Positions 1 through 64,000 of a stretch of 64,000 nt of DNA are shown in pieces. The stretch lies in contig AP018270.1 of assembly GCA_003994795.1 (NCBI GenBank), positions 62,001 through 126,000 of the forward strand. Reading direction: 5' to 3'. Position numbers and translations under genes: made by a program. The stretch's first letter is position 1, and the number at the start of each line of letters is the position of its first letter. This DNA comes from Cylindrospermum sp. NIES-4074. Its GTDB lineage: Bacteria; Cyanobacteriota; Cyanobacteriia; Cyanobacteriales; Nostocaceae. Under the pieces are notes generated by a model, which did no database searches, had not been told where the DNA came from, and worked only from the letters and a program-made list of their open reading frames with translations.

Positions 1-27
1 TCACAGGATATTTGGAGATAGAAACTA

Positions 28-1266
28 ATGATTAAGAGTCCAGAGAAACTTGCAGATACGACAATTCAGTTTTCGGCTCCTGTAAGAGCAAACTCGCCGG
101 CACTCCAGCAGCTTTTTGATTTTATTGCTCTGGGGGCAAGTGAGCGCGATCGCGATCGCATCCTTCCTTATAATGTAGTTGAATTGATCCGGCGTTCTAG
201 GTTGGGTGCATTGCGAATCCCCGTTGCCGAAGGTGGTGGTGGTAGCACTGCACGCGAACTATTTGAGGTCGTGATTCGCTTAGGGGATGCTGATCCAAAT
301 GTCGCTCACATTGTGCGGAATCATTTCTCTATAACAGAGCGAATTTTGCGTTCTGAGCGCACCCAAAGGAATCGTCGCTGGCTCAAGGCAGTGGTCGATG
401 GCGCGATTATTGGACTCGCTTCGACCGAACTAGAAGCCAAGCGGTCGGGTGGCGGCCAAGTCGTGAATACAAAATTAACACCCGATGGCGACGGCTATCG
501 GCTGAATGGTACTAAGTATTACAGCACAGGCAGCCTTTACGCGGACTTGATTTTCGTGCGTGTGTTAGTATCCGATGACACTAAAGCATTCATACTTATT
601 CCTACCAAGCGCGAGGGAATAGACCTTGTAGATGACTGGGACGGTTTTGGACAAAGACTTACAGGCACGGGAACGACTACGTTTACGAACGTCCGCGTAG
701 AGGCAGATGAAGTAATTTTTGAGACAGACCAAGACAAAGACAACCTGCCATACAACATTGTTCCGCAACTATTCCTAACAGCAATCAATGCTGGTATTAT
801 TCGCAGCGTTCTGCGTGATGCTACAGCCCTCATCCGTAACAGGCCCCGGACTTTCTACCATGCTGTATCCGAGCAAGCCTCAGAAGACCCAATCTTGCAA
901 CAGACTGTCGGGCAGATTGCCGCCAATGCCTTTGCAGCCGAAGCGATCGTCTTGGCGGCAGCTGATGGTCTTGACCGCCTCCCTGCTGCCCAAGCTCAGG
1001 GTGAAGAGGCAGAGACGGCTGCGGCACTGGCAACTTCTCTGAGTGCAGCTAAAGCCAAATTGATTGTTGATGATTTGGCTTTACGTTCGGCTACCTTGTT
1101 GTTTGAAGTTGGTGGGGCTTCCACAACAAAGAAAAGCTCCAACTTTGATCGTCATTGGCGCAACGCCCGCACCTTATCCTCACACAATCCAAATCATTTT
1201 AAGGCTCGTGCGATCGGCGACTACGAGATCAACGGTACACCATTACCACAACGAGGATTCTTCTAA
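28..1266 (+). CDS. Acyl-CoA dehydrogenase-fold flavin monooxygenase, SfnB/DszC type
   Basis: The 412-residue protein has the layout of the acyl-CoA dehydrogenase superfamily: helical N-terminal domain, beta domain around residues 130-230 (IIGLASTELEAKRSGG is the flavin-side segment) and a helical C-terminal domain. In this superfamily the SfnB/DszC branch acts on organosulfur compounds as reduced-flavin monooxygenases. The next gene is an SfnG-like monooxygenase, which supports a role in sulfone or sulfonate breakdown; the exact substrate is inference. GGAGATAG sits just before the ATG. By eye the protein has no Cys and no Met after the start, which is extreme for this length. A true acyl-CoA dehydrogenase is the alternative but fits the context poorly. 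Confidence 0.85.
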   Translation: MIKSPEKLADTTIQFSAPVRANSPALQQLFDFIALGASERDRDRILPYNVVELIRRSRLGALRIPVAEGGGGSTARELFEVVIRLGDADPNVAHIVRNHFSITERILRSERTQRNRRWLKAVVDGAIIGLASTELEAKRSGGGQVVNTKLTPDGDGYRLNGTKYYSTGSLYADLIFVRVLVSDDTKAFILIPTKREGIDLVDDWDGFGQRLTGTGTTTFTNVRVEADEVIFETDQDKDNLPYNIVPQLFLTAINAGIIRSVLRDATALIRNRPRTFYHAVSEQASEDPILQQTVGQIAANAFAAEAIVLAAADGLDRLPAAQAQGEEAETAAALATSLSAAKAKLIVDDLALRSATLLFEVGGASTTKKSSNFDRHWRNARTLSSHNPNHFKARAIGDYEINGTPLPQRGFF

Positions 1267-1274
1267 TTTTGTTC

Positions 1275-1312
1275 AGATCCCTGATTTCTAACCTGTGAGA
1301 AGTCGGGGATCT
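1275..1312. repeat. Imperfect hairpin after the first gene
   Basis: Arms 1275-1289 (AGATCCCTGATTTCT) and 1298-1312 (AGAAGTCGGGGATCT) pair at 13 of 15 positions around an 8-nt loop. It lies 9 nt after the stop codon and resembles the dispersed hairpins of filamentous cyanobacteria. It may end transcription or protect the 3' end, but no U-run follows. Confidence 0.5.
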
Positions 1313-1342
1313 CACAGCTAATCAAAACCGTTGAGAGGAACT

Positions 1343-2560
1343 ATGAGTACAATTGACACTACTTTTTTGAAAGCAAGTAAAGAGGCGATGTCTGGCGACA
1401 AGCCGCTTGGCGTCTACGCTTCTCCAACAGACTATCCCCAAAGCCCATTATCTCAAGCTCTCCGGCAGCCAGTACTGCTAGGACTATTCTTACCGATTCA
1501 TCACGGTGGTTGGAGTTCTTCTAACCTCCCGCGCACTACAGACTGGTCATTTGATTACAATGCCAAACTTACCCAAAAGGCTGAGGAGCTAGGTTTTGAC
1601 CTGGTTTTCGGCTATTCCACATGGCAGCCAAAGGGCGGACAGGGGCCAACTCGCACAGAAGCAGGTTTAGATGCCTTCATTGCTACCGCCTCCCTTGCCG
1701 CCATTACCTCACGCATTCTATTAATCTCAACAATTCACATTCTCTACGGGCCTTGGCATCCCATCCATCTGGCTAAATTTGGTGCGACACTTGACCACAT
1801 TTCTAAAGGTCGCTGGGGAATTAATGTTGTCACTGGACACCGGGCTTATGAGCATGAACTGTTCGGCTGGAGCCAAATCGAACATGATCGCCGCTATGAA
1901 CTCGCTGATGAATTTGTCACCGTCCTCAAACGACTCTGGTCGGAAACAGAAAATTTTTCTTACAAAAGTCAGGGTTCTTGGCAGTTTAAGGATGCTTACA
2001 TCAGCCCCCGCCCGCTTTATGGTCGCCCCATCCTAGTTAACGCCACTGGTTCGGATGCTGGCATCGAGTTTGCGGGTCGTCATTCTGATATCGTATTTAT
2101 CACCAGTCCGGCTGGCGGTGACATAGAAAGCGCATTGTCGTCGTTACCCGCCCATACAGCCCGTGTCAAACAATCGGCGATCGCTAATGGTAGACAAGTC
2201 CGCACTCTCCTAAATCCGCTTATTGTCGTGCGGGAAACTGAAAAAGAGGCGGAAGAATATGCTCAGGCGATTATTGACCATGCCGATTATCAGTCAATCG
2301 CTGGACGTTCTGGCGTTAGCAGCGATGCACACGCCTGGAAGGGGCATCAAAAGGGAAATCTGCGTCATGGCGTTGGTAGTGCGATCGGCGGTAATGTGCA
2401 GCTAATCGGTTCACCCGAACAAATCACCGAACAACTTTTGCAACTGAATAAAGCTGGTGTCGATGGCTTCCAGCTTGCCTTCTATGATTTTGAGCCTGAT
2501 CTAGATTTCTTCGGTAAGCGCGTTTTACCACTACTGAAGCAGGCTGGACTTAGGTTTTAA
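1343..2560 (+). CDS. LLM-class flavin-dependent monooxygenase, SfnG-like
   Basis: The sequence is a bacterial luciferase-like monooxygenase (TIM barrel). The segments DWSFDYNAKLTQKAEELGFD, then TLDHISKGRWGINVVTG and the RRYELADEF helix match the SfnG/RutA type of FMNH2-dependent enzymes. SfnG oxidises dimethylsulfone to methanesulfinate; substrate identity here is inferred from similarity and the SfnB-type gene upstream. An in-frame TTG exists at 1331, but the ATG at 1343 follows GAGAGGAA at a normal distance and is preferred. It contains no Cys and one internal Met in about 405 residues. Confidence 0.85.
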   Translation: MSTIDTTFLKASKEAMSGDKPLGVYASPTDYPQSPLSQALRQPVLLGLFLPIHHGGWSSSNLPRTTDWSFDYNAKLTQKAEELGFDLVFGYSTWQPKGGQGPTRTEAGLDAFIATASLAAITSRILLISTIHILYGPWHPIHLAKFGATLDHISKGRWGINVVTGHRAYEHELFGWSQIEHDRRYELADEFVTVLKRLWSETENFSYKSQGSWQFKDAYISPRPLYGRPILVNATGSDAGIEFAGRHSDIVFITSPAGGDIESALSSLPAHTARVKQSAIANGRQVRTLLNPLIVVRETEKEAEEYAQAIIDHADYQSIAGRSGVSSDAHAWKGHQKGNLRHGVGSAIGGNVQLIGSPEQITEQLLQLNKAGVDGFQLAFYDFEPDLDFFGKRVLPLLKQAGLRF

Positions 2561-2645
2561 ACGCAGAGGAACACAGAGGTAAGCGCGGAGGAATGCAAAG
2601 TTTATTTGAGTCCATTCGCTAAAACTTATGTTGGGAGGTGTATCA

Positions 2646-3302
2646 ATGCAAGGACAAGAATTACTCCAAAGCTTGTTGCAAGCCACTAGTGAAACTTTTT
2701 ACATGGTGGGTATATCTACCCTAGTTGCAATAGTATTAGGTTTGCCTTTGGGCTTGTTGCTAGTGATGACAGGCCCAGGTAACTTGCTAGATTTTCCCCA
2801 AGTGCATAAAGTGCTGGGTGCGATCGTCAATACGGGGCGATCGTTTCCTTTTATTATTCTGCTTGTTGTGCTCACACCACTCACCCGCCTAATTGTCGGC
2901 ACTTCCATCGGTAGCACAGCCGCTTTAGTTCCCCTAACTCTCGCCGCCATTCCATTTTTTGGTCGCATCGCTGAAACTAGCATTTTAGAAGTTGACAAGG
3001 GACTAATAGAAGCTGCCCAAGCAATGGGGTGCAATTATTGGCAAATCGTTCTCAAAGTATTGATTCCCGAAGCTTTGCCTTCACTGATATTAGGTATGAC
3101 GATTCTAATTGTGAGTTTACTTAACTCTTCCGCGATGGCCGGGGCTGTGGGTGGAGGTGGATTAGGTAATTTGGCAATTCAATACGGCTACCAACGCTTC
3201 GATGTAGGCGTTATGTTTTCTACCATTGTGGTTTTGATTGCACTAGTACAAATTATTCAATTTATAGGTGATTTAATTGCACAGCGGATGAGAAAACGCT
3301 GA
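2646..3302 (+). CDS. metI: ABC transporter permease, MetI type
   Basis: This is a small integral-membrane permease with about five hydrophobic segments and the cytoplasmic EAA loop (EAAQAMGCNYWQIVLKVLIPEALPSL, given here only as its position near residues 120-145). The length of about 218 residues and the GRSFPFI and GGGGLGNLA segments are typical of MetI of the methionine/organosulfur uptake system. GGGAGGTG lies just before the ATG at 2646, so I prefer that start over the ATG at 2628. The binding-protein gene follows, but no MetN ATPase is in the window; it may lie upstream or elsewhere. Confidence 0.85.
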   Translation: MQGQELLQSLLQATSETFYMVGISTLVAIVLGLPLGLLLVMTGPGNLLDFPQVHKVLGAIVNTGRSFPFIILLVVLTPLTRLIVGTSIGSTAALVPLTLAAIPFFGRIAETSILEVDKGLIEAAQAMGCNYWQIVLKVLIPEALPSLILGMTILIVSLLNSSAMAGAVGGGGLGNLAIQYGYQRFDVGVMFSTIVVLIALVQIIQFIGDLIAQRMRKR

Positions 3303-3564
3303 ATGAAAGCAAGGAGGCAGAGGAGCAATATCTTACTCAGCATTTACAATTTACACTAATTAAAAATGTTATGAATAGACGCAGATTTTTCTTAACAGCT
3401 TTGGGTTCCCTTACTACCTCTTTAATTTTTGCTAGTTGTAGCCAACAATCCCCTCAAAGCTCTACTAATAATACGCAAACAATTAGCCAAAAAGAGCAAA
3501 AAGAAGTAATTAAAGTTGGGGTGACTGGTATAGTTTCTCAGGATATTTTAAAATTTGTGAATAA

Positions 3565-4473
3565 GAGGCTATTTATAAAGTAAATCTAAAGAAGAGTTAT
3601 CAGGTAGAAAGGCAACGATAGGATACTGTTTATGCAGTATATATACAGAGGAAGCAATGAAGCGAAAGCTTTATTCTACAGACCTTAGTGACTCAGAATG
3701 GGCAATTTTAAAGCCTTTGATTCCACCAGCTAAACGCGGTGGGCATCCGCGAACAACGGATATGCGAGAAGTATGTAATGCTATCTACTACCATCTAAAG
3801 ACGGGTTGCCAATGGGATATGCTTCCAGGGGACTTTCCTCCCAGTGCCACTGTTTACAGCTACTATCGCAAATGGCAAAAACGAGGTATCTGGGAGCAAA
3901 TGAATCATACGTTGCGTGATCAAGTTCGTCAAAAGATGGGCAAGTCAACTCAACCAAGTGCAATTGCAGCAGATAGCCAGTCGGTCAAAACGACGGAAAA
4001 AAGGGGGATGTGTACGGCTTTGATGGTGGCAAGCTAGTTAAGGGACGCAAACGCCAAACGATAGTTGATAGCCTTGGGCTATTGCTCAAAGTTGTTGTCA
4101 GTGAAGGAAATGCCCCAGAAAGAGTGCTTGCAGCCTATGCCTTAATGGAACTGCTAGAAGAACATCCCGAAATCTTAGAAAAAGTTGAGGTAATGTGGGT
4201 TGATTCTGGCTATAACGGTGATAAGTTTGCCCTGGCTGTATGGCTGATGATTCAAGCTCATGTTGAGGTTATGCAGCGTACAGGAAAAGAATTTGAGATT
4301 TTACCCAAACGCTGGGTAGTAGAAAGAACTTTCGGATGGTTTAACCAATATCATCGTCTTAGTAAGGATTATGAGCGTCTTCCAGAAATGAGCGAAGCTG
4401 CCATATATGCTGTTATGACTCGTGTGATGTTGCGTCGTCTTGTTGTCTAAAGATTTACTTTATAAATGGTCTC
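3565..4473 (+). mobile_element. IS5-family insertion sequence inside metQ
   Basis: The 909-bp element has 23-bp terminal inverted repeats: left starts GAGGCTATTTATAAAG at 3565, right ends TTTATAAATGGTCTC at 4473, with two mismatches. The target duplication TAA is present at 3562-3564 and 4474-4476. A 3-bp TNA duplication and a two-frame transposase fit the IS1031/ISL2-like groups of the IS5 family. Ends and duplication are clean, so insertion is recent. Confidence 0.9.
3657..4450 (+). CDS. IS5-family transposase in two overlapping frames
   Basis: The first frame (3657-4037) encodes the N-terminal part from MKRKLYSTDLSDSEWAIL to AADSQSVKTTEKRG. The second (about 4010-4450, -1 frame) continues with VYGFDGGKLVKGRKR and ends with the ERTFGWFNQYHRLSKDYE segment that carries the catalytic Glu region. 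The frames overlap at a run of A and G near 4000 (GGAAAAAAGGGGG). A -1 ribosomal shift there would join them, as is usual in this family; a simple indel is the alternative. The joined product is about 264 residues. Confidence 0.85.
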
Positions 4474-5131
4474 TAACAATATAGCAGCAAAAGAAGGCTT
4501 GAAGATTCAAGTTATTACCTTTAATGACTGGATACAACCCAACACAGCTTTGAGAGATAAGGTTATTGATGCTAATTTCTTTCAGCACAGACCTTTCATG
4601 AATAATGCTAGTAAGGAACTAAATCTAAATTTAGTAGCATTGAATACAGTTTATTTAAACACACTTGGTCTTTTCTCTAAAAAGTTCAAATCAGTAAGTG
4701 AAATTCCCCAAAATGCAACTGTGACAATTGCTAATGATGTCATCAATAATGACCGAGGATTACGGTTATTAGCAACTAACGGTTTAATTAAATTAAAAGG
4801 AAATGCTAAACAATTCGTGACCCAAAAAGATATTGCTGCTAACCCAAAAAACTTGCAAATCAAGGAAGTAGAAGGTGTACAAGTTGTTCGAGCTATTAAT
4901 GATGTAGATTTCATAGTATCTTCTGCTCAAACTGTTGCACTTGCAGGGATAGAACCTAATTCTATGGGTGAAGAAACAGCTAAAGACAAAAAATACGCTC
5001 TGGCATTAGTTACATTACAAGGTCGAGAAATTGAACCAAAGATTCAAAAGTTAAACAAACTACTCGTCCATCCAAACGTCAAGGATTTTATCAATAAAGA
5101 ATACAAAGGAAGGATTATACCAGTTTTTTAA

Positions 5132-5489
5132 AGATTGTCGCTCAAATCGAAGATTTTTTTGATATTTGTGTCTATAGGAATCCGGTTTTAATTTTGAAAA
5201 TATACTGAGACTTAAATCTCTATGTAGCAAGGGTTTTATCTTAAAACCTGTTGAGAAATCAAATAGGAGTCCTATATGGTTCTTTTACAGTTTATTTTCT
5301 CACTACTTAAATGTAGATTCACATGAATCTATCCCACTAATATGATTTGTTGTAAAAATCTTCATTTAGTTGTAAATAAAGAACGAAAAATCAAGATTTT
5401 ACAGCACATCTGAGTTGAAAAAATAGGCGTTTTTGGATTAGTGGAATAAGTTCATAGAAATACCTGCACTAAATTCTCATAGTCAAAGA
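5132..5489. other. AT-rich intergenic stretch after metQ
   Basis: No convincing coding region is seen between the metQ remnant and the MITE-like element at 5490. The stretch is AT-rich with stops in all frames. Confidence 0.5.
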
Positions 5490-5584
5490 TACAGCACTTT
5501 GCGCGACTAATTGGCACAGATTTTATCTTATTTTCTAGTTTATGTCCTCAACTCTTGTACCTAAACGTTACGCAAAGTGCTGTA
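5490..5584. mobile_element. MITE-like element with 14-bp inverted repeats
   Basis: TACAGCACTTTGCG at 5490-5503 is the exact reverse complement of CGCAAAGTGCTGTA at 5571-5584. The 95-bp unit has no coding content. Ends of TA plus a CAGCACTTTGCG core fit a small element mobilised by an IS630/Tc1-type transposase with TA duplication; that assignment is inference. Confidence 0.6.
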
Positions 5585-5640
5585 AAGAAATATTGATTAG
5601 ATTTGAGCAGTTTATCAAAAGGTGGTATCTTATTTACTAT

Positions 5641-5670
5641 ACTACGGTAAGCCAGTCGTTTTACTGTAGT
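5641..5670. promoter_or_regulatory. 30-bp sulfur-island palindrome, site 1
   Basis: ACTACGGTAA at 5641-5650 and TTACTGTAGT at 5661-5670 form an inverted repeat around a 10-bp spacer, the most symmetric copy in the window. It lies 65 bp before the start codon of the sulfonate-binding lipoprotein gene at 5735 and probably controls the run of genes to 9859. Confidence 0.7.
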
Positions 5671-5734
5671 TTACTCGTTATCATCATAGATATGGCTGCT
5701 TAAACTCCTAAAAATTGATATCAAGGAGTCAATT

Positions 5735-6808
5735 GTGGTGAATTATTTAAAAGAACATCGCTTTCAGTACAAACAAAAATGTTCTGCCAGTAAGAGCTTT
5801 GCGATCGCAACGTCTTTTCTTGGTTTGATAGCTTCTGGTTGCAGTCAACAAACAGCGCTCAATGTCAGAGCTAACTCAGATTCCTCTACAAAAACTCTCA
5901 CTAGCAAAACTACAGAGAAAAACAATGTGATTCGCTTGGGCTACCAAAAAGGCGGAATTATTCCCATTGCGCGTCAGCGAGGTGAGTTAGAGCGTCAGTT
6001 AGCCACGCAAAATATTAAAGTTGAATGGAGTGGGCCATTTGACCGTTGCGCTACGCTTTTAAGTTCTCTCAATGGTAATCGGGCAGATATTGGCGGCTGT
6101 GGTGATATTCCTTCCATCTCTGGAATTGCTGCTGGACAACCTCTTTGTATTGGCTCTGTACAGCGTCCTAATCCAGATTCTTTGAGTAGTGCCATCTTAG
6201 TTAGTGGTGATTCTCCCATTCGGAAACCGACTGATTTAGTAGGTAAAAAAGTTGCAGTTAATCAAGGTGGTGCGGGCGAATATCTGTTATTAAAAGTTTT
6301 GGAAAAAGAAAATATTCCTAAAGAAAGAGTCCAGCGAGTTTACTTATCACCGAATGATGCTGCACCTGCTCTATATCAAGGTTCTGTTGATGCGTGGGCA
6401 GTTTGGGAACCTTACATTTCTATTGCAGAATTAGAGCATAAGGCGCGAAGAATCACCACTACACACCCTGCTCCTACCTACGGCATTATGGTTGTTCGTA
6501 GTGATGCAGCTAAAGAAAATCCTGTAGCAGTGAAAGCTGCTCTTACTGCTTTGAGTCAGGATGGTGAATGGTTAAATCAACATACTAATGCTGCATCAGA
6601 TTTTCTAGTTAAAGAGCTAAAACTTTCTGATGCGGTAGCCAAGCAAGTGACTAAAAATCGAGGCCCAGAGTCTTACGTATTTCCTAATGCTGAAGATATC
6701 GCCAAGCTTCAGAAAACAGCTGACTGGTTACTAGAGCAAAAAATTATTCCGCAACGAGTAAATATTACAACGGCAGTGTGTCCGTTAGAAACTACCGCCG
6801 CTAGGTAG
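5735..6808 (+). CDS. Sulfonate/taurine ABC transporter substrate-binding lipoprotein
   Basis: The protein is a SsuA/TauA-type (NMT1-like) periplasmic binding protein of 357 residues. A signal segment ends in LIASGC, a plausible lipobox. The mature part has VIRLGYQKGGIIPIARQRG, then ADIGGCGDIPSISG and the DAWAVWEPYISIAE segment, all at positions usual for aliphatic-sulfonate receptors. Translation starts at GTG (5735), with AAGGAG 8 nt upstream. It heads a row with an SsuD-like monooxygenase and a class II aldolase, which supports sulfonate uptake. No cognate permease or ATPase is adjacent. Six Cys make it richer in sulfur than its neighbours. Confidence 0.85.
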   Translation: MVNYLKEHRFQYKQKCSASKSFAIATSFLGLIASGCSQQTALNVRANSDSSTKTLTSKTTEKNNVIRLGYQKGGIIPIARQRGELERQLATQNIKVEWSGPFDRCATLLSSLNGNRADIGGCGDIPSISGIAAGQPLCIGSVQRPNPDSLSSAILVSGDSPIRKPTDLVGKKVAVNQGGAGEYLLLKVLEKENIPKERVQRVYLSPNDAAPALYQGSVDAWAVWEPYISIAELEHKARRITTTHPAPTYGIMVVRSDAAKENPVAVKAALTALSQDGEWLNQHTNAASDFLVKELKLSDAVAKQVTKNRGPESYVFPNAEDIAKLQKTADWLLEQKIIPQRVNITTAVCPLETTAAR

Positions 6809-6879
6809 GAAAGGTGAAAAGAGGCGGAGAATAACTGCCACTAAAAACTTAAATAACAAAGATTTGGAGAAAAATTAAT

Positions 6880-7989
6880 ATGCCTGTGGAATTTATTGGC
6901 ATGATTGGTACGCGAGAAGCGTCTGAATTACATGGCCCTACTGTATCTCTCACGGGAGGAAGTATAGACTTAGCTTATGTCCGTAAATTTGCAAAAGTCC
7001 ATGAAGATGGTGGCTTTGATCGAGTATTAGTTGGTTATAGTTCTACAGGGCCGGATGGCTTTAATGTAGTCAGTTATGTGGCTGCTGCAACTGAACGACT
7101 CAAGTTTTTACTTGCACATAGACCGGGTTTTGTGGCTCCCACTTTAGCCGCCCGCAAATTAGCAACATTAGATCACTTTTCTAATGGTCGCGTTGCTGTA
7201 CATATCATTACTGGTGGGAGCGATGCCGAACAACAGCGCGATGGTGATTGGCTCGATCATGATACTCGCTATCGCCGTACTGATGAATATCTTGATATTG
7301 TGCGGCGAGTTTGGACGAGTGAAGAACCTTTCAATTATGAAGGGGAGTTTTACCAACTCAAGCAAGCATTTTCAGAAGTTAAACCCTTACAGCAACCACA
7401 TATTCCGATATATTTCGGTGGTGCTTCTGGTGCTGCTGTGGGTGTAGGTGCGAAGCACAGTAATGTATATGCGTTTTGGGGAGAACCTATAGCTGCTATT
7501 AAACAACGGATCGCAGAGGTGAAAGCCGCAGCACCGCCTGGAAAAGACTTACAGTTTAGTGTTTCTTTGCGTCCAATTTTGGGCGAAACAGAAGCAAAAG
7601 CATGGGAAAAGGCGCATTATATTCTCTCACGGATCAATGAAATCCGCGCTCAAGCTGGAATTCAATTAACTGCTGGTGCATCTTCCCCACCTCAAGCTGT
7701 TGGTTCATTGCGGTTGTTGGATTTTGCTAAGGAAAGCGAAATTCACGATAAACGTTTATGGACACCGATCGCAGCTGCAACTGGCGCTCGTGGTAATACT
7801 ACTGCTTTGGTGGGGACTCCTGAACAGGTAGCAGAGTCATTATTTGATTACTACAAAGCTGGAGTGACAACACTATTGATTCGCGGTTTTGACCCTGTGG
7901 AAGATGCGATCGCTTATGGTCGAGATGTGATTCCTTTAGTACGTCAACAAGTACAACGACAAGAACGACAAACAGCAACCGTAGCTTAA
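6880..7989 (+). CDS. ssuD: SsuD-like FMNH2-dependent alkanesulfonate monooxygenase
   Basis: This 369-residue luciferase-like monooxygenase follows SsuD closely. It has LKFLLAHRPGFVAPTLAARK, then ATLDHFSNGRVAVHIITGG, the LDHDTRYRRTDEYLDIVRRV helix and IPIYFGGASGAAVGVGAKHS. SsuD releases sulfite from alkanesulfonates using FMNH2 from a separate reductase and O2 in the cytoplasm. It stands 71 bp after a sulfonate-binding lipoprotein gene and is probably co-transcribed. GGAG precedes the ATG. There is no Cys and one internal Met (residue 8). No flavin reductase gene is adjacent; the nitroreductase at 30291 is one candidate partner. Confidence 0.88.
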   Translation: MPVEFIGMIGTREASELHGPTVSLTGGSIDLAYVRKFAKVHEDGGFDRVLVGYSSTGPDGFNVVSYVAAATERLKFLLAHRPGFVAPTLAARKLATLDHFSNGRVAVHIITGGSDAEQQRDGDWLDHDTRYRRTDEYLDIVRRVWTSEEPFNYEGEFYQLKQAFSEVKPLQQPHIPIYFGGASGAAVGVGAKHSNVYAFWGEPIAAIKQRIAEVKAAAPPGKDLQFSVSLRPILGETEAKAWEKAHYILSRINEIRAQAGIQLTAGASSPPQAVGSLRLLDFAKESEIHDKRLWTPIAAATGARGNTTALVGTPEQVAESLFDYYKAGVTTLLIRGFDPVEDAIAYGRDVIPLVRQQVQRQERQTATVA

Positions 7990-8018
7990 TGTACCTGTGA
8001 AGCAAGAAAGAGAAAATC

Positions 8019-8780
8019 ATGCCAAATTTCACTAGACCGCAACCACCAGTCTTTGAACGAGTTGAAGAAGAACGACTCTACCGCAAACAACGCCTTGCGG
8101 CTGCATTTCGGTTGTTTGCTCGTTTTGGCTTTAGTGAAGGAACAGCAGGCCACATCACCGCCAGAGATCCTGAGTTTACCGACCATTTTTGGGTAAATCC
8201 CCTTGGCAAGTACTTTGGTCACATCCGAGTTTCTGACTTGATTTTGGTCGATAGAGAAGGCGAAGTTGTCAAAGGTAATGCTCCTGTCAATCGCGCCGCT
8301 TTTGCGATTCATTCACAGGTTCATGAGGCGCGACCTGATATAGTTGCAGCTGCTCATGCTCATTCTCTGCATGGTAAATCTTGGTCAAGTCTTGGTCGTC
8401 TGCTTGATCCTCTAACTCAAGATGCTTGCGCTTTCTATCAAGACCACGCTCTATTTGATGACTATAAAGGAGTAGTTTTAGATACTTCAGAGGGTAAAAG
8501 AATTGCTGAATCTTTGGGAGACAAAAAAGCTGTCATCCTGCGGAATCATGGCTTTTTAACAGTGGGGCAGACAGTAGACGAAGCAGCTTTTTGGTACATT
8601 TCTTTTGAGCGCTCGGCTCAAGCCCAACTGCTTGCAGAAGCAGCTGGCAAACCACTTCCCATTGACCACGAAACAGCAACTTTTACTCATAACCAAGTAG
8701 GAACCCATTCCGGCGGTTGGTTTAGCTTTCAGCCACTCTACGACCGAATTGTGGGCGAAGAACCAAACTTACTAGACTAG
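8019..8780 (+). CDS. Class II aldolase/adducin-domain protein
   Basis: The 253-residue protein has the class II aldolase/adducin fold signature: GTAGHITARDPE near residue 42, the metal-binding pair in AAAHAHSLHGKS near residue 112, and a third ligand in LRNHGFLTVG near residue 180. Family members are zinc-dependent aldolases, decarboxylases or epimerases. Its place between ssuD and a sulfonate-binding protein gene suggests that it handles the carbonyl product left after desulfonation, which is inference. It has one Cys and no internal Met. Confidence 0.8.
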   Translation: MPNFTRPQPPVFERVEEERLYRKQRLAAAFRLFARFGFSEGTAGHITARDPEFTDHFWVNPLGKYFGHIRVSDLILVDREGEVVKGNAPVNRAAFAIHSQVHEARPDIVAAAHAHSLHGKSWSSLGRLLDPLTQDACAFYQDHALFDDYKGVVLDTSEGKRIAESLGDKKAVILRNHGFLTVGQTVDEAAFWYISFERSAQAQLLAEAAGKPLPIDHETATFTHNQVGTHSGGWFSFQPLYDRIVGEEPNLLD

Positions 8781-8824
8781 TTGGTGGTTATTTTTTTGAT
8801 GTCTTTTTATACCTAAAAATTAAC

Positions 8825-9859
8825 GTGTATACCAATTGGCTGCGGCAGAATTTTTTCTTCTCTCTGGGTTGCTTGTTAACTCTAGCAACAACAGCTTGCT
8901 CAGAGGTTAAGTCTACCAGTCCGGCAACGATCGCTGCTAATTCTAGTCCATCTAAAATTGCAGTCTCGAATACAACTCAATTGCGTGTTGCTAAGTATAA
9001 AGGTGGCTGGGACTTAAATTTAAAGTTAGCTGGACTAGATAATTTCCCTTACACAACTCAATTTACTGAGTTTACCGGGGGTAATTTGATGGTACAGTCA
9101 ATCAATGCTGGTGCAATTGACTTGGCCTCTGCTAGTGAAATTCCGCCAATTTTTGCGATTGAATCGAAAGCATCTGTAAAAATTATTGCCACTCTCAAAG
9201 GGCCTACGGTTGGTCAAGTTGTACTCACACCCAAGAACTCGACTGCCAAAACGATCGCTGACCTCAAAGGTAAGAAAGTGGGTTACGTTAAAGCTACAAC
9301 TGCCCACTACTTCCTGATTAAGATGCTGGAAAAAGTCGGGCTGACGATGAAGGATATCAATGCAATTCCTTTATCGATACCCGATGGACTAGCTGCTTTT
9401 CGTAAAGGACAGCTTGATGCTTGGGCTACCTACGGTTACTCCATTCCCCAAGCCCAAAAAGAAGGGGCGCGGGTACTGGAATCTGCAAAAGATATTTTGA
9501 GCGGTAACTTCGTGATTATTGCTTCACCCAATGCGATTACCGATCCACAAAAGAAAGTTTTAATTGCTGATTTTCTCTGTCGTTTGCAGAAATCCCAAAC
9601 TTGGCGGGAATCTAATCTCAAGCAATGGTCGAAGAATTATGCAAAGACCATTGATGTTGATGAAGGCATCGTTTATCAGGATGCCAAGCAAGGTCAACAA
9701 CAGCGTCGTCAAGAATTACTTCCTGTTTCTGATAAAGCTATTGCTTCTCAGCAAAAGGTTGCTGATACCTTTTTTCAAGCGGGTGTAATTTCCACAAAAG
9801 TTGATGTAAAACAACTTTGGGACAGCAGTTTTAACGAATATATCGCCAAATGCCAATAA
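8825..9859 (+). CDS. Aliphatic-sulfonate ABC transporter substrate-binding lipoprotein
   Basis: A second SsuA-like binding protein, 344 residues. The N-terminus has a hydrophobic signal ending in TLATTACS (lipobox). The mature part has AKYKGGWDLNLKLAGL, then NAGAIDLASASEIPPIF and DGLAAFRKGQLDAWATYGYS, the ligand-contact segments of this family. It starts at GTG (8825), 44 bp after the aldolase gene, so it is likely in the same transcript. As with its paralogue at 5735, no permease or ATPase is adjacent. Confidence 0.83.
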   Translation: MYTNWLRQNFFFSLGCLLTLATTACSEVKSTSPATIAANSSPSKIAVSNTTQLRVAKYKGGWDLNLKLAGLDNFPYTTQFTEFTGGNLMVQSINAGAIDLASASEIPPIFAIESKASVKIIATLKGPTVGQVVLTPKNSTAKTIADLKGKKVGYVKATTAHYFLIKMLEKVGLTMKDINAIPLSIPDGLAAFRKGQLDAWATYGYSIPQAQKEGARVLESAKDILSGNFVIIASPNAITDPQKKVLIADFLCRLQKSQTWRESNLKQWSKNYAKTIDVDEGIVYQDAKQGQQQRRQELLPVSDKAIASQQKVADTFFQAGVISTKVDVKQLWDSSFNEYIAKCQ

Positions 9860-9920
9860 TTGCAGCAAGAAGTAAAAAGCTAAATGTCAAAATCACCTTA
9901 TTTTTAATAAGAGTAAAAAT

Positions 9921-10160
9921 ATGTTTTATGGAATAGAAAGAGAATTATTAAATGGAGTACCTTGGTTATTTGGGCAACAGTCTCAATTACCAGATCATCT
10001 CCAATTAACAGATCGGCAAGAACATGATATCCGTGATATTTGGGAATTACCACCACAAGAATCTGCCGATCGTGAGCGTGTTCTTAAGCAGGAGATAAAA
10101 CGGTTTGGGATTTTCAGCAAGCTAAAAAGTTTTTCTTTAAAGGCTATCGCCAATAAATAA
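9921..10160 (+). CDS. Small hypothetical protein
   Basis: A 79-residue acidic-to-basic protein with no signal peptide or membrane segment and no family I recognise. It contains VPWLFGQQSQLPDHL and the ELPPQESADRERVLKQEIKR helix. It follows the sulfonate-binding gene by 61 bp on the same strand and may be the last gene of that row. The codon pattern looks coding, but the call rests on the open frame and position. Confidence 0.45.
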   Translation: MFYGIERELLNGVPWLFGQQSQLPDHLQLTDRQEHDIRDIWELPPQESADRERVLKQEIKRFGIFSKLKSFSLKAIANK

Positions 10161-10327
10161 AGATAAGGGTTATTAGCTACTCAAATTAATAGAAAATTTC
10201 AACTAATTTGCAATGTGCAGTACAGCTTTACCGGGGTAACATCACCACCGCTTCGCTAACAGTCAGTAATTATTTTATTTGCAAAGCTTAATATTAGATA
10301 AACTAATAATTAGTTAATCATAATATT

Positions 10328-11821
10328 ATGCTTTTCAGTATCACTAATCTCGATAAAATCTCATCCTCAAATACCGACATGACAACAACGACTGACCTCG
10401 ATTTTGCCGCACGTGAGGCGTTGCGCCTACTCGGCCCCGATCCCGAAAACTGGGTGAGCGATCGCTCAGGCATTGACCACAATGTGACGATAGTAGGCGG
10501 TAGTGGCAGTGGCAGCACCTTCGCATTTGCCCTGCGGCGTGCCGGCATTGGCCGCGTGACAGTCATCGACGAAGCTGAGGACGAAGCCCATGCTGGCGTG
10601 TGGCTGACGCGGGCGCGGATGAAAAAGCTACGCACACCGAAAAACCTGCCAGGGCCAGAACTGGGCATTCCGGCGCTATCATTTCAAGCTTGGTACGAGG
10701 CGCGGCACGGTGTTGAGGCATACGCAGCGATTGACCGCATTCCACGAGTGGCGTGGGCTGAGTACCTCAGTTGGTATCGGCATTTTCTGGGCATTCCAGT
10801 TCGGTATCAGACGAAGTTGGTGCGGATTGAGCCGGACGCAGATTTCTTTCGTCTGCACCTAGAAGTGAACGGTGTCGCCCAGGTGGAAACCACACGTAAA
10901 ATTATCTTCGCCAACGGTGTAGCTGGCACTGGTGGCCCAAACATACCGCCTGTATTGGCATCTCTGCCACGCACCTTATATGCACATACCGCCCATGCAA
11001 TCGACTTCAACGATTTGCGTGGCAAAACAGTAGCAGTGCTGGGTGCTGCGGCCTCAGCCTTTGATGCGGCAGGAGTGGCATTGGAATCAGGCGCTAAGGC
11101 AGTACACCTGTTCGCACGGCGATCAGCGATCGCATCTCTGCCAGTGAATCGCCTCCGAGGTTATCCTGGCGCTTACTATAACTATCCGCAACTACCTGAT
11201 GCCGCTCGGTGGTTCCAAGCCTGGCGCTTTCATCAAGTTGGCTCTACGCCACCACCAGACGCAATCGAACGGGTAATAGCGTTCTCTAACTTCTACCTGC
11301 ACTTATCTGCACCTTGGAAAGCGGCTCACAACCAGGGCGATGGCATCGTCGCTCAAGTAAATGATGATGTTTTCGAGTTCGATTTTGCGATCGCAGGTAC
11401 TGGCTACTTTGTTGACCCAACAAAGCGCCCGGAACTCGCCGAATTTGCACATCACATCGCCCTCTGGCGCGATCGCTATGAAGCCCCAGCCGACCAGCGT
11501 GACGATCAACTCAGCACCCACCCTTACCTTGGCAGCGCCCATGAATACCAAGAGAAAGTACCTGGCAATGCCCCCTACCTGAAAGACATCCATGTGTTCA
11601 ATCCTGCTGGCTTCGTCAGCTTTGGTCTACCCATCGGTGACGTGCCTAGTATTCGACGCGATGTGCCAGCAGTAGTATCACGCATCAGCCATGACTTATT
11701 CTTCGCTGACTGGTCATTACACGAAGCCCGGATCACCAGCGGCAATATTTCGCCGGACTTTGACACATCACTGTATGCGGATGCGGTGTGGAAACAGCAA
11801 GCCAAGGTGGCAGTCAGCTAA
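10328..11821 (+). CDS. FMO-like FAD/NAD(P)-binding oxidoreductase
   Basis: A two-dinucleotide-domain flavoprotein. The FAD site is VTIVGGSGSGSTFAFALRRA, a variant GxGxxG near the start, and a second Rossmann motif is VAVLGAAASAFDAAGVAL near the middle. This is the plan of flavin-containing and Baeyer-Villiger-type monooxygenases. Either the ATG at 10328 or the one at 10379 (MTTTTDLDFAARE) could be the start; neither has a strong ribosome site. With the later start it has no Cys and one internal Met in about 480 residues, so it shares the sulfur-poor signature of the island. Its substrate is unknown; an organosulfur compound is inferred from context. Confidence 0.75.
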   Translation: MLFSITNLDKISSSNTDMTTTTDLDFAAREALRLLGPDPENWVSDRSGIDHNVTIVGGSGSGSTFAFALRRAGIGRVTVIDEAEDEAHAGVWLTRARMKKLRTPKNLPGPELGIPALSFQAWYEARHGVEAYAAIDRIPRVAWAEYLSWYRHFLGIPVRYQTKLVRIEPDADFFRLHLEVNGVAQVETTRKIIFANGVAGTGGPNIPPVLASLPRTLYAHTAHAIDFNDLRGKTVAVLGAAASAFDAAGVALESGAKAVHLFARRSAIASLPVNRLRGYPGAYYNYPQLPDAARWFQAWRFHQVGSTPPPDAIERVIAFSNFYLHLSAPWKAAHNQGDGIVAQVNDDVFEFDFAIAGTGYFVDPTKRPELAEFAHHIALWRDRYEAPADQRDDQLSTHPYLGSAHEYQEKVPGNAPYLKDIHVFNPAGFVSFGLPIGDVPSIRRDVPAVVSRISHDLFFADWSLHEARITSGNISPDFDTSLYADAVWKQQAKVAVS

Positions 11822-11839
11822 ATCTGCGTAGCGTTTATA

Positions 11840-13063
11840 ATTCACGCCTAAACCTCATCCATCTTGAGAACTGGAGTTTCACCAGAAGATATATTACTCT
11901 GAAGAAGTAGGTGTGACAAAGAAGGAAACAGGGATGCTCAAAATCGACTGCGCTCGCTGGAACCAAAATGCTGCAATCTTGAGAGAAGAAGCATTAAAAG
12001 CAGATCATGCACGTAGCCGCGAGCGTTTCATGGCCCTGTATGAGATATGTAATGGAAAGAATGCAACACAGGTAGGTAAAGAAACAGGGCGCAACCCTCA
12101 GACAATAATGGAGTGGGTACATCGTTACAATCTTTCAGGTATGGAAGCACTGCGGTATCAGCATACAGGTGGTCATCCCCCCTTTTTTCCCCAGAGATAG
12201 AGAAAGCAGTTGGTTCGGAGATTCGCAAAGCCTTGTCCCTGGCAACAACACCGCCTCAGGAAAAGCAGCAGAATCTAGAATTCTTACCTCGTTGGACATT
12301 GAAGCGTTTAGTGGCTTGGATTGACAAACAATTCAATTTCAAGTGTTGTCGTGAGTCAGTACGTAAGACTCTCAAAAATTTAGGATTTTCATGGAAAAAA
12401 GCTCGTAAACTTTTAAACAAAGCCAACAGCAAAAACCGCACTGAATTTCTTGAAAAACTCAAGGGTTTACTCGATGATGCTCTTCATAATGGGCATTTAC
12501 TGATTTATATCGACGAGGCACATATTCATCTGGATACTGATGAGGGCTATGGTTGGTCAATTAAAGGTGAGCGTTTTTGGGTTAGTTCCAACTCCCCTGG
12601 AAGAGCCAAGGTTTCCTTCTATGGAGTCTATGTTTACAATTATGCCAAAGTCAAAATTTTCCCTTATCTAAAGGCTGACCAATTCAATACTATTGATGTA
12701 TTAAAACAGCTTAGAACTGAGTTGCCTGACCACCAGATAACTCTAATTTGGGATGGTGCGCCCTATCATCGGGCACAATCTGTAAAACAAGCACTAGAGA
12801 TGTTACAGATAAATCTGCAACCCTTACCCAGTTACAGTCCTGACTTTATGCCTGTTGAACATCTGTGGCAGTGGTTGCGCGAAGATGTCACTTATCACAC
12901 ATGCTATCAATCTCCCACTGAACTGATTGAACGTGTTCATTTATTTGAGCAAAACATTAATTCCATCCCTCTCGAAATTGGCGATCGCTTGTGGGTGAAA
13001 AATCACCTTGACTCTGACGAGGAAAAACTACGGTTCTCAACGTAGACGTGGTTTAATGTGAAT
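11840..13063 (+). mobile_element. IS630-family insertion sequence
   Basis: The element is 1224 bp. Left end ATTCACGCCTAAACC and right end GGTTTAATGTGAAT are parts of about 40-bp imperfect inverted repeats (both ends also share TTGAGAAC). TA at 11838-11839 and 13064-13065 is the dinucleotide duplication expected of IS630/Tc1/mariner elements. It sits between the FMO-like gene and the Nudix fragments and breaks no obvious gene. Confidence 0.85.
11913..13045 (+). CDS. IS630-family transposase in two frames
   Basis: The first frame (11913-12200) encodes a helix-turn-helix segment (NATQVGKETGRNPQTIMEWV). The second (entered near 12175, ends 13045) encodes the DDE domain: LIYIDEAHIHLDTDEGYGWS, then ITLIWDGAPYHRA and YSPDFMPVEHLWQWLRE, giving the D-D-E triad. 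The frames meet at a CCCCCCTTTTTTCCCC run, a plausible -1 frameshift site. The joined product would be about 377 residues and looks functional. Confidence 0.88.
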
Positions 13064-13322
13064 TAAAATGGTCTGCAACCAGATGCGATCGCGATTTATC
13101 ACTCTAAACCAACGTAATCTTTTCAATCGTACCGACTCTATTATTTTCGTACCAAATCATATCAAGCTTCTCCACTCTGCCGACGATCTCAAACGACTGT
13201 GCATTTAGCTGGTCAACTACGCGCTTACACTCTTGGGGGTTACGAGAGTTAGCTGTAGCTAGGTGGAGAAGCCTGATAATGTCAGTCCTCTAGAGCCGAA
13301 GCTATTACGTGGGATCGTCTAG
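13064..13322. other. Non-coding stretch before the Nudix fragment
   Basis: No convincing gene. The last part (from 13257) is the left arm of a degenerate inverted duplication whose other arm lies at 14737-14840. Confidence 0.45.
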
Positions 13323-13372
13323 ATGCGTACACAGATACGAAACGAACTCATAGCTATCAAACCGCTTGATGA
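13257..13372. repeat. Left arm of a long inverted duplication
   Basis: This stretch matches the reverse complement of 14737-14840. The last 51 bp (from GATGCGTACACA to the GCTTGATGA end) differ at one base. The outer part is more decayed but shares AGCTAGGTGGAG and CTCTAGA. The arms bracket the methyltransferase gene and both Nudix fragments. Confidence 0.7.
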
Positions 13373-13412
13373 CATAGAACACGAACACCTCTTGGACGCA
13401 TTGAGGTTCTAA
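13323..13412 (+). pseudogene. N-terminal fragment of a Nudix hydrolase
   Basis: A 29-codon frame reads MRTQIRNELIAIKPLDDIEH and continues EHLLDALRF before a stop. This matches the usual N-terminus of Nudix hydrolases that begin with an RNEL-I-PLD-E-EH-LDAL helix. The catalytic core is missing. The stop overlaps the ATG of the methyltransferase gene (TAATG). A C-terminal Nudix fragment follows at 14278, so the gene looks split or partly deleted. Confidence 0.6.
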
Positions 13413-14233
13413 TGATGACTGATATAGATAAATACAAACAGCTACTAAGAGAATTCTATGGTAGTAGAACTACTTATGATCATGAGGAAGGTACTCGCCA
13501 TCCTCTAGAAGCCAAGCTTTTACTTGAATTTGTTCCGCTTCAGCAGGGGCAGAAAATTCTTGATGTGGCGACTGGAACAGGTTTCATTGCAATTCCCGCA
13601 GCCCAAAAGGTTGGTTCAGAAGGTCATGTGATTGGGGTTGACATGACTCCTGGAATGTTACATCAAGCAAAACTTAAGATTGCAGCCGCCAAATTACAAA
13701 ATATCGAGTTGATTGAGACAGATGCAGAATATATCAACTTTAGTGATAGTAGTTTTGATGCTGTCTTTTGCTGTGAGGCGCTTGTACTTTTTCCTGATAT
13801 CCCTGCTATTTTGCAAAAGTGGTATCACTTCTTAAAACCAGGAGGATATATTGCATTTACCTCTCCTCCCGAAACTGCTCTTTTGGCATCTCTTCATCGA
13901 AGTATTTGCACTAGGGTTTTAGGTGTATCGCTACCGTATGTTCTCGAACCACTTGGCACACCAGAAAGATGTCAGAATTTGCTTCATCAAGCAGGTTTTA
14001 GAGATGTCGAAATTCAGACTGTACCGTCAGGGCGTTATCGCCATCTTAAAGATAAGAAATTATCTTGGATAGCAACCAATATAAATTTTAAAGCTCATCC
14101 CCTGTTGTCAAAATTATCACAATCGCAATTAGAACAGTGGCAAGCTGAGTACAGTGCAGAAATAGAAAAACTCACAACTGATCAAGGTGTTTGGCAAGAT
14201 ACTACAAAGTTCCTTGTTCGCGCCCGAAAATAA
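13412..14233 (+). CDS. Class I SAM-dependent methyltransferase
   Basis: A 273-residue UbiE/Methyltransf_11-type enzyme. Motif I is KILDVATGTGFIAIPAA; the acidic residue of motif II lies in VIGVDMTPGML; motif IV is FDAVFCCEALVLFPD, followed by LKPGGYIAFTSPP. It acts in the cytoplasm on an unknown small molecule. It lies between two Nudix hydrolase fragments and within a long inverted duplication, so it may have arrived as a cassette. It is not visibly linked to sulfur metabolism and has ordinary Cys and Met content. Confidence 0.8.
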   Translation: MMTDIDKYKQLLREFYGSRTTYDHEEGTRHPLEAKLLLEFVPLQQGQKILDVATGTGFIAIPAAQKVGSEGHVIGVDMTPGMLHQAKLKIAAAKLQNIELIETDAEYINFSDSSFDAVFCCEALVLFPDIPAILQKWYHFLKPGGYIAFTSPPETALLASLHRSICTRVLGVSLPYVLEPLGTPERCQNLLHQAGFRDVEIQTVPSGRYRHLKDKKLSWIATNINFKAHPLLSKLSQSQLEQWQAEYSAEIEKLTTDQGVWQDTTKFLVRARK

Positions 14234-14277
14234 GTGGTTCTTCAGTACTTAGCGATCGCCCTGTGCCAGTGGCGTAA

Positions 14278-14541
14278 GTCCTGGAAGAGTTAGGCTTTAA
14301 TGCTACACACTCCATTGAGGTTCCATTAATGGTTACTTGCACGACAACAGTTGGTCTCACCGCTGGGCATACAGATGTCTCACTCTGGTATATTGTTCGA
14401 TCAAGCCGTACACAGAAATTGAAATACGACGAAAATGAATTCAATTCTGTCCGATGGTTTTCGTTCTCTCAAGTCCCACTTGATCGTAGCGATCTACATC
14501 TTGGTCGGTTTATCAAGAAGCTTATGGCAGGTTACAGTTGA
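14278..14541 (+). pseudogene. C-terminal fragment of a Nudix hydrolase
   Basis: The frame reads VLEELGFNATHSIEVPLMVT, then LTAGHTDVSLWYIVRSSRTQ and YDENEFNSVRWFSFSQVPL, typical of the C-terminal half of Nudix proteins. EELG is the tail of the Nudix box; most of the box is missing and a TAA precedes it. Together with 13323-13412 this is one decayed gene interrupted by the methyltransferase. Confidence 0.65.
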
Positions 14542-14834
14542 CAGGTGGCACTTCAACAAGCTCAGTACATCGCAGGTGACGGAGTTGAAAAGACTTTGGT
14601 ATAAGGCTTTTTAGGTCAATTTTGTATCTCATTCAACTGCATACCGTTGTAACTTAAATCCTTACTAAAGTTGAGGCAACAATCATCGGTGAGAGGTTAA
14701 GATAAAGCCCCTTTTGTCAATCAGTTAAAATACTCTTCATCAAGCGGTTTGATAGCTATGAGTTCGTTTCGTATTTGTGTACGCATCCCCAGTAATAGGT
14801 TCGTTTCTAGAGAACTAACATTTTGACACTCCAC
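14542..14834. repeat. Intergenic stretch with the right arm of the inverted duplication
   Basis: No gene seen. Positions 14737-14840 are the reverse complement of 13257-13372; the best block is 14737-14787, which is the Nudix N-terminus coding region in opposite orientation. The arm runs a few bases past the stop codon of the ferredoxin gene at 14835. Confidence 0.65.
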
Positions 14835-15176
14835 CTAGCTTTGATAAGGACGGGGTAGTTGACGCAGTTTATGAGCAGTATCTAATTCACTATTGTTCTT
14901 CCTACCATATCCCCAACCCAAGGTACGACGATATTCACCCATGATACCGCTTTCAATTAAATCATCCTCATTGATTGCAATCTCGGTATGAGATTCAGGT
15001 GCAACATAAAGTGCATCCGCAGGACAATATGCCTCACACATAAAACAAGTTTGACAATCTTCCTTGCGGGCGATCGCAGGTGGTTGATTGGGAACTGCAT
15101 CAAAGACATTGGTAGGACAAACTTGGACGCAAAGATTGCAATTAATACAGAGTTTATGGCTGACAAGCTCGATCAT
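14835..15176 (-). CDS. Two-cluster 4Fe-4S ferredoxin paired with the AprA-like flavoprotein
   Basis: The 113-residue protein has two CxxCxxCxxxCP motifs: CINCNLCVQVCP near residue 10 and CQTCFMCEAYCP near residue 40. A C-terminal extension of about 55 residues has no Cys. It is probably the electron-transfer subunit of the flavoprotein encoded 9 bp upstream on the same strand, like AprB with AprA. Specific APS chemistry cannot be read from sequence alone. Confidence 0.85.
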   Translation of the reverse strand: MIELVSHKLCINCNLCVQVCPTNVFDAVPNQPPAIARKEDCQTCFMCEAYCPADALYVAPESHTEIAINEDDLIESGIMGEYRRTLGWGYGRKNNSELDTAHKLRQLPRPYQS

Positions 15177-15185
15177 GATCTTCCG

Positions 15186-16847
15186 TTAAGATTTTGATAC
15201 AGAATATGTAGTTTGAGTAGTCAATACTGGTGGTGTACTGGTTTCATCCTTAATCCAATCACGCCTTACCCACAGCCTATCTAAGCCTCCTGTAGCTTGG
15301 TAATAAAGCTGATTGGGATCTGTTTCGGGATAGTCCACACGAATATGTTCGCTCCGCGTTTCCTGACGATGTAACGCACTAAAATATGCCCAACGTGCTA
15401 CAGCCGTAAGAGCTGCTGCTCGACGAGAAAATTCCATATCGCGGACTGTATCTTGTTTTGGGTTTCCTTTTACCTGTTGCCACAACGTTTCTAATTTGGC
15501 GAGGGAATCCAAAAGACCAGGCTCAGAACGGAAGTGATTCTTTTCTAAGGGGAATATTTCAGCTTGGACACCGTGCGCGATCGCCTCACTATCGAAGGTT
15601 TCTGAAGTGGGGGACTGAGAACGTAAACCAGCTTGACCAGCAGGATGCACAACCCTGTCATTTGCATGAGCGCCCAGACTCTTGGCAAAAGCTGCTGCAC
15701 CTTCCCCTGCCCATTGTCCTGTGGAAATTGCCCAGGCCGCATTGGGACCGCCACCCCCAGAAGCTAAACCTGCTAAAAACTCCCGTGATGCAGCATCACC
15801 AGCAGCATAGAGGCCAGGAACTTTTGTACCGCAACTATCATTCACAATCCGAATTCCCCCTGTACCGCGGACTGTACCTTCAAACACCAAAGTCACGGGA
15901 ACTCTTTCTGTATAGGGATCAATGCCAGCTTTTTTATAAGGCAGGAAAGCGATGAAATGAGACTTTTCAATCACTGCCTTTACTTCAGAACTGGCTCGAT
16001 CTAAACGAGCATAAACAGGGCCTTTCATTAAGGCATTGGGAAGGAAGGATGGATCACGACGACCATTGATATAGCCACCCAAATCATTACCTTCTTCATC
16101 GGTATAACTAGCCCAGCCAAAGGGAACACCCCTTGTCACTGTGGCATTGAAGGCTGTTGAGATAGCATAGTGATTAGAAGCTTCCATACTGGAGAGTTCG
16201 CCACCAGCTTCTACAGCCATCAGCATTCCATCACCCGTATTGGTATTGCAGCCTAATGCTTTACTCAAGAATGCACAACCGCCATTCGCTAAAACTGCCG
16301 CACCAGCGCGAACGGTATAAGTACGATGATGTTGTCTCTGCACACCTCTAGCACCTGCCACTGAGCCATCGTCAGCCAATAAAAGCTCTAGAGCAGGACT
16401 TTGATCAAGAATCTGTACACCAACTCGCAAAAGGTTTTTGCGAAGGATTCGCATATATTCTGGGCCATAATAACTCTGGCGTACTGATTCACCATTTTCT
16501 TTAGGGAAGCGATAACCCCAACTTTCCACTAGAGGCAAACTCAGCCAAGTTTTTTCGACCACGCGCTCGATCCAACGCAAGTTAGCGAGGTTTTTTGCTA
16601 TGCGATAACGCTCCGATACAACTTTTTCCCAATTCTCTGGAGAAGGAGCCATGATGCCATTACCACTGGCAGCAGCAGCACCACTTGTACCGAGAAAGCC
16701 TTTATCAACAATGATTACCTTAACACCTTGAGATGCGGCTGACCAAGCTGCCCAGGCAGCAGCAGGGCCACCCCCAATTACCAGTACGTCAGCAGTTAGC
16801 TGTAATTCATTTTCTGTAATCAATTCCTTGTCCTCCTGATTCGTCAA
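15186..16847 (-). CDS. FAD-dependent oxidoreductase, fumarate reductase/AprA-like
   Basis: The 553-residue flavoprotein begins with a GGGPAAAWAAWSAA dinucleotide motif and has YAAGDAASREFLAGLASGGG near residue 345, the second FAD contact of the succinate dehydrogenase/fumarate reductase family. The C-terminus (ARWAYFSALHRQETRSEHIR) resembles AprA-type helical domains. Its ferredoxin partner follows at 9 bp. It overlaps the upstream acetyltransferase gene by 4 bp, so translation is probably coupled. AprA reduces adenylylsulfate to sulfite or runs the reverse; whether this enzyme does so, or acts on an organosulfur compound, is open. Confidence 0.78.
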   Translation of the reverse strand: MTNQEDKELITENELQLTADVLVIGGGPAAAWAAWSAASQGVKVIIVDKGFLGTSGAAAASGNGIMAPSPENWEKVVSERYRIAKNLANLRWIERVVEKTWLSLPLVESWGYRFPKENGESVRQSYYGPEYMRILRKNLLRVGVQILDQSPALELLLADDGSVAGARGVQRQHHRTYTVRAGAAVLANGGCAFLSKALGCNTNTGDGMLMAVEAGGELSSMEASNHYAISTAFNATVTRGVPFGWASYTDEEGNDLGGYINGRRDPSFLPNALMKGPVYARLDRASSEVKAVIEKSHFIAFLPYKKAGIDPYTERVPVTLVFEGTVRGTGGIRIVNDSCGTKVPGLYAAGDAASREFLAGLASGGGGPNAAWAISTGQWAGEGAAAFAKSLGAHANDRVVHPAGQAGLRSQSPTSETFDSEAIAHGVQAEIFPLEKNHFRSEPGLLDSLAKLETLWQQVKGNPKQDTVRDMEFSRRAAALTAVARWAYFSALHRQETRSEHIRVDYPETDPNQLYYQATGGLDRLWVRRDWIKDETSTPPVLTTQTTYSVSKS

Positions 16848-17344
16848 CTAAGTTTTTCTAAACTGTTAAAAGATAAAGATGCTAAAACAGGTTCAGGTTC
16901 CCAGTAATATTCAACGTTAGGTTGACCGTTAAATTCATTAATTGAAAATTTCCTCGCTTGAAAACCGTGTTTTTCATAAAATGCGCGAGCTTTGAGATTT
17001 TCTTGCAATGTGTAAAGATTCAGTCCTTGAGGACACAATCTTTTAGCAACATTCAGTAACGCTGAACCAATACCTAAATTTTGGTAATTTTTATCTACAA
17101 AAAGCTGGCTTAAACATTGTTCTTTCGTCAGGATAACTGCAAAACCAGCAATACTATTTTCAACCTCAGTGACAAAAATATCTCCATTTTCTGCTAATTC
17201 ATAAAATTTTTGCTTCCATTCAGAATATGTTTGTGGATGCTGGAGATGAGGAAAGGTTTGATGCCATGTTCCATACCAAAGTTGAACAATATTTTCTAAA
17301 TCTTCTGGTTGATAATCACGAATTTTGATTGGTTTCATACTCAA
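16844..17344 (-). CDS. GNAT-family N-acetyltransferase
   Basis: A 166-residue GNAT protein. The acetyl-CoA pyrophosphate loop is visible in FVDKNYQNLGIGSALLNVAK, followed by LYTLQENLKARAFYEKHGFQ, the usual C-terminal part. The substrate is unknown. It sits between a sulfatase and the AprA-like flavoprotein gene, 9 bp and -4 bp away, which makes a tight minus-strand operon from the sulfatase to the ferredoxin likely. Confidence 0.82.
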   Translation of the reverse strand: MSMKPIKIRDYQPEDLENIVQLWYGTWHQTFPHLQHPQTYSEWKQKFYELAENGDIFVTEVENSIAGFAVILTKEQCLSQLFVDKNYQNLGIGSALLNVAKRLCPQGLNLYTLQENLKARAFYEKHGFQARKFSINEFNGQPNVEYYWEPEPVLASLSFNSLEKLS

Positions 17345-17353
17345 GCCATTGAT

Positions 17354-18664
17354 TCAAACTGGATACGGTTCTAGTTCAGATTCCCATGTCTGATATTTAG
17401 ACTTTAATTCTTCAAATATTTCTTTATGTTCTACTTGGAGATCAATTTTTTCTTTTTCATCATTTGCAAGATTAAAAAGATATTCATCATTTCCAACTTT
17501 CAAATACTTCCAATCTCTACTACGAACAGCACCTTGTGGGACTCTTGGGGGTAAACCAGGTCTGTTATTTCCCTTATGCCTCCAAAATAATGTTCGAGCA
17601 TGAGCAGGAATTTCACCTTGAATAATAGGCAGTAAATTTTCACCATCCAGAGGATAATCAGGGTCGGAATTAGTTTGCGTCGCTGCCAAAATTGTAGCTG
17701 TAATATCGTGGGTGATGATTACTTGGTCACTTATTTGATTTGGTGCAATGGCTCCTGTCCAGCGAATAAAGGTAGGAACTCGGATACCACCTTCATATAG
17801 ATTCCCTTTCTTGCCTTGAAAAGTACCAAAATTAGAGAACTTTTCCCCTCCATTATCACTAGCAAAAATCACGATGGTATTTTCAGCTATTCCGGCATCT
17901 TCTAAAGCTTGCAATACTCTACCAACACCATGATCTAGACTCTGTACAACTGCTGCATAAGATTCTGCTGTACCTATGTTAACCCAATTTTGTAGATTAT
18001 CTCTACCAATTAAAGCGTTACTAAGTTCTATATCTTCAGCCCCTTCCCAAGGCCAATGAGGTGCAGTGTAATGTAAGCTGAGATAAAACGGACGGCTACG
18101 AGGACGTTTGATAAAATCTACAGCACGTTCAGTAAATATGTCTGTGATATAGCCTATTTCCTCAACTTTTACATCCGCTTCCCAGAGGTCAGGTTCTCCA
18201 CTGGTGTCTACATGACGAAAGTAATCAATTGCCCCACTAAAGTTACCAAAAAATTCGTCAAAACCGCTTTTTAAAGGGCTATATTTAGGCAAATAACCAG
18301 CGTGCCATTTGCCTACTAAAGCTGTTTCATAACCATTTGCTTTTAACAAAGACGCTATGGTGGGATGTTCTTGAGGTAGTCCAACAGTGTCTCCTATTTG
18401 CTGAAAACTTGGTAAGGGTTCATAATTCCCTATTGCCAGTCTTCCTGGATAGCGTCCTGTAAAGAAACCAATTCGTGTGGGTGTACAAACTGGGGAATCA
18501 GAATAAGCTTGGCTAAAACGTATTCCCTCTTTCGCTAATTGGTCTAAATAGGGTGTCTGATAGTTTGTTTGTCCATCAATACTCAGATCACCCCAACCTA
18601 AATCATCAGCCAAAATGAAAACTACATTAGGACGCTTGGTGGTAGAAAAGTTAGTAGAAAACAT
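17354..18664 (-). CDS. Sulfatase (arylsulfatase family), cytoplasmic type
   Basis: The 436-residue protein starts with RPNVVFILADDLGWGD, the metal-binding segment of type I sulfatases. The formylglycine motif is VCTPTRIGFFTGR with Cys60 (CxPxR). KWH and HYTAPHWPW and ASDNGGEKF give the other active-site residues. There is no signal peptide, so it probably works in the cytoplasm on an imported sulfate ester. By eye Cys60 is its only Cys and it has no Met after the start. It needs a formylglycine-generating enzyme; one is encoded at 34766. Confidence 0.88.
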   Translation of the reverse strand: MFSTNFSTTKRPNVVFILADDLGWGDLSIDGQTNYQTPYLDQLAKEGIRFSQAYSDSPVCTPTRIGFFTGRYPGRLAIGNYEPLPSFQQIGDTVGLPQEHPTIASLLKANGYETALVGKWHAGYLPKYSPLKSGFDEFFGNFSGAIDYFRHVDTSGEPDLWEADVKVEEIGYITDIFTERAVDFIKRPRSRPFYLSLHYTAPHWPWEGAEDIELSNALIGRDNLQNWVNIGTAESYAAVVQSLDHGVGRVLQALEDAGIAENTIVIFASDNGGEKFSNFGTFQGKKGNLYEGGIRVPTFIRWTGAIAPNQISDQVIITHDITATILAATQTNSDPDYPLDGENLLPIIQGEIPAHARTLFWRHKGNNRPGLPPRVPQGAVRSRDWKYLKVGNDEYLFNLANDEKEKIDLQVEHKEIFEELKSKYQTWESELEPYPV

Positions 18665-18742
18665 CTATAATATTAGTTAAAAATTCAAAATGGCAAAATT
18701 CAGGTTTTACAAGAGTTTCTGAATTGAAAACTGCTGATTAAA

Positions 18743-19642
18743 TTAACCTGCCACTGTTTTTTTCCGCTTCAAAATGGTACCTAAACCACCAGCTAACAAT
18801 ATGCTGACTATAATGCTGGGTTCGGGAACGGCTTGTGCTGCTATAACCTTAAAATCAGGCCCGTTATCATTAGCAACTCCAGGAATTAACCCATTGTTAT
18901 TAGAGCTAGTTAGTCGCAATGTTTTTGTAGTAATTCCTTCTAGACTAAGACCAATTGACCCAATATTAAAAGGTCCATTGTTTAGAATGGGAAAGACCTG
19001 TGTACTGATGTTGTAGTCAGCTTTCGTATAGTTTTGCCTCAAGATTTTGTAACTGGCTATAACCGCATTATTGTCGTCTAAAGCTTCAACCAATAAATCG
19101 CTATCACCTGCAATTGCTCCACCAGCAGTTCCACCACGCTCCCAGAAGAAAAAGGTACTTACAGAATTTTCAAAAGAAACCTCGATACTAGCTTTATTTG
19201 CGTTTTCGCGTGTTACCAGGATGCTATTTAGATTTAAGTTGCCTAAAGTGTCAACGATATCTTGAGCAGTTGGGTTAGGCTTTGAGGGGCCTTCTCCCAC
19301 TAGATTATCGTTGGGTGTATTGGGGCCTCGTCCTGAATGGAGTACGCCGAATACACTACCATCTCCAGAGTTAATGTAGGTATCGTTTTGAAGAATCTTT
19401 GCTTGGTTGACAAGTTCAAACTCACTAATAGTTTTGCCTTGAAACTGCACTGAGTTCAATCGAATATCTTTTGTGGGGTCATTGAGTAGTGTAGGGTTAT
19501 TACTCGGACTAGCTGTGACATTAGTTTTAAAGGAAAACGAGGTGAATGATGCTGCCTGAGCAGGAGTAGCTATCAGGGAAGCAATTGATACAGAAGCAGC
19601 TGTAGTTGCGATCGCAATCGTTTTTGCAAAGATAGTTCTCAT
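18743..19642 (-). CDS. Exported PEP-CTERM protein without sulfur amino acids
   Basis: About 299 residues. The preferred ATG at 19642 starts a clear signal peptide (MRTIFAKTIAIATTAASVSI, cleavage after ATPAQA). The C-terminus has VPEP, a hydrophobic segment and RKKTVAG, the PEP-CTERM sorting signal for exosortase. An in-frame upstream start at 19747 would add 35 residues before the signal peptide and is unlikely. No enzyme domain is recognised. The mature protein has no Cys and no Met. With a sulfur-island palindrome about 200 bp upstream, it may be a surface protein made when sulfur is short. Confidence 0.82.
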   Translation of the reverse strand: MRTIFAKTIAIATTAASVSIASLIATPAQAASFTSFSFKTNVTASPSNNPTLLNDPTKDIRLNSVQFQGKTISEFELVNQAKILQNDTYINSGDGSVFGVLHSGRGPNTPNDNLVGEGPSKPNPTAQDIVDTLGNLNLNSILVTRENANKASIEVSFENSVSTFFFWERGGTAGGAIAGDSDLLVEALDDNNAVIASYKILRQNYTKADYNISTQVFPILNNGPFNIGSIGLSLEGITTKTLRLTSSNNNGLIPGVANDNGPDFKVIAAQAVPEPSIIVSILLAGGLGTILKRKKTVAG

Positions 19643-19845
19643 TTGTTGACCTTTTAAGTTCTTAATGTCTGCACAGCAAGTGGACTTAATAGACTGATTC
19701 GGATAGAGCAAAGTTGGCTGCATTATGTTAGATATTTGCAAGCTCACGCTAGCCTTGCAAACAAGAGAAGTTTCAGACTTCTTTTGCTTGAGGATGAATC
19801 AATCCTTAAGTTGTTGAAAACTTTTTACACTAAACGTAATTCAAT

Positions 19846-19875
19846 ACTACGTTAAATCTACTGATTTACCGTATT
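19846..19875. promoter_or_regulatory. 30-bp sulfur-island palindrome, site 2
   Basis: ACTACGTTAA at 19846-19855 and TTACCGTATT at 19866-19875 with a 10-bp spacer (ATCTACTGAT). It lies 204 bp before the start of the PEP-CTERM gene on the minus strand. Confidence 0.65.
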
Positions 19876-20127
19876 TTATAGAAACATACCACAGCTTTTT
19901 GTCTATGTCAATTTTGATTTAACTGTAGTTTTTCTTCCAACTAGAGAAAATGTTCGGCATTGCTGAATAAAATACAATACTATTCAGTGACAAAAAAAGT
20001 AGGTTTAGTTAATGGGACTTAGACAAAAAAGAGGAGAAGAAAAGGGTACTCCTACGGAATGTGTTTCTTGAAAGACTACTCTTTCCGACGAAGCAGCACC
20101 GAGTCTATTAGACGGAAATGGCTGATT
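19876..20127. other. Intergenic stretch with a lone IS/MITE end
   Basis: No gene seen. TGGGACTTAGACAAAAAA at 20013-20030 is identical to the left end of the MITE-like element at 31067. No matching right end was found here, so this is probably a leftover end. Confidence 0.45.
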
Positions 20128-21153
20128 TTAGTCAAGCTGCGTAGACTCATCGTGTAACATAAAAGTACTATTTAATGAAATAGCTATTTGTGTAAAAACC
20201 TCCCTTGCTGGTGAAGCGTATTCACTTATTGCAATCGGATTTCCAGTATCACTACCGCTACAAATGCGGGGATCGATGGGAATTTGCCCCAACAGAGGCG
20301 CTTGTAATTCTGTGGCTAGTTGTTCGCCGCCACCACTACCAAAAATCGGTGTGCGTAAACCACAATCACTGCAAATTAAATAACTCATATTTTCAATGAT
20401 GCCAAGCACAGGAACACCCACTTGGCGAAACATATATATATTACGTCGTACATCTGCAACAGCCACTTGTTGAGGAGTTGTCACTAAAATAACTCCACAA
20501 ATTGGACTTTCTTGGATAATTGTAATTTGAGCATCACCTGTACCTGGAGGTAAATCTATCAATAAATAATCTAATTCACCCCATTCCACATCTTGCAAAA
20601 ATTGCGTGATAATTTTATGCAATACAGGCCCCCGCCATGCCAAAGGACGATTTGCTTCTGCAAGTAAACCCACTGACATTATTTTTATTCCCTGAACTTC
20701 TAAAGGTAAAAACTTATCACCTGTGGGAGTATTAATCACTTGAATATCAGCTTTTCCTAAACCCAACATCTGGGGAACATTGGGGCCATAAACATCAGCA
20801 TCTAATAGTCCTACTTTTGCACCTTGTAATTTTAAAGCTGCGGCTATATTAACGGCTGTTGTAGATTTGCCCACACCACCTTTACCACTAGAAACTGCAA
20901 GAGTTATTTTAACATCGGGAATTGTACAAATTTGAATATAAGTTTTTTTACACCAAGATAAAGATGATAATTTAGATTGAATTTCTGGCTGTAATTGGTG
21001 CTGATGAGAACCAATATATAAACGTAAGTAAATATAGTCATCAACTATGCGTAAGTTTCGTACCATTCCCAAACTAACGATGTCATTATTTAAGGTAGGT
21101 TCGATAACCTGTTTGAGTAATTGGACGACTTCTTGCTGATGGGCTGTAGTCAT
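20128..21153 (-). CDS. mrp: Mrp/NBP35-family ATPase, Fe-S cluster carrier
   Basis: The 341-residue protein has an N-terminal DUF59/MIP18-like domain (residues 1-80), then a deviant P-loop SGKGGVGKST at 89-98, the DADVYGPNVPQMLGL segment and DLPPGTGDAQ. ICSDCG near residue 260 is the CxxC that bridges a 4Fe-4S cluster between two subunits. Mrp proteins carry and hand over Fe-S clusters in the cytoplasm. It closes a minus-strand cluster that contains an AprB-like two-cluster ferredoxin, so it may help to mature that module. Cys and Met content is ordinary (about 12 in 341). Confidence 0.88.
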   Translation of the reverse strand: MTTAHQQEVVQLLKQVIEPTLNNDIVSLGMVRNLRIVDDYIYLRLYIGSHQHQLQPEIQSKLSSLSWCKKTYIQICTIPDVKITLAVSSGKGGVGKSTTAVNIAAALKLQGAKVGLLDADVYGPNVPQMLGLGKADIQVINTPTGDKFLPLEVQGIKIMSVGLLAEANRPLAWRGPVLHKIITQFLQDVEWGELDYLLIDLPPGTGDAQITIIQESPICGVILVTTPQQVAVADVRRNIYMFRQVGVPVLGIIENMSYLICSDCGLRTPIFGSGGGEQLATELQAPLLGQIPIDPRICSGSDTGNPIAISEYASPAREVFTQIAISLNSTFMLHDESTQLD

Positions 21154-21187
21154 ATCTTCTGAATGTTAAAAGGGTATTCCTGTACCT

Positions 21188-21236
21188 CACGTTAGCGTAG
21201 CCTCTGTCTCCGACACGCTATGCGAAGTAGAGAAGT
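21188..21236. repeat. Palindromic intergenic repeat
   Basis: CGTTAGCGTAGCCTCTGTC and GACACGCTATGCGAAG belong to the GCGTAGC-type palindromic repeats seen several times in this window. It lies between the Mrp and HEAT-repeat genes. Confidence 0.4.
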
Positions 21237-21310
21237 TGAAATTTGCTGTATAACTTTTAATAATTTAACAATATATTTACGGTTTTTTCATTGCGCTTTC
21301 TTGTAGTTAT

Positions 21311-22273
21311 TTACTGCTCAATTGAGACTATTCTATCTCTTTGAATCTTCTGAATTGCCCGTTGCGCTTGGATGGACACTTCTTTGTCAGGATCATCTAA
21401 AGCTTGTTGCAGTGGGTTAATAACATCAGGATGAGCTAAATTCCCAAGTGCGATTGCAGCCTCTTTGCGGACATCTGCATATTCATCTGTTAATGCTTGA
21501 ATTAATCTCGGCATAACTTGAATATCTGGGATTTTTTGCAAAGCTTGTGCTGCTGATTTGCGTACTTGCCAATGTTCATCACCTAAAGCTATTTCTAATG
21601 CTGAACTTGCTTGCTGATTTTCATGAATAGCCAGAGATTTAGCTGCATTACGGCGAACTTGCCAGTCACTATCATTTGTAAGTGCTTGAGCAAGTATTGT
21701 AATTACTTGTGTATCTTGTAGATGTCCTAAAGTTAAAGCAGTAGCACGACGGACTATTGGTTCTTGGTCAAAGATTAAATCCAAAGCTTGTGGACATTTT
21801 TCTATTTGATTTATATATCGAAGTGTAGTAATTGCTGCTTCTCTTAACTCAGAATTTTTTGATTCTAAAAATGGTAAAATATACGGTAATGATTGAATAT
21901 CATGAATCTTTCGCAACAGCACTAAAATATTTATTTGTATATTGACATCATTAATTTGTAACTTATCTAATAAAAGTAACAACTCATCTTGTGTCACCAA
22001 TTCATTTAATGCTGATGCAGCTTCAGCGCGAATATCTGAATCTGCTGAAGTTAAGCATTCAATTAAAGCAGGAATTGCCACAGGATCGGCAATTTCCCAA
22101 AGGGCAGATATGGCTATTTTTTGTACAGCGATATTTTCATCTTTTAAAGCGAGAATTAAAGCGTCTATTGTTTCTTCATCGCCTAAATGTTGTAAAGTTT
22201 TGACAGCTACTAAGCGGTCATTTACTTCAGGCGATCGCAGCATTTCTAGCCAATTTTTGAGGTCATCATTCAT
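21311..22273 (-). CDS. HEAT-repeat (PBS lyase-like) protein
   Basis: The 320-residue protein consists of about nine to ten 31-residue HEAT-like repeats, for example DIRAEAASALNEL, WQVRRNAAKSLAI, WQVRKSAAQALQKI and ADVRKEAAIALGNL. Such repeats form a scaffold or serve as bilin-lyase-type proteins in cyanobacteria. The position between a ferredoxin gene and mrp points to an assembly or scaffold role in the flavoprotein-ferredoxin module, which is inference. It has only two Met and two Cys inside. Confidence 0.82.
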   Translation of the reverse strand: MNDDLKNWLEMLRSPEVNDRLVAVKTLQHLGDEETIDALILALKDENIAVQKIAISALWEIADPVAIPALIECLTSADSDIRAEAASALNELVTQDELLLLLDKLQINDVNIQINILVLLRKIHDIQSLPYILPFLESKNSELREAAITTLRYINQIEKCPQALDLIFDQEPIVRRATALTLGHLQDTQVITILAQALTNDSDWQVRRNAAKSLAIHENQQASSALEIALGDEHWQVRKSAAQALQKIPDIQVMPRLIQALTDEYADVRKEAAIALGNLAHPDVINPLQQALDDPDKEVSIQAQRAIQKIQRDRIVSIEQ

Positions 22274-22314
22274 TGTTTTACCACAGAGTCACAGAGGAGA
22301 GGATAAGAGAAAAC

Positions 22315-22542
22315 CTATCGCAATAAAAAGGGAATTTGTACTGTAATTGCATTAGTGGGACATTCTTTTTCACAAGGGAGACAAAACCAGCACTCATCAT
22401 ATTTCATATATGCTTTCCCTGTTTCTGGATTTTTTGCTAATACATCGAGGGGACAAACTTCAATACAAGCTGTGCATTTTTCTAAACATTTTGATTCGTC
22501 AACGATGACAGGAACATCTATCCTTTGTGTAATTAAAGCCAT
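22315..22542 (-). CDS. AprB-like two-cluster 4Fe-4S ferredoxin
   Basis: A 75-residue protein with two 4Fe-4S motifs: KCLEKCTACIEVCP near residue 18 and CWFCLPCEKECP near residue 50. The order Cys-Trp-x-Cys-x-x-Cys-x-x-x-Cys and the end NAITVQIPFLLR resemble the beta subunit of adenylylsulfate reductase. The likely partner is the AprA-like flavoprotein at 24697-26406 in the same minus-strand cluster. GGGAG stands before the start. Confidence 0.83.
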   Translation of the reverse strand: MALITQRIDVPVIVDESKCLEKCTACIEVCPLDVLAKNPETGKAYMKYDECWFCLPCEKECPTNAITVQIPFLLR

Positions 22543-22575
22543 ACATTTATTACTCCCTAATTCAATTAATCAACT

Positions 22576-22986
22576 TTAAATGAAAAATTCTAACCCTTCC
22601 CACGGAGATGCTTTAGCAGTTTTTATTCTGGTGTTTAAATCAGAAGCATGAATTTCCAGTTTATGATCGTTTGGATCAAGGAAATATAAAGAAGCACCTT
22701 CGCTTTTATTTTCTTGCCAAATTTTTGCTCCTGATTGCTGAATGCGTTGGCTAAGAGTAGGAAAATCTTCAATAGAAACAGTCAGACCAATATGGGTATA
22801 TTCAAGTATAGGGCTTTGTCGAACTTTCTGGTCTAAAATTAATGCCAACCAAATATCACCAACCGAAAGATAAGCACCTTTCATCCATTTTGCTAGTAAG
22901 CGAAAATCTAGCACACTGGTATAAAAATTAATAGATTCCTCTAAGTCTCTGACAGATAAAGTAATGTGGTTAATTCCAGTAATCAT
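22576..22986 (-). CDS. FosA-like VOC-family glutathione transferase
   Basis: A 136-residue vicinal-oxygen-chelate protein very similar in plan to FosA, the Mn-dependent fosfomycin glutathione transferase. Metal ligands fit His7 (MITGINH), His65 (EYTHIG) and Glu111 (HKLEIH). Thr9, the KSEGASLYFLDP loop and Arg120 also fit. Its place in a sulfur cluster, with a GST gene elsewhere in the island, suggests a glutathione-linked step rather than antibiotic resistance; that is inference. Other VOC activities remain possible. Confidence 0.75.
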   Translation of the reverse strand: MITGINHITLSVRDLEESINFYTSVLDFRLLAKWMKGAYLSVGDIWLALILDQKVRQSPILEYTHIGLTVSIEDFPTLSQRIQQSGAKIWQENKSEGASLYFLDPNDHKLEIHASDLNTRIKTAKASPWEGLEFFI

Positions 22987-23042
22987 TTTTGAAATTATTT
23001 ACTCTTGAGGTTGCAATTTTTTATAAAATGTCACTGACTGTT

Positions 23043-23073
23043 TGATATTACTATAACCAAATATTTAATATCA
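23043..23073. promoter_or_regulatory. Inverted repeat upstream of the fosA-like gene
   Basis: TGATATTA at 23043-23050 and TAATATCA at 23066-23073 form a perfect 8-bp inverted repeat with a 15-bp spacer, 57 bp before the start codon. It could be an operator or part of a promoter. It differs from the 30-bp palindrome of the island. Confidence 0.35.
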
Positions 23074-23144
23074 GCTTGTCTAATTTTAATTTTCTCACTT
23101 ATAGTAACTTTATTTGTCATAATTTAATTTTAAATTACAATTAT

Positions 23145-23927
23145 TTAGTTATCCAGCGTCGCACGGATAAAACGATAGCCTATATCAATTTCTGTAAAAT
23201 TGTGAATATTGCCATATTTTTTCGTCCATTCCCCACTACTTAAATCTGTTGTAAGTAACTGTACTCCTTGCTCAATTAAATCTTGATTTGCTAATGCAAA
23301 AGATGATATTCCCGCACGTACTTCTGTTTGAAGGTATAACTCTGGTCGCCTCCAGGCTGCTGCTGCAAATAAATCAGATAAATCGTATGGTAACAAAAGG
23401 GGTATGGCTTCAACACGCTTTTTAGTATTCCTCTGAATTAAGTTTATCTGTTCATTAAGTGGTAAAAATCGTAAGGCATCTTCCCACAAAAAGGGAAAAT
23501 AATCATAAAGCCATATCTTCTGAGCTAATCTAATATCAAAACTTAGTAAAACTATTATTCCATCTCTAATAATTCGTTGCATTTCTTGAAACGCTTTTTC
23601 GAGATTAGTAAAGTGATGAATTGCTAGGATACTTACAACGCCATCAACAGACTTATCTGGTAGAGGTAAATTTTCCGCATAGCCAGTGAACCACTTAACT
23701 TGCGGATATTCTAATGCTTGTTTTTGCATTACCAAAGAAGGTTCAATAGCATTAACAAAAAATCCTTGATTAGCTAGCGCTAGGCTGTAACCACCAGTAC
23801 CAGCCCCAATATCAGCAATAATGCTATTTTTGGGTAAATTGAGTAAATCAATTAATTTTTTGACAATGCGGATATCAGGAATGCGCGTTTTGGAATATTG
23901 TTGACCAATTGAATTATAAATAGACAT
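23145..23927 (-). CDS. Class I SAM-dependent methyltransferase
   Basis: A Methyltransf_11-type protein of about 260 residues. SIIADIGAGTGGYSLALANQ is motif I; INAIEPS-like FVNAIEPSLVM is motif II; DKSVDGVVSILAIHHFTNLE is motif IV. I prefer the ATG at 23927 (MSIYNSIGQQYSKTRIPD); an in-frame TTG at 23948 lies upstream, but GAAGGA there would overlap it. The gene stands 37 bp after the HAD gene in the minus-strand cluster. The substrate is unknown. Confidence 0.78.
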   Translation of the reverse strand: MSIYNSIGQQYSKTRIPDIRIVKKLIDLLNLPKNSIIADIGAGTGGYSLALANQGFFVNAIEPSLVMQKQALEYPQVKWFTGYAENLPLPDKSVDGVVSILAIHHFTNLEKAFQEMQRIIRDGIIVLLSFDIRLAQKIWLYDYFPFLWEDALRFLPLNEQINLIQRNTKKRVEAIPLLLPYDLSDLFAAAAWRRPELYLQTEVRAGISSFALANQDLIEQGVQLLTTDLSSGEWTKKYGNIHNFTEIDIGYRFIRATLDN

Positions 23928-23985
23928 ATTTATGATAAAATCCTTCAAAATAATTTAAACTTTAAATCAATAAATCAAAAGCTTG

Positions 23986-24681
23986 TTAGTTAACCAACTC
24001 CAGCAACTTTAAAAGTTCACTTATCATAAACTTTGGTTGCACTCCTTGTAGTAAATTTGGTTTTTTTCGGTTGTAATAGCAAAAATCAATATTGGCTTGC
24101 ATTGCTCCCGCATAGTCATGAGTGAGAGAATCTCCTACGTAAAGGACTTCTCCTGGTCTTAAATGTAATTTAGATAATGCATGATTAAATATTTCAGCAG
24201 ATGGTTTAGCAAAACCAATTGCTTCAGAAACTACAACTTCCTCAAAAAAATGCTCAATTCCCGCAGCTTGCATTCTCGGTAGTTGTGCTGATACAAAACC
24301 GTTGGTGATAACAGCCAAACGATAATTACGTGCGAGAACAGTTAATACTTCATTTACATCAGGTTCCATTACAGCAGAATGATTAAAAATATGCCAAAAA
24401 CTTTGACTAAGATTGCTGATTTGATTTGTTTGTATATCTAAGTGAGCAAGTGTACTTCGATAAGATATCTCTATCAACTCACCAGGAGAAAACGTTTTTT
24501 GCTGTCTCCAATACTTGGAATTATAAGTTTCAAAGACTTGAATAAAAATAGTCTCACTGACTCCATTTAAATCTAAAGATACTGCACAATCTTCCAACGC
24601 TCCCAGAATAGCTTGACGTTCACATAGCTCAAAATTCAACAGTGTATTATCTAGATCGAAAATTATTGCTTTGTAGAGCAT
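23986..24681 (-). CDS. HAD-family hydrolase, YjjG/subfamily IA type
   Basis: The 231-residue protein has the four HAD motifs: FDLDNTL (Asp9, Asp11), VITNGF, the Lys in GFAKPSAEIF and VGDSLTHDYAGA. A helical cap lies between motifs I and II. Such enzymes remove phosphate from nucleotides or small metabolites. It lies 15 bp after the AprA-like gene, so co-transcription is likely. If the flavoprotein makes or uses APS, a nucleotide phosphatase would fit, but that is speculation. Confidence 0.82.
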   Translation of the reverse strand: MLYKAIIFDLDNTLLNFELCERQAILGALEDCAVSLDLNGVSETIFIQVFETYNSKYWRQQKTFSPGELIEISYRSTLAHLDIQTNQISNLSQSFWHIFNHSAVMEPDVNEVLTVLARNYRLAVITNGFVSAQLPRMQAAGIEHFFEEVVVSEAIGFAKPSAEIFNHALSKLHLRPGEVLYVGDSLTHDYAGAMQANIDFCYYNRKKPNLLQGVQPKFMISELLKLLELVN

Positions 24682-24696
24682 TTTATAAAGTTCATT

Positions 24697-26406
24697 TCAC
24701 TTAACAGCAACACTGTATACATCCTTGACTGCATCAAGTTCCACAATGTAAGGATCTACAGGACGTTTAAACAATACCATTTCCCCTAATTCATCTTTCT
24801 TTAAATTGACATGACAAAACCATTCCTCATCATTTTTCTCTGGATAATCTAAACGATAATGATAAAGGCCCCAACGAGTCTCTTGACGGTATAATGATGC
24901 TCTGGCTGCCATTTCTGCACAGTCACGAATAAAGTGAACTTCTAGGCTACGCATCAATTCATGAGGGTCACGAGCGCCCATTAAATCTAATGTTTCTTGA
25001 TATTGTACAAAATGTTTTAAACCAATTTCGATTTTATTACCTGATTTTGGTGGTTGTAGATAATCATTAACTAAGCGTCTTAATTTATATTCTACCTGAC
25101 TGTGAGGTACACCATTTGGACGAGTTAAAGGTGCATATATTCTAGCTTTTTCAGCTTCTAAAAAATTTGTATCTGGTTCTAAAAAATCTATATTTTGTAT
25201 ATATTCAATGGCATCAGTTCCGGCTATGCGACCGAAAACAAATGCCCCAATCATGTAATTATGGGGAACGCTAGCCATATCTCCGGCTGCATATAAACCT
25301 GGAATGGTTGTTTGAGCATTTTCATTTACCCATACACCAGAAGCACTATGACCGCTACATAAGCCTATTTCTGAGATGTGCATCTCTACGCCGTGAGTGC
25401 GGTAATCTTCATTTCTACCTTGATGAAAACGTTCTCTACTTGGTCGTTCATTTGCCCAAAGTATGGATTCAATTTCTGCAATTGTATCTTCATCCAAATG
25501 GGTCATTTTCAATTGGACTGGCCCCTTCCCAGAATTTAATTCTTTCCAGATTTCCAACATCATTTGACCACTCCAATAGTCACAGCTAATGAAGCGATTC
25601 CCTTCGGCGTTGGCTGTATGTGCGCCAAAAGGCCCAGCAACATAAGCACAGGCGGGGCCGTTGTAATCTTTAATTAAAGGATTAATTTGAAAGCATTCAA
25701 TATTGCTGAGTTCTGCACCTGCATGATAAGCCATTGAATAGCCATCTCCGGCATTGGTAGGATTTTCATAAGTGCCGTAGAGATAGCCAGAAGCAGGTAA
25801 TCCTAATCTGCCACAAGCACCTGTACACAGGATGACGGCTTTAGCTTGAATGACAATATAATCACCGTTCCTGACATCAAATCCTACTGCACCAATAGCA
25901 CGTCCTTCTTTGACTAAGATACGGGTTGCCATGACGCGATTTGTCACTTTGACTTTGTGGCGTTTGACTTGGCGGGTAAGAATGGTTTTCAGGTCTTTAC
26001 CTTCTGGCATGGGTAAGACATATTTACCCACACGATGCACTTGTTTTAAGTCATAGTTGCCTTGGGCATCTTTTTGAAATTTCACACCCCAGGTTTCTAA
26101 TTCTTGGATAACTTCATAACCTAATTTGCCTGTTTGATATACGGCTTTTTGGTTGAGAATACCATCATTGGCTAAGGTGACTTCGCGGACGTATTGTTCT
26201 GGGGTGGAATGTCCGGGAATAACTGCGGTATTCACGCCATCCATACCCATTGCGATCGCACCACTCCGTCGGATGTTAGCTTTTTCTAAAATCAGCACCT
26301 CTGCATCAGGATTGGCTTGTTTGGCTTTGATTCCAGCCATTGTCCCGGCTGTACCGCCACCAATGACAAGTACATCAGTTTTTATTTGTTGGGTGTTGAT
26401 GTCCAT
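24697..26406 (-). CDS. AprA-like FAD-dependent oxidoreductase
   Basis: The 569-residue flavoprotein has VLVIGGGTAGTMAGIKA (FAD site), then ASGYLYGTYENPTNAGDGYS and GLYAAGDMASVPHNYMIGAF. The C-terminal part has RQETRWGLYHYRLDYPEKND, similar to adenylylsulfate reductase alpha subunits and fumarate-reductase relatives. With the AprB-like ferredoxin (22315), HEAT protein and Mrp in one minus-strand cluster it forms a complete flavoprotein/Fe-S module. A sulfur-island palindrome stands 57 bp before its start. Unlike the desulfonation enzymes it is not poor in Met or Cys, so it belongs to a different selective class. Confidence 0.78.
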   Translation of the reverse strand: MDINTQQIKTDVLVIGGGTAGTMAGIKAKQANPDAEVLILEKANIRRSGAIAMGMDGVNTAVIPGHSTPEQYVREVTLANDGILNQKAVYQTGKLGYEVIQELETWGVKFQKDAQGNYDLKQVHRVGKYVLPMPEGKDLKTILTRQVKRHKVKVTNRVMATRILVKEGRAIGAVGFDVRNGDYIVIQAKAVILCTGACGRLGLPASGYLYGTYENPTNAGDGYSMAYHAGAELSNIECFQINPLIKDYNGPACAYVAGPFGAHTANAEGNRFISCDYWSGQMMLEIWKELNSGKGPVQLKMTHLDEDTIAEIESILWANERPSRERFHQGRNEDYRTHGVEMHISEIGLCSGHSASGVWVNENAQTTIPGLYAAGDMASVPHNYMIGAFVFGRIAGTDAIEYIQNIDFLEPDTNFLEAEKARIYAPLTRPNGVPHSQVEYKLRRLVNDYLQPPKSGNKIEIGLKHFVQYQETLDLMGARDPHELMRSLEVHFIRDCAEMAARASLYRQETRWGLYHYRLDYPEKNDEEWFCHVNLKKDELGEMVLFKRPVDPYIVELDAVKDVYSVAVK

Positions 26407-26462
26407 AAGCTTTTAGGAGTGTTGAGGATACGTAGAATATTTAAGCTAAAATCAGTATACGT

Positions 26463-26492
26463 ACTACGATAAGTCAACCAAATTACCGTATT
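26463..26492. promoter_or_regulatory. 30-bp sulfur-island palindrome, site 3
   Basis: ACTACGATAA at 26463-26472 and TTACCGTATT at 26483-26492, spacer GTCAACCAAA. It is 57 bp upstream of the AprA-like gene on the minus strand. Confidence 0.7.
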
Positions 26493-26557
26493 TTACTGAT
26501 AGAATATTCACATGGATAAGCCGCAAATGCAAGCTCCAAAAATTGCGATCGCATTCC

Positions 26558-26755
26558 TTAGTGTGTACTAGCTAGCTGTTGAACTTTTTCTGCTTCCCCC
26601 TTCTCTGCCTTTTGCCGCCAGTCTTTTTTGTTCAATCCTAATCCCACATTCCTTAAAACATTGTCCCACGGTAACAGGCGAGCATTTTGAAACATTGTTC
26701 GCACGTTGCGATTACGCCCGCGCAATGATTTAGCGAAAACGAGCGTACCATTCAC
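26558..26755 (-). pseudogene. ssuB: Fragment of an SsuB-type sulfonate ABC ATPase
   Basis: The frame contains RNRNVRTMFQNARLLPWDNV and then LRNVGLGLNKKDWRQKA. This is the Q-loop region of SsuB (the MFQ-ARLLPW-V-NVGLGL signature). Walker A, ABC signature and Walker B are all absent and the flanking frames are closed. It is a relic showing that a complete sulfonate importer once stood here. Confidence 0.75.
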
Positions 26756-26921
26756 CTATAGAGCTTGCTGCCGAGATTGAGCTACGTATACTACCATCGA
26801 AGCGATCGCAATATCTATTCAGTAAACCCTGAGCCGATGCACGAACTTATGCTCAAAATCCATTTATGATTGAGGAAAAATAGAAGATGATAACTGTACC
26901 GTTTCTGTCGAGAAGTCACAA

Positions 26922-26951
26922 ACTACTGTTAATTTATCAATTAAATGTATT
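26922..26951. promoter_or_regulatory. 30-bp sulfur-island palindrome, site 4
   Basis: ACTACTGTTA at 26922-26931 and TAAATGTATT at 26942-26951, spacer ATTTATCAAT. It is 125 bp upstream of the fusion gene at 27077. Confidence 0.55.
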
Positions 26952-27076
26952 TAATGTCTGAAATCAAGGTGTTATAAGAATTTATAATAAATCAAGTCTG
27001 ATTTTTTTAGCTGGTTGGAAAAGCATTTAGTTCCAGTAAAGAGACAGCGTAACTATTGATTCTAGCTAAGACCGCC

Positions 27077-29389
27077 ATGAACCCTAGTTTTTTAACTGCC
27101 TATACTCCAACCACGATCGCTATTGTTGGCGGAGGTTTTAGTGGTTCTCTAGTTGCTACCCACCTATTGAAAACTGCCAGTCAACCCCTCACCATTAGGC
27201 TGATTGAGCGCAGCGATCAAATCGGTAGGGGAATCGCCTACAGCACAGATACCAACTGTCATTTGCTGAATGTATCAGCAGGTAACATGAGTGCATTTGC
27301 CCACGATCCAGGGCATTTGTTACGTTGGCTTCAGCACAACCGCGATGAGTTGGTAGCATTTTTTTCAGAAGAAGTCAATGCCAGTACCTTCATACCTCGT
27401 AAGGTCTATGGTTTATACATTCAATCGGTTTTAGCAGAAGCAGAAGCCACAGCACCGAGTGACGTGCGACTAGAACGCTTCACCGATGAAGTTGTAGGGG
27501 TACAGCCTGAAGAAAAAGGCGCAATGATTTCTCTGCGTAGTGGTCGCTGTTTTGCCGCAGACAGAGTTGTGTTGGCATTGGGGAACTCACCTTCTGCACC
27601 CCCCGCTATTCAAAACCCAAACAGTAATCATGAAAGTTATCTGCGGAATGCTTGGTCAGCCGATGCCTTAGCAGACCTTGATGCTGATGCACCTGTGTTG
27701 CTAATTGGTACGGGACTGACGATGGTGGATATGGTTTTATCTCTGAGCGATCGCCAGCATAGAGGTAAAATTTATGCTGTGTCCCGACGAGGATTATTTC
27801 CCCTCAAACATCAAGCGGCTCAACCTTATCCCTGCTTCTTGACGCTAGAAAATTCACCAAAAAGTGTACGTGGCTGGTTACGTCGGCTACGTGCCGAGGT
27901 GGAAATTGCTGCTACCCAAGGCTACGACTGGCGAGCAGTAATTGATTCTCTGCGTCCACTGAATCAAAAAATCTGGCAAAAACTACCAACCGAAGAACAG
28001 CAACGTTTCTTGCGTCATCTTACACCCTATTGGGATGTGCATCGTCACCGCATTGCCCCAAGGGTGGCGGATGTTGTCACCCAAATGCTGGATTCTGGTC
28101 AGCTCACCATCTCTGCCGGGCGGATTCGGGAATATCAAGCTTTGGCGGACGGTGTAGCTGTTACCGTCTGCCAGCGCAAAACCCAAACTAATAATATCTT
28201 GCACGTCCGCCGAGTGGTGAATTGTACAGGGGTAGCAGCAGATTATCGCCGATCGCCTCATCCTCTGATTACTAATTTGCGATCGCAGAAATTAATTCGC
28301 CCCAATGCCATCGGTTTAGGATTAGATACAGATACCCACGGTGCTTTATATGCAGCAGACGGTAATGTTTCGACGCTGCTTTATACCTTGGGAACTCCCC
28401 GCAAGGGTGACTTATGGGAAACTATCGCTGTACCAGAATTACGGGTACAGGCGCAGGAGTTATCTAAGGCGTTGTTGCAGTCGCTACCAGTGCGTGTGCG
28501 TCCTATTCCGACGATGCCTTTGTTAAACGAGCGCAGTGCAGAGATACCCCAGTCAAGTTTCCTATTTCGGCAATTTTTTGATCCTGCGACTAGTAGTTAT
28601 ACTTACTTAATTGGCGATAAGCAAACAGGAGATGCTGTTCTAGTTGATCCTGTATTAGAGCAAGTTGACCGCGATTTGGAATCATTGGATGAATTGGGAT
28701 TAAAGCTACGCTACTGTCTAGAAACTCACCTCCATGCCGATCACATCACAGGAGCAGGCAAACTTAGGCAACAAACAGGCGCTCAAGTGATCGTTCCCCA
28801 GAATACTGCTGTGACAAAAGCCGATCGCTCCCTTGTCGGTGGCGAAGTCCTAGAGGTGGGATCGGTAATCATCGAAACAATTTTCACACCAGGACACAGC
28901 GCCAGTCACATAGCATATTTGGTGAATAAAACCCATCTGTTAACTGGTGATGCCTTATTTATTCGTGGTTGTGGACGCACAGATTTTCAGGGAGGCGATC
29001 CTGGAACTTTATACGATGTGGTGACACAACGCTTATTCACCTTGCCAGATGATACCTTGGTATATCCTGCCCATGACTATAAAGGGCGCACAGTTTCTAC
29101 CATTGGCGAAGAAAAGCGGCTTAATCCCAGATTTAGCGTTCGCGGAGCGACTCGGAACGAGTATCGCAGCCGTAGTCAATTCATTACCATCATGAATAAT
29201 CTCAAATTGAGTTATCCCCAGAAGATGAATGCAACATTACCGGCGAATGAATACTGTGGTGATTTTATCCCCCAAGAAAGCTTAGACCCAGCTACGAGTT
29301 CGGCAACAGATGAAGAACAGAAACAAATAGAACTAACAGTCATGACTAATACAGAAATTTACAATGATTACTTTGCTATGTATATCTAG
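27077..29389 (+). CDS. FAD/NAD(P)-binding protein fused to a persulfide dioxygenase-like domain
   Basis: The N-terminal half (about residues 1-480) begins IAIVGGGFSGSLVATHLL and has a second site in VLLIGTGLTMVDMVLSLSD, an FAD/NAD(P)-binding fold. The C-terminal half (about 500-740) is a metallo-beta-lactamase fold: ETHLHADHITGAG gives HxHxDH, GHSASHI a further His, and LLTGDALFIRGCGRTDFQ and YPAHDYKG follow the ETHE1/persulfide dioxygenase pattern. That family oxidises glutathione persulfide to sulfite with iron and O2. An in-frame TTG at 27056 exists; ATG 27077 is preferred. A GC-rich repeat is inserted in frame near 29136 within the dioxygenase domain. Confidence 0.8.
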   Translation: MNPSFLTAYTPTTIAIVGGGFSGSLVATHLLKTASQPLTIRLIERSDQIGRGIAYSTDTNCHLLNVSAGNMSAFAHDPGHLLRWLQHNRDELVAFFSEEVNASTFIPRKVYGLYIQSVLAEAEATAPSDVRLERFTDEVVGVQPEEKGAMISLRSGRCFAADRVVLALGNSPSAPPAIQNPNSNHESYLRNAWSADALADLDADAPVLLIGTGLTMVDMVLSLSDRQHRGKIYAVSRRGLFPLKHQAAQPYPCFLTLENSPKSVRGWLRRLRAEVEIAATQGYDWRAVIDSLRPLNQKIWQKLPTEEQQRFLRHLTPYWDVHRHRIAPRVADVVTQMLDSGQLTISAGRIREYQALADGVAVTVCQRKTQTNNILHVRRVVNCTGVAADYRRSPHPLITNLRSQKLIRPNAIGLGLDTDTHGALYAADGNVSTLLYTLGTPRKGDLWETIAVPELRVQAQELSKALLQSLPVRVRPIPTMPLLNERSAEIPQSSFLFRQFFDPATSSYTYLIGDKQTGDAVLVDPVLEQVDRDLESLDELGLKLRYCLETHLHADHITGAGKLRQQTGAQVIVPQNTAVTKADRSLVGGEVLEVGSVIIETIFTPGHSASHIAYLVNKTHLLTGDALFIRGCGRTDFQGGDPGTLYDVVTQRLFTLPDDTLVYPAHDYKGRTVSTIGEEKRLNPRFSVRGATRNEYRSRSQFITIMNNLKLSYPQKMNATLPANEYCGDFIPQESLDPATSSATDEEQKQIELTVMTNTEIYNDYFAMYI
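29136..29171. repeat. Palindromic repeat inserted in frame in the dioxygenase domain
   Basis: AGCGTTCGCGGAGCGACTC and the following GGAACGAGTATCGC resemble the intergenic GCGTAGC-type repeats. They encode the extra peptide SVRGATRNEYRSR between LNPRF and QFITIMNNL, where family members have a short loop. Confidence 0.6.
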
Positions 29390-29402
29390 AGCAGAGTGAA
29401 AA

Positions 29403-30092
29403 TCAAAATTTTTCCACCCAGGGGCGCAATTCCACTTCCCAAGTCCAAGCATTGCGAGGTTGACGGAGAATGCTCAGGTAAGTTTGAGCGATCGCATCTG
29501 GATCAAGTAAACTATCTGGCCGGTCGTCTGGTTCTATCCGGGTAGCAGAACGAATTCCTCCATCAATCACGAAATGCGCCACATGGATATTCTGAGGAGC
29601 CAATTCACGGGCAATGCTTTGAGCCAAACCCCGTAAAGCGAATTTACCCATTGCAAACGGTGCAGACTGAGGATAACCCTTAACACTGGCGGAAGCACCT
29701 GTAAAAAAGATCGCTCCCCCACCCACAGCTAACTGACGTTTTGCCGCCGCTTGTGCTACTAAAAAGCCACCATAGGCAGTAATTTCTAGTGTTTTGGCAA
29801 CATCGGCTGGGTCAAGTTCCACAAATGAACCACGAACGCGCCAGCTAGGATTATACACAACCAATGTTGGTACTCCTAGTTTTTGTTCGACATCTGTAAA
29901 GAGTTGTTCAACTTCATCTAGTTGAGAAGCATCAGCAGTAAAACTGACGGCTCCGATTTCATCAGATAATGCTTTGAGCTTATCAATTTGCCTTGCTGCT
30001 AAAGCAATAGTAAAGCCTTCTTTTGCCAATAAACGGGCTAGTGAGGCACTGAGTCCACTACCAGCCCCAACAATCAATGCAATATTTGCCAT
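29403..30092 (-). CDS. Short-chain dehydrogenase/reductase
   Basis: A 229-residue SDR. The cofactor site is ALIVGAGSGLSASLARLL. The usual Tyr-x-x-x-Lys of the active site is replaced: the segment reads GYPQSAPFAMGKFALRGLAQ, so a Lys is present but the Tyr position is unclear. Loss or shift of the catalytic Tyr would place it among atypical SDRs. It has no Cys and one internal Met, and is divergent from the nitroreductase gene with a sulfur-island palindrome between them. Confidence 0.78.
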   Translation of the reverse strand: MANIALIVGAGSGLSASLARLLAKEGFTIALAARQIDKLKALSDEIGAVSFTADASQLDEVEQLFTDVEQKLGVPTLVVYNPSWRVRGSFVELDPADVAKTLEITAYGGFLVAQAAAKRQLAVGGGAIFFTGASASVKGYPQSAPFAMGKFALRGLAQSIARELAPQNIHVAHFVIDGGIRSATRIEPDDRPDSLLDPDAIAQTYLSILRQPRNAWTWEVELRPWVEKF

Positions 30093-30168
30093 ACCTTTGA
30101 TTTTTTCCTCATAATTTCATACAAACTCTCACTCTATAAAGTGATTAGCAACTTGTGATACACTATAA

Positions 30169-30198
30169 ACTACAGTAACTCTATCGACAAACAGTATT
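30169..30198. promoter_or_regulatory. 30-bp sulfur-island palindrome, site 5
   Basis: ACTACAGTAA at 30169-30178 and AAACAGTATT at 30189-30198, spacer CTCTATCGAC. It lies in the divergent gap, 76 bp from the SDR start and 92 bp from the nitroreductase start, so it could control both. Confidence 0.6.
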
Positions 30199-30290
30199 TT
30201 GTGGTTCATGCACAGTATCATGGAAATTCAATCCAGATCAAGTCTGCTTGGACTCCAAAAATAGAGTAATTACCAAGAAAATCCATTAAT

Positions 30291-30896
30291 ATGACTGAAA
30301 AACTTGCACAAACAGAATACCCTGTTCATGACTTCATTCGTAGTCGGTGGAGTCCTAGAGCCTTTGCTGACCGTCCCGTTGAACAGGATAAGTTGCTTTC
30401 TCTGTTAGAAGCGGCTCGTTGGGCCCCTTCTTCTTACAACTATCAGCCTTGGAGCTTTATTGTTGCGACCAAAGAAAACTCGACGGAATATGATCGTTTA
30501 CTTAGTACTTTGGTTGAGTTCAATCAAGGCTGGGCCAAGAATGCTCCTGTATTGATAATTGCTGTTGCTCAAACCCTCACTGATGATGGAAAAACCAACC
30601 GACACGCATTTCATGATGTCGGATTAGCAATTGAAAACTTGGTATTTCAAGCAACTGCGTTGGGTTTATATGTGCATCAAATAGCAGGGTTTAATGTAGA
30701 TATTGCGAGAAAAGAATATCAGATTCCCGACGGCTATGAACCTGCAACTGCACTTACCGTCGGTTATATAGGTGATCCCCAGAATTTGAATGACGGGTTA
30801 CGAGAACGGGAACTAGCACCCCGTGTTCGCAAATCGTTAAAAGAATTTGTCTTTACGGGAAAGTGGGGTGAGACTTCATCTTTACTCTGGAAGTAG
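30291..30896 (+). CDS. Nitroreductase-family FMN oxidoreductase
   Basis: A 201-residue nitroreductase. FIRSRWSPRAFADRP and LLEAARWAPSSYNYQPW are the FMN-binding start of the family, and HDVGLAIENLVFQATALGLY is the dimer/FMN helix. The family reduces nitro compounds, quinones or flavins with NAD(P)H. In this island it could supply reduced flavin to the SsuD- and SfnG-like monooxygenases, for which no other reductase is visible; that is inference. It has no Cys and no Met after the start. Confidence 0.85.
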   Translation: MTEKLAQTEYPVHDFIRSRWSPRAFADRPVEQDKLLSLLEAARWAPSSYNYQPWSFIVATKENSTEYDRLLSTLVEFNQGWAKNAPVLIIAVAQTLTDDGKTNRHAFHDVGLAIENLVFQATALGLYVHQIAGFNVDIARKEYQIPDGYEPATALTVGYIGDPQNLNDGLRERELAPRVRKSLKEFVFTGKWGETSSLLWK

Positions 30897-31016
30897 TAAG
30901 GAAAACTGTTAACTGCTGTTGGACTAATTGCATCAAAAGAGCTTGCTTGTGATTGAACCATCTGCTACCTCATATATAGTTTTTTATCTGATCTAATATT
31001 TGTGTATCTAATATAT

Positions 31017-31046
31017 AATACGGTAATCCCATTGATATAGCGTATT
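31017..31046. promoter_or_regulatory. 30-bp sulfur-island palindrome, site 6 (no gene in front)
   Basis: AATACGGTAA at 31017-31026 and ATAGCGTATT at 31037-31046, spacer TCCCATTGAT. It lies between two convergent genes and right next to a MITE-like element. It may be the leftover promoter of a lost gene. Confidence 0.5.
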
Positions 31047-31066
31047 TTGCAAGCACAGTTCTTAGT

Positions 31067-31245
31067 GGGACTTAGACAAAAAACACCGATAAAATAGCCT
31101 CAAACGTATATTCCAAGAGACTTTGACATCATTTTAATTAGTTTGTTGGTATATCTGGGTTTCAAGGGTTTTTAGGCATTTGGTGTATTTACCTTACCCC
31201 GCAAGGGTTTGAGGCTTATTTCTTCCTCAAAAATGTTTAAGTCCC
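31067..31245. mobile_element. MITE-like element, 179 bp
   Basis: Left end GGGACTTAGACAAAAA (31067-31082) and right end AAAAATGTTTAAGTCCC (31229-31245) are imperfect inverted repeats. Inside, AGCCTCAAAC and GTTTGAGGCT form a second inverted repeat, so the unit can fold into a long hairpin. It has no coding content. A copy of the left end is at 20013. Confidence 0.55.
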
Positions 31246-31258
31246 GTTAGGGAAAGTT

Positions 31259-32131
31259 TCAACCCTCTACCTGTTTTATCTCTACACCCGTTCCTTGGTC
31301 GAGTTCTATGAACTTTGGCCCGGCGATCAGAACTACAATCATCATTAAAATACTCGTCACCATGATGATGCTCACGACGCTGGGATCTTCAAAATTACTT
31401 GTAGCTACTAATAATGCTGCGGCAAAATTACGTTGAGCTGTTCCTACTCCTAGCACTCGTTGGGTATCGATACCAGGGCCGCCCAAAAGATAACCGACGC
31501 TAAAGGAGAAGACTATGAAAACAGCACAAACTAAAATTGCACCCGTTTGTAATAAGCCAATGATGTCGTTAGTGTGAACTATCAGCCTGACTACTAAACC
31601 TAAAAGCAATCCAGCATTAGATAGTTTGAACAAAATCGGCTGGATAATGGGAGCGATCGCACTCAATTTTGCTTTGATGAATAACCCAATGATCAATGGG
31701 CTAACCATCATTAACAATAAGGGTTTGGCAATGTCCCAGGAGTTAATTTGCACACCTTCCACCACTAAGGGCAGTACAATCGGCATATAAAAAATTGTGC
31801 CCAGCATTAGCAACATCATTAATCCCACCGAGAAAGCTATATTGCCTTTGACTATGTGGGCAAGTTTAGGTAATGCTGGAGGCCCTGATGCTACTGCCAT
31901 GATCAGTAAGCCATCTCTTAGTGGTTCACTTAAATGTACTACTTGTAGTAACAAATATACAAAAAGCGGCACTAGCACAAAATTTGTCAGCAGTGATGAG
32001 ATAACTAAGCGAGGGTTGCGAAGTGGTTCCCAAATCTGTTGTACGGTGAGACTTAACCCTGCACCCAGCATGGTAAACACAATAAATGTGAAAAGTGCGA
32101 GTTTATCGATTAATGACAAGATTTCATTCAT
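31259..32131 (-). CDS. Bile acid:sodium symporter (BASS) family transporter
   Basis: A membrane protein of about 290 residues with nine to ten hydrophobic segments. Features of the BASS/ACR3-like fold are MAVASGPPALPKLAHIVKGN and VLGVGTAQRNFAAALLVATS, the crossover helices that bind substrate. I use the ATG at 32131 (MNEILSLIDK); the longer frame to 32218 runs through low-complexity repeat sequence and is not credible. Family members import organic acids with sodium. It lies after the large arylsulfatase gene on the same strand, so it may carry a sulfated or sulfonated organic anion. Confidence 0.82.
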   Translation of the reverse strand: MNEILSLIDKLALFTFIVFTMLGAGLSLTVQQIWEPLRNPRLVISSLLTNFVLVPLFVYLLLQVVHLSEPLRDGLLIMAVASGPPALPKLAHIVKGNIAFSVGLMMLLMLGTIFYMPIVLPLVVEGVQINSWDIAKPLLLMMVSPLIIGLFIKAKLSAIAPIIQPILFKLSNAGLLLGLVVRLIVHTNDIIGLLQTGAILVCAVFIVFSFSVGYLLGGPGIDTQRVLGVGTAQRNFAAALLVATSNFEDPSVVSIIMVTSILMMIVVLIAGPKFIELDQGTGVEIKQVEG

Positions 32132-32240
32132 GATTTTTTTCTCATGCAGAGACGCAAAGGCGCGGAGGGGCAGAGGAGCGGGGAGATGAGGGAGATGAGG
32201 GGACAAGGAGATAAACAAAACTCTTAACTCTTAACTCCTC

Positions 32241-32278
32241 ACTCAGCACTCAGCACTCAGCACTCAGCACTCAGCACT
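32241..32278. repeat. Heptamer short tandem repeat
   Basis: CAGCACT is repeated five times in tandem between the arylsulfatase and BASS genes, within the AACTCCTCACTCAG-type filler common in heterocystous cyanobacteria. It is an STRR-type repeat without visible function. Confidence 0.75.
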
Positions 32279-32303
32279 CCTAACGCCCAATGCCCAATCC
32301 CTA

Positions 32304-34706
32304 TTACTTCAATTCCAGGGTGACTTGTTGTAAGTTGCCGGTGAATGCAAAGGGTGTTTGGTAAGTATCTACCGCAGGTGTGCCAGTATCTTGACCAACA
32401 TCAAAGGTTTCATCTAAACCAAATCGGTAGCCTACGGTTTTATCAATGCGACCTTCGGCAACCTGTTGATCGTTGATCGAAAGCTTACCAGTACCGCCTG
32501 CTCCCGGAGCGCCACCGTCATAAGTAAAGTCAAATTTAATTTGGGATTTGCCGATCGCAATTGGTTGAGAAGATTGAATGATTGTGCGATCGCTATTGAA
32601 CAAGTTGTAAGCAAAGGTGGGTTTACCTTCTTGCAAGAAGAAACTCCAACCCGCAAAACGTCCGCCTTGGGTGACTAAAACGCCTTCAGTACCATCTTTG
32701 GCAGCATCCACATCGGCAGTGATGCTAAAGGAGCGATTCTTAATATTGGGAGCGCTACCTTCGGGAATCCCTGCAACAGATGTGTAATAAGTAAAGCTAT
32801 TGCGTCCTGTGATTAGGTTGGAACGAATTTTGACATCAAACCGTTGAAGTAAGCGATCGTCCAAGGGCAGAACTTTGTATTTCTTTGCTTCCTTGAGAAA
32901 TAGATTTTGTAGTTGCGCTAACTTGTCAGGGTTCTGCTTGGCTAAATCGTTGGCTTCACTGAAGTCTTTGGTAATATCGTATAGTTCCCAATTATCTTCA
33001 TCGAAGGTGGTTTTGGAGACACGCTCCCAAGGTAAGCGTCCATGACGGGCGGCTGCTACCCAACCTTGATCGTAAATGCCACGATTGCCAAACATTTCAA
33101 AATACTGGGTTTTGTGATGAGATGGTACAGCAGGATCATCAAAGCTATAAACAAGGCTAGTACCTTCGATGGGTTGTTGTTTTACACCGTTGACTACCTC
33201 TGGTTCTTCAATCCCCACAGCTTCCAGAATTGTAGGATAAATATCAATTACATGATGGAATTGGCTTCGCAGTCCACCACGATCTTTGATGCGTTGGCGA
33301 AGCCCGCCGGAGGCATCGCCCCAAGCCACAACTAAACCATTGCGGGTTCCACCGAAGTGAGAAGCAATTTGTTTTGTCCATTGGAAGGGGCTATCCACTG
33401 CCCAAGCCCAAGCTGCATGAAAATGATTGAAGGTTTTTGGCCCACCTAAATCATCAAAAGCCGCGAGAACTTCTTGAGGACTTTCTGCTACGCCATTAAA
33501 GACTTTTAATTCATTAACACTACCTGTTAAGCCGCCTTCAGCACTCGCACCATTATCGCCGGCGATGAAAAAGACTAAGGTGTTATCCAATTCACCCAAT
33601 TGATCAATCGCATCAATGACTCTACCAATTTGTGCATCGGTATGGCTGAGGAAACCTGCAAATACTTCCGCCTGACGCGCATAAACTTTCTGCTCGGTGG
33701 GAGTAAGGGAATCCCAAGCCGGGAGTTCCGCCGGGCGAGGAGTCAGCTTAGTATCGGCGGGAATTACACCCAAGGCTAGTTGACGAGCAAAGATGTCTTC
33801 GCGTAATTTATCCCAACCTCGATCGAATTTACCCTTGTACTTGTCGATCCATTCCTTGGGCGCATGGTGTGGGGCATGGGTTGCGCCAGTGGCAAAGTAG
33901 GTAAAGAAGGGTTTATCTGGAGCGATCGCTTGTTGGGTGCGAATCCACTTAATTGCATGGTCTGCTAGATCGGGGGTAAGGTGATAATCAGGGCGATTTG
34001 GTTTCTGAATATGTTGGGTATTTTCCACCAAAGCTGGACTCCATTGATTGGTATCACCGCCCAGAAATCCATAGAAGTACTCAAAACCTAAACCTGTCGG
34101 CCAGCGATCGAATGGGCCTGCTGCACTGGTTTCATAGTCTGGGGTATTGTGCCATTTGCCAAAGGCCGCTGTGTTATATCCATAATCTCGCAATACTTCA
34201 GCGATCGTTGCCGCACTTCTAGGTAAAATCGCTGTATAACCTGGATAGCCTGTGGCTAACTCCTCAACCACACCTGTATTCACAGAATGGTGATTGCGTC
34301 CCGTGAGCAATGCCGCTCTGGTAGGAGAGCAGAGTGCTGTAGTGTGGAATTGGTTATAACGCAATCCCCTTTCTGCTAGACGGTCTAAATTAGGCGTATC
34401 GATCAGACCGCCAAAGGTGCTGGGTTGTCCAAAACCGACATCATCAAGCAACACCAGCAAAATGTTTGGTGCATTTTCTGGAGCCTTAATTGGTTTGGGG
34501 AAGTCTGGTTCGGATTCTTTGTAAGTCAGGCCAATTTTGCCTTTAAAAGATGGTTGGGGTAATGGCAATTTGTCGCCATAGTCCGCCCAAGCAGGTAGAG
34601 GTAAGAGACTAGAAAATATTAGCGTTAGGGCTGTCAAAAAGGCGATAGCTTGAGAAGTTAACTTGAGAGATGCATACAAAGAATCTCTCTTGTGAGGATC
34701 AGTCAT
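32304..34706 (-). CDS. Large exported arylsulfatase
   Basis: 800 residues with an N-terminal signal segment ([19 protein letters not shown]). The sulfatase domain begins [20 protein letters not shown]. Cys126 in [16 protein letters not shown] is the formylglycine precursor; [22 protein letters not shown] and [12 protein letters not shown] supply the other active-site residues. A C-terminal beta-rich domain follows. It hydrolyses sulfate esters in the periplasm or outside. Cys126 is its only Cys and there is only one internal Met. A 29-nt repeat inserted in frame at 33291-33319 adds [10 protein letters not shown]. The activating enzyme is encoded next to it. Confidence 0.9.
33291..33319. repeat. 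29-nt palindromic repeat inserted in frame in the arylsulfatase gene
   Basis: The unit begins GCGTTGGCGAAGCCC and ends CCGGAGGCATCGC. It encodes, on the minus strand, most of the extra peptide [10 protein letters not shown] between LVVAW and [14 protein letters not shown] related 29-nt unit is in the neighbouring formylglycine-generating enzyme gene. Confidence 0.65.
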
Positions 34707-34765
34707 ACAATTTTGGATTTTGGATTTATGAAAAAAGTGAAGGTTTAAAACCGTACTGCGTCCCG

Positions 34766-34880
34766 CTACGCTAACGCCCCTTGTGGGTGGCTTGATTCAA
34801 TTGCGAATTGCGTACAGCCCTTTGGGCATGAAAACAGCGTAGCGGGGCGTTCGCTTTTAGCGTCTCCAAGAGTTGCCCAT
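34766..34880. repeat. Palindromic repeat forming the C-terminal tail of the FGE gene
   Basis: GTCCCGCTACGCTAACGCC just after the stop, and GCGTAGCGGGGCGTTCGC and GAATTGCGAATTG blocks inside, are GC-rich palindromic repeats like those between genes. The reading frame continues through them, replacing the natural C-terminus. Confidence 0.5.
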
Positions 34881-35986
34881 TGCGAATTGCGAATTGGTTT
34901 CATAGGTAGTGTGCTGGAAGGCAAATTTTTAACTAGCCGAAACCCGATATGAGTAGTTCCCGTATCGGGTGATTCTGACTCCCGCGCCGCCGGACGAAAG
35001 CGGCTACAGTAATTGGGAGCGCAAAGATACGATCCCCCCTTGATTACGTGTAGTTCTGATTCATCGGGCTTTTTGGGATCAAAGCTTTGATTTAAGGCAA
35101 TAGGATTAATTTGACCGGATTTGCGTAGGCGTAGCCCGCCGTAGGCATCGCGTCCGATTTGAAAGAAATCAGTAGTCCATTCCCACACATTGCCGGTCAT
35201 GTCATAGAGTCCATAACCATTAGGTGCAAAAGAACCGACGGGAGCAATGCCCAAGTGACCATCGGCTTTGGTGTTGAAAAAGGGAAAAATTCCTTGCCAA
35301 GTGTTGGCTCTATGTTCAGAATATTCATTGCCCCAAGTGTATGTTGCACCATCCAAGCCACCACGGGCGGCGTATTCCCATTGGGCTTCGGTGGGTAGGG
35401 ATTTTCCTAACCATTTGGCATAGGCTAGAGCATCTTCGTAAGCTATGTGAACAACTGGATAGTTGGATTTGCTAGCGATAGCACTGTCTGGCCCAAAGGG
35501 ATGTTGCCAATTCGCGCCAGTAGTCCAATGCCACCAACTCAGAAAGGAAACTTGCTTAACGCCTGGTTTTGCCATCTCAAACACTAAGGAACCCGGTAAT
35601 CGCTGCTCATCGGGTAAATCGGGAAACTGTTCTTGAGATAAGGGACGCTCTGCAACTGTCACATATCCTGTAGCTTTGACAAATTCACTAAATTGTGCAT
35701 TTGTTACCTCATATTTATCAATACAGAAGTCAGTCACCGTTACATTTCCAGGCGATCGCTCTTCCACAAAACTGGAATTATCAGACCCCATTTTGAACGT
35801 TCCTCCTGAAATCATCGCCATCCCTTGGGGACAGGGATTGACTATGGCTGCCAATGCGGTTGTATTGATGAATAAGAGTGCGATCGCTATTCCCTGAATA
35901 AATATTAGTGTGAGGAAATAATGTTTTTTCCCATTTTTAATATTCTCGATTTTGCTACTTCTAATTGAATGCCTGTAGTTCATCAA
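34766..35986 (-). CDS. Formylglycine-generating enzyme (sulfatase-modifying factor), exported
   Basis: A SUMF1/FGE-sulfatase domain protein of 406 residues. [11 protein letters not shown], then [52 protein letters not shown] and [19 protein letters not shown] are in family order. The two Cys of CAPNYC fit the copper-binding catalytic pair. It oxidises the sulfatase Cys to formylglycine. A hydrophobic N-terminal segment ([20 protein letters not shown]) suggests export, matching the exported sulfatase. The last 55 or so residues after HIGFRLVKN derive from a palindromic repeat, and a 29-nt repeat at 35123 adds DAYGGLRLR inside. Both insertions are in frame. Confidence 0.9.
35123..35151. repeat. 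29-nt palindromic repeat inserted in frame in the FGE gene
   Basis: The unit begins GCGTAGGCGTAGCCC and ends GCCGTAGGCATCGC. On the minus strand it encodes DAYGGLRLR. It is related to the unit at 33291-33319, giving the shared peptide pattern DA-x-GGLR-x-R in two neighbouring proteins. Confidence 0.6.
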
Positions 35987-36393
35987 TAAAGTTCAACTTT
36001 GCTTCAAACTTATATCATTTTGGTTTTAGACGAAAAATTCACTTTTCATTGTAGTTATCGGTAATTTATTTTTGTACTACATTGTTTATGTAGAAAAATC
36101 CATATTTTATATCAATAAATTTAAAAACATTTTCAATATTTTATACTATTATGCAGAAACTCTTAACTCAGGCTAATTTACAATAAATAAATTACAAAAA
36201 TAAACGTAGACGCATTTGCGGAGCGCCTGTTCACAGGCTACTGTGAGGCATAGAGAAATGAGGAGGAGAGAGTTTTTGAGCTATTTTTTTATTTCTAATC
36301 CCCTAAAGTCCTAAAAGTCGATAAATTTAGCGTTGTTTATGGAATATTGATAAATTACATCTTATGAAAACATAAGTCAAGCACTATATATAT
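35987..36393. other. AT-rich intergenic stretch
   Basis: No gene seen. Contains a short palindromic repeat near 36210 (GCGGAGCGCCTGTTCACAGG) and otherwise AT-rich sequence. Confidence 0.5.
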
Positions 36394-36852
36394 TTAGCAG
36401 TGAGATATTGGTGTAGCCACAAAACCAGTTTTGATACCCTTCTTAAATCCAGTTTTTTCGTAAAACTGGAGTACTTCCTTAGTTTGCCTTCCACTTAGGA
36501 GCATTACTTTGTAACAATTATGACTCCATGCAGATTGTAAAGCATGATGTATCAGGGACTTTCCTACACCTTGGCGACGATAATCGGGATGAGTAATTAC
36601 ATTCTCAATTAGTCCATAGGGACGAGCGCCTCGCGTCAGATTAGGGACAATCACCAAAATACAAGAGGCAATTAAGTTTCCCTCCCAGTCTGCTACAAAG
36701 CAATTAATCTTGCTATCAGTCAATATTTCGTTCCATATTTTCTCAAGAGTTGATGCGTCAGGTAAGGGAGCATCCGTTGGGTTCAGATGTTTGTACAGGT
36801 CTAGGAGTGCTGATAATTCATCTTGCTGAACGCTGCGTATTGAAATATCCAT
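36394..36852 (-). CDS. GNAT-family N-acetyltransferase
   Basis: A 152-residue GNAT protein. ENVITHPDYRRQGVGKSLIH is the acetyl-CoA loop (RRQGVG) and VLQFYEKTGFKKG is the usual C-terminal beta bulge. The substrate is unknown. It is alone between a racemase/methyltransferase pair and the FGE gene; no regulatory site of the island type was seen before it. Confidence 0.85.
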   Translation of the reverse strand: MDISIRSVQQDELSALLDLYKHLNPTDAPLPDASTLEKIWNEILTDSKINCFVADWEGNLIASCILVIVPNLTRGARPYGLIENVITHPDYRRQGVGKSLIHHALQSAWSHNCYKVMLLSGRQTKEVLQFYEKTGFKKGIKTGFVATPISHC

Positions 36853-36977
36853 AATTTATGTGAGGTTTTAAATTGCTTTGTAAACCCATATTTCAAACTT
36901 AGCCTCAGAGGAGAGATTAGTTTTCAAAGAGCCATAATGATTGATACAGATTTATAAGGTTAATGTGCATCTTGCTG

Positions 36978-37826
36978 TCAGATTGCTACCTTTTTAGCAA
37001 TAGCCATAATGTGAGCGCTCACACCTAGTGTAGAAGGTTCAGTCTCTATCCAACGAATAGCTTGTAGGAGTCTTTCACGGCGACTTGGTTCACTCCAATG
37101 TTCCTCAAAATTTTGTAGCAATTTGCCTGGGCCTTCTATGGCTAACAGCTTTTCACAAGATAACCCTACTTCTTCCACCTCTGCTTTTAGTTCATCAGGA
37201 TGATGAAAAAAGGCTGTTGTAAAGTAAGCAGGATGGTTACTCGGATTACGATGCTGCCCGTTAAGCAAGTCCCGATGAGCAATTTCCGCAAACTCCGGAT
37301 CGTCTAACCATCCCCGAAATAAACCGTCTAAGAGTGAAGCAAAGCGAGAACAAGCAACGGCAAAAACAAGACCTCCGTTCTTTAAAACACGATCGGCTTC
37401 GCGTAATGCTTCTATGCGATCGCTACGTTCAATCAAGTGATACAGTGGCCCAAATAGAAGAATAGCATCAACGCTGTTGTTTGCTTGATTTAACTGACGG
37501 GCATCTCCAACCTCTGCACTTGCAAGTGGATAATCTGGCTGAAGCTGAGAAGCAGAACGGGCTTGTTCTACGTGCAAGGGAACTGGATCAATAAGATGAA
37601 CTTTATACCCTAGCTGGGCAAGCCAACAAGCATAGATGCCTGAGCCGCCGCCAACATCGAAAATCACTGCGGGAGGAGGAGGCAAGTAGCGGCTAAGAAG
37701 CTCTTGGGTGCGAACTAGTTCAATCGGATTTGTACGCTTTGATAAGCGTTCAGCTTCCAAACCACGCTCATAATGAGCTAGTACCTCATCTAAAAGCGGG
37801 TTTTGTAAATCAGACTTGTCTGACAT
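36978..37826 (-). CDS. Class I SAM-dependent methyltransferase
   Basis: A 282-residue protein with motif I VIFDVGGGSGIYACWLAQLG, motif II VHLIDPVPLHV and motif IV NSVDAILLFGPLYHLIE, followed by LKNGGLVFAVACS. It is 44 bp after the Asp/Glu racemase-like gene and probably co-transcribed with it. The methyl acceptor is unknown. Small-molecule methyltransferases of this type act in the cytoplasm. Confidence 0.82.
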   Translation of the reverse strand: MSDKSDLQNPLLDEVLAHYERGLEAERLSKRTNPIELVRTQELLSRYLPPPPAVIFDVGGGSGIYACWLAQLGYKVHLIDPVPLHVEQARSASQLQPDYPLASAEVGDARQLNQANNSVDAILLFGPLYHLIERSDRIEALREADRVLKNGGLVFAVACSRFASLLDGLFRGWLDDPEFAEIAHRDLLNGQHRNPSNHPAYFTTAFFHHPDELKAEVEEVGLSCEKLLAIEGPGKLLQNFEEHWSEPSRRERLLQAIRWIETEPSTLGVSAHIMAIAKKVAI

Positions 37827-37870
37827 GAAATTTCCTCTTTTTAAGATTTAATCTATGAAAAGCTCTGTGA

Positions 37871-38620
37871 CTAAATAGCAAACAGTTTTCCTCTCGGACG
37901 AAGTGCAGATTCAATAGAAGCACGCCTTGCTAAACTCCATATTGTGGCTTGATTTGCTGTAACTACAGGAATATTTAAATCTGCTTCTAATTCCTCAATC
38001 ACCTCAAATGTTCTCCATGCTGTACAGGGCAACACAATAGCATCTGCACCTTTGTGAGATATCTCTTTGATAAAAGTTGCGGCTTCATCCGGTGACTGAT
38101 GCCAAAGGTAACTCTGTTTCGCTACTTCTTTTGGGCGTTCATCACCTTTAAACCCCACTATTTCAAAAGGCGCTTCACTCAAAAACGTTTTTAGCGTTTG
38201 GTTATTCCATTCTGGATAAGGGGTGACTACAGAAATTTTCCTAATTTTTAGGTATGTCAACGCTTCTAATAGAGCTAAAGCAGGCACAATCACGGGTACT
38301 CCTAGCATCTGTGTCAAACGTTGCTCTAATTTTTCAGCAAAAACTCGCCCTCGGTAAAATGTTGCTGTTGTGAAGCCGTATGCTCCAAAATGTACCCCGG
38401 CTCTAGCTAATTTTTCTACTTCCTTAACAGCTTCTTCATTGATGTCATCCATTGATTCATAGCTCTCAAATGCGTGTGAGCGTTGAGCAATCACACGATG
38501 GCTATGAATACTGACTTGACTGGAAAAAGCAGAGTGAAAGTCAGGCTCAAACGTGGTGTTACCTGCGGGTACTAGCAAGCCAAGACGGATCTGCCTACTG
38601 GAGTCAGCTTTCGAGCACAT
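37871..38620 (-). CDS. Aspartate/glutamate racemase-superfamily protein, maleate isomerase/arylmalonate decarboxylase-like
   Basis: About 250 residues. RLGLLVPAGNTTFEPDF at the start and VPALALLEALTYL are typical of the maleate cis-trans isomerase/arylmalonate decarboxylase branch. The second catalytic Cys is present (Cys199 in VLPCTAW). At the place of the first Cys the sequence reads GAYGFTTATFYRG, with Thr instead. Single-Cys members are decarboxylases rather than racemases, so decarboxylase-like chemistry is possible. The ATG at 38620 follows AAAGAGGT and is preferred to the TTG at 38638. It is divergent from the GST gene, with a sulfur-island palindrome between. Confidence 0.72.
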   Translation of the reverse strand: MCSKADSSRQIRLGLLVPAGNTTFEPDFHSAFSSQVSIHSHRVIAQRSHAFESYESMDDINEEAVKEVEKLARAGVHFGAYGFTTATFYRGRVFAEKLEQRLTQMLGVPVIVPALALLEALTYLKIRKISVVTPYPEWNNQTLKTFLSEAPFEIVGFKGDERPKEVAKQSYLWHQSPDEAATFIKEISHKGADAIVLPCTAWRTFEVIEELEADLNIPVVTANQATIWSLARRASIESALRPRGKLFAI

Positions 38621-38718
38621 AATACCTCTTTTTGACAAGCCTGATTATGTCTAGATATTTATTTAGTTACACTAATAATTAGCTATACATATTTTCAGGA
38701 AGACTGTATGATGTAAAA

Positions 38719-38748
38719 ACTACACTAAATCGACCGATAAACTGTAAT
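38719..38748. promoter_or_regulatory. 30-bp sulfur-island palindrome, site 7
   Basis: ACTACACTAA at 38719-38728 and AAACTGTAAT at 38739-38748, spacer ATCGACCGAT. It lies in the divergent gap, 98 bp from the racemase-like gene and 143 bp from the GST gene. Confidence 0.6.
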
Positions 38749-38891
38749 ATATCATCTAGCTGGCATAAATACCTGCCAGTCAATTATTTAACTGCACTAA
38801 TCAACACATCTCGCTTTTGTCTTATTGCTTTAGTTGGAGTTGTGCAATCTCAAATAGTCTGCATCCACGATGATTACAAGGACAAGATTTC

Positions 38892-39563
38892 ATGAGCAAC
38901 ATACAACTGTACTTCGCCAAAGCCTCTACTTTCTCTCAACGTACCCGTGTAGTCTTACTGGAAAAAGGTATTGACTTTACCCCCATAGAAATTGACTTAC
39001 AGAACAAACCAGATGGTTACACGCAGATTTCGCGCTATGGCAAAGTCCCAGCAATCAAACATGGGGATGTTGAAATTTACGAGTCTGCTATCATCAATGA
39101 ATATCTAGATGAAGTCTTCCCGGAGCCACCTTTGTTACCCCGCGATCCCGCAAATAAAGCGATCGCTCGAATTTGGATAGACTACGCCAATACTCGCCTT
39201 GTCCCAGCTTTTAACAAATTTCTGCGCGGTAAAGATACCCAAGAACAGGAACAAGGACGAAAAGAGTTCACAGAAGCACTTCTATATATTGAACAAGAAG
39301 GATTAGGCAAAGGTGATTACTTGTTAGGGGATCAGTTTAGCCTTGTTGATATCAGCTTCTATCCTTGGTTTGAGCGTTTACCACTCTTAAAACACTTCCG
39401 CAAATTCACACTACCAGCAGAAACACCTCGTTTGCAGACATGGTGGAACAGCTTAAGCGATCGCTCCTCAATTCAAGCAGTAGCAAACCCTGTAGACTTC
39501 TATTTGCAAAGATTCGCCAAAGTTCTCGGTGAACCTGTTCCCGTTGGTGCAGTTCAAAAATAG
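38892..39563 (+). CDS. Glutathione S-transferase
   Basis: A 223-residue canonical GST. The N-terminal thioredoxin-like domain has [20 protein letters not shown] and the glutathione contact segment [20 protein letters not shown] (cis-Pro and Glu-Ser). The C-terminal helical domain has [13 protein letters not shown]. It contains no Cys and no Met after the start, so the catalytic residue must be Ser or Tyr (Ser12, Ser14 are near the right place). It heads a plus-strand row with CmcJ-like and TauD-like dioxygenase genes, which suggests glutathione-dependent handling of a sulfonated or electrophilic intermediate. Confidence 0.87.
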
Positions 39564-39611
39564 GGCATAGGGATTGACAGAAATTAACCAAAATCCAAAA
39601 TGGGATAACCT

Positions 39612-40478
39612 ATGAGCTTAAATAATCAAGTTCTAGACAAACCAATTTCCGCAGAACTGCCATACGTAGAGGCTAACCTCAGTTACCTGGTTCCAATGGC
39701 AGAAAAACCTGTTAACTATACTTACGAACCACCGCCAGGGATTCCCCGCACGAATGCAACTTATCAAACGCACAAACTGCCAATTTACAATGCTCGTTCT
39801 ATCTCAGAGAACATCTCGTTAGATCGAGAAGGATTCGCCTTTACTGGACATAATACTAATGTTCGCAACTTTTACGATGAAGACGAAGTACGCCGCGTCT
39901 ACTATCCAGAAGCCGAGCAATTGTTAAAAGAAGTAACAGGTGCAACGAAGGTAGTAATATTCGATCACACCCTGCGTAATGCTAGCCAGTCAAAGCCCGG
40001 TGAGAATAATATTAAAGAACCTGCCTTGCGCGTACACAACGACTTCACCGCCAAATCCGGCTATACTCGCGCCCATTTGGAACTAGCAGCGCGAGGCATA
40101 GATGACATTGATGCGCTACTAAAACAAAGATTTGCCATTATAAATGTTTGGCGAGCGATCGCACAACCAATCCAAGAGTCACCATTAGCAGTGTGTGACG
40201 CGCAAAGCATCGCACCCACAGACATTGTAGCTGGCGATCTTGTGTACCGCGATCGCGTCGGGGAAACTTATGGAATCACGTATAACTCCAAACATAAATG
40301 GTTCTACTTTCCGCAAATGCACAGAGATGAAGCACTATTTATCAAATGCTTCGATTCCGCAGAAGACGGACGCGCCCGTTTTGCCGGCCATACAGCCTTT
40401 GAAGACCCTACCAGCCCAGCCAACGCTCCCCCACGAGAAAGCATCGAACTACGAACATTCGTCTTTTACCCCGCATAA
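39612..40478 (+). CDS. CmcJ/NvfI-family oxidoreductase
   Basis: The 288-residue protein has the pattern of the CmcJ/NvfI/AsaB family: FYDEDEVRRVYYPEAEQLLK, then VVIFDHTLRNAS, ALRVHNDFTAKSG and FAIINVWRAIAQPIQESPLA, with FYFPQMHRDEALFIKCFDS at the end. These are non-haem-iron, 2-oxoglutarate-like or hydroxylase-associated proteins with unclear chemistry; HxD in RVHNDF may bind metal. It is 48 bp after the GST gene. It has four internal sulfur residues. Confidence 0.75.
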   Translation: MSLNNQVLDKPISAELPYVEANLSYLVPMAEKPVNYTYEPPPGIPRTNATYQTHKLPIYNARSISENISLDREGFAFTGHNTNVRNFYDEDEVRRVYYPEAEQLLKEVTGATKVVIFDHTLRNASQSKPGENNIKEPALRVHNDFTAKSGYTRAHLELAARGIDDIDALLKQRFAIINVWRAIAQPIQESPLAVCDAQSIAPTDIVAGDLVYRDRVGETYGITYNSKHKWFYFPQMHRDEALFIKCFDSAEDGRARFAGHTAFEDPTSPANAPPRESIELRTFVFYPA

Positions 40479-40506
40479 ATCGCAAAAACTTCTCTCATAC
40501 TCCTAC

Positions 40507-40598
40507 TAGTCTGTCAAATTCATTTTGACGGTTACGAAGACGCGATAAATCGCCGTCTCTACAAGGAATCTATCCGTCAATTAGTTCTTGACAGACTA
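40507..40598. mobile_element. MITE-like element with nested inverted repeats
   Basis: TAGTCTGTCAA at 40507-40517 pairs with TTGACAGACTA at 40588-40598. Inside, TTGACGG pairs with CCGTCAA, and the centre has GACGCGATAAATCGCCGTC. The 92-bp unit lies between the CmcJ-like and TauD-like genes and can fold fully. Confidence 0.65.
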
Positions 40599-40642
40599 CT
40601 ACTCTCTGCATAAAACAAATTATCCTTGGAGACACAAATATT

Positions 40643-41557
40643 ATGACTTCCCAACACTTTGACATCAAACCAATCGCCGGACGTATCGGTGCAAAAATCA
40701 TCGGTGTTGACTTAAGCAATAACCTCAGCAATGAAATCATCAGCGATATTCGTAAAGCTTTAGTTAAATACAAAGTCATCTTCTTCCGAGATCAGAACCT
40801 TGACGCTCAAGGACAAGTAGCCTTCGCCCGGCGCTTTGGGGAAGTCACCACAGCGCATCCCACCGTTCCCTCATTGCCAGAAAATCCAGAAGTTCTTGAT
40901 CTGAATTATGGTAAGACTGTGAACCGCGCCAACACATGGCACACTGATGTCACATTTGTAGACCGTCCTCCCCTTGGTTCTATTTTGCGGGCGCTTGTCA
41001 TCCCACCATCAGGAGGTGACACCATTTGGGCAAACTCCGTGACTGCTTACGAAGATTTACCAACTCACCTACGTAATCTTGCTGACCAACTCTGGGCAGT
41101 ACACAGCAATGCCTACGATTATGCAGCAGCTACAATTGACTTGCCAGAAGAAGTCTTAAAGCATCGGGCTGTTTTCACTTCGACTGTATACGAAACCCTG
41201 CATCCAGTTGTCCGCGTCCATCCTGAATCTGGTGAGCGTGGTTTATTTATTGGTGGGTTCGTGCGCCGCCTGCGCGGTTTTTCACAGAATGAATCTGATG
41301 AAATCGTGAAATTGTTCCAAGCTTACATCACACGTCCTGAGAATACAGTCCGGTGGCGTTGGAAAGTAGGCGATGTGGCTTTTTGGGATAATCGCGCTAC
41401 TCAACATTATGCGATCGCTGACTACGGTAATCAACCTCGCCACGTTCAACGAGTCACACTTGTGGGTGATATTCCTGTTGGTATTGATGGTAAGCAAAGT
41501 GAAGCAATCAAGGGAGACTCTTCTGCATATAACCGACGTGAACCCGCCTTAGTTTAA
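40643..41557 (+). CDS. tauD: TauD-family Fe(II)/2-oxoglutarate sulfonate dioxygenase
   Basis: A 304-residue TauD-type dioxygenase. The iron triad is His100 and Asp102 in NTWHTDVTF, and His255 in DNRATQHYAIAD; Arg266 or Arg270 would bind 2-oxoglutarate. Spacing is nearly that of E. coli TauD (His99, Asp101, His255). It hydroxylates a sulfonate carbon, which then breaks down to an aldehyde and sulfite. The protein has no Cys and no Met after the start. Substrate may be taurine or another sulfonate. Confidence 0.87.
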   Translation: MTSQHFDIKPIAGRIGAKIIGVDLSNNLSNEIISDIRKALVKYKVIFFRDQNLDAQGQVAFARRFGEVTTAHPTVPSLPENPEVLDLNYGKTVNRANTWHTDVTFVDRPPLGSILRALVIPPSGGDTIWANSVTAYEDLPTHLRNLADQLWAVHSNAYDYAAATIDLPEEVLKHRAVFTSTVYETLHPVVRVHPESGERGLFIGGFVRRLRGFSQNESDEIVKLFQAYITRPENTVRWRWKVGDVAFWDNRATQHYAIADYGNQPRHVQRVTLVGDIPVGIDGKQSEAIKGDSSAYNRREPALV

Positions 41558-41690
41558 AAGGGATTGGGGGCTGCAAAGCCTGCGGCATAGCTACGCTTCG
41601 GGCGCAGCCTCTCGTAGAGAAGAGCATCAGTGTCTCAATTCCGAAGATCCTAGCTGCAAAAACACAGAAAATTGTTAAATAGCATTGCAT

Positions 41691-41720
41691 ACTACGGTAA
41701 ATCTATCGGAATAATGTATG
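41691..41720. promoter_or_regulatory. 30-bp sulfur-island palindrome, site 8
   Basis: ACTACGGTAA at 41691-41700 and ATAATGTATG at 41711-41720, spacer ATCTATCGGA. The right half is degenerate. It lies 114 bp before the second TauD-like gene. Confidence 0.6.
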
Positions 41721-41834
41721 ATACTCTCAGTTCTACTCCCAGCACAGGAATGTTGCGATCAGATATTGGCAAAATTCCAAAGGAAACAGGCGAGTGTGAA
41801 CACCACCCTACAGATCAAACTCTGGAGAATCTAC

Positions 41835-42797
41835 ATGGGCTACAAACATATAGAAGTTAAACAAGTTGCTGGTTTCATCGGTGCCGAAATCGGTAGCGTA
41901 GACCTTTCCCGTCCTCTTTCTGACGAGCAAGTCCAAGAAATCCGTAAAGCGTTATTGAAATGGAAAGTTGTGTTCTTTCGTGGTCAGAACATCGATCATG
42001 CTGCCCAGGTTGAGTTCACATCTCGTTTCGGTGAAGTAACTTTCGCGCATCCACTCGGAGAGCCTGAACCAGTACCGGGATTCCCACAGATCAAACCCGT
42101 AGATCGTAAGCTCTATGAGAAGCAGTACGGTTTTCGCACTGGTGGTCCTTGGCACACAGACGTAACGGCAGCTATTAACCCACCAGCAGGGTCAATTTTA
42201 CGCGCGGTTAATGTCCCCAGCTTCGGTGGTGACACTCAGTGGAGCAATCTAGTTGCAGCTTATGAAGGACTGTCAGCACCCCTAAGGGCGCTAGCAGACA
42301 CATTGAAAGCTGAACATCGCTTTAATGGGGGCGGGTATCAGCCCCGCAATGGCAAATTCGATGAGCGTATTGCTGTTAATCCACTAGTCTCAATCCACCC
42401 AGTAGTCAGGGTTCATCCTGAGACTGGCGAACGTGCGTTGTTCGTTAACCCTGGCTTCACCTCGCACATTATTGACGTGTCACCACAAGAGAGCAAACTG
42501 TTACTTGAGTTGTTCTTCAACCAAATTACCAAACCTGCTTACACCACCCGTTTCCGTTGGAACAATGGTGATATTGCGTTCTGGGATAACCGTGCCACCG
42601 TGCATTTAGCCCCTCAAGATTTAGATCATTTGGATGTCGAGCGTCTCTTATATCGCACCACCATTACTGGTGATGTTCCAGTTGGAGTTGATGGTTTCCG
42701 CTCCCAAGTGGTTCAAGGTGAGGTGTTCAACGCAGAAGTACCAACTGTGTTCAAGCAGAAAGCTGAGTCTAAGGAACCACAACCAGTGCTTTCGTAA
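41835..42797 (+). CDS. TauD-family Fe(II)/2-oxoglutarate dioxygenase, second copy
   Basis: About 320 residues. The triad is His107 and Asp109 (GPWHTDVTAA) and His257 (DNRATVHLAP). The ATG at 41835 follows TGGAGAA and is preferred; the in-frame start at 41718 would place translation inside the regulatory palindrome. Compared with the copy at 40643 it has an extra segment after VTFAHPLGEPEPVPG and a GGGYQPRNGKFDER insertion, so the two probably differ in substrate. It has no Cys and no Met after the start. Confidence 0.86.
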   Translation: MGYKHIEVKQVAGFIGAEIGSVDLSRPLSDEQVQEIRKALLKWKVVFFRGQNIDHAAQVEFTSRFGEVTFAHPLGEPEPVPGFPQIKPVDRKLYEKQYGFRTGGPWHTDVTAAINPPAGSILRAVNVPSFGGDTQWSNLVAAYEGLSAPLRALADTLKAEHRFNGGGYQPRNGKFDERIAVNPLVSIHPVVRVHPETGERALFVNPGFTSHIIDVSPQESKLLLELFFNQITKPAYTTRFRWNNGDIAFWDNRATVHLAPQDLDHLDVERLLYRTTITGDVPVGVDGFRSQVVQGEVFNAEVPTVFKQKAESKEPQPVLS

Positions 42798-42842
42798 ACC
42801 TAAGTTCTGTTAGTTTTCTTGTCTACGAGAGACTGTCTCCTG

Positions 42843-42866
42843 AATTCCCCCTTTTTTAGGGGGAAT
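42843..42866 (+). terminator. Hairpin after the second tauD-like gene
   Basis: AATTCCCCC and GGGGGAAT pair perfectly around a T-rich loop, 46 bp after the stop codon. It probably acts as a terminator or 3'-end stabiliser, although no clear U-run follows. Confidence 0.5.
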
Positions 42867-43084
42867 AAGGCGGTAATGATATCTTTTGCCGAGCATGGAA
42901 ATGTATATATATCGCAGTTTTTCAAGGAAAAAATGAAAGTCTAAGTCATTCTTTTTAAGGAAGCTCCAAAAGTATCTAATATATCACTAAAAACTTTTCA
43001 AACATCTTCTTAGAGAGAAAAACTAGTACAACTCTGCCTAAACTTTTACATAAAGATATCAACATTAATATCAAGTAACCAGTT

Positions 43085-44149
43085 ATGAGAAAAGTGCAAA
43101 TTGGCAAATATTCGATATCCAGACGTGATTTACTCTACGCTTTCTATGGATTAGTTTCCTTTACGACTTTAGCCAGTTGTGGTACAAACAAGACCAGTAT
43201 CGGCAATAGCAGTGCTAGTAATACTAATATTAAGGGCAGTAGTAGTACTAAAGTTGTTCGGCTTGGCTACCAAGTTTCAGGGGATCTAACCCATGAAAAA
43301 GGCGTAATTGAAAAGCGTTTAGCTCCTCAAGGAATAGGTGTTACTTGGTCGCAATTTGTGTCCGGGCCACCGCTCTTAGAAGCCTTAAATGTGGGTAGTA
43401 TCGATATGGGTCCAACCGGTGAAACGCCACCTATTTTTGCTCAGGCAGCTGGTACTAATCTGATTTATGTAGTTAATACCCCGCCAGGTACTGGAGAAGG
43501 TTCAGCAATTGTTGTGCTAAAGGATTCTCCAATTCAAACATTGGCAGGTCTTAAAGGTAAAAAAGTTGCTTATTCTAGAGGGACGGCTCAGACCTATTTT
43601 GTGGTGAAAGCTTTGGAACAGGCCGGGCTGACAATTAGTGATATTCAATCAGTAAACTTAACTATTGCGGATGGCCGAGCAGCATTTTTGAACAAGACGG
43701 TTGATGCCTTTGTAGAAGGCGATCCTAATCTGATCAAGCTGCAACGGGAAGGCATTATTCGGGTCTTACGAGACGCGCAAGGAATTAAGACGCCAGGAAG
43801 TTATTACCTAGCTTCACGAGATTTTGCAATTAATAATGTTGAACTCTTAAAAGCAATTTTGTCAGAGTACTACGAAGTTGGGCAGTGGGCAAACAAAAAC
43901 AGGCGGGCTGCTGCCGAAATCCTCGCACCGAAGGTCAAGACTGATGTCGATACTATGGAGTTGACGCTGACGAGAAGAAAATATGACATGAAACCAATTA
44001 CTGAGGAAGTAATTAGCGCTCAACAAAAGGTTGCGGATCTTCTGTATGAACTGAAACTCGTGCCAAAACAAGTCGATGTTAAAGGAGCAACCTTAACTGC
44101 ACAACAGTATGCAGCGATTACACCGGATGCCGTTAGGAATAGGGCTTAA
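43085..44149 (+). CDS. Sulfonate ABC transporter substrate-binding lipoprotein
   Basis: A third SsuA-like binding protein, 354 residues. The N-terminus has SRRDLLYAFYGLVSFTTLASC, i.e. a twin-Arg-like start and a lipobox LASC. The mature part has VVRLGYQVSGDLTHEKG, then NVGSIDMGPTGETPPIFAQA and GRAAFLNKTVDAFVEGDPN. It follows the TauD-like genes by about 290 bp, and no permease or ATPase is adjacent. Apart from the lipid-bearing Cys it has only three Met. Confidence 0.85.
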   Translation: MRKVQIGKYSISRRDLLYAFYGLVSFTTLASCGTNKTSIGNSSASNTNIKGSSSTKVVRLGYQVSGDLTHEKGVIEKRLAPQGIGVTWSQFVSGPPLLEALNVGSIDMGPTGETPPIFAQAAGTNLIYVVNTPPGTGEGSAIVVLKDSPIQTLAGLKGKKVAYSRGTAQTYFVVKALEQAGLTISDIQSVNLTIADGRAAFLNKTVDAFVEGDPNLIKLQREGIIRVLRDAQGIKTPGSYYLASRDFAINNVELLKAILSEYYEVGQWANKNRRAAAEILAPKVKTDVDTMELTLTRRKYDMKPITEEVISAQQKVADLLYELKLVPKQVDVKGATLTAQQYAAITPDAVRNRA

Positions 44150-44191
44150 CATGTGAATAAACAAGCTTGGTACAAAACCAGAGGCGATGCC

Positions 44192-44305
44192 CTTCTCTAC
44201 GAGACGCTCCGCGTAGCTTGCTTCCACGAAGTGGTACGACAGGCTCAGGGTAAGACCTGCGGTGGTCACTGAGCCTTGCCGTTCGCGCAGCGTCTCGTAG
44301 AGAAG
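44192..44305. repeat. Palindromic repeat with perfect 17-bp arms
   Basis: CTTCTCTACGAGACGCT at 44192-44208 is the exact reverse complement of AGCGTCTCGTAGAGAAG at 44289-44305. The 114-bp unit also contains smaller GC-rich palindromes. It lies between the binding-protein and MFS genes. Confidence 0.7.
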
Positions 44306-44394
44306 TGCGGTAAACTACGCAATTGTCCTATAATCATTAGTAAAGCTAAATATTAGTAAATCTAAAATTTAGTAAAACATAGTATAATTCGCTA

Positions 44395-45663
44395 ATGAAA
44401 ATTTGGAATAGACAACTAGGCGATCGCGTAAGTAATATTTACCAATATTTACCCGCCTTTCGCTGGCGTAATTTTCGCCTGTTTTTTGGGGGACAGTTAC
44501 TATCAATGTCTGGGACATTTATGACCCAGCAGTTAACTATTCCTTGGCTGGTATACGACTTGACCCAATCGGCTTGGTTGTTGGGAGTTGCAGGCTTTGT
44601 GCAATTTTTACCGACGTTATTAGTGATTCCCTTTTCCGGCGTATTGTCTGATCGCTGGAGTCGTCGTGACTTGTTAATGCTGGTGCAGATATTGGGAATT
44701 AGCGTTTCCCTGTCCTTAACGATTCTTACCTTTACGAATTGGATTACGTTTCCCATCCTATTGGTACTGAGCGTTCTCAATGGTTTGCTCAAGGGATTAG
44801 ATATGCCCGTGCGCCATACAATCGTCACCGAAACCGTAGACGATCGCGCCGATTGGAGTAATGCGATCGCCTTGAATTCAGTGATGTTAAGTTCCTCGCT
44901 GGTATTGGGGCCCGCTATGGGCGGGATTTTGATTGCGACGCTAGGGGTGAAATATTGTTTTCTCTACGATACCCTCAGCTATATCCCTGCCATCTTTACC
45001 CTACTAGCGATGCGGCTGAAAGTCAGACCTATGCAAACCCTGGCGAGCCTGAGCGATACTGTGCAAAAATTGCGGGAGGGCTTTGAATATGTCTCCAAGT
45101 TCCAGCCGATTAGAGCAATTTTATTAATACTGGCATTACAAGGTTTAGTCGGGATGTCTCATGTCGCGCTCATGCCCATCTTCGCGGCTAAGATTTTAAA
45201 TGGGGATGCAACTACGATGGCTCACCTCAGCACCTCAGCGCCCATTGGCTCGTTGTTTGCTTGTTTGTATCTAAGTGTTAGGCGAGGGATTGCGGGCTTA
45301 GAACGTTTGATTGTAGTCGCTCAAGTCTTGATTGGGATAAGTGTGATTTCCTTCTCACTATCGCGTCAAGTTGGATTATCCATAATCATACTGGTGTTTA
45401 CAGGCTGCTTTTCTATCCTCCTGATTACCAGTAGTAATATGATTATCCAAACCCTAGTTGCCGAGGATAAGCGCGGACGGGTGATGAGTTTTTATGCTCT
45501 AGCAATGGTGGGTATGATGCCCTTTGGGAATCTGTTAGCTGGAACTTTGGCACAGAATTTTGGTGCGACTAATGCCTTGATTGTCTGTGGCGGTCTAAAT
45601 ATCTTAGGTGCGCTATGGTTCTCTACACAATTGCCAGCAGTGAGCCGTTGGATTGGTCGCTAA
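44395..45663 (+). CDS. Major facilitator superfamily exporter, EntS-like
   Basis: A 422-residue membrane protein with about twelve hydrophobic segments. FRLFFGGQLLSMSGTFMTQQ at the start and SGVLSDRWSRRDLLMLVQIL (the loop 2-3 GxLxDRxxRR motif) are typical of the MFS_3/EntS type, which exports siderophores, drugs or metabolites. It is the last plus-strand gene of the sulfur island and has ordinary Met content, so it may not belong to the sulfur regulon. Confidence 0.82.
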   Translation: MKIWNRQLGDRVSNIYQYLPAFRWRNFRLFFGGQLLSMSGTFMTQQLTIPWLVYDLTQSAWLLGVAGFVQFLPTLLVIPFSGVLSDRWSRRDLLMLVQILGISVSLSLTILTFTNWITFPILLVLSVLNGLLKGLDMPVRHTIVTETVDDRADWSNAIALNSVMLSSSLVLGPAMGGILIATLGVKYCFLYDTLSYIPAIFTLLAMRLKVRPMQTLASLSDTVQKLREGFEYVSKFQPIRAILLILALQGLVGMSHVALMPIFAAKILNGDATTMAHLSTSAPIGSLFACLYLSVRRGIAGLERLIVVAQVLIGISVISFSLSRQVGLSIIILVFTGCFSILLITSSNMIIQTLVAEDKRGRVMSFYALAMVGMMPFGNLLAGTLAQNFGATNALIVCGGLNILGALWFSTQLPAVSRWIGR

Positions 45664-45941
45664 ACAAGTTGGTTCTCTGTTGTTACCGGAGTCATGCAAG
45701 ACATAGCGCCAAGTGCCACAGGTCGATTTCGCAAACGGTTATTGTCATACTGCTGCAACCCCCAAATCAGCGTTTAACGTGCGTCCAAAAATATTCAAAC
45801 CATTGGGGCATCAATGGTTGGGTTAGGCAATGTAAGTCGGTCTGAGACTGGGGTTGCTGTTTGACCCCAGAATGCCCACCCTTGAAGGGTAGGGAGTATG
45901 TCAAGACGCTTTCCCTAACCAATGGTAATATCAATCGCAAC
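45664..45941. other. Intergenic stretch, possible transposase debris
   Basis: No intact gene. On the minus strand short open pieces such as QPLMPQWFEYFWTHVKR look like broken transposase sequence, but I cannot assign a family. CACCCTTGAAGGGTAGG is a small hairpin near 45880. Confidence 0.35.
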
Positions 45942-46070
45942 CTATGAGCGATCGCGTTTCTTTTCCTCTGCTTGCAATTGTTGTAGATACTCATCGAGGC
46001 GCTCAAAACTCTGCTCCCAGAATTGACGATATTGTGTATAATTTGCAAATTTCAAAAGAAATTCCACTTT
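45942..46070 (-). pseudogene. C-terminal remnant of an ArsR-family regulator
   Basis: A 42-codon minus-strand frame contains KFANYTQYRQFWEQSFERLD and then EYLQQLQAEEKKRDRS before the stop. This is the C-terminal helix of ArsR-type regulators that accompany SRPBCC proteins. The winged-helix part is missing and a TAA lies directly upstream in frame. One island palindrome (site 9) abuts its truncated end. Confidence 0.55.
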
Positions 46071-46072
46071 TT

Positions 46073-46102
46073 AATCCGGTTAACCGATAGACTTAGCGTA
46101 TT
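46073..46102. promoter_or_regulatory. 30-bp sulfur-island palindrome, site 9 (degenerate)
   Basis: AATCCGGTTA at 46073-46082 and TTAGCGTATT at 46093-46102, spacer ACCGATAGAC. The nearest downstream gene is nifE-like, 611 bp away, so it may be the leftover of a lost gene. Confidence 0.4.
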
Positions 46103-46301
46103 TTAAAATTAAAAGGCTATGATGACCTAAATTAAAGGTGCTACAAGCGTTAAATAAGATACCTATAAAAGTATTAGTAAAAAATTAAATTCCGTAGTTA
46201 AATCATAAAACAGAAAACAAGGTACAGAGAGACAATGTGCCTAATTATTCTGTTTAATTATCTAATAAGATTTGGTTGAAAAATCTAACGACAATAGCTG
46301 T

Positions 46302-46336
46302 TTATCTAAATGTTAGTTATGCTAATATTTAGATAA
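46302..46336. promoter_or_regulatory. Strong AT-rich hairpin upstream of the nifE-like gene
   Basis: TTATCTAAATGTTAG at 46302-46316 and CTAATATTTAGATAA at 46322-46336 pair at 14 of 15 positions around a 5-nt loop. It lies in the 610-bp non-coding gap before 46713 and could be an operator or a terminator of upstream transcription. Confidence 0.45.
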
Positions 46337-46712
46337 GCTAAAACCAGCAAATAAATTATAGTGGTTCTCATTTTAGTGAGTTACATCTCGTTGAGGAGAG
46401 GGGCTAGAGGTTAGAAGCTAAGATATAACTCATGCAATTAAGGATTGCTATAACAGGCTTTCTAAAAATACAGAATGCGTCAGAATGGTTGCTTGTTTTA
46501 TCTGAAATACTAGTGGAACAATTGCTGTTTTTTGTAATTTTCCAGAAATTAGTCCCAATAAACTTCGTCTAACGCGATCTATGACGAGGAGTGGATAATA
46601 GTGAGAAAAATTGGTAATTAAGAATAATAGGAGAAAGGAGATAGAGAGAAAATAACACTCTTAACTCCTCATTCTTGGCTGATTTGTATTCATCTTCAAC
46701 AGGAGAAAAAAC
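46337..46712. other. Leader region of the nifE-like gene
   Basis: No gene seen. AT-rich; contains GAGGAGAGGGGCTAG near 46395 and AGGAGAAAA directly before the start codon at 46713. Confidence 0.45.
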
Positions 46713-48098
46713 ATGAAGAATACTCAAGTAGCAATTAACGAAGCACTCAGTGAAACAGTTTGCAAATCTAACCAGAAAAAACTCACTTGCACAAAACCAC
46801 CACAACCAGGTTCAACCCAAGGAAATTGTCCTTTTGATGGAGCGATGGTTTCTGTCGGAGCTATTACTGATGCTGTTCATTTAGTACATGGTGCTGTTTC
46901 TTGTACTCATAATCCTTGGGCAACTCATGGTAGCCTCTCATCAGGTTCTGAATTATATCAAACAGCTTTTACTACTGACTTTAGTGAGGGTAATATCGTT
47001 TTTGGTGGGGAAAAGAAACTGTACAAAGCTATTGTGAATGTTGCTGACGGCTATCATCCTGCCGCTATTTTCGTTTACGCTACTTGTCTGTCTGCTTTGA
47101 TTGGTGATGATATTGATAGTGTCTGTAAACTAGCTGCACAAAAAATTAATATCCCAGTCATCTATGTAAATGCACCTGGATTTCTTGGTAGTAAGAATTT
47201 AGGGAATCGCATCGGTAATGAAACTTTATTGAATGCTGTCATTGGTACAGCAGAACCTGAATTTATCACACCATTTGATATTAATATTGTTGGTGATTAT
47301 AATGTTGCAGGTGAAACGTGGAATATCCTACCCTTGTTCCAAAAAATGGGTATTCGCGTTCTTTCAAAAATTACAGGTGATGCTCGTTACCAAGAAGTTT
47401 GCTATGCTCATCGTGCCAAATTGAATGTAGTACTTTGCTCAAATGTAGCTATACAAATGGCACAAACTATGGAAGAACGCTATGGGATTCCTTATATTGA
47501 AGAGTCTTTCTATGGTGCGACTAACTTAAACAATTGCTTGCGGAATGTTGCGGCAAAATTAAGCATATCCTTGGAAGATAGTGTTGTTGTCCATGAGCTT
47601 AAAGAACGTACAGAAAAGTTAATTGCCCAAGAAAATGCTGCTCTAGATATTGCTTTAGCTCCTTACCTTGCTGATTTAAAAGGTAAGCGAATTCTTCTTT
47701 CTACTGGTGGTGTGAAAAGTTGGTCACTGATCTTAGCAGCCCAAGACTTGGGAATGGAAGTTATTGCAGCTACGGATGGCAAAACAACACAAGAGGAGAA
47801 AGCTAAAGTTAAACAATATCTTGGTGAAGATGGAATGGTTTTGTCGGACACAACTCCCCAGGCATTATTAAAGGTATTAAACCAAACAAAAGCTGATGTG
47901 TTGATTGCTGGGGCTGGAAATAAATATACAGCACTCAAAGCGCAAATTCCTTTTTTAGACATTAACCATGAACGTCACCATGCTTACGCTGGTTATGCAG
48001 GTTTGGTGGTACTAGCGCGCGAACTACATGAAGCCTTGTATAGTCCTATATGGAAGCAAATTAGCAAACCTGCCCCTTGGGATGAAAAAATTAGCTAG
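46713..48098 (+). CDS. Nitrogenase component 1-type protein, NifE-like, without nif neighbours
   Basis: The 461-residue protein follows NifE over its length: GNCPFDGAMVSVGAITDAVH, SLSSGSELYQTAFTTDFSEG, VFGGEKKLYKAI, ATCLSALIGDD, VNAPGFLGSKNLGNRIGNE, ITGDARYQEV, MEERYGIPYIEESFYG and HERHHAYAGYAGL. Cys39, Cys64 and Cys125 match the three Fe-S ligands of this subunit. NifE works with NifN as scaffold for the nitrogenase cofactor. No nifN, nifD, nifK or nifH is in the window. It could be a spare NifE paralogue or part of a nitrogenase-like reductase; nitrogenase-like enzymes that act on methylthio compounds exist. AGGAG precedes the ATG. Sulfur content is ordinary. Confidence 0.82.
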   Translation: MKNTQVAINEALSETVCKSNQKKLTCTKPPQPGSTQGNCPFDGAMVSVGAITDAVHLVHGAVSCTHNPWATHGSLSSGSELYQTAFTTDFSEGNIVFGGEKKLYKAIVNVADGYHPAAIFVYATCLSALIGDDIDSVCKLAAQKINIPVIYVNAPGFLGSKNLGNRIGNETLLNAVIGTAEPEFITPFDINIVGDYNVAGETWNILPLFQKMGIRVLSKITGDARYQEVCYAHRAKLNVVLCSNVAIQMAQTMEERYGIPYIEESFYGATNLNNCLRNVAAKLSISLEDSVVVHELKERTEKLIAQENAALDIALAPYLADLKGKRILLSTGGVKSWSLILAAQDLGMEVIAATDGKTTQEEKAKVKQYLGEDGMVLSDTTPQALLKVLNQTKADVLIAGAGNKYTALKAQIPFLDINHERHHAYAGYAGLVVLARELHEALYSPIWKQISKPAPWDEKIS

Positions 48099-48149
48099 TG
48101 GATTTAACCTCTGGCACCAGTTACATAATAATTGTGGAAAGTAAATGTT

Positions 48150-48917
48150 GTGACGTTATCAGAGTTCTCGTTAACTGGAAAAATTGCTTTGGTAACTGGA
48201 GCCGGAGGCGGACTAGGGCTAGAAATTGCCCAATTACTTGCTAAAGCTGGTGCGCGTGTTATCGTCAATGGGCGAAACCTTGAACGTCTTAATCAAGCAG
48301 TTGCAGTTATTGAGGCAAGCGGCGGTTTTGTTTTTCCATTACCCTTTGATGTGACAGACGAAGTTGCGGTTCAAAACGCATTTATAGAGATCCGAGAAAA
48401 GTACGGCTGTTTAGATATTCTAGTCAATAATGTTGGAATGCGCGATCGTCGTGGATTGTTCGAGTTTGAAATGGATGCAGTGCGCCGATTAATCAATGCT
48501 GATTTGATTGCACCATTCAATTTGTCACGAGAAGCGGCAAAACTGATGATACACAAGGGTAATGGTCGAATCATCAACATCACATCGATCGCGGGACAAC
48601 TTGCCGATGCAGGTGATGCAGTTTATACAACAGCTAAAGGAGGACTCGAAGCCCTAACTCGCACGCTTGCTGCTGAACTTGGGGCTTTTGGAATTACCGT
48701 CAATGCAGTTGCTCCCGGCTTTTTCGCAACACAGAGCAATGCAGATGTGGTTGCCGATCTAAAAGTCGCCCAATGGTTGAAAAAGCGAACTTCTCTCGGT
48801 CGTTGGGGATCTCCAGAAGAAGTTGCAGGTGCAGTTGTGTTCTTTGCTTCTCCAGCCGCATCTTACATTACGGGTCAAGTTTTAGCAGTTGATGGTGGCT
48901 ACCTTGCTCATTTCTGA
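48150..48917 (+). CDS. Short-chain dehydrogenase/reductase, gluconate-5-dehydrogenase type
   Basis: A classical SDR of about 255 residues: ALVTGAGGGLGLEIAQLLAK (cofactor), NNVG, INITSIAGQLADAGDAVYTT with Tyr-x-x-x-Lys (YTTAK), then PGFFATQSNADV and the GQVLAVDGGYLAHF end. The GTG at 48150 after GGAAAG is preferred to a TTG at 48132. It follows the NifE-like gene by 51 bp and could be co-transcribed, although no functional link is evident. Confidence 0.84.
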   Translation: MTLSEFSLTGKIALVTGAGGGLGLEIAQLLAKAGARVIVNGRNLERLNQAVAVIEASGGFVFPLPFDVTDEVAVQNAFIEIREKYGCLDILVNNVGMRDRRGLFEFEMDAVRRLINADLIAPFNLSREAAKLMIHKGNGRIINITSIAGQLADAGDAVYTTAKGGLEALTRTLAAELGAFGITVNAVAPGFFATQSNADVVADLKVAQWLKKRTSLGRWGSPEEVAGAVVFFASPAASYITGQVLAVDGGYLAHF

Positions 48918-48956
48918 AAATACAGTTTCTCTGCATGAAATATAATCTTTCCATTT

Positions 48957-49335
48957 GTGAATCAAAGTACGGGAGGCAAGGTGTCAGAGGAAAAATCGAG
49001 TTCAATAGGAACACCACTATCAGATGTCGAAATAGATATAACCCTTGTTTACAGTCTGTTATCAGATCAGCATCCAGATCTGATGCACCTGCCGATTCAT
49101 CTTGTTGATGCTGGTTGGGACAATGTAATGTTTCGGCAACCTTATGGGGAATTGGTATAATATCCTTGTCGAGAACGGTGCGATCGCAGGCATCATTGAT
49201 TGGGGCGAAATTACATCAGGTGACATTGCAACAGACCTTGCCTCTATATGGATGCTGTTTGGAGATCCAAAAGCACGCTCCCAAGCACTGGCAGAATACC
49301 AGGGGAAACGCATCTTATTTCTTAATAAAAATTAA
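48957..49335 (+). pseudogene. Phosphotransferase (APH family) gene with internal deletion
   Basis: The first part has IDITLVYSLLSDQHPDLMHL, PIHLVDAGWDNVMFR, the ATP-loop start of aminoglycoside/homoserine phosphotransferases. After a frame change near 49145 comes the C-terminal part: NWYNILVENGAIAGIIDWGE and ITSGDIATDLASIWMLF, with the IDWGE metal site. Roughly 150 residues of the catalytic core, including the HGD loop, are missing. The gene is dead by internal deletion. Confidence 0.7.
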
Positions 49336-49783
49336 AAAGGATTTTAAAATGACATAGATAACTGCAAAAATTGGGAAAATTATAAATAAAATAAATCAAT
49401 AATTGTCACAACAATGAATTCACTTATATTAAGGTGAATTGCTATCTGTTAATACTAAAAAAACTGGTTCTTGCGTAGATTTTATGGTGGTTGAGGATTG
49501 ATTACCACGAAACCCTTACGGGGCAAGGGTTATAAACTATAATGCCCATATTTTCAATGAAATGCCGACACAATAAGGCTTTCAATGATTTTGAACTGGG
49601 TTCTCCATAAAAAGTACCGAAGAACCAAAAAACTTAATTGGTTATGTAAATTTAGTCAATCCCAAACATCTAAAAAACTAACTTATTTATTCACTGCTGT
49701 TTCTGTACTTCATAAACTTGCAACCTGCTGTATAATATTTAGGAAGAATTACTAAAATAAGCTAAATTGTTTATTGATTAAAT
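49336..49783. other. AT-rich intergenic stretch before the IS66 element
   Basis: No gene seen. ACCCTTACGGGGCAAGGGTT near 49510 is a small palindromic repeat; the rest is AT-rich with many stops. Confidence 0.5.
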
Positions 49784-51330
49784 GTAAGGATTCAGGTCAG
49801 GGGGTATTGACAAGTGTGATATGAGAGGGGGAGTATAAAAGGTATGCAAAAAGACTTGCCTCCAAAACTAGAGAGTGAGACCTTGAGACAGTTGGCGACA
49901 GAGCAGCTGGTAGAGATGATTATTGAGCAGGCAAACGCTATAGTTCAGCTAAAATCCAAAGTAATAGAACTACAACAAGAAATAGAGAAACTAAAAGTTA
50001 GTAGAGATTTAGACAGCACAACATCATCAAAACCACCGTCGGGAGACATCCTCAAAAAACCCGAAAACAAACAAGAGGATAAACCAGAAGAGAGTGAGGC
50101 TGCAAAACGGAAACCAGGAGGACAACCAGGGCATCCAGGAAAAACGAGAAAGGGGTTTGGTCGAGTAGATAGGTTTGAGATATTACGACCTCAAATGTGT
50201 AGTTGCTGTGGTCAGAGAGAATTTCGTGCCGAACCAATAAAAATCGAAACACAGCAAGTAGCACAGTTGGTGGAGAGGCCAATCGAAATAGTAGAATATC
50301 AAAGATATACGTGCATTTGCAGCGAGTGTGGCGAAACGCAAACAGCAGAATGGTCTCCAGAGATGGTACCAGGGCAAGATATAGGAATTAGACTACAAGC
50401 TTTCTTGGGATGGATAAATAATTACGGTCATTTATCTTATGAAAAACAACAAGAACTATTGTGGGAACTGGGTGAAATAGAAATCGGGGTGGGAACCTTA
50501 GTAGCCACGAATGAACGAATAGATGGTGCAGTAGCTCAAAGTATTGACTTGCTCAAAGAGTGGATAAAACAAACCCAGCCAAATATCCATTCGGATGAAA
50601 CACCTTGGGTAGTCAAAGGGGTAAAAGAATGGTTATGGATTTTTGCCAACACCGACTTCGCTTTATTTCATGCTGCTGATACTCGTTCTCGCGCCGAATT
50701 AGAATCTCTCCTGGGTTCGAGCTACGAAGGTGTACTTAGTTCTGATGACTATAGCGCGTATAATGGTTATCCAGTAAAAGCCCAACAGAAATGTCTGGCA
50801 CATTTACGCCGTCACTTCAAGAAACTAATTAAGCTTCCAGGCTTAAATAACCAAGAGATTGGGGCAAAATTTATCAACCTGATAGATGAAGCCTTTAAAA
50901 ACTATGCTTTATTCCAACAAACTCAAAACATTGTTGAATTCTTGAGTTGGACATCCGAGTTTAAAACAAAAGTTGAATCTTCTATCAAAATATGGATTGA
51001 TAAAGCCGGAGGGGAAGCCAGTAAACTTTTACGCTCCTTGCGGAATAAAGCTCATCAGTGGTGGTATTTTTTAGACCACCCAGAGATACCGCCTGATAAT
51101 AATTTAGCAGAACGAACGTTACGTTTAGCAGTAACAAAAAGAAAAGTTAGTGGAGGTTCCCGTTCTATAGAGCGGTTCCAAGATACTGCTAATTTATTGA
51201 CGGTCATACAAACTTGTCGTCGTCAAGGACGTTCTGTAATTGAGTTTTTTGAGCAAGCTATAAAAGCCATAGTTAACACTACTGTGCAGACCCCTTCTTT
51301 AATACCTCCAGTTTAGACCTGAATCCTTAC
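49784..51330 (+). mobile_element. IS66-family insertion sequence with 8-bp target duplication
   Basis: Ends are GTAAGGATTCAGGTC (49784-49798) and GACCTGAATCCTTAC (51316-51330), perfect 15-bp inverted repeats. GATTAAAT stands on both sides (49776-49783 and 51331-51338), the 8-bp duplication typical of IS66. The element encodes only the large transposase; the accessory tnpA and tnpB genes are absent. It looks intact and recent. Confidence 0.93.
49844..51316 (+). CDS. IS66-family transposase (TnpC type)
   Basis: The 490-residue protein has an N-terminal coiled coil (IVQLKSKVIELQQEIEKLKV), the S-KPPSGD and KRKPGGQPGHPGKTRKGF linker, a zinc site (CSCCGQ and CICSECGE), and the DDE domain: IHSDETPWVV, LSSDDYSAYNGY and PDNNLAERTLRLAVTKRKVS. 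Full length for the family, and apparently active. Confidence 0.92.
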   Translation: MQKDLPPKLESETLRQLATEQLVEMIIEQANAIVQLKSKVIELQQEIEKLKVSRDLDSTTSSKPPSGDILKKPENKQEDKPEESEAAKRKPGGQPGHPGKTRKGFGRVDRFEILRPQMCSCCGQREFRAEPIKIETQQVAQLVERPIEIVEYQRYTCICSECGETQTAEWSPEMVPGQDIGIRLQAFLGWINNYGHLSYEKQQELLWELGEIEIGVGTLVATNERIDGAVAQSIDLLKEWIKQTQPNIHSDETPWVVKGVKEWLWIFANTDFALFHAADTRSRAELESLLGSSYEGVLSSDDYSAYNGYPVKAQQKCLAHLRRHFKKLIKLPGLNNQEIGAKFINLIDEAFKNYALFQQTQNIVEFLSWTSEFKTKVESSIKIWIDKAGGEASKLLRSLRNKAHQWWYFLDHPEIPPDNNLAERTLRLAVTKRKVSGGSRSIERFQDTANLLTVIQTCRRQGRSVIEFFEQAIKAIVNTTVQTPSLIPPV

Positions 51331-51346
51331 GATTAAATAATTAGTA

Positions 51347-52174
51347 ATGAAGTTTAACCCGAATGAGTTGAATACAGCACGTAAAAATTTACTTGAAAAA
51401 ACCGTTGATTATTTTTTAACCAAAAAAGGTGTTGAGGCTTTATTCGTTCAAGGCTCAGTGGCATCAGGTAACACTGATGAATTTTCAGATATTGATTTTT
51501 GGGTTGTTGTGCAACCAGAATTACACGAGCAATTTTTGTTAGAGCGTTTTTCTGCTCCTAAATATTGGGGAGAATGGATTTACAACGAGTGGACAGCAAT
51601 TCCTTGGATTTGTGTTTCTCATTTTCATCCATTTAATAAAATTGATGTTCTTTACTACAAACCAGAAGACCTACAGCCTTCATCTTGGTTTTTACAACCT
51701 ATTTTAATTATTCTTGACTCCAAGAAGTTAATATATCAAATTATTCAAGCCTCTCAAGGTTTAGAGTTTGTACTGTCTATTGATGAAGTGAATCGGCTTA
51801 TTAGCAAAGGACTAGCGCACGCTGAGGAAGTATACCGTCGCGCTATGCGTGAAGAACTTTTTTATGCTCAGTCTCTGCTTGACAATTTTCGAGTAATAAT
51901 TATTCAATTTGACGATTATTTTCAAAAAAAACCGTCTTCATCTGTATCGGCTCACTTTGAACGACGCGGTAGTCAAATAGTGATTACAGCTTTAAAATAC
52001 TCATATCCATTATTAGAAAAACAATCTATTCTTAATTCTTTAAGTATTTTACTAAATGTATATCAAGAGCAAGTTATCAAACTTTATGAAAGATTGCCAT
52101 TAAACCGAGATATGAAAACCGACTTGTATTGGATTAATATTTTAATTGAATTGTGTAAAAACAGGATTAAGTAG
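51347..52174 (+). CDS. Nucleotidyltransferase-fold protein
   Basis: A 275-residue protein with the nucleotidyltransferase signature: FVQGSVASGNTDEFSDIDFW gives GSxxxG and two Asp of the metal site, followed by FWVVV and KIDVLYY with the third Asp. The remaining 170 residues are helical. It resembles aminoglycoside-adenylyltransferase-like and MNT-type proteins; the target is unknown. It starts 16 bp after one IS end, and its stop codon is at the end of the next IS. The stop would be TAA without the insertion, so the protein is unchanged. Confidence 0.75.
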   Translation: MKFNPNELNTARKNLLEKTVDYFLTKKGVEALFVQGSVASGNTDEFSDIDFWVVVQPELHEQFLLERFSAPKYWGEWIYNEWTAIPWICVSHFHPFNKIDVLYYKPEDLQPSSWFLQPILIILDSKKLIYQIIQASQGLEFVLSIDEVNRLISKGLAHAEEVYRRAMREELFYAQSLLDNFRVIIIQFDDYFQKKPSSSVSAHFERRGSQIVITALKYSYPLLEKQSILNSLSILLNVYQEQVIKLYERLPLNRDMKTDLYWINILIELCKNRIK

Positions 52175-53845
52175 GGCTTGCTGAATAAAGCCAAAAGCTA
52201 GATAAATAAAGAGCTTGAGGGTTAGAAAAGAGGAACGAGGTGGAAGGAAAAAGGGTAAAATAAGTAAAAACCCTTGCATTAAGGTGCATCAAAATGTATC
52301 GAAAAGAGCAGAAACAAGACACGCCACCAGAAGAATTTGAACTACCCTTTGGGGGAAAACTAGCAGCCGATAACCGCTGGGTGATGTTAGCGGAAATAAT
52401 ACCTTGGTCAGAATTTGAGGCAGAATACGCAGCCATATTTACAGAAGAAACAGGCGCGCCAGCGAAAACATTTAGAATGGCATTAGGAGCATTAATAATC
52501 AAAGAAAAACTAGGAATAAGTGATAGAGAAATAGTGGAGCAAATAAGAGAGAATCCCTATCTGCAATACTTTATAGGAATGTCAGCCTATAGTAATAATT
52601 CCCCATTTGACTCATCAATGATGGTTCATTTTCGAGAAAGAATAGATATGAACTTAGTCAACAAATTGAATCAAGAAATAGTCAAAAAGGCGTTAGAAAG
52701 TCAAGAGGAGGCAGAAGTAAAATCAAAAAAGTCAGAGGTCGAGGATTCAAAAAGTGAGGCGACTAATCGAGGGAAATTAATATTAGATGCAAGTTGTGCG
52801 CCATCAGATATAAGTTATCCCACAGATTTAGGATTATTAAATCAAGCGAGAAAGCAGACAGAAATAATTATAGATACATTATATAACTCCCTCTTGGGAA
52901 AAACAAATAACAAACCAAGAACCTATAGAAAAAGAGCGAGAAAGAATTATTTGGCAGTAGCCAGAAGAAGAAGACCAACAGTTAAACAAAGAAGAGAAGC
53001 AATTAAAAAGCAACTACAATACATCAAAAGAAATTTAGCGCACATTCAGCAACTAATAGATTCAGATGCGTCACTATTAAAACTGAGCAACAGACAATAT
53101 AAAATGTTGTTAGTAGTCACAGAAGTATATCGTCAACAATTATGGTTATATGAAAATAAAAACCGGAGTATAGAAGATAGGATTGTGAGTTTAAGTCAAC
53201 CGCATATTCGTCCCATAGTTCGTGGCAAAGCAGCTAAAAACACAGAGTTTGGGGCCAAGTTTTCCGCCAGTTGCTTTGATGGCTATGTATTTTTAGACCA
53301 CATCAGTTGGAATAATTTTAATGAATCAGGGGACTTAAAATCACAAGTAGAAGCCTATAAAAATTACACTGGATATTATCCTGAATCAGTTCATGTTGAT
53401 AAGATTTATCGCACAAGGGAAAATAGAGCTTGGTGTCAAGACAGAGGAATTAGAATCAGTGGTCCGCCATTAGGAAGACCACCCAAAAATGTTAGTAAAG
53501 AAAATAAGAAACAAGCTGCTGATGATGAAAGAATTCGTAACTGTATTGAGGGCAAATTTGGACAAGGTAAACGAAGATTTAGCCTGGGTAGAATCATGGC
53601 TAAACTGCCTCATACTTCTTTAACTTCTATTGCTATTTCTTTTTTAGTTATGAATCTTTCTACCTTGTTATCACGGCTTTTTTGGGGATTTTTGTGTCAT
53701 TTTTTCAGAACAACGTCTTTTTTTCGCTCTCGTATTAACGAAAGTTATCGTTCAGGGAATTCATCCAATAAAAACTTATTTTTTACTCTGTCTGACTATT
53801 TTGTTAATTCTTCTCTTTCCTTTTCTTGACTTTTTCAGCAAGCCC
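52174..53845 (+). mobile_element. IS5/IS1182-type insertion sequence
   Basis: Left end GGGCTTGCTGAATAAAG (52174) and right end CTTTTTCAGCAAGCCC (to 53845) are inverted repeats. TA flanks both sides (52172-52173, 53846-53847), a possible target duplication. The element is 1672 bp with one transposase gene. It inserted in the stop codon region of the nucleotidyltransferase gene. Confidence 0.85.
52294..53829 (+). CDS. IS5/IS1182-type transposase
   Basis: A 511-residue transposase. FELPFGGKLAADNRWVMLAE, then KTFRMALGALIIKEKLGISD and SPFDSSMMVHFRERID are the N-terminal part shared by this group; ILDASCAPSDISYPTDLGLL holds the first Asp; the second is in SVHVDKIYRTREN, and CIEGKFGQGKRRFSLGRIMA holds the Glu. 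The middle is a long basic insertion (about residues 215-300). The frame is intact, so it is probably active. Confidence 0.88.
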   Translation: MYRKEQKQDTPPEEFELPFGGKLAADNRWVMLAEIIPWSEFEAEYAAIFTEETGAPAKTFRMALGALIIKEKLGISDREIVEQIRENPYLQYFIGMSAYSNNSPFDSSMMVHFRERIDMNLVNKLNQEIVKKALESQEEAEVKSKKSEVEDSKSEATNRGKLILDASCAPSDISYPTDLGLLNQARKQTEIIIDTLYNSLLGKTNNKPRTYRKRARKNYLAVARRRRPTVKQRREAIKKQLQYIKRNLAHIQQLIDSDASLLKLSNRQYKMLLVVTEVYRQQLWLYENKNRSIEDRIVSLSQPHIRPIVRGKAAKNTEFGAKFSASCFDGYVFLDHISWNNFNESGDLKSQVEAYKNYTGYYPESVHVDKIYRTRENRAWCQDRGIRISGPPLGRPPKNVSKENKKQAADDERIRNCIEGKFGQGKRRFSLGRIMAKLPHTSLTSIAISFLVMNLSTLLSRLFWGFLCHFFRTTSFFRSRINESYRSGNSSNKNLFFTLSDYFVNSSLSFS

Positions 53846-53847
53846 TA

Positions 53848-54374
53848 ATTACTAAATGTGTCTATGACGCTCTTAGCAGCTTGTCGCAGACATCGCCCGA
53901 AACCTGTTCAATCTCATAAGGCTGCTTGTGATCAAAAGAAATATAATTTTCTTCCTCAAGTCAATAATGGACTTGATTAAGAAATCATTACTGTTACGTT
54001 CCGGTGATTGCTGATTTTAGTAATGCCTTCTTCCATAGCTCTGTCGGGAGTAAGAATTTTTAACAATGTTGGCTATTGAAACTATTAAATATCAGGGAAA
54101 CTGTTGCCAAAAGGAAAATTGTATACTCATAAATCTACACAATATCCTAAATCTTTAGACTAAATCTCTTAACTACGTTCATTCTAGGCAAAGTATATTT
54201 CAGAAACATTTCTACGAATAAAAAGTTGAATCAGGTACGGTACTTAAAGCGTTAGAAACAGCTATTCCAACAGCAATTGAATAAGCCATTAAACACACAT
54301 AATGAAGAACAGAAGCGGGCTTTCCCGTCGCATCTGGCGGTGTGTTTGGTGATTGCGATGAGTTGCACGACGGT
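53848..54374. other. Intergenic stretch with possible coding debris
   Basis: No intact gene. A short plus-strand frame near 53860 (MTLLAACRRHRPKPVQSHKA) looks like transposase debris, without firm family assignment. The rest is AT-rich. Confidence 0.4.
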
Positions 54375-56195
54375 TCAAGTTTCGTCTTGCATACCAATGA
54401 GCTTGGCGTAATAACCATCAAGGGCAATTAGTTCATCATGACTTCCAGTCTCCACGATGCGTCCTTGCTCAAGTACGTAGATCCTGTCTACATAACGTGC
54501 CGCTAACATCCGGTGAGAAACCAGCACCGTGGTGAGTCCGTCCCTGACCGATCGCAATTGCGACAGAACCAATGCCTCGGTTTTGGTATCCAGCGCCGAA
54601 AAGCAGTCGTCCAGCAGCAAGATGGGGGTCTGGCGAATCAGACCGCGAGCTAAACTGGTTCTTTGCTTCTGTCCGCCCGATAAAGTTACCCCACGCTCAC
54701 CAATCAGTGTGGATAAGCCTGCACTGAATTTGTTGATCGTTGCTTCAAGCTGTGCAGATCGGGCAGCCTGCCAGATTAACTCGGGCGATCGCTCCGGATT
54801 ATCAAATGAGATGTTCTCCGAAATTGGTGCAGCGAACAGGAAAGTATCCTGGGGGACAAATGACAGGTTCTGACGCAGATGGCTGAGTGGGATGTCTCGT
54901 AGGTCTTGTCCATCCACTTTGATTTGTCCGCTATTAGGCTCCAATTGCCTAGCCAGCAGCCGCAGCAAGGTGGATTTGCCAGATCCTACACGACCGATAA
55001 TGGCAATCATTTCGCCAGGACTGATACTCAGGGATATCTGTTCGAGAACCGAACGCGATCGCAGTTCAGCACTGACCGGGTAACTGTATGACAGATCGTA
55101 GACCCCGATTTCGCCCTTGATTGGCAGGGCTGATGAGCCTGCCGGAGCATCTTCAATCTCAGGTTTTTCATCCATGATCTCAAATACTCTGGTTGCAGCT
55201 GTAGTAGCATTCAGCAAAGCGTACACTACAAAACTGCTCTCCTTGATCACCCCCAGAATCATAGCCAAATAAAAGATGAAAGCTGTCAGCGTGCCGACAC
55301 TCATTTGCCCAGCCAATACTTGGCTTCCACCCACGCCAACAACGATTAACGTCATCAAACCACTACCCAGTACAGTGGAGGCAGTGAGAATAGCGTTCAA
55401 ATTGATCAACTTTTGATGAGCTAGCGCATAACGATTTGACACTCCTGTAAAATGTCTAATCTCACCCTCTTCCTGGCCATGTGACTGGATGGTACGGATA
55501 CCCTTGAGGTTTTGCTGTACCGTTTCTGTCAACGCACCAAAACCCGCTTGCACCGCTGCTGATGCCAGCAGAATGCGCCCTGCCAAATACCAGCCATTAG
55601 CGGCTATCACTAGCAGTAACGGAATGAGCAACAATGTCAACTGAAGCGACTGCTGCGCCATAAAAATCGGTGCAATCAACGCCACGCCAATTAGGCTCAC
55701 TAGTCGATGCACCGCAGAACGAAAAAAGCGCCGGATGGACTCCATGTCATTGGTCGCTCGTGCAATCAAGTCACCCAAGTGGTAATTCGCATAGAAGCCG
55801 CGACCAAGGGACTGTAAGTGTGCATAAAATGCTTGCCGTAAATCATAGGATATGTAAATTGAAATCACTGCGTTGTTGCGGCGACCAAAGTGCAGGATCG
55901 CAAAGCGCACAGCCGTCAAACCAAGTATCGCCAGAACCGGCAATAAGATATTCTCGTCCTGTTTTGAAATCAGATCAATGCCGACTTTTAGATAGACAGG
56001 AATGGCAGCTTCAACAACATGAACAGCCAGCAGGGCTAATACTGCTACCAACCACTGAAAACGGTAAGCCTTGAAATAGGGAAAAAGTCGCTGCAATGAG
56101 GTGAAGGTAGGTAAGTCCAATTTCAATCTTCCTTGGTCGGCTAGCATCAGTTTAATGTTGTTATATATGGAAAAATCAATGTTGGATAAAAGCAA
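54375..56195 (-). CDS. ABC exporter half-transporter with degenerate ATPase site
   Basis: A 606-residue type IV (MsbA-like) half-transporter: six membrane segments (1-330) and an ATPase domain. Walker A is GRVGSGKST, the signature LSGGQKQRTSLARGL, Walker B ILLLDDCFSALD and the switch VLVSHR. The catalytic Glu after Walker B is Asp, as in one half of heterodimeric exporters. Together with the protein encoded upstream (56479) it probably forms a heterodimer that exports lipids, peptides or drugs. Confidence 0.85.
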   Translation of the reverse strand: MLLSNIDFSIYNNIKLMLADQGRLKLDLPTFTSLQRLFPYFKAYRFQWLVAVLALLAVHVVEAAIPVYLKVGIDLISKQDENILLPVLAILGLTAVRFAILHFGRRNNAVISIYISYDLRQAFYAHLQSLGRGFYANYHLGDLIARATNDMESIRRFFRSAVHRLVSLIGVALIAPIFMAQQSLQLTLLLIPLLLVIAANGWYLAGRILLASAAVQAGFGALTETVQQNLKGIRTIQSHGQEEGEIRHFTGVSNRYALAHQKLINLNAILTASTVLGSGLMTLIVVGVGGSQVLAGQMSVGTLTAFIFYLAMILGVIKESSFVVYALLNATTAATRVFEIMDEKPEIEDAPAGSSALPIKGEIGVYDLSYSYPVSAELRSRSVLEQISLSISPGEMIAIIGRVGSGKSTLLRLLARQLEPNSGQIKVDGQDLRDIPLSHLRQNLSFVPQDTFLFAAPISENISFDNPERSPELIWQAARSAQLEATINKFSAGLSTLIGERGVTLSGGQKQRTSLARGLIRQTPILLLDDCFSALDTKTEALVLSQLRSVRDGLTTVLVSHRMLAARYVDRIYVLEQGRIVETGSHDELIALDGYYAKLIGMQDET

Positions 56196-56478
56196 TTATT
56201 TTGTCGAATTGCTCAATCACAGCAGGCGAGCATCTAAATAATAGACAAGAGTGCAAAAATCCCAATTTATTGATGCTGGCACATAAACACACTCCGATTT
56301 ATCTGTGTAAATCTCGTGGTTTATCTGTGGTTTCATTCTTCTAAACTTAACTTTTGCAAGAGGTTGAATGTACAGCTTTGTCATTCCCAAATAATCAGGC
56401 TAATCCAGTCAGCAAATCAGTTTAATTGAGGCCAATTCTTTGTACAAATAAATGTATTTTTCGGAAATCACCTCAATA
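56196..56478. other. Gap between the two ABC half-transporter genes
   Basis: No gene seen in 283 bp. TTTATCTGTGTAAATC and GTGGTTTATCTGTGG are filler-type repeats. Confidence 0.45.
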
Positions 56479-58419
56479 TTAGAAATCTTTAGTTGGGCGG
56501 TTTAATGTGTTTTGACGTATACCCTTGTACAATTGCGCTTCATAAAGCGTTTTATAAAAACCATTACGAAGCATCAATTCTGTGTGATTTCCCACCTCCA
56601 CTAACTGGCCATGGTTTAATACAACAATGCGATCGGCTCGGCGGATGGTTTGTAATCTGTGGGCAATGATGATGGAAGTTCTGTTGGCGGTGACTTTGGC
56701 CAGTGCTGCTTGGATGGCAGCTTCAGTTTCTGGGTCAATGCTGGCAGTGGCTTCATCCAGAATGAGGATTTCGGGGTCTAGGGCAATGACACGGGTAAAC
56801 GCTAACAACTGGCGTTGACCTTGCGATAAATTTTGACCACGGTCTTCCAGTACCGTATCAAAGCCTAGTGGCAAGGACTCGATGAAACCCAAGGTCTGTA
56901 TCAGTTCGGCGGCATGTCGGGCATCTTCCAGCGTGATGGTTGGGTTACCCAATGCGATGTTGTCATAGACGGTGCCTGGGAACAGATGAAAGTCTTGAAA
57001 GATCACACCCACGCGCTTACGGATCTGTGCAGGGTCTATCTGCATAATGTCGATGCCGTCGATGAACAAGCTATTCTCAGGTACATCGTAAAAACGACAG
57101 ATGAGCCGCGTCAGTGTGGTCTTGCCAGAGCCAGTAGGCCCGACAATGGCGATGTTCTCGCCAGATGCCACATTCAGATTGAAGTGCTGGATAACCGGTT
57201 CGCCAGTTTCGTAACGGAAATTCAGGTCACGAAACTCGATACGGCCATGTAAGTCTTCGGGCAAGGGTATGGGCTCCGGTGGCACAGACAAAGACTCGTT
57301 CCAGTCCAGCAGCCGGAATATGCGATCGCAGGCCGCCGCCGCTCGGAACACCGCATTAGCTTGATCGCCCAAGGCCACAATCGGACGGAACAACATATCG
57401 CCCAATTGCAAGAACAACACGACTGATCCCAGGGTGGTAGTGTGGCTCAGTACGTGTTGCCCGCCCAACCACAGGATGCAAGCGATCGCCAAATAAGATA
57501 CGTTGTCGATGATCGGGTTGTATACCGTCTCTGCCATGATGGCCTTAGTCTCAGCCACCCGATTGTCCTCGTTAATCGCAGAGTAGCGTTTAAAGCTCAG
57601 TGCCTCCCGCCCAGACATCTGCACGATTTCAATACCCGACAAGTTTTCGTGCAAATGCTCGTTGAGGCGCGATAGTGTGCTGCGGATGACTTGATAAATC
57701 GGCCCGGAATAAGATCTGAACACGATGATGACACCCGCCACAAAAAACAAAAAGGGCGATAGTTTTGCAGTGAGCATCGCATCCAGAGACAGCATAACGC
57801 TAACGGCAACAAAGAGGGGAATCAATTCTCCAGCCAGCGCACCGACACCAGTCAGCAGTTCGGACAAGCTCTCGATGTCATTGGTGATCCGAGTCAATAC
57901 CTGCCCAACCATAACCCGGTCATAAAAAGCAGCGGGTAGACGCTCGACATGGGCAAACAGATCGCGACGCAGATCGCTCAGACCCAACAGGGCCGAAAGG
58001 GACAACTGGGTGCGGAAGGCGTACCCAAAACCAGACCATAGCAGCACCCAGAGCAAGCCGACTAAGCAGGCTGCGATTATTTGCTTGATGCCCAGCGCGA
58101 TGGCCAACCAGTGGATTAACGCCGTTTGTCCATAGTCTGGCAAATCTGTTCGGTAGTTGTGCATCAGGATGCCGTCCACTACCACTCGACTAACCACGAT
58201 TGGTACTAACACGGCGGCAGTGGCTGAGAGTATAGCAAACAGTAGCGCTAAGGCAATGCGCCAGCGGTACGGGGCCATCCAATGCCGCAGTCGCCAGACA
58301 TTGCTGACAAAGGAGTTACGCGTATCGATTGAAATTTCCAAGGGGTCGAGCCGGCCAAGAGTGTTGGAGGTCTTTGATGATGTCATATTTTGATCACCCC
58401 AGGACTTACGGATTAACAA
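56479..58419 (-). CDS. ABC exporter half-transporter with canonical ATPase site
   Basis: The 646-residue partner of the protein at 54375. The membrane domain covers about residues 45-340. The ATPase domain has GPTGSGKTTLTRLICRFYDV (Walker A), LSQGQRQLLAFTRVI (signature) and ILILDEATASID with the catalytic Glu, then IIAHRL. A canonical site in one subunit and a degenerate site in the other is the mark of heterodimeric exporters of the BmrCD/TM287-288 kind. A sulfur-island palindrome lies 404 bp upstream. Confidence 0.87.
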   Translation of the reverse strand: MLIRKSWGDQNMTSSKTSNTLGRLDPLEISIDTRNSFVSNVWRLRHWMAPYRWRIALALLFAILSATAAVLVPIVVSRVVVDGILMHNYRTDLPDYGQTALIHWLAIALGIKQIIAACLVGLLWVLLWSGFGYAFRTQLSLSALLGLSDLRRDLFAHVERLPAAFYDRVMVGQVLTRITNDIESLSELLTGVGALAGELIPLFVAVSVMLSLDAMLTAKLSPFLFFVAGVIIVFRSYSGPIYQVIRSTLSRLNEHLHENLSGIEIVQMSGREALSFKRYSAINEDNRVAETKAIMAETVYNPIIDNVSYLAIACILWLGGQHVLSHTTTLGSVVLFLQLGDMLFRPIVALGDQANAVFRAAAACDRIFRLLDWNESLSVPPEPIPLPEDLHGRIEFRDLNFRYETGEPVIQHFNLNVASGENIAIVGPTGSGKTTLTRLICRFYDVPENSLFIDGIDIMQIDPAQIRKRVGVIFQDFHLFPGTVYDNIALGNPTITLEDARHAAELIQTLGFIESLPLGFDTVLEDRGQNLSQGQRQLLAFTRVIALDPEILILDEATASIDPETEAAIQAALAKVTANRTSIIIAHRLQTIRRADRIVVLNHGQLVEVGNHTELMLRNGFYKTLYEAQLYKGIRQNTLNRPTKDF

Positions 58420-58480
58420 ATTAGATAAGTCTTCTGCATGGATTTGAGGACTTCTTCACAGGTTGCTTTTGGTTGTGGCA

Positions 58481-58655
58481 GAATGGCACTAAGATAAGGG
58501 TAAATCCATTATCTAATAAGGCTTTTGGGTGTGGGGTGTCGGGTGTAGTGAGGAAGAAGTTAATTAGTGTCAGTACTTGTTTCTACTTTTCTTAATTTTT
58601 TCCTACACCCGATACCCTGTCCTGGCAAAGGTTTCATCTTTTCTTAGTGCCATTC
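58481..58655. mobile_element. MITE-like element with 14-bp inverted repeats
   Basis: GAATGGCACTAAGA at 58481-58494 is the exact reverse complement of TCTTAGTGCCATTC at 58642-58655. Inside, GGGTGTCGGGTGTAG and CTACACCCGATACCC are a second inverted repeat. The unit is non-coding. Confidence 0.65.
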
Positions 58656-58823
58656 GGCTATAGCAAAGGTGGTTTTTTCATCAAGTCCTGTAGTCATTGC
58701 TTTCTTGATGTATTTGCTACTGAAGCAAACCGTATATTTCTAGTTTTGTAGGTTCAAGCTCAAGCTGATATATTACGTCCTCTACTTTCTACTGCTTGTT
58801 TTAATTACTGGGACTACTTGCAA

Positions 58824-58853
58824 AATACTGTTAGTCGGTCGAAATATCGTATT
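58824..58853. promoter_or_regulatory. 30-bp sulfur-island palindrome, site 10
   Basis: AATACTGTTA at 58824-58833 and ATATCGTATT at 58844-58853, spacer GTCGGTCGAA. It is 404 bp before the ABC exporter gene at 58419, with a MITE-like element in between, which may have pushed site and gene apart. Confidence 0.45.
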
Positions 58854-58870
58854 TTATGAAGCTTATAGTC

Positions 58871-59143
58871 TCATGAACAAGAGTAAAAAGCAAGCAGGCA
58901 TACAGCCATATAGCAATTCTCATTGTGAGAATGATTGGTTAACTGGTGTAAGTTCACCCCAACATCTGATACTGGCTCAAGTGATTCTTGTCTGTGGGCG
59001 ATTTTAGCGGCTTCTTCGGGAGATTGGCAATTAAGAAAGCCTTTGCACATCCAGATACTTGTGATTTGGAATTTGGCAAAATCAGTTAAAGTGCCAAAAA
59101 GATCGACGTGTGCCTGAAATATCTCTTCTCGTTGTAGTGTCAT
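58871..59143 (-). CDS. Small hypothetical protein of the divergent regulatory module
   Basis: A 90-residue protein without a family I recognise: MTLQREEIFQAHVDLFGTL, then a segment with CKGFLNCQSPEEAAKIAHRQ. It starts 3 bp after the stop codon of the reading frame at 59147-59416 on the same strand, so it is probably the distal gene of that small operon. The last 25 residues look less conserved and may be noise. Confidence 0.5.
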   Translation of the reverse strand: MTLQREEIFQAHVDLFGTLTDFAKFQITSIWMCKGFLNCQSPEEAAKIAHRQESLEPVSDVGVNLHQLTNHSHNENCYMAVCLLAFYSCS

Positions 59144-59146
59144 TTT

Positions 59147-59818
59147 TCAATTTTGTTGGAGTTCTTCAATCTGCAATTGTTCAGTGACGGCATTTTTTAC
59201 CTGTTGGTAAATTTCGTGTTCCTCTAGCGCGTCTTGCGTAGCTTTTATTACTATCTGTTGCTTCCATGCCTCATCTAACGCGCTTTGGTTATTATTGGTG
59301 CGTTGCTTCTCTTCAGAGATGCGAGTTAATGCAAGTTTTATGCGGTCTTGAAGGCTGATGTTTTGGGCTGATAGGTTGCCTTGGATGTTTGCAAGCTTGG
59401 ATTCTAATACTTCAGTTTAGCGTGTGGGCAGTGCTAAAGCGCTGGATACCTTGCTAGTGGGAATAATGGGTTTTTGGTTCTCGCTGGCTACCAGTGCGAT
59501 ATATTCTGCTGAGGATTTACAAGTTTGTAGTCGTCGCATCTCTGCCAAGCATCTTTCAGAGTATTTACCCAGTGAAGGATTAAAAGCGTTTTCAGGTTCC
59601 CAGGAATAGGCCTCCTTAACTGTCTTGGCAAGGTTGAATACTTGGCGGCGTTTGACTCCTAGCAGTTCAGTCAGTTGATCTACTGTGTAATCCTGTGCAT
59701 TGCACTGTGTAGTGGGTGTAATGCACTGTGTATTGCATTCTTTTACACTGTGTACTTGCACTTCTATTGCATCTATATCTTGAAAGTCTTGATTCATAAG
59801 CGTTACGGCGTTTTGCAC
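59147..59818 (-). pseudogene. DNA-binding-type protein gene with an in-frame stop
   Basis: The first part (59417-59818, 133 residues) has DYTVDQLTELLGVKRRQVFN, a helix-turn-helix-like segment, and EPENAFNPSLGKYSERCLAE. It ends at TAA (59417-59419). The same frame then continues for 89 codons to a TGA at 59147, with a helical charged sequence (ESKLANIQGNLSAQNISLQD, RIKLALTRISEEKQRTNNN, QSALDEAWKQQIVIKATQDA). No start codon opens the second part, so one longer gene of about 222 codons seems to be split by a nonsense change. Readthrough is the alternative. Confidence 0.55.
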
Positions 59819-59888
59819 TCGGTTTAGGTGCAGTGCGTTTTTGCACTTGAGTACATATTGCCAAGATATTGGAATAATACCAATATTC

Positions 59889-59991
59889 TAGTAATACCAA
59901 AGACTTATGATAAATGGTAAAGTAATTAGTGTTCCTAATATAGTAGTATTACCAAAACAGTAGGAATATAATTAATTATTAGTAATTCCAA
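59889..59991. promoter_or_regulatory. Three direct repeats in the divergent control region
   Basis: TAGTAATACCAA (59889-59900), TAGTATTACCAA (59944-59955) and TAGTAATTCCAA (59980-59991) lie between the divergent genes. The last ends 3 bp before the ATG of the HTH gene at 59995. They look like operators for the HTH protein, as in phage- or plasmid-type switches. Confidence 0.5.
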
Positions 59992-59994
59992 TTT

Positions 59995-60234
59995 ATGGCA
60001 GTGAAAAATACTATTAAAGAATTTGTGGACGACTTAGGCATCTCTGTGTACGAATTCCGCAAGCGTACCGGAATAGCTACTGATACTGCGTATAATCTAT
60101 ATAATTATCCCGACAAAATACCTAACGGCACAGTACTAGGTAAAATCTGCGATACTTTCCAGTGCCAACCGGGGAAGATTTTAAAGTGGGAACAGCCAAG
60201 TGATAACAATGGTGGCAGCAGTACCCCGGCGTAA
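59995..60234 (+). CDS. Small XRE/Cro-type helix-turn-helix regulator
   Basis: A 79-residue protein: FVDDLGISVYEFRKRTGIAT, then DTAYNLYNYPDKIPNGTVLG and KICDTFQCQPGKILKWE. This is the Cro/C1-type (HTH_26-like) DNA-binding fold with the GKILKWE end usual in that group. It is divergent from the gene at 59818, with three direct repeats in the gap, so it is probably a local repressor or autoregulator. Confidence 0.78.
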   Translation: MAVKNTIKEFVDDLGISVYEFRKRTGIATDTAYNLYNYPDKIPNGTVLGKICDTFQCQPGKILKWEQPSDNNGGSSTPA

Positions 60235-60299
60235 GAGTGATGGGCTACACCTACGCCAAGCCTGTTGAATAATTTAGGATTTAAAAAGGTAGGTAAATT

Positions 60300-60926
60300 A
60301 TGGTTCAAGTCTTACCTAAAACTAAGCTAGTAACCTTTGAGGAGTTTGCCCAATGGAAACCAGAAGGGGGACGGTATGAACTGCATGATGGGGTAATTAT
60401 TGAGATGTCACAGCCTACAGGGGAGCATGAAGATGTTATTGGTTTTTTGGCGCTAGAAATATCTGTCGAAATCAAGCGACTAAATCTTCCCTACTTCATT
60501 CCAAAAACTGCACTTGTCAAACCACCTGAAAATGAATCCGGTTATTCACCAGATATATTGGTGGTCAATCGCTCCAATCTCATAAATGAACCACTGTGGA
60601 AAAAACAATCTACAGTCACTCAGGGAGCATCAATTCCTCTGGTGATTGAGGTAGTTAGTACCAATTGGCGTGATGACTATTTCACAAAACTAGGTCAATA
60701 CGAAGCCGTAGGCATTCCAGAATACTGGATTGTAGACTACGCTGCATTGGGAGGTAGACGGTTTATTGGCGACCCCAAGCAACCAACTATCTCTATTTAC
60801 TCGTTAGTCGATGGGGAATACCAGGTTAGTCAGTTCAGGGGTGATGAGCGGATAGTATCACCAACTTTAAGAGAGTTGAATTTGACCGCTGAACAGATTT
60901 TTCAAGCTGGTAATATTTTGGTATAG
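60300..60926 (+). CDS. Uma2-family (PD-(D/E)XK-like) protein
   Basis: A 208-residue Uma2/DUF820 protein, a family greatly expanded in cyanobacteria. FEEFAQWKPEGGRYELHDGV at the start, SPDILVV with an Asp, VIEVVSTNWRDDYFTKLGQY with Glu, and IPEYWIVDY fit the nuclease-like active site. Actual function of the family is uncertain. It lies 66 bp after the HTH gene. Confidence 0.85.
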   Translation: MVQVLPKTKLVTFEEFAQWKPEGGRYELHDGVIIEMSQPTGEHEDVIGFLALEISVEIKRLNLPYFIPKTALVKPPENESGYSPDILVVNRSNLINEPLWKKQSTVTQGASIPLVIEVVSTNWRDDYFTKLGQYEAVGIPEYWIVDYAALGGRRFIGDPKQPTISIYSLVDGEYQVSQFRGDERIVSPTLRELNLTAEQIFQAGNILV

Positions 60927-61094
60927 CGATCGTAAAAACCCCACAATTTTAACCACCTTTTGGATCAGCGGATCATCATAGATGACATGGATAAAAAGAC
61001 ATAGGCTTAAACCTCACTACGTCCTTCTTTACATTTCAGGAAATTACCTGTCACTTTGTTGACAATGAACAACATCATAAAAAAAAGAAATACC

Positions 61095-61256
61095 ATGTAT
61101 ATTTTTCTTCAGAACGATTACTGTGTTATTGCTACTGACTTACTTGATTCAGTAAAAGAAGTTTTTCAGCTTTCTTGGGAAATGATAGGAGATGATTCAC
61201 CCACATCTACTGATAGAGAAAAAATAGCTAGATATATTTCTAATACTCCACACTAA
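61095..61256 (+). CDS. Very small hypothetical protein
   Basis: A 53-residue frame from the ATG at 61095: MYIFLQNDYCVIATDLLDSV, then KEVFQLSWEMIGDDSPT. Upstream in-frame starts add low-complexity Lys/Asn sequence. It looks coding by composition but has no recognised family. Confidence 0.35.
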   Translation: MYIFLQNDYCVIATDLLDSVKEVFQLSWEMIGDDSPTSTDREKIARYISNTPH

Positions 61257-61295
61257 GTAGGTGGGCGGAGGAAAACCAAAATGTGTAAACCAATG

Positions 61296-61512
61296 TTAAG
61301 AAGAGGAATAATTGTTAAATTTGAAACGTTCTGTACGGTAATTATTTCGTTCTCCCCTGGCATCTATCCCATCAATAACTGCATAAGCTAGATCTAATTC
61401 ATCATCAAACATCTGTCCAGAAATTTCAGGTTTTTTAAGTTGTTGCCACTCTAATTCAATTCTATTCATCTGGAGAACAATATTTAGGCAGAAAGAAAAT
61501 ATATAATCCCAG
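61296..61512 (-). pseudogene. IS630 transposase C-terminal fragment, inverted
   Basis: The minus-strand frame has RIELEWQQLKKPEISGQMFD and DELDLAYAVIDGIDARGE, the C-terminal end of an IS630 transposase. Just upstream YIFFLPKYCS is in another frame, so a frameshift is present. The piece runs opposite to the similar fragment at 61513 and joins it head to head. Confidence 0.7.
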
Positions 61513-61997
61513 ACAGCTATTACTTTCGAGGTCAGCAAAAGCGTCTAGAACAGAGTCAGCGTCGGGGACGAAGGTTAAGTATCATTGGTTTTCTCCAACC
61601 AATAGTCAGCTTTGTTTACGGTCTGGTGATTGGTGGCGTTTCGCGCCAATCTTATATTCAGATGATGGAACTTGAAGCACTTGAAGCCGAAAAGTCTGGA
61701 CGTATTAGAGTAATCGTGCAGGATAACGGGCCAATACATCGGTGTAAAGAAGTACAGTAATTATGGTCAAAGTGGCAAGAAATGGGTTTATACATATTCT
61801 TTCTACCCAAATATTGCTCGGAAATGAATCCAATTGAATTGGAATGGCAACACCTCAAAAAAGATGAACTAGCCTCGAAAACTTTTGAGGATGAATTAGA
61901 CCTTGCCTATGCCGTCATTGATGGAATTGAAAGAAGAGGAGAAAAGGGAAACTACAGTACGCAACGTGTAAGATTTAACTCTAATTCTTCTTCTTAA
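61513..61997 (+). pseudogene. IS630 transposase C-terminal fragment with in-frame stop
   Basis: The frame reads PDSYYFRGQQKRLEQSQRRG and continues LSIIGFLQPIVSFVYGLVIG, IRVIVQDNGPIHRCKEVQ, stop (CAA to TAA likely), LWSKWQEMGLYIFFLPKYCS and EMNPIELEWQHLKKDE. It is the DDE part of a different IS630 element than the one at 11840. It is dead by truncation and nonsense change. Confidence 0.75.
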
Positions 61998-62399
61998 TTG
62001 TTTGTTACATACTTATAAATTTTCTCCCCGACTTACTTTTTTTCCCTTTAACCTTTTTCCTTTCCCCCAAAACCCGACAAGTATTGAGGGTGATCGCTCC
62101 TTTATTAACCAGCACCTGTGGTTTTTGATAAACAGCGTGCCATGTTGTCTCCTATTCACTCCCAATTCCATAAAATCCCTGTGTTTAAGTTTTAATAAGA
62201 ATCGGGAGTATCCATCCCCCAATGGCACCAGTCATACAAACGGCTGCTAAAATTGAGAAAACTTCAGTTCGACTCTCTGCTTTCACAAAAGCATTGCTCT
62301 TTAAACGTCCTCATTTTTTGCTTAGATTATCTCGCTACAATTCCCACGTTGATCTAGTAATTAGCTCATGCTGCGAGAGGAACCCTAGGGAGTGAGATC
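61998..62399. other. Intergenic stretch before the last gene
   Basis: No gene seen. GAGGAACCCTAGGGAGTGAG just before 62400 holds a ribosome site (GGGAGTGAG). Confidence 0.45.
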
Positions 62400-63299
62400 A
62401 TGACTAAACCGATTCAAATTCTGTTACAGACAACAATTCCCACCAATGAAGATGATTGGTATATTGGGCGATTTTCTTTGCTAAAGGACTATTTAGCTTC
62501 GTTGAAAAGTGACACTGGGGAACCCCTGTACCAGGTAACAGCAAGGGATCGAGAAAATACTGCTGAAAAAAACGATCCAGTTTTAAGTACGCTGGATAAT
62601 TCAGATTTTGATGAACTGTGGCTGTTTGCTGTGGATGTAGGGGATGGCATAACTCCAAAAGAGTGTCAGAGCATCAGTGCCTTCCGTCAGCGCGGCGGCG
62701 GTTTATTGGTCAGCCGTGACCATCAGGATGTAGGTTGTTCGGTTTGCAATCTTGGTGGTGTCGGCGCAGCCCATTACTTTCACAGTAAGAATCCCGATCC
62801 CGATCCCTCGCACCACTACCCTGATGACATCTACACTAAGTATATTTCCTGGCCCAACTTCCATTCTGGGTTAAATGGTGACTACGAGAAAATTACTCCC
62901 ATAGAACCTATTCATGACTTACTCAAGAATCCTACATCACCTTCTGAGGAGATTAAATTCTTTCCGGCTCATCCCCATGAAGGAGCTGTAGGTGTGCCTG
63001 CAAACGAGAAGAATGCACGAGTAATTGCCTTGGGTACAAGCTCAGTCTCCGGTCGGGACTTCAACTTAGTAGTTGCTTTTGAAAGTACGCAGGATGAACA
63101 AGGAAATATTTTAGGACGTGCGATCGCTGAATCAAGCTTCCACCATTTCGCCGACTACAATTGGGATGTTGATATGGGCGCACCTAGCTTTGTAACCGAA
63201 CCCCCTGGAGATGGGATGAAGCAAAACCCACAAGCCCTTGAACATATTAAAGCCTATGTGCGAAACTTAGCCTTCTGGCTGGCTCCCACCTCAAGTTAA
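62400..63299 (+). CDS. Conserved-looking hypothetical protein, 299 residues
   Basis: I do not recognise a family with confidence. The order of elements, with DELWLFAVDVGDGITPKEC, then SISAFRQRGGGLLVSRDHQD and later VIALGTSSVSGRDFNLVVAF and ESSFHHFADYNWD, recalls the class I glutamine-amidotransferase-like (ThuA-type) fold: a flavodoxin-like domain where a GGG loop is followed by a ligand-binding His/Asp. There is no signal peptide. It stands alone, after IS630 debris. Confidence 0.6.
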   Translation: MTKPIQILLQTTIPTNEDDWYIGRFSLLKDYLASLKSDTGEPLYQVTARDRENTAEKNDPVLSTLDNSDFDELWLFAVDVGDGITPKECQSISAFRQRGGGLLVSRDHQDVGCSVCNLGGVGAAHYFHSKNPDPDPSHHYPDDIYTKYISWPNFHSGLNGDYEKITPIEPIHDLLKNPTSPSEEIKFFPAHPHEGAVGVPANEKNARVIALGTSSVSGRDFNLVVAFESTQDEQGNILGRAIAESSFHHFADYNWDVDMGAPSFVTEPPGDGMKQNPQALEHIKAYVRNLAFWLAPTSS

Positions 63300-63579
63300 C
63301 CCTCTTCCATCACTCTAGGCAACGCAAAATTTTAGACCTTTATTTAACAAGGGTTTTGGCGATTTATTAATGTTTGAAAATGTTCGCCACATTTTGTTAG
63401 TAATAAAATGTTCAAACCTTTACCAGATCTGGATTTCAATATTAGGGAATTATTTTTGTGATTCCCAGTTTAATGGAAGAGGGTTAAAGGAAAGTCTCCC
63501 ATCCTTAAAGACTATGTGTAAACAGCCTTTATCAAACCTTTTTCGATATGTCTTAACTACAAATCACGTTAGCGTAGCG

Positions 63580-63870
63580 GTAGCGAGTCCGCGAGCGTCA
63601 TTACGAATTATAAATTATATCACTTCCTGCCTGAGTTAAGAAGGCAGAAGTACTGCCTCCGGATGCCGCAGGCTGTACGGGAGTGATGCCTCCGGCACGC
63701 TACGCGTTAGCGGAGCTTTCGCTTTAGCGATACGCAATCGACGGGAACCGCCCGCCGGAGGGTGCCCGAAGGGCTGTAGACTGCGACTCATTCACCGCCT
63801 GCGCGGGTTCCAAACCATTGATTTTCGGTTAGTCCGCGTAGGCGGACTTCGTTTGTATAGCCACGAATTT
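63580..63870. repeat. Field of GC-rich palindromic repeats
   Basis: Many GCGTAGC/GCGATAC-type palindromes occur: CGTTAGCGTAGCGGTAGCGA, GCCTCCGGATGCCGCAGGC, CACGCTACGCGTTAGCGGAG and GTCCGCGTAGGCGGAC followed by TTCGTTTGTATAGCCACGA, a cassette common in Nostoc-type genomes. No coding gene is seen from 63300 to the window end. Confidence 0.65.
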
Positions 63871-64000
63871 CATTCGTTAGGGCTAGGTGCAAGATATGTG
63901 GAGATTCAGATGCAAACATATCCATGTTTTGGGCAAAAGAATAACCGCCGACATGGTAATCTTCTGTTTCTGTAAATATACAGAAGCTAAGTTTTATTTA

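Follow-up and report, generated by a model that had tools for sequence, protein, structure and literature searches.

The window analyzed here, the whole 64,000-nucleotide stretch of Cylindrospermum sp. NIES-4074 (GenBank assembly GCA_003994795.1, contig AP018270.1, positions 62,001 to 126,000), carries an organosulfur island from which a preliminary description had singled out 14 proteins as almost free of cysteine and methionine. The window is part of a 340-kb contig, and a sister island is found on plasmid pNe_5 of N. edaphicum. The 14 genes, with the internal Cys plus Met residues of each product (C+M, initiator Met excluded), are as follows:

28..1266, + strand, SfnB-like acyl-CoA-dehydrogenase-fold protein, C+M 0
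1343..2560, + strand, SfnG-like luciferase-fold monooxygenase, C+M 1
6880..7989, + strand, SsuD-like luciferase-fold monooxygenase, C+M 1
8019..8780, + strand, class II aldolase family protein (above the PRK06208 cut-off), C+M 1
10379..11821, + strand, flavin-monooxygenase-like protein, C+M 1
17354..18664, - strand, sulfatase, C+M 1 (CxPxR Cys60)
18743..19642, - strand, exported PEP-CTERM-like protein (a visual assignment; nothing matched in Pfam), C+M 0
29403..30092, - strand, short-chain dehydrogenase (SDR), C+M 1
30291..30896, + strand, nitroreductase-family protein, C+M 0
32304..34706, - strand, arylsulfatase-like protein, C+M 2 (single Cys, CxPxR Cys126)
38892..39563, + strand, glutathione-S-transferase (GST)-fold protein, C+M 0
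39612..40478, + strand, CmcJ/NvfI-family oxidoreductase, C+M 4 (1.39%)
40643..41557, + strand, TauD-family dioxygenase, C+M 0
41835..42797, + strand, TauD-family dioxygenase, C+M 0

The protein at 28 is named SfnB-like only, given that it misses the curated SfnB cut-off (TIGR04022; 307.2 versus 430.9 bits). Those at 1343, 6880 and 41835 likewise score under the cut-offs for SfnG (TIGR04021; 210.7 versus 382.95 bits), SsuD (TIGR03565; 234.3 versus 518.2 bits) and the TauD equivalog (PRK09553; 251.9 versus 313 bits), respectively. Both TauD-family proteins satisfy Pfam PF02668, and both sulfatases exceed the PF00884 cut-off (222.6 and 210.1 bits). The cysteine of CxPxR, which we take to be the sulfatase motif, is present in both sulfatases and is the only one that either retains. 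The starts at 1343, 10379, 18743 and 41835 are internal to longer open reading frames (ORFs); those at 10379 and 41835 are backed by the lengths annotated on pNe_5 (480 and 320 amino acids), and the latter also by an operator that overlaps the start of the longer ORF. An Rfam scan of the window returned no family reaching its gathering score.

A palindrome of about 30 bp, ACTACGGTAAnTCGATCGAnTTACCGTAGT, stands 5' of units (genes joined by gaps of at most 120 bp) that contain 12 of the 14 genes and represents a putative operator; the other two genes lie outside any operator-linked unit. Scored with a symmetric matrix built from 34 own sites, the sites in the window are the following:

5641..5670, + strand, operator, 33.0 bits, upstream of 5735 and of the unit 5735-9859
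19846..19875, - strand, operator, 34.4 bits, upstream of 18743 and of the unit that extends to 14835
26463..26492, - strand, operator, 33.5 bits, upstream of the FAD protein at 24697 (not sulfur-poor)
26922..26951, + strand, operator, 26.0 bits, upstream of 27056/27077 (not sulfur-poor)
30169..30198, no strand, operator, 32.3 bits, between divergent 29403 and 30291
31017..31046, no strand, operator-like site, 27.6 bits, no ORF of at least 100 amino acids starting within 350 bp
36307..36336, - strand, weaker operator, 21.9 bits, 323 bp upstream of the FGE gene at 34766, followed by the sulfatase at 32304
38719..38748, no strand, operator, 26.6 bits, between divergent 37871 and 38892
41691..41720, + strand, operator, 26.9 bits, upstream of 41835
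46073..46102, no strand, operator-like site, 31.4 bits, 610 bp upstream of the NifE-like ORF at 46713
58824..58853, no strand, operator-like site, 29.4 bits, about 0.4 kb upstream of the ABC-exporter-like ORF at 56479

The gene at 28 forms one unit with a binding-protein gene (C2:60936) whose operator (C2:60764) lies to the left of the window. A search for an operator at 10379 found none. The gene at 40643, which begins 165 bp after 39612, has no operator of its own here; operators were found near several of its orthologues.

Our recount agreed with the preliminary description for each of the 14 proteins as well as for its controls in the window (NifE-like, 15/460; Mrp, 12/340; the protein at 24697, 4.23%). 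Together the 14 proteins hold 12 Cys and Met in 5,005 residues (0.24%), far under the genome average of 2.41% (2,291 of 94,926), for which the background was a sample of 239 ORFs of at least 150 amino acids from 21 chromosomal stretches of 20 kb rather than a genome-wide ranking. When 14 proteins were drawn at random from the background 20,000 times, the lowest value was 1.10%. Because the 14 had been picked for low C+M, a fairer test takes every ORF in the window of at least 150 amino acids: 12 of these 44 have a C+M of at most 0.5%, compared to 12 of the 239 background ORFs (about 5%; Fisher p = 3e-5). Eleven of the 12 belong to the original set, and the remaining one is a Uma2-like protein (60300). 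The proteins at 18743 and 41835 fall outside this class because our script used their longer starts, and the one at 39612 because its depletion is mild. Cysteine and methionine were each reduced to about one-tenth of background, whereas tryptophan (1.19-fold), histidine (1.41-fold) and tyrosine (1.04-fold) were not reduced. Depletion did not extend to every gene of the island: the permease at 2628 (4.04%), the substrate-binding proteins at 5735, 8825 and 43085 (1.1 to 2.0%), FGE (3.2%) and the FAD proteins (1.8 and 4.2%) are not depleted.

Comparison with paralogues in the same genome shows that the depletion goes beyond fold or family, although the contrast is weak for the luciferase fold, where five of the six usable paralogues outside the island are themselves at only 0.9 to 1.6%, and fails for 18743, given that PEP-CTERM-like, Uma2-like and porin-like proteins encoded elsewhere in this genome also have a low C+M. 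The chromosomal sulfatase paralogue has a C+M of 2.47%, four of eight TauD-family paralogues have 1.9 to 3.5%, SDR paralogues mostly 1.1 to 5.4% and other nitroreductases 0.9 to 2.8%. Three wrong or partial ORFs (L097, L099 and L133) were left out as contrasts, and two multidomain rows (L136 and L137) and a single protein listed twice (L144 and L146) were not used; one multidomain row (L105, 1.91%) was kept and counted with the TauD family. A sulfur-free GST (C1:5065305) has neither an operator nor sulfur neighbours.

The depletion is maintained in orthologues when eleven families are pooled. The SfnB-like cyanobacterial orthologues (39 rows) contain 3 Cys or Met in 15,676 residues, and those of the TauD-family protein at 40643 (17 rows, 71% mean identity) contain 5 in 4,982. 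Gains of Met or Cys across the eleven families numbered 20, where about 87 (86.9) were expected from BLOSUM62, compared to 30 observed and 43.9 expected in control families; as a share of alternative states, this is 20/2,187 for island families versus 30/1,045 for controls (p = 5e-5). The SfnG-like and aldolase orthologues are exceptions, in that neither shows a deficit of such gains when taken alone. Two control families showed no gains at all. A class-wide search for SsuD-like orthologues (E 1e-60) matched only the genome itself among 145, and this family was therefore drawn solely from SfnB-centred loci.

These results bear on whether the composition was simply inherited, the module having been acquired horizontally from donors that already had sulfur-poor enzymes, with no continuing selection in cyanobacteria. 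Relatives on Rhodococcus pRB98 are as low as the island proteins (SfnB-like, 0/408; TauD-like, 0/317), and an SfnB-like protein of Paraburkholderia has a single such residue, as this reading would predict. The preliminary description had held that equally low orthologues in sulfur-rich lineages would count against sulfur sparing; the Rhodococcus relatives fit that objection and others do not, such as the SfnG of Methylocalor (2.78%). For Rhizobium K84, Methylocalor and Rhodococcus we relied on annotated coordinates, since ORF calling put genes in the wrong place in GC-rich relatives; counts for Sinorhizobium, Paraburkholderia, Methylobacterium and Nitratireductor come from called ORFs. We consider inheritance without selection unlikely, given that exclusion continues within cyanobacteria and that the TauD-family orthologues stay near zero despite their divergence, but inheritance and selection can hold together.

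We regard it as more improbable still that flavin and iron oxygenases that generate sulfite and reactive oxygen shun oxidisable residues regardless of sulfur supply. Methionine and cysteine are the most readily oxidised residues, and 9 of the 14 proteins match oxidoreductase families; however, the non-oxidoreductases (two sulfatases, the class II aldolase and the GST-fold protein) are depleted just as much, tryptophan, histidine and tyrosine are uncut, and FAD proteins in the same units keep their sulfur residues. Least probable of all is that family constraint, or the post hoc choice of naturally low proteins, produced the pattern: low background ORFs, the luciferase-fold paralogues and the relatives of 18743 agree with it, but C+M is much higher in the paralogues of the sulfatases, the nitroreductase and the SDR and in half of those of the TauD family, the excess holds over all ORFs of the window, and genes chosen by operator are equally enriched.

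That last enrichment comes from the genome at large, in which 28 sites match the pattern with at most two mismatches. Sites with three mismatches were dropped as a set (85 in all versus 54 in the control). Among genes linked to an operator, 12 of 47 have a C+M of at most 0.5%, compared to 13 of 285 (p = 2.2e-5); these genes were chosen by operator and not by composition, although the matrix was itself derived from sulfur loci. Across cyanobacterial loci, 74 sites of at least 20 bits were found in 33 of 36, and none in reversed sequence. Sites precede two chromosomal genes for sulfate-binding proteins (L212:4723 and L215:11180, above the TIGR00971 cut-off), an SsuA-family (sulfonate-binding) gene (L215:1073), a gene for a NIL-domain protein, and cysE with its divergent Rrf2 gene; some precede genes with no evident sulfur link, such as KDPG aldolase (32.3 bits). 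No site of 17 bits was found at 7 of 13 loci checked (L214 and L216-L221), of which L214 is a two-mismatch site counted among the 28 and is likely false. A TTG/TAnnnT pair lies upstream of 38 of 92 sites, and in 19 its -10 element begins 15 to 18 bases before the site, which weakly suggests that the site falls just past the transcription start, as for a repressor.

The preliminary description had proposed that sulfur poverty predicts which genes are induced by starvation. Judged by sequence, this would apply in one direction, in that 12 of the 14 proteins belong to putative operator units, and breaks down in the other, given that the operator is also linked to many genes whose products have a normal or high sulfur content (24697; the ferredoxin-like 14835, 8.9%) and that the PEP-CTERM-like, Uma2-like and porin-like families are low elsewhere. 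Sulfur poverty is thus the mark of only a subset of operator-linked genes.

The Rrf2 protein encoded beside cysE (L213:7754-8221; C1:5918754) is well above the PF02082 cut-off (118.1 versus 30 bits). CymR is an Rrf2-family cysteine regulator, and its model is the second-best NCBIfam match of our candidate, which, however, scores under the curated cut-off (NF047409; 93.2 versus 195 bits). The palindrome occurs 5' of the Rrf2 gene in all 12 of the nearest homologues and in none of 38 others, a distribution that needs three changes on the Rrf2 tree. In eight genomes with operator-bearing TauD loci, no operator-bearing Rrf2 gene was present among those read. Judged from sequence, this protein is perhaps the repressor, a proposal for and against which we see the case as evenly balanced; a Crp-family protein encoded nearby would be an alternative candidate.

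Collectively, our findings make it quite likely that a cyanobacterial sulfur regulon has in this island its plasmid-borne branch for scavenging organosulfur compounds and that selection keeps cysteine and methionine out of its enzymes. The sulfur-sparing reading is supported by a reduction specific to these two residues, by higher values in most paralogues of the same families and by orthologues that stay depleted. The soluble enzymes would comprise monooxygenases of the sulfonate and sulfone types, dioxygenases of the TauD type, sulfatases and helper proteins; since they would be needed when cysteine and methionine are scarcest, selection would have purged both residues and would continue to keep them out. 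The shared palindrome would couple most scavenging genes with those for sulfate-binding and sulfonate-binding proteins and with cysE/Rrf2, and is probably bound by a repressor that is freed under sulfur limitation. A bolder version, to which we give an even chance, is that an autoregulated Rrf2-family repressor acting at the palindrome joins sulfate uptake, cysteine synthesis and plasmid scavenging in a new global cyanobacterial regulon whose enzymes approach the catalytic minimum of cysteine and methionine, such that operator and composition together reveal sulfur-starvation genes.

A compositional oddity thereby becomes a testable gene set, for which we provide the gene list, the DNA site and a candidate regulator. 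If the reading is correct, element cost can push a set of enzymes to near-total loss of two amino acids and keep them in that state across a clade, and the island offers a way into organic-sulfur use by nitrogen-fixing, plant-associated cyanobacteria. As context, moss colonisation reportedly requires a sulfonate monooxygenase: a Nostoc punctiforme mutant in the alkanesulfonate monooxygenase Npun_F5882 was unable to colonise feathermoss (PMC7784912). Our island would resemble that system in sulfonate use by Nostoc; the portions of that paper drawn on here do not deal with the Cys and Met content of the enzyme. According to its authors, moss-colonising Nostoc gives no indication of being limited for sulfur: sulfonate transporters went up and sulfate transporters went down (PMC7784912), a split that one shared operator would not predict. 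The sbpA-cysTWA genes of Synechocystis go up under sulfur deprivation (PMC2491639).

Our literature search, thin on subscription journals and not queried by the letters of the palindrome, returned nothing on the palindrome, on a cyanobacterial sulfur regulon under an Rrf2 protein or on organosulfur islands of Nostoc with sulfur-poor products. In work of Mazel and Marliere in 1989 and Gutu in 2011 (as cited in PMC4424289), the phycocyanin of Calothrix/Tolypothrix PCC 7601 is reportedly poor in sulfur. Both cases concern cyanobacterial proteins depleted in cysteine and methionine that are made, or in our case are predicted to be made, in low sulfate, but those are light-harvesting proteins, whereas here a plasmid set of scavenging enzymes shares an operator. 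Baudouin-Cornu in 2001 (as cited in PMC2940859) is said to have found assimilation proteins depleted in the element that they acquire; the organisms were reportedly E. coli and yeast. That is a general statistical trend, whereas here one particular group of genes encodes products with almost none of the two residues. In sulfate-free culture of Rhodococcus qingshengii IGTS8, SfnG, TauD, AtsA and other acquisition proteins have no or few Cys and Met (PMC8557817). That organism is an actinobacterium, and the account, in the sections that we draw on, rests on proteomics of selected proteins without a shared operator or an orthologue-wide test of selection (PMC8557817). Sulfur sparing is a phenomenon of an already known kind; what is new is the operator and the reach of the sparing across a whole regulon.

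The preliminary description had singled out 14 proteins of the organosulfur island as almost free of cysteine and methionine, and all 14 counts were reproduced, giving 12 internal Cys+Met (C+M, initiator Met excluded) in 5,005 residues. The background, drawn from 21 chromosomal stretches, has 2.41% C+M, with 12 of 239 ORFs of at least 150 amino acids at or below 0.5%, and none of 20,000 random background sets of 14 fell below 1.10%. Given that the 14 had been chosen for low C+M, a second test covered all 44 window ORFs of at least 150 amino acids, of which 12 were at or below 0.5% (p = 3e-5 versus background). Relative to background, Cys and Met are each used at about one-tenth, Leu at 0.74 and Gln at 0.72; Asp, His, Phe, Arg, Gly and Ala are increased, and Trp and Tyr are not reduced. 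A Uma2-like protein recognized by eye (60300-60926) also has 1 Cys/Met in 208 amino acids; this family seems to be low in C+M without a sulfur link, since a similar chromosomal background protein is equally low.

Related proteins elsewhere in the genome were generally richer in sulfur. The chromosomal sulfatase has 2.47% C+M, nitroreductases other than the window's have 0.9-2.8%, and SDRs mostly have 1.1-5.4%. Four of eight TauD-family rows lie at 1.9-3.5% and four, including two window proteins, at 0-0.84%; acyl-CoA-dehydrogenase-like proteins have 2.01, 0.93 and 0%, and GSTs 0-4.35%. The contrast is weaker for the luciferase fold, for which five usable paralogues outside the window have 0.88-1.56% (four or five of them in other sulfur loci) and one has 3.60%. 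Several chromosomal (C1) paralogues are free of sulfur.

Sulfur-free paralogues outside the window
C1:5345477, TauD
C1:4488637, acyl-CoA-dehydrogenase-like protein
C1:4148278 and C1:5065305, GSTs
C1:6570306 and C1:6576106, SDRs

The stretches around the sulfur-poor paralogues at C1:4488k, 4520k and 6030k include neighbors of three kinds: sulfonate-type binding proteins, a protein resembling arylsulfotransferases, or the class II aldolase also found in the island. The surroundings of C1:5345k and 6570-6576k contain operators (the palindrome described below) and none of these three kinds of neighbor, and those of the GST at C1:5065k contain neither sulfur neighbors nor an operator. The SDR at C1:6576106 has an operator 100 bp upstream, a site absent from the first matrix.

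The low content is maintained across cyanobacterial orthologues of 11 families, several represented by just 1-3 rows. Orthologues in other cyanobacteria have 3 Cys/Met in 15,676 residues for the SfnB-like protein (39 rows), 5 in 4,982 for the TauD-family dioxygenase at 40643 (17 rows, 71% mean identity) and 3 in 3,051 for that at 41835 (10 rows). Outside cyanobacteria, SfnB-like proteins vary from 0 Cys/Met (Rhodococcus) through 1 (Paraburkholderia), 3 (Methylobacterium) and 4 (Rhizobium K84, Sinorhizobium and Nitratireductor) to 5 or 6, depending on the start, in Methylocalor. In columns whose commonest residue is neither Met nor Cys, these two account for 20 of 2,187 alternative residues in the 11 families versus 30 of 1,045 in seven control families from the same loci (Fisher p = 5e-5); the BLOSUM62 expectations are 86.9 and 43.9 gains, respectively. 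Taken singly, the SfnG-like (7/237) and aldolase (1/32) families show no such shortage, and two control families have zero gains. The sole Cys of both sulfatases is that of the formylglycine motif CxPxR. We considered that the composition could instead have been inherited, the island having been transferred horizontally from donors with already sulfur-poor enzymes, without ongoing selection in cyanobacteria. This explanation gains a little weight from the weak luciferase-fold contrast and from the separation of sulfonate and sulfate transport in moss-colonizing Nostoc; in view of the shortage of Met and Cys gains, we regard it as improbable.

A common palindrome of about 30 bp, first noticed by eye in upstream regions, precedes the units holding 12 of the 14 genes. 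A first matrix from 14 sites gave leave-one-out scores of 21-36 bits, and a symmetric 30-bp matrix from 34 sulfur-locus sites has 27.5 bits and the consensus ACTACGGTAAnTCGATCGAnTTACCGTAGT. Across 36 cyanobacterial loci (L053-L085, L088, L089 and L188), 74 sites of at least 20 bits occurred in 33 loci, compared to 0 in reversed sequences, and 420 kb of background held two sites of at least 17 bits, both within one stretch. A site of at least 15 bits was present at 15 of 22 TauD loci in the class (L030-L051, one from the own genome and two overlapping), the reversed-sequence control covering the 36-locus set only, and none reached 15 bits at seven non-cyanobacterial loci. By eye, a CTTGCTTTT-like element, which may be a -35 box or an activator site, lies about 35-45 bases upstream of several operators (L015:10145, L017:7563, L168:16938, L168:18183 and L173:12385). 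Genes beside operator sites include the following.

Genes beside operator sites (L-numbers are fetched loci)
L212:4723, sulfate-binding protein, site of 23.2 bits
L215:11180, minus strand, second sulfate-binding protein, site L215:12424 (31.0 bits) at 41 bases from its start
L215:1073, aliphatic-sulfonate-binding protein, site of 20.8 bits
NIL-domain protein, site of 25.5 bits
Blh/TIGR01244-like protein, under its cut-offs, site of 24.9 bits
cysE and a divergent Rrf2 gene, site of 18.9 bits
KDPG aldolase, sulfur link not evident, site of 32.3 bits
C1:3134346, sulfur link not evident, site of 18.7 bits with a poor center

A genome-wide pattern search gave 28 sites with at most two mismatches (complete to two, not three). 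Genes adjoining a site or in line behind it with gaps of at most 120 bp were chosen blind to composition, the pattern itself being derived from sulfur loci; 12 of 47 had at most 0.5% C+M versus 13 of 285 background ORFs of at least 100 amino acids (p = 2.2e-5), with medians of 1.23% and 2.43%. Eight of these 12 lie on the plasmid, and the chromosome alone gives 4 of 27. The larger set of 43 sites of at least 17 bits gives 14 of 63 genes, many stretches having been fetched because of sulfur-poor genes. FAD-binding proteins at 14835-16847 (with a ferredoxin-like partner) and 24697-26406 belong to operator-linked units and are not sulfur-poor (1.8, 8.9 and 4.2% C+M). A lone NifE-like gene adjoins an MFS transporter in both plasmid islands (window 46713-48098; L188:34084-35496), and an operator-like site of 31.4 bits lies at 46073, 610 bp upstream of the window gene. 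A sulfur role for this gene is possible, since PMC11423573 reports that Rhodobacter has a nitrogenase-like enzyme for isethionate.

Among 50 Rrf2-family genes (matches to E 1e-25), each examined over a span that begins 250 bp before the called start and ends 40 bp beyond it, 12 carry a site of at least 14 bits and 38 have none in that span; none of these sites helped to build the matrix. The 12 are the best 12 matches by E value to the Nostoc protein, and in the tree they fall within a group of 14 (support 93/87), whose other two members are long-branch rows that lack a site; mapped on this tree, possession of the site requires three changes. Operators lie near TauD genes in G083, G099, G138, G089, G131, G134, G020 and G108, yet the Rrf2 genes examined in these genomes lack a site, which counts against an Rrf2-family regulator; the stretch of G072 has no Rrf2 row. 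Judged from sequence, the chances that the Rrf2-family protein is the regulator at the palindrome are about evenly balanced, one alternative being the Crp-family gene that adjoins Rrf2 (L213:5932).

The genome comprises 7.7 Mb in 5 contigs, and the contig carrying the window at C2:62001-126000 (C2, 340,655 bases) is very probably a plasmid, given that pNe_5 of Nostoc edaphicum CCNP1411 matches 81% of window positions 1-12000 at 94% and that the SfnB-like loci closest to the window's are from Nostoc. The pNe_5 island (L188:19740-25818) encodes additional proteins with 0 Cys/Met, namely an O-methyltransferase (224 aa), a nitroreductase (201 aa) and a D-2-hydroxyacid dehydrogenase (317 aa), and an aldo/keto reductase with 1 in 334. 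Two transposase-like ORFs seen by eye (3657-4450) lie between the permease ORF at 2628 and the MetQ/NlpA-like ORF at 4466, whose N terminus appears cut; the annotated pNe_5 MetQ/NlpA gene is short as well (333 bp).

The composition, its upkeep, the palindrome and the palindrome's neighbors are directly seen. Collectively, we consider it likely that the island is a plasmid-borne organosulfur-scavenging branch of a cyanobacterial sulfur regulon, with enzymes purged of Cys and Met by selection; we rate this reading slightly lower than we otherwise would because of the weak luciferase-fold contrast and the moss data. With sulfate present, a repressor would occupy the palindrome; under sulfur limitation it would leave, and sulfate uptake and organosulfur enzymes would be produced. 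Since those enzymes would be built from the last Cys and Met, selection would have favored sequences with fewer of either. Membrane and exported proteins, the FGE (34766) and the FAD/ferredoxin-like proteins are not purged; perhaps these are made in lower amounts or their residues are required, and FGE has Cys in its active site. In PMC7784912, moss-colonizing Nostoc increased sulfonate transporters and decreased sulfate transporters, a split that hints against the proposed regulation.

Sulfur sparing is already known in cyanobacteria, according to work cited in PMC4424289, and is described for SfnG, TauD and AtsA of Rhodococcus in PMC8557817. We found no earlier account of the cyanobacterial operator or of near-total, regulon-scale depletion in the open-access literature, and as far as that literature shows, both appear to be new. 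Unlike the Nostoc island, the set on the actinobacterial plasmid pRB98 of Rhodococcus oxybenzonivorans (L191) lacks the palindrome; it has in common with it the SfnB-like, luciferase-fold, TauD-like and MetNIQ proteins, at 0-1 Cys+Met per enzyme.
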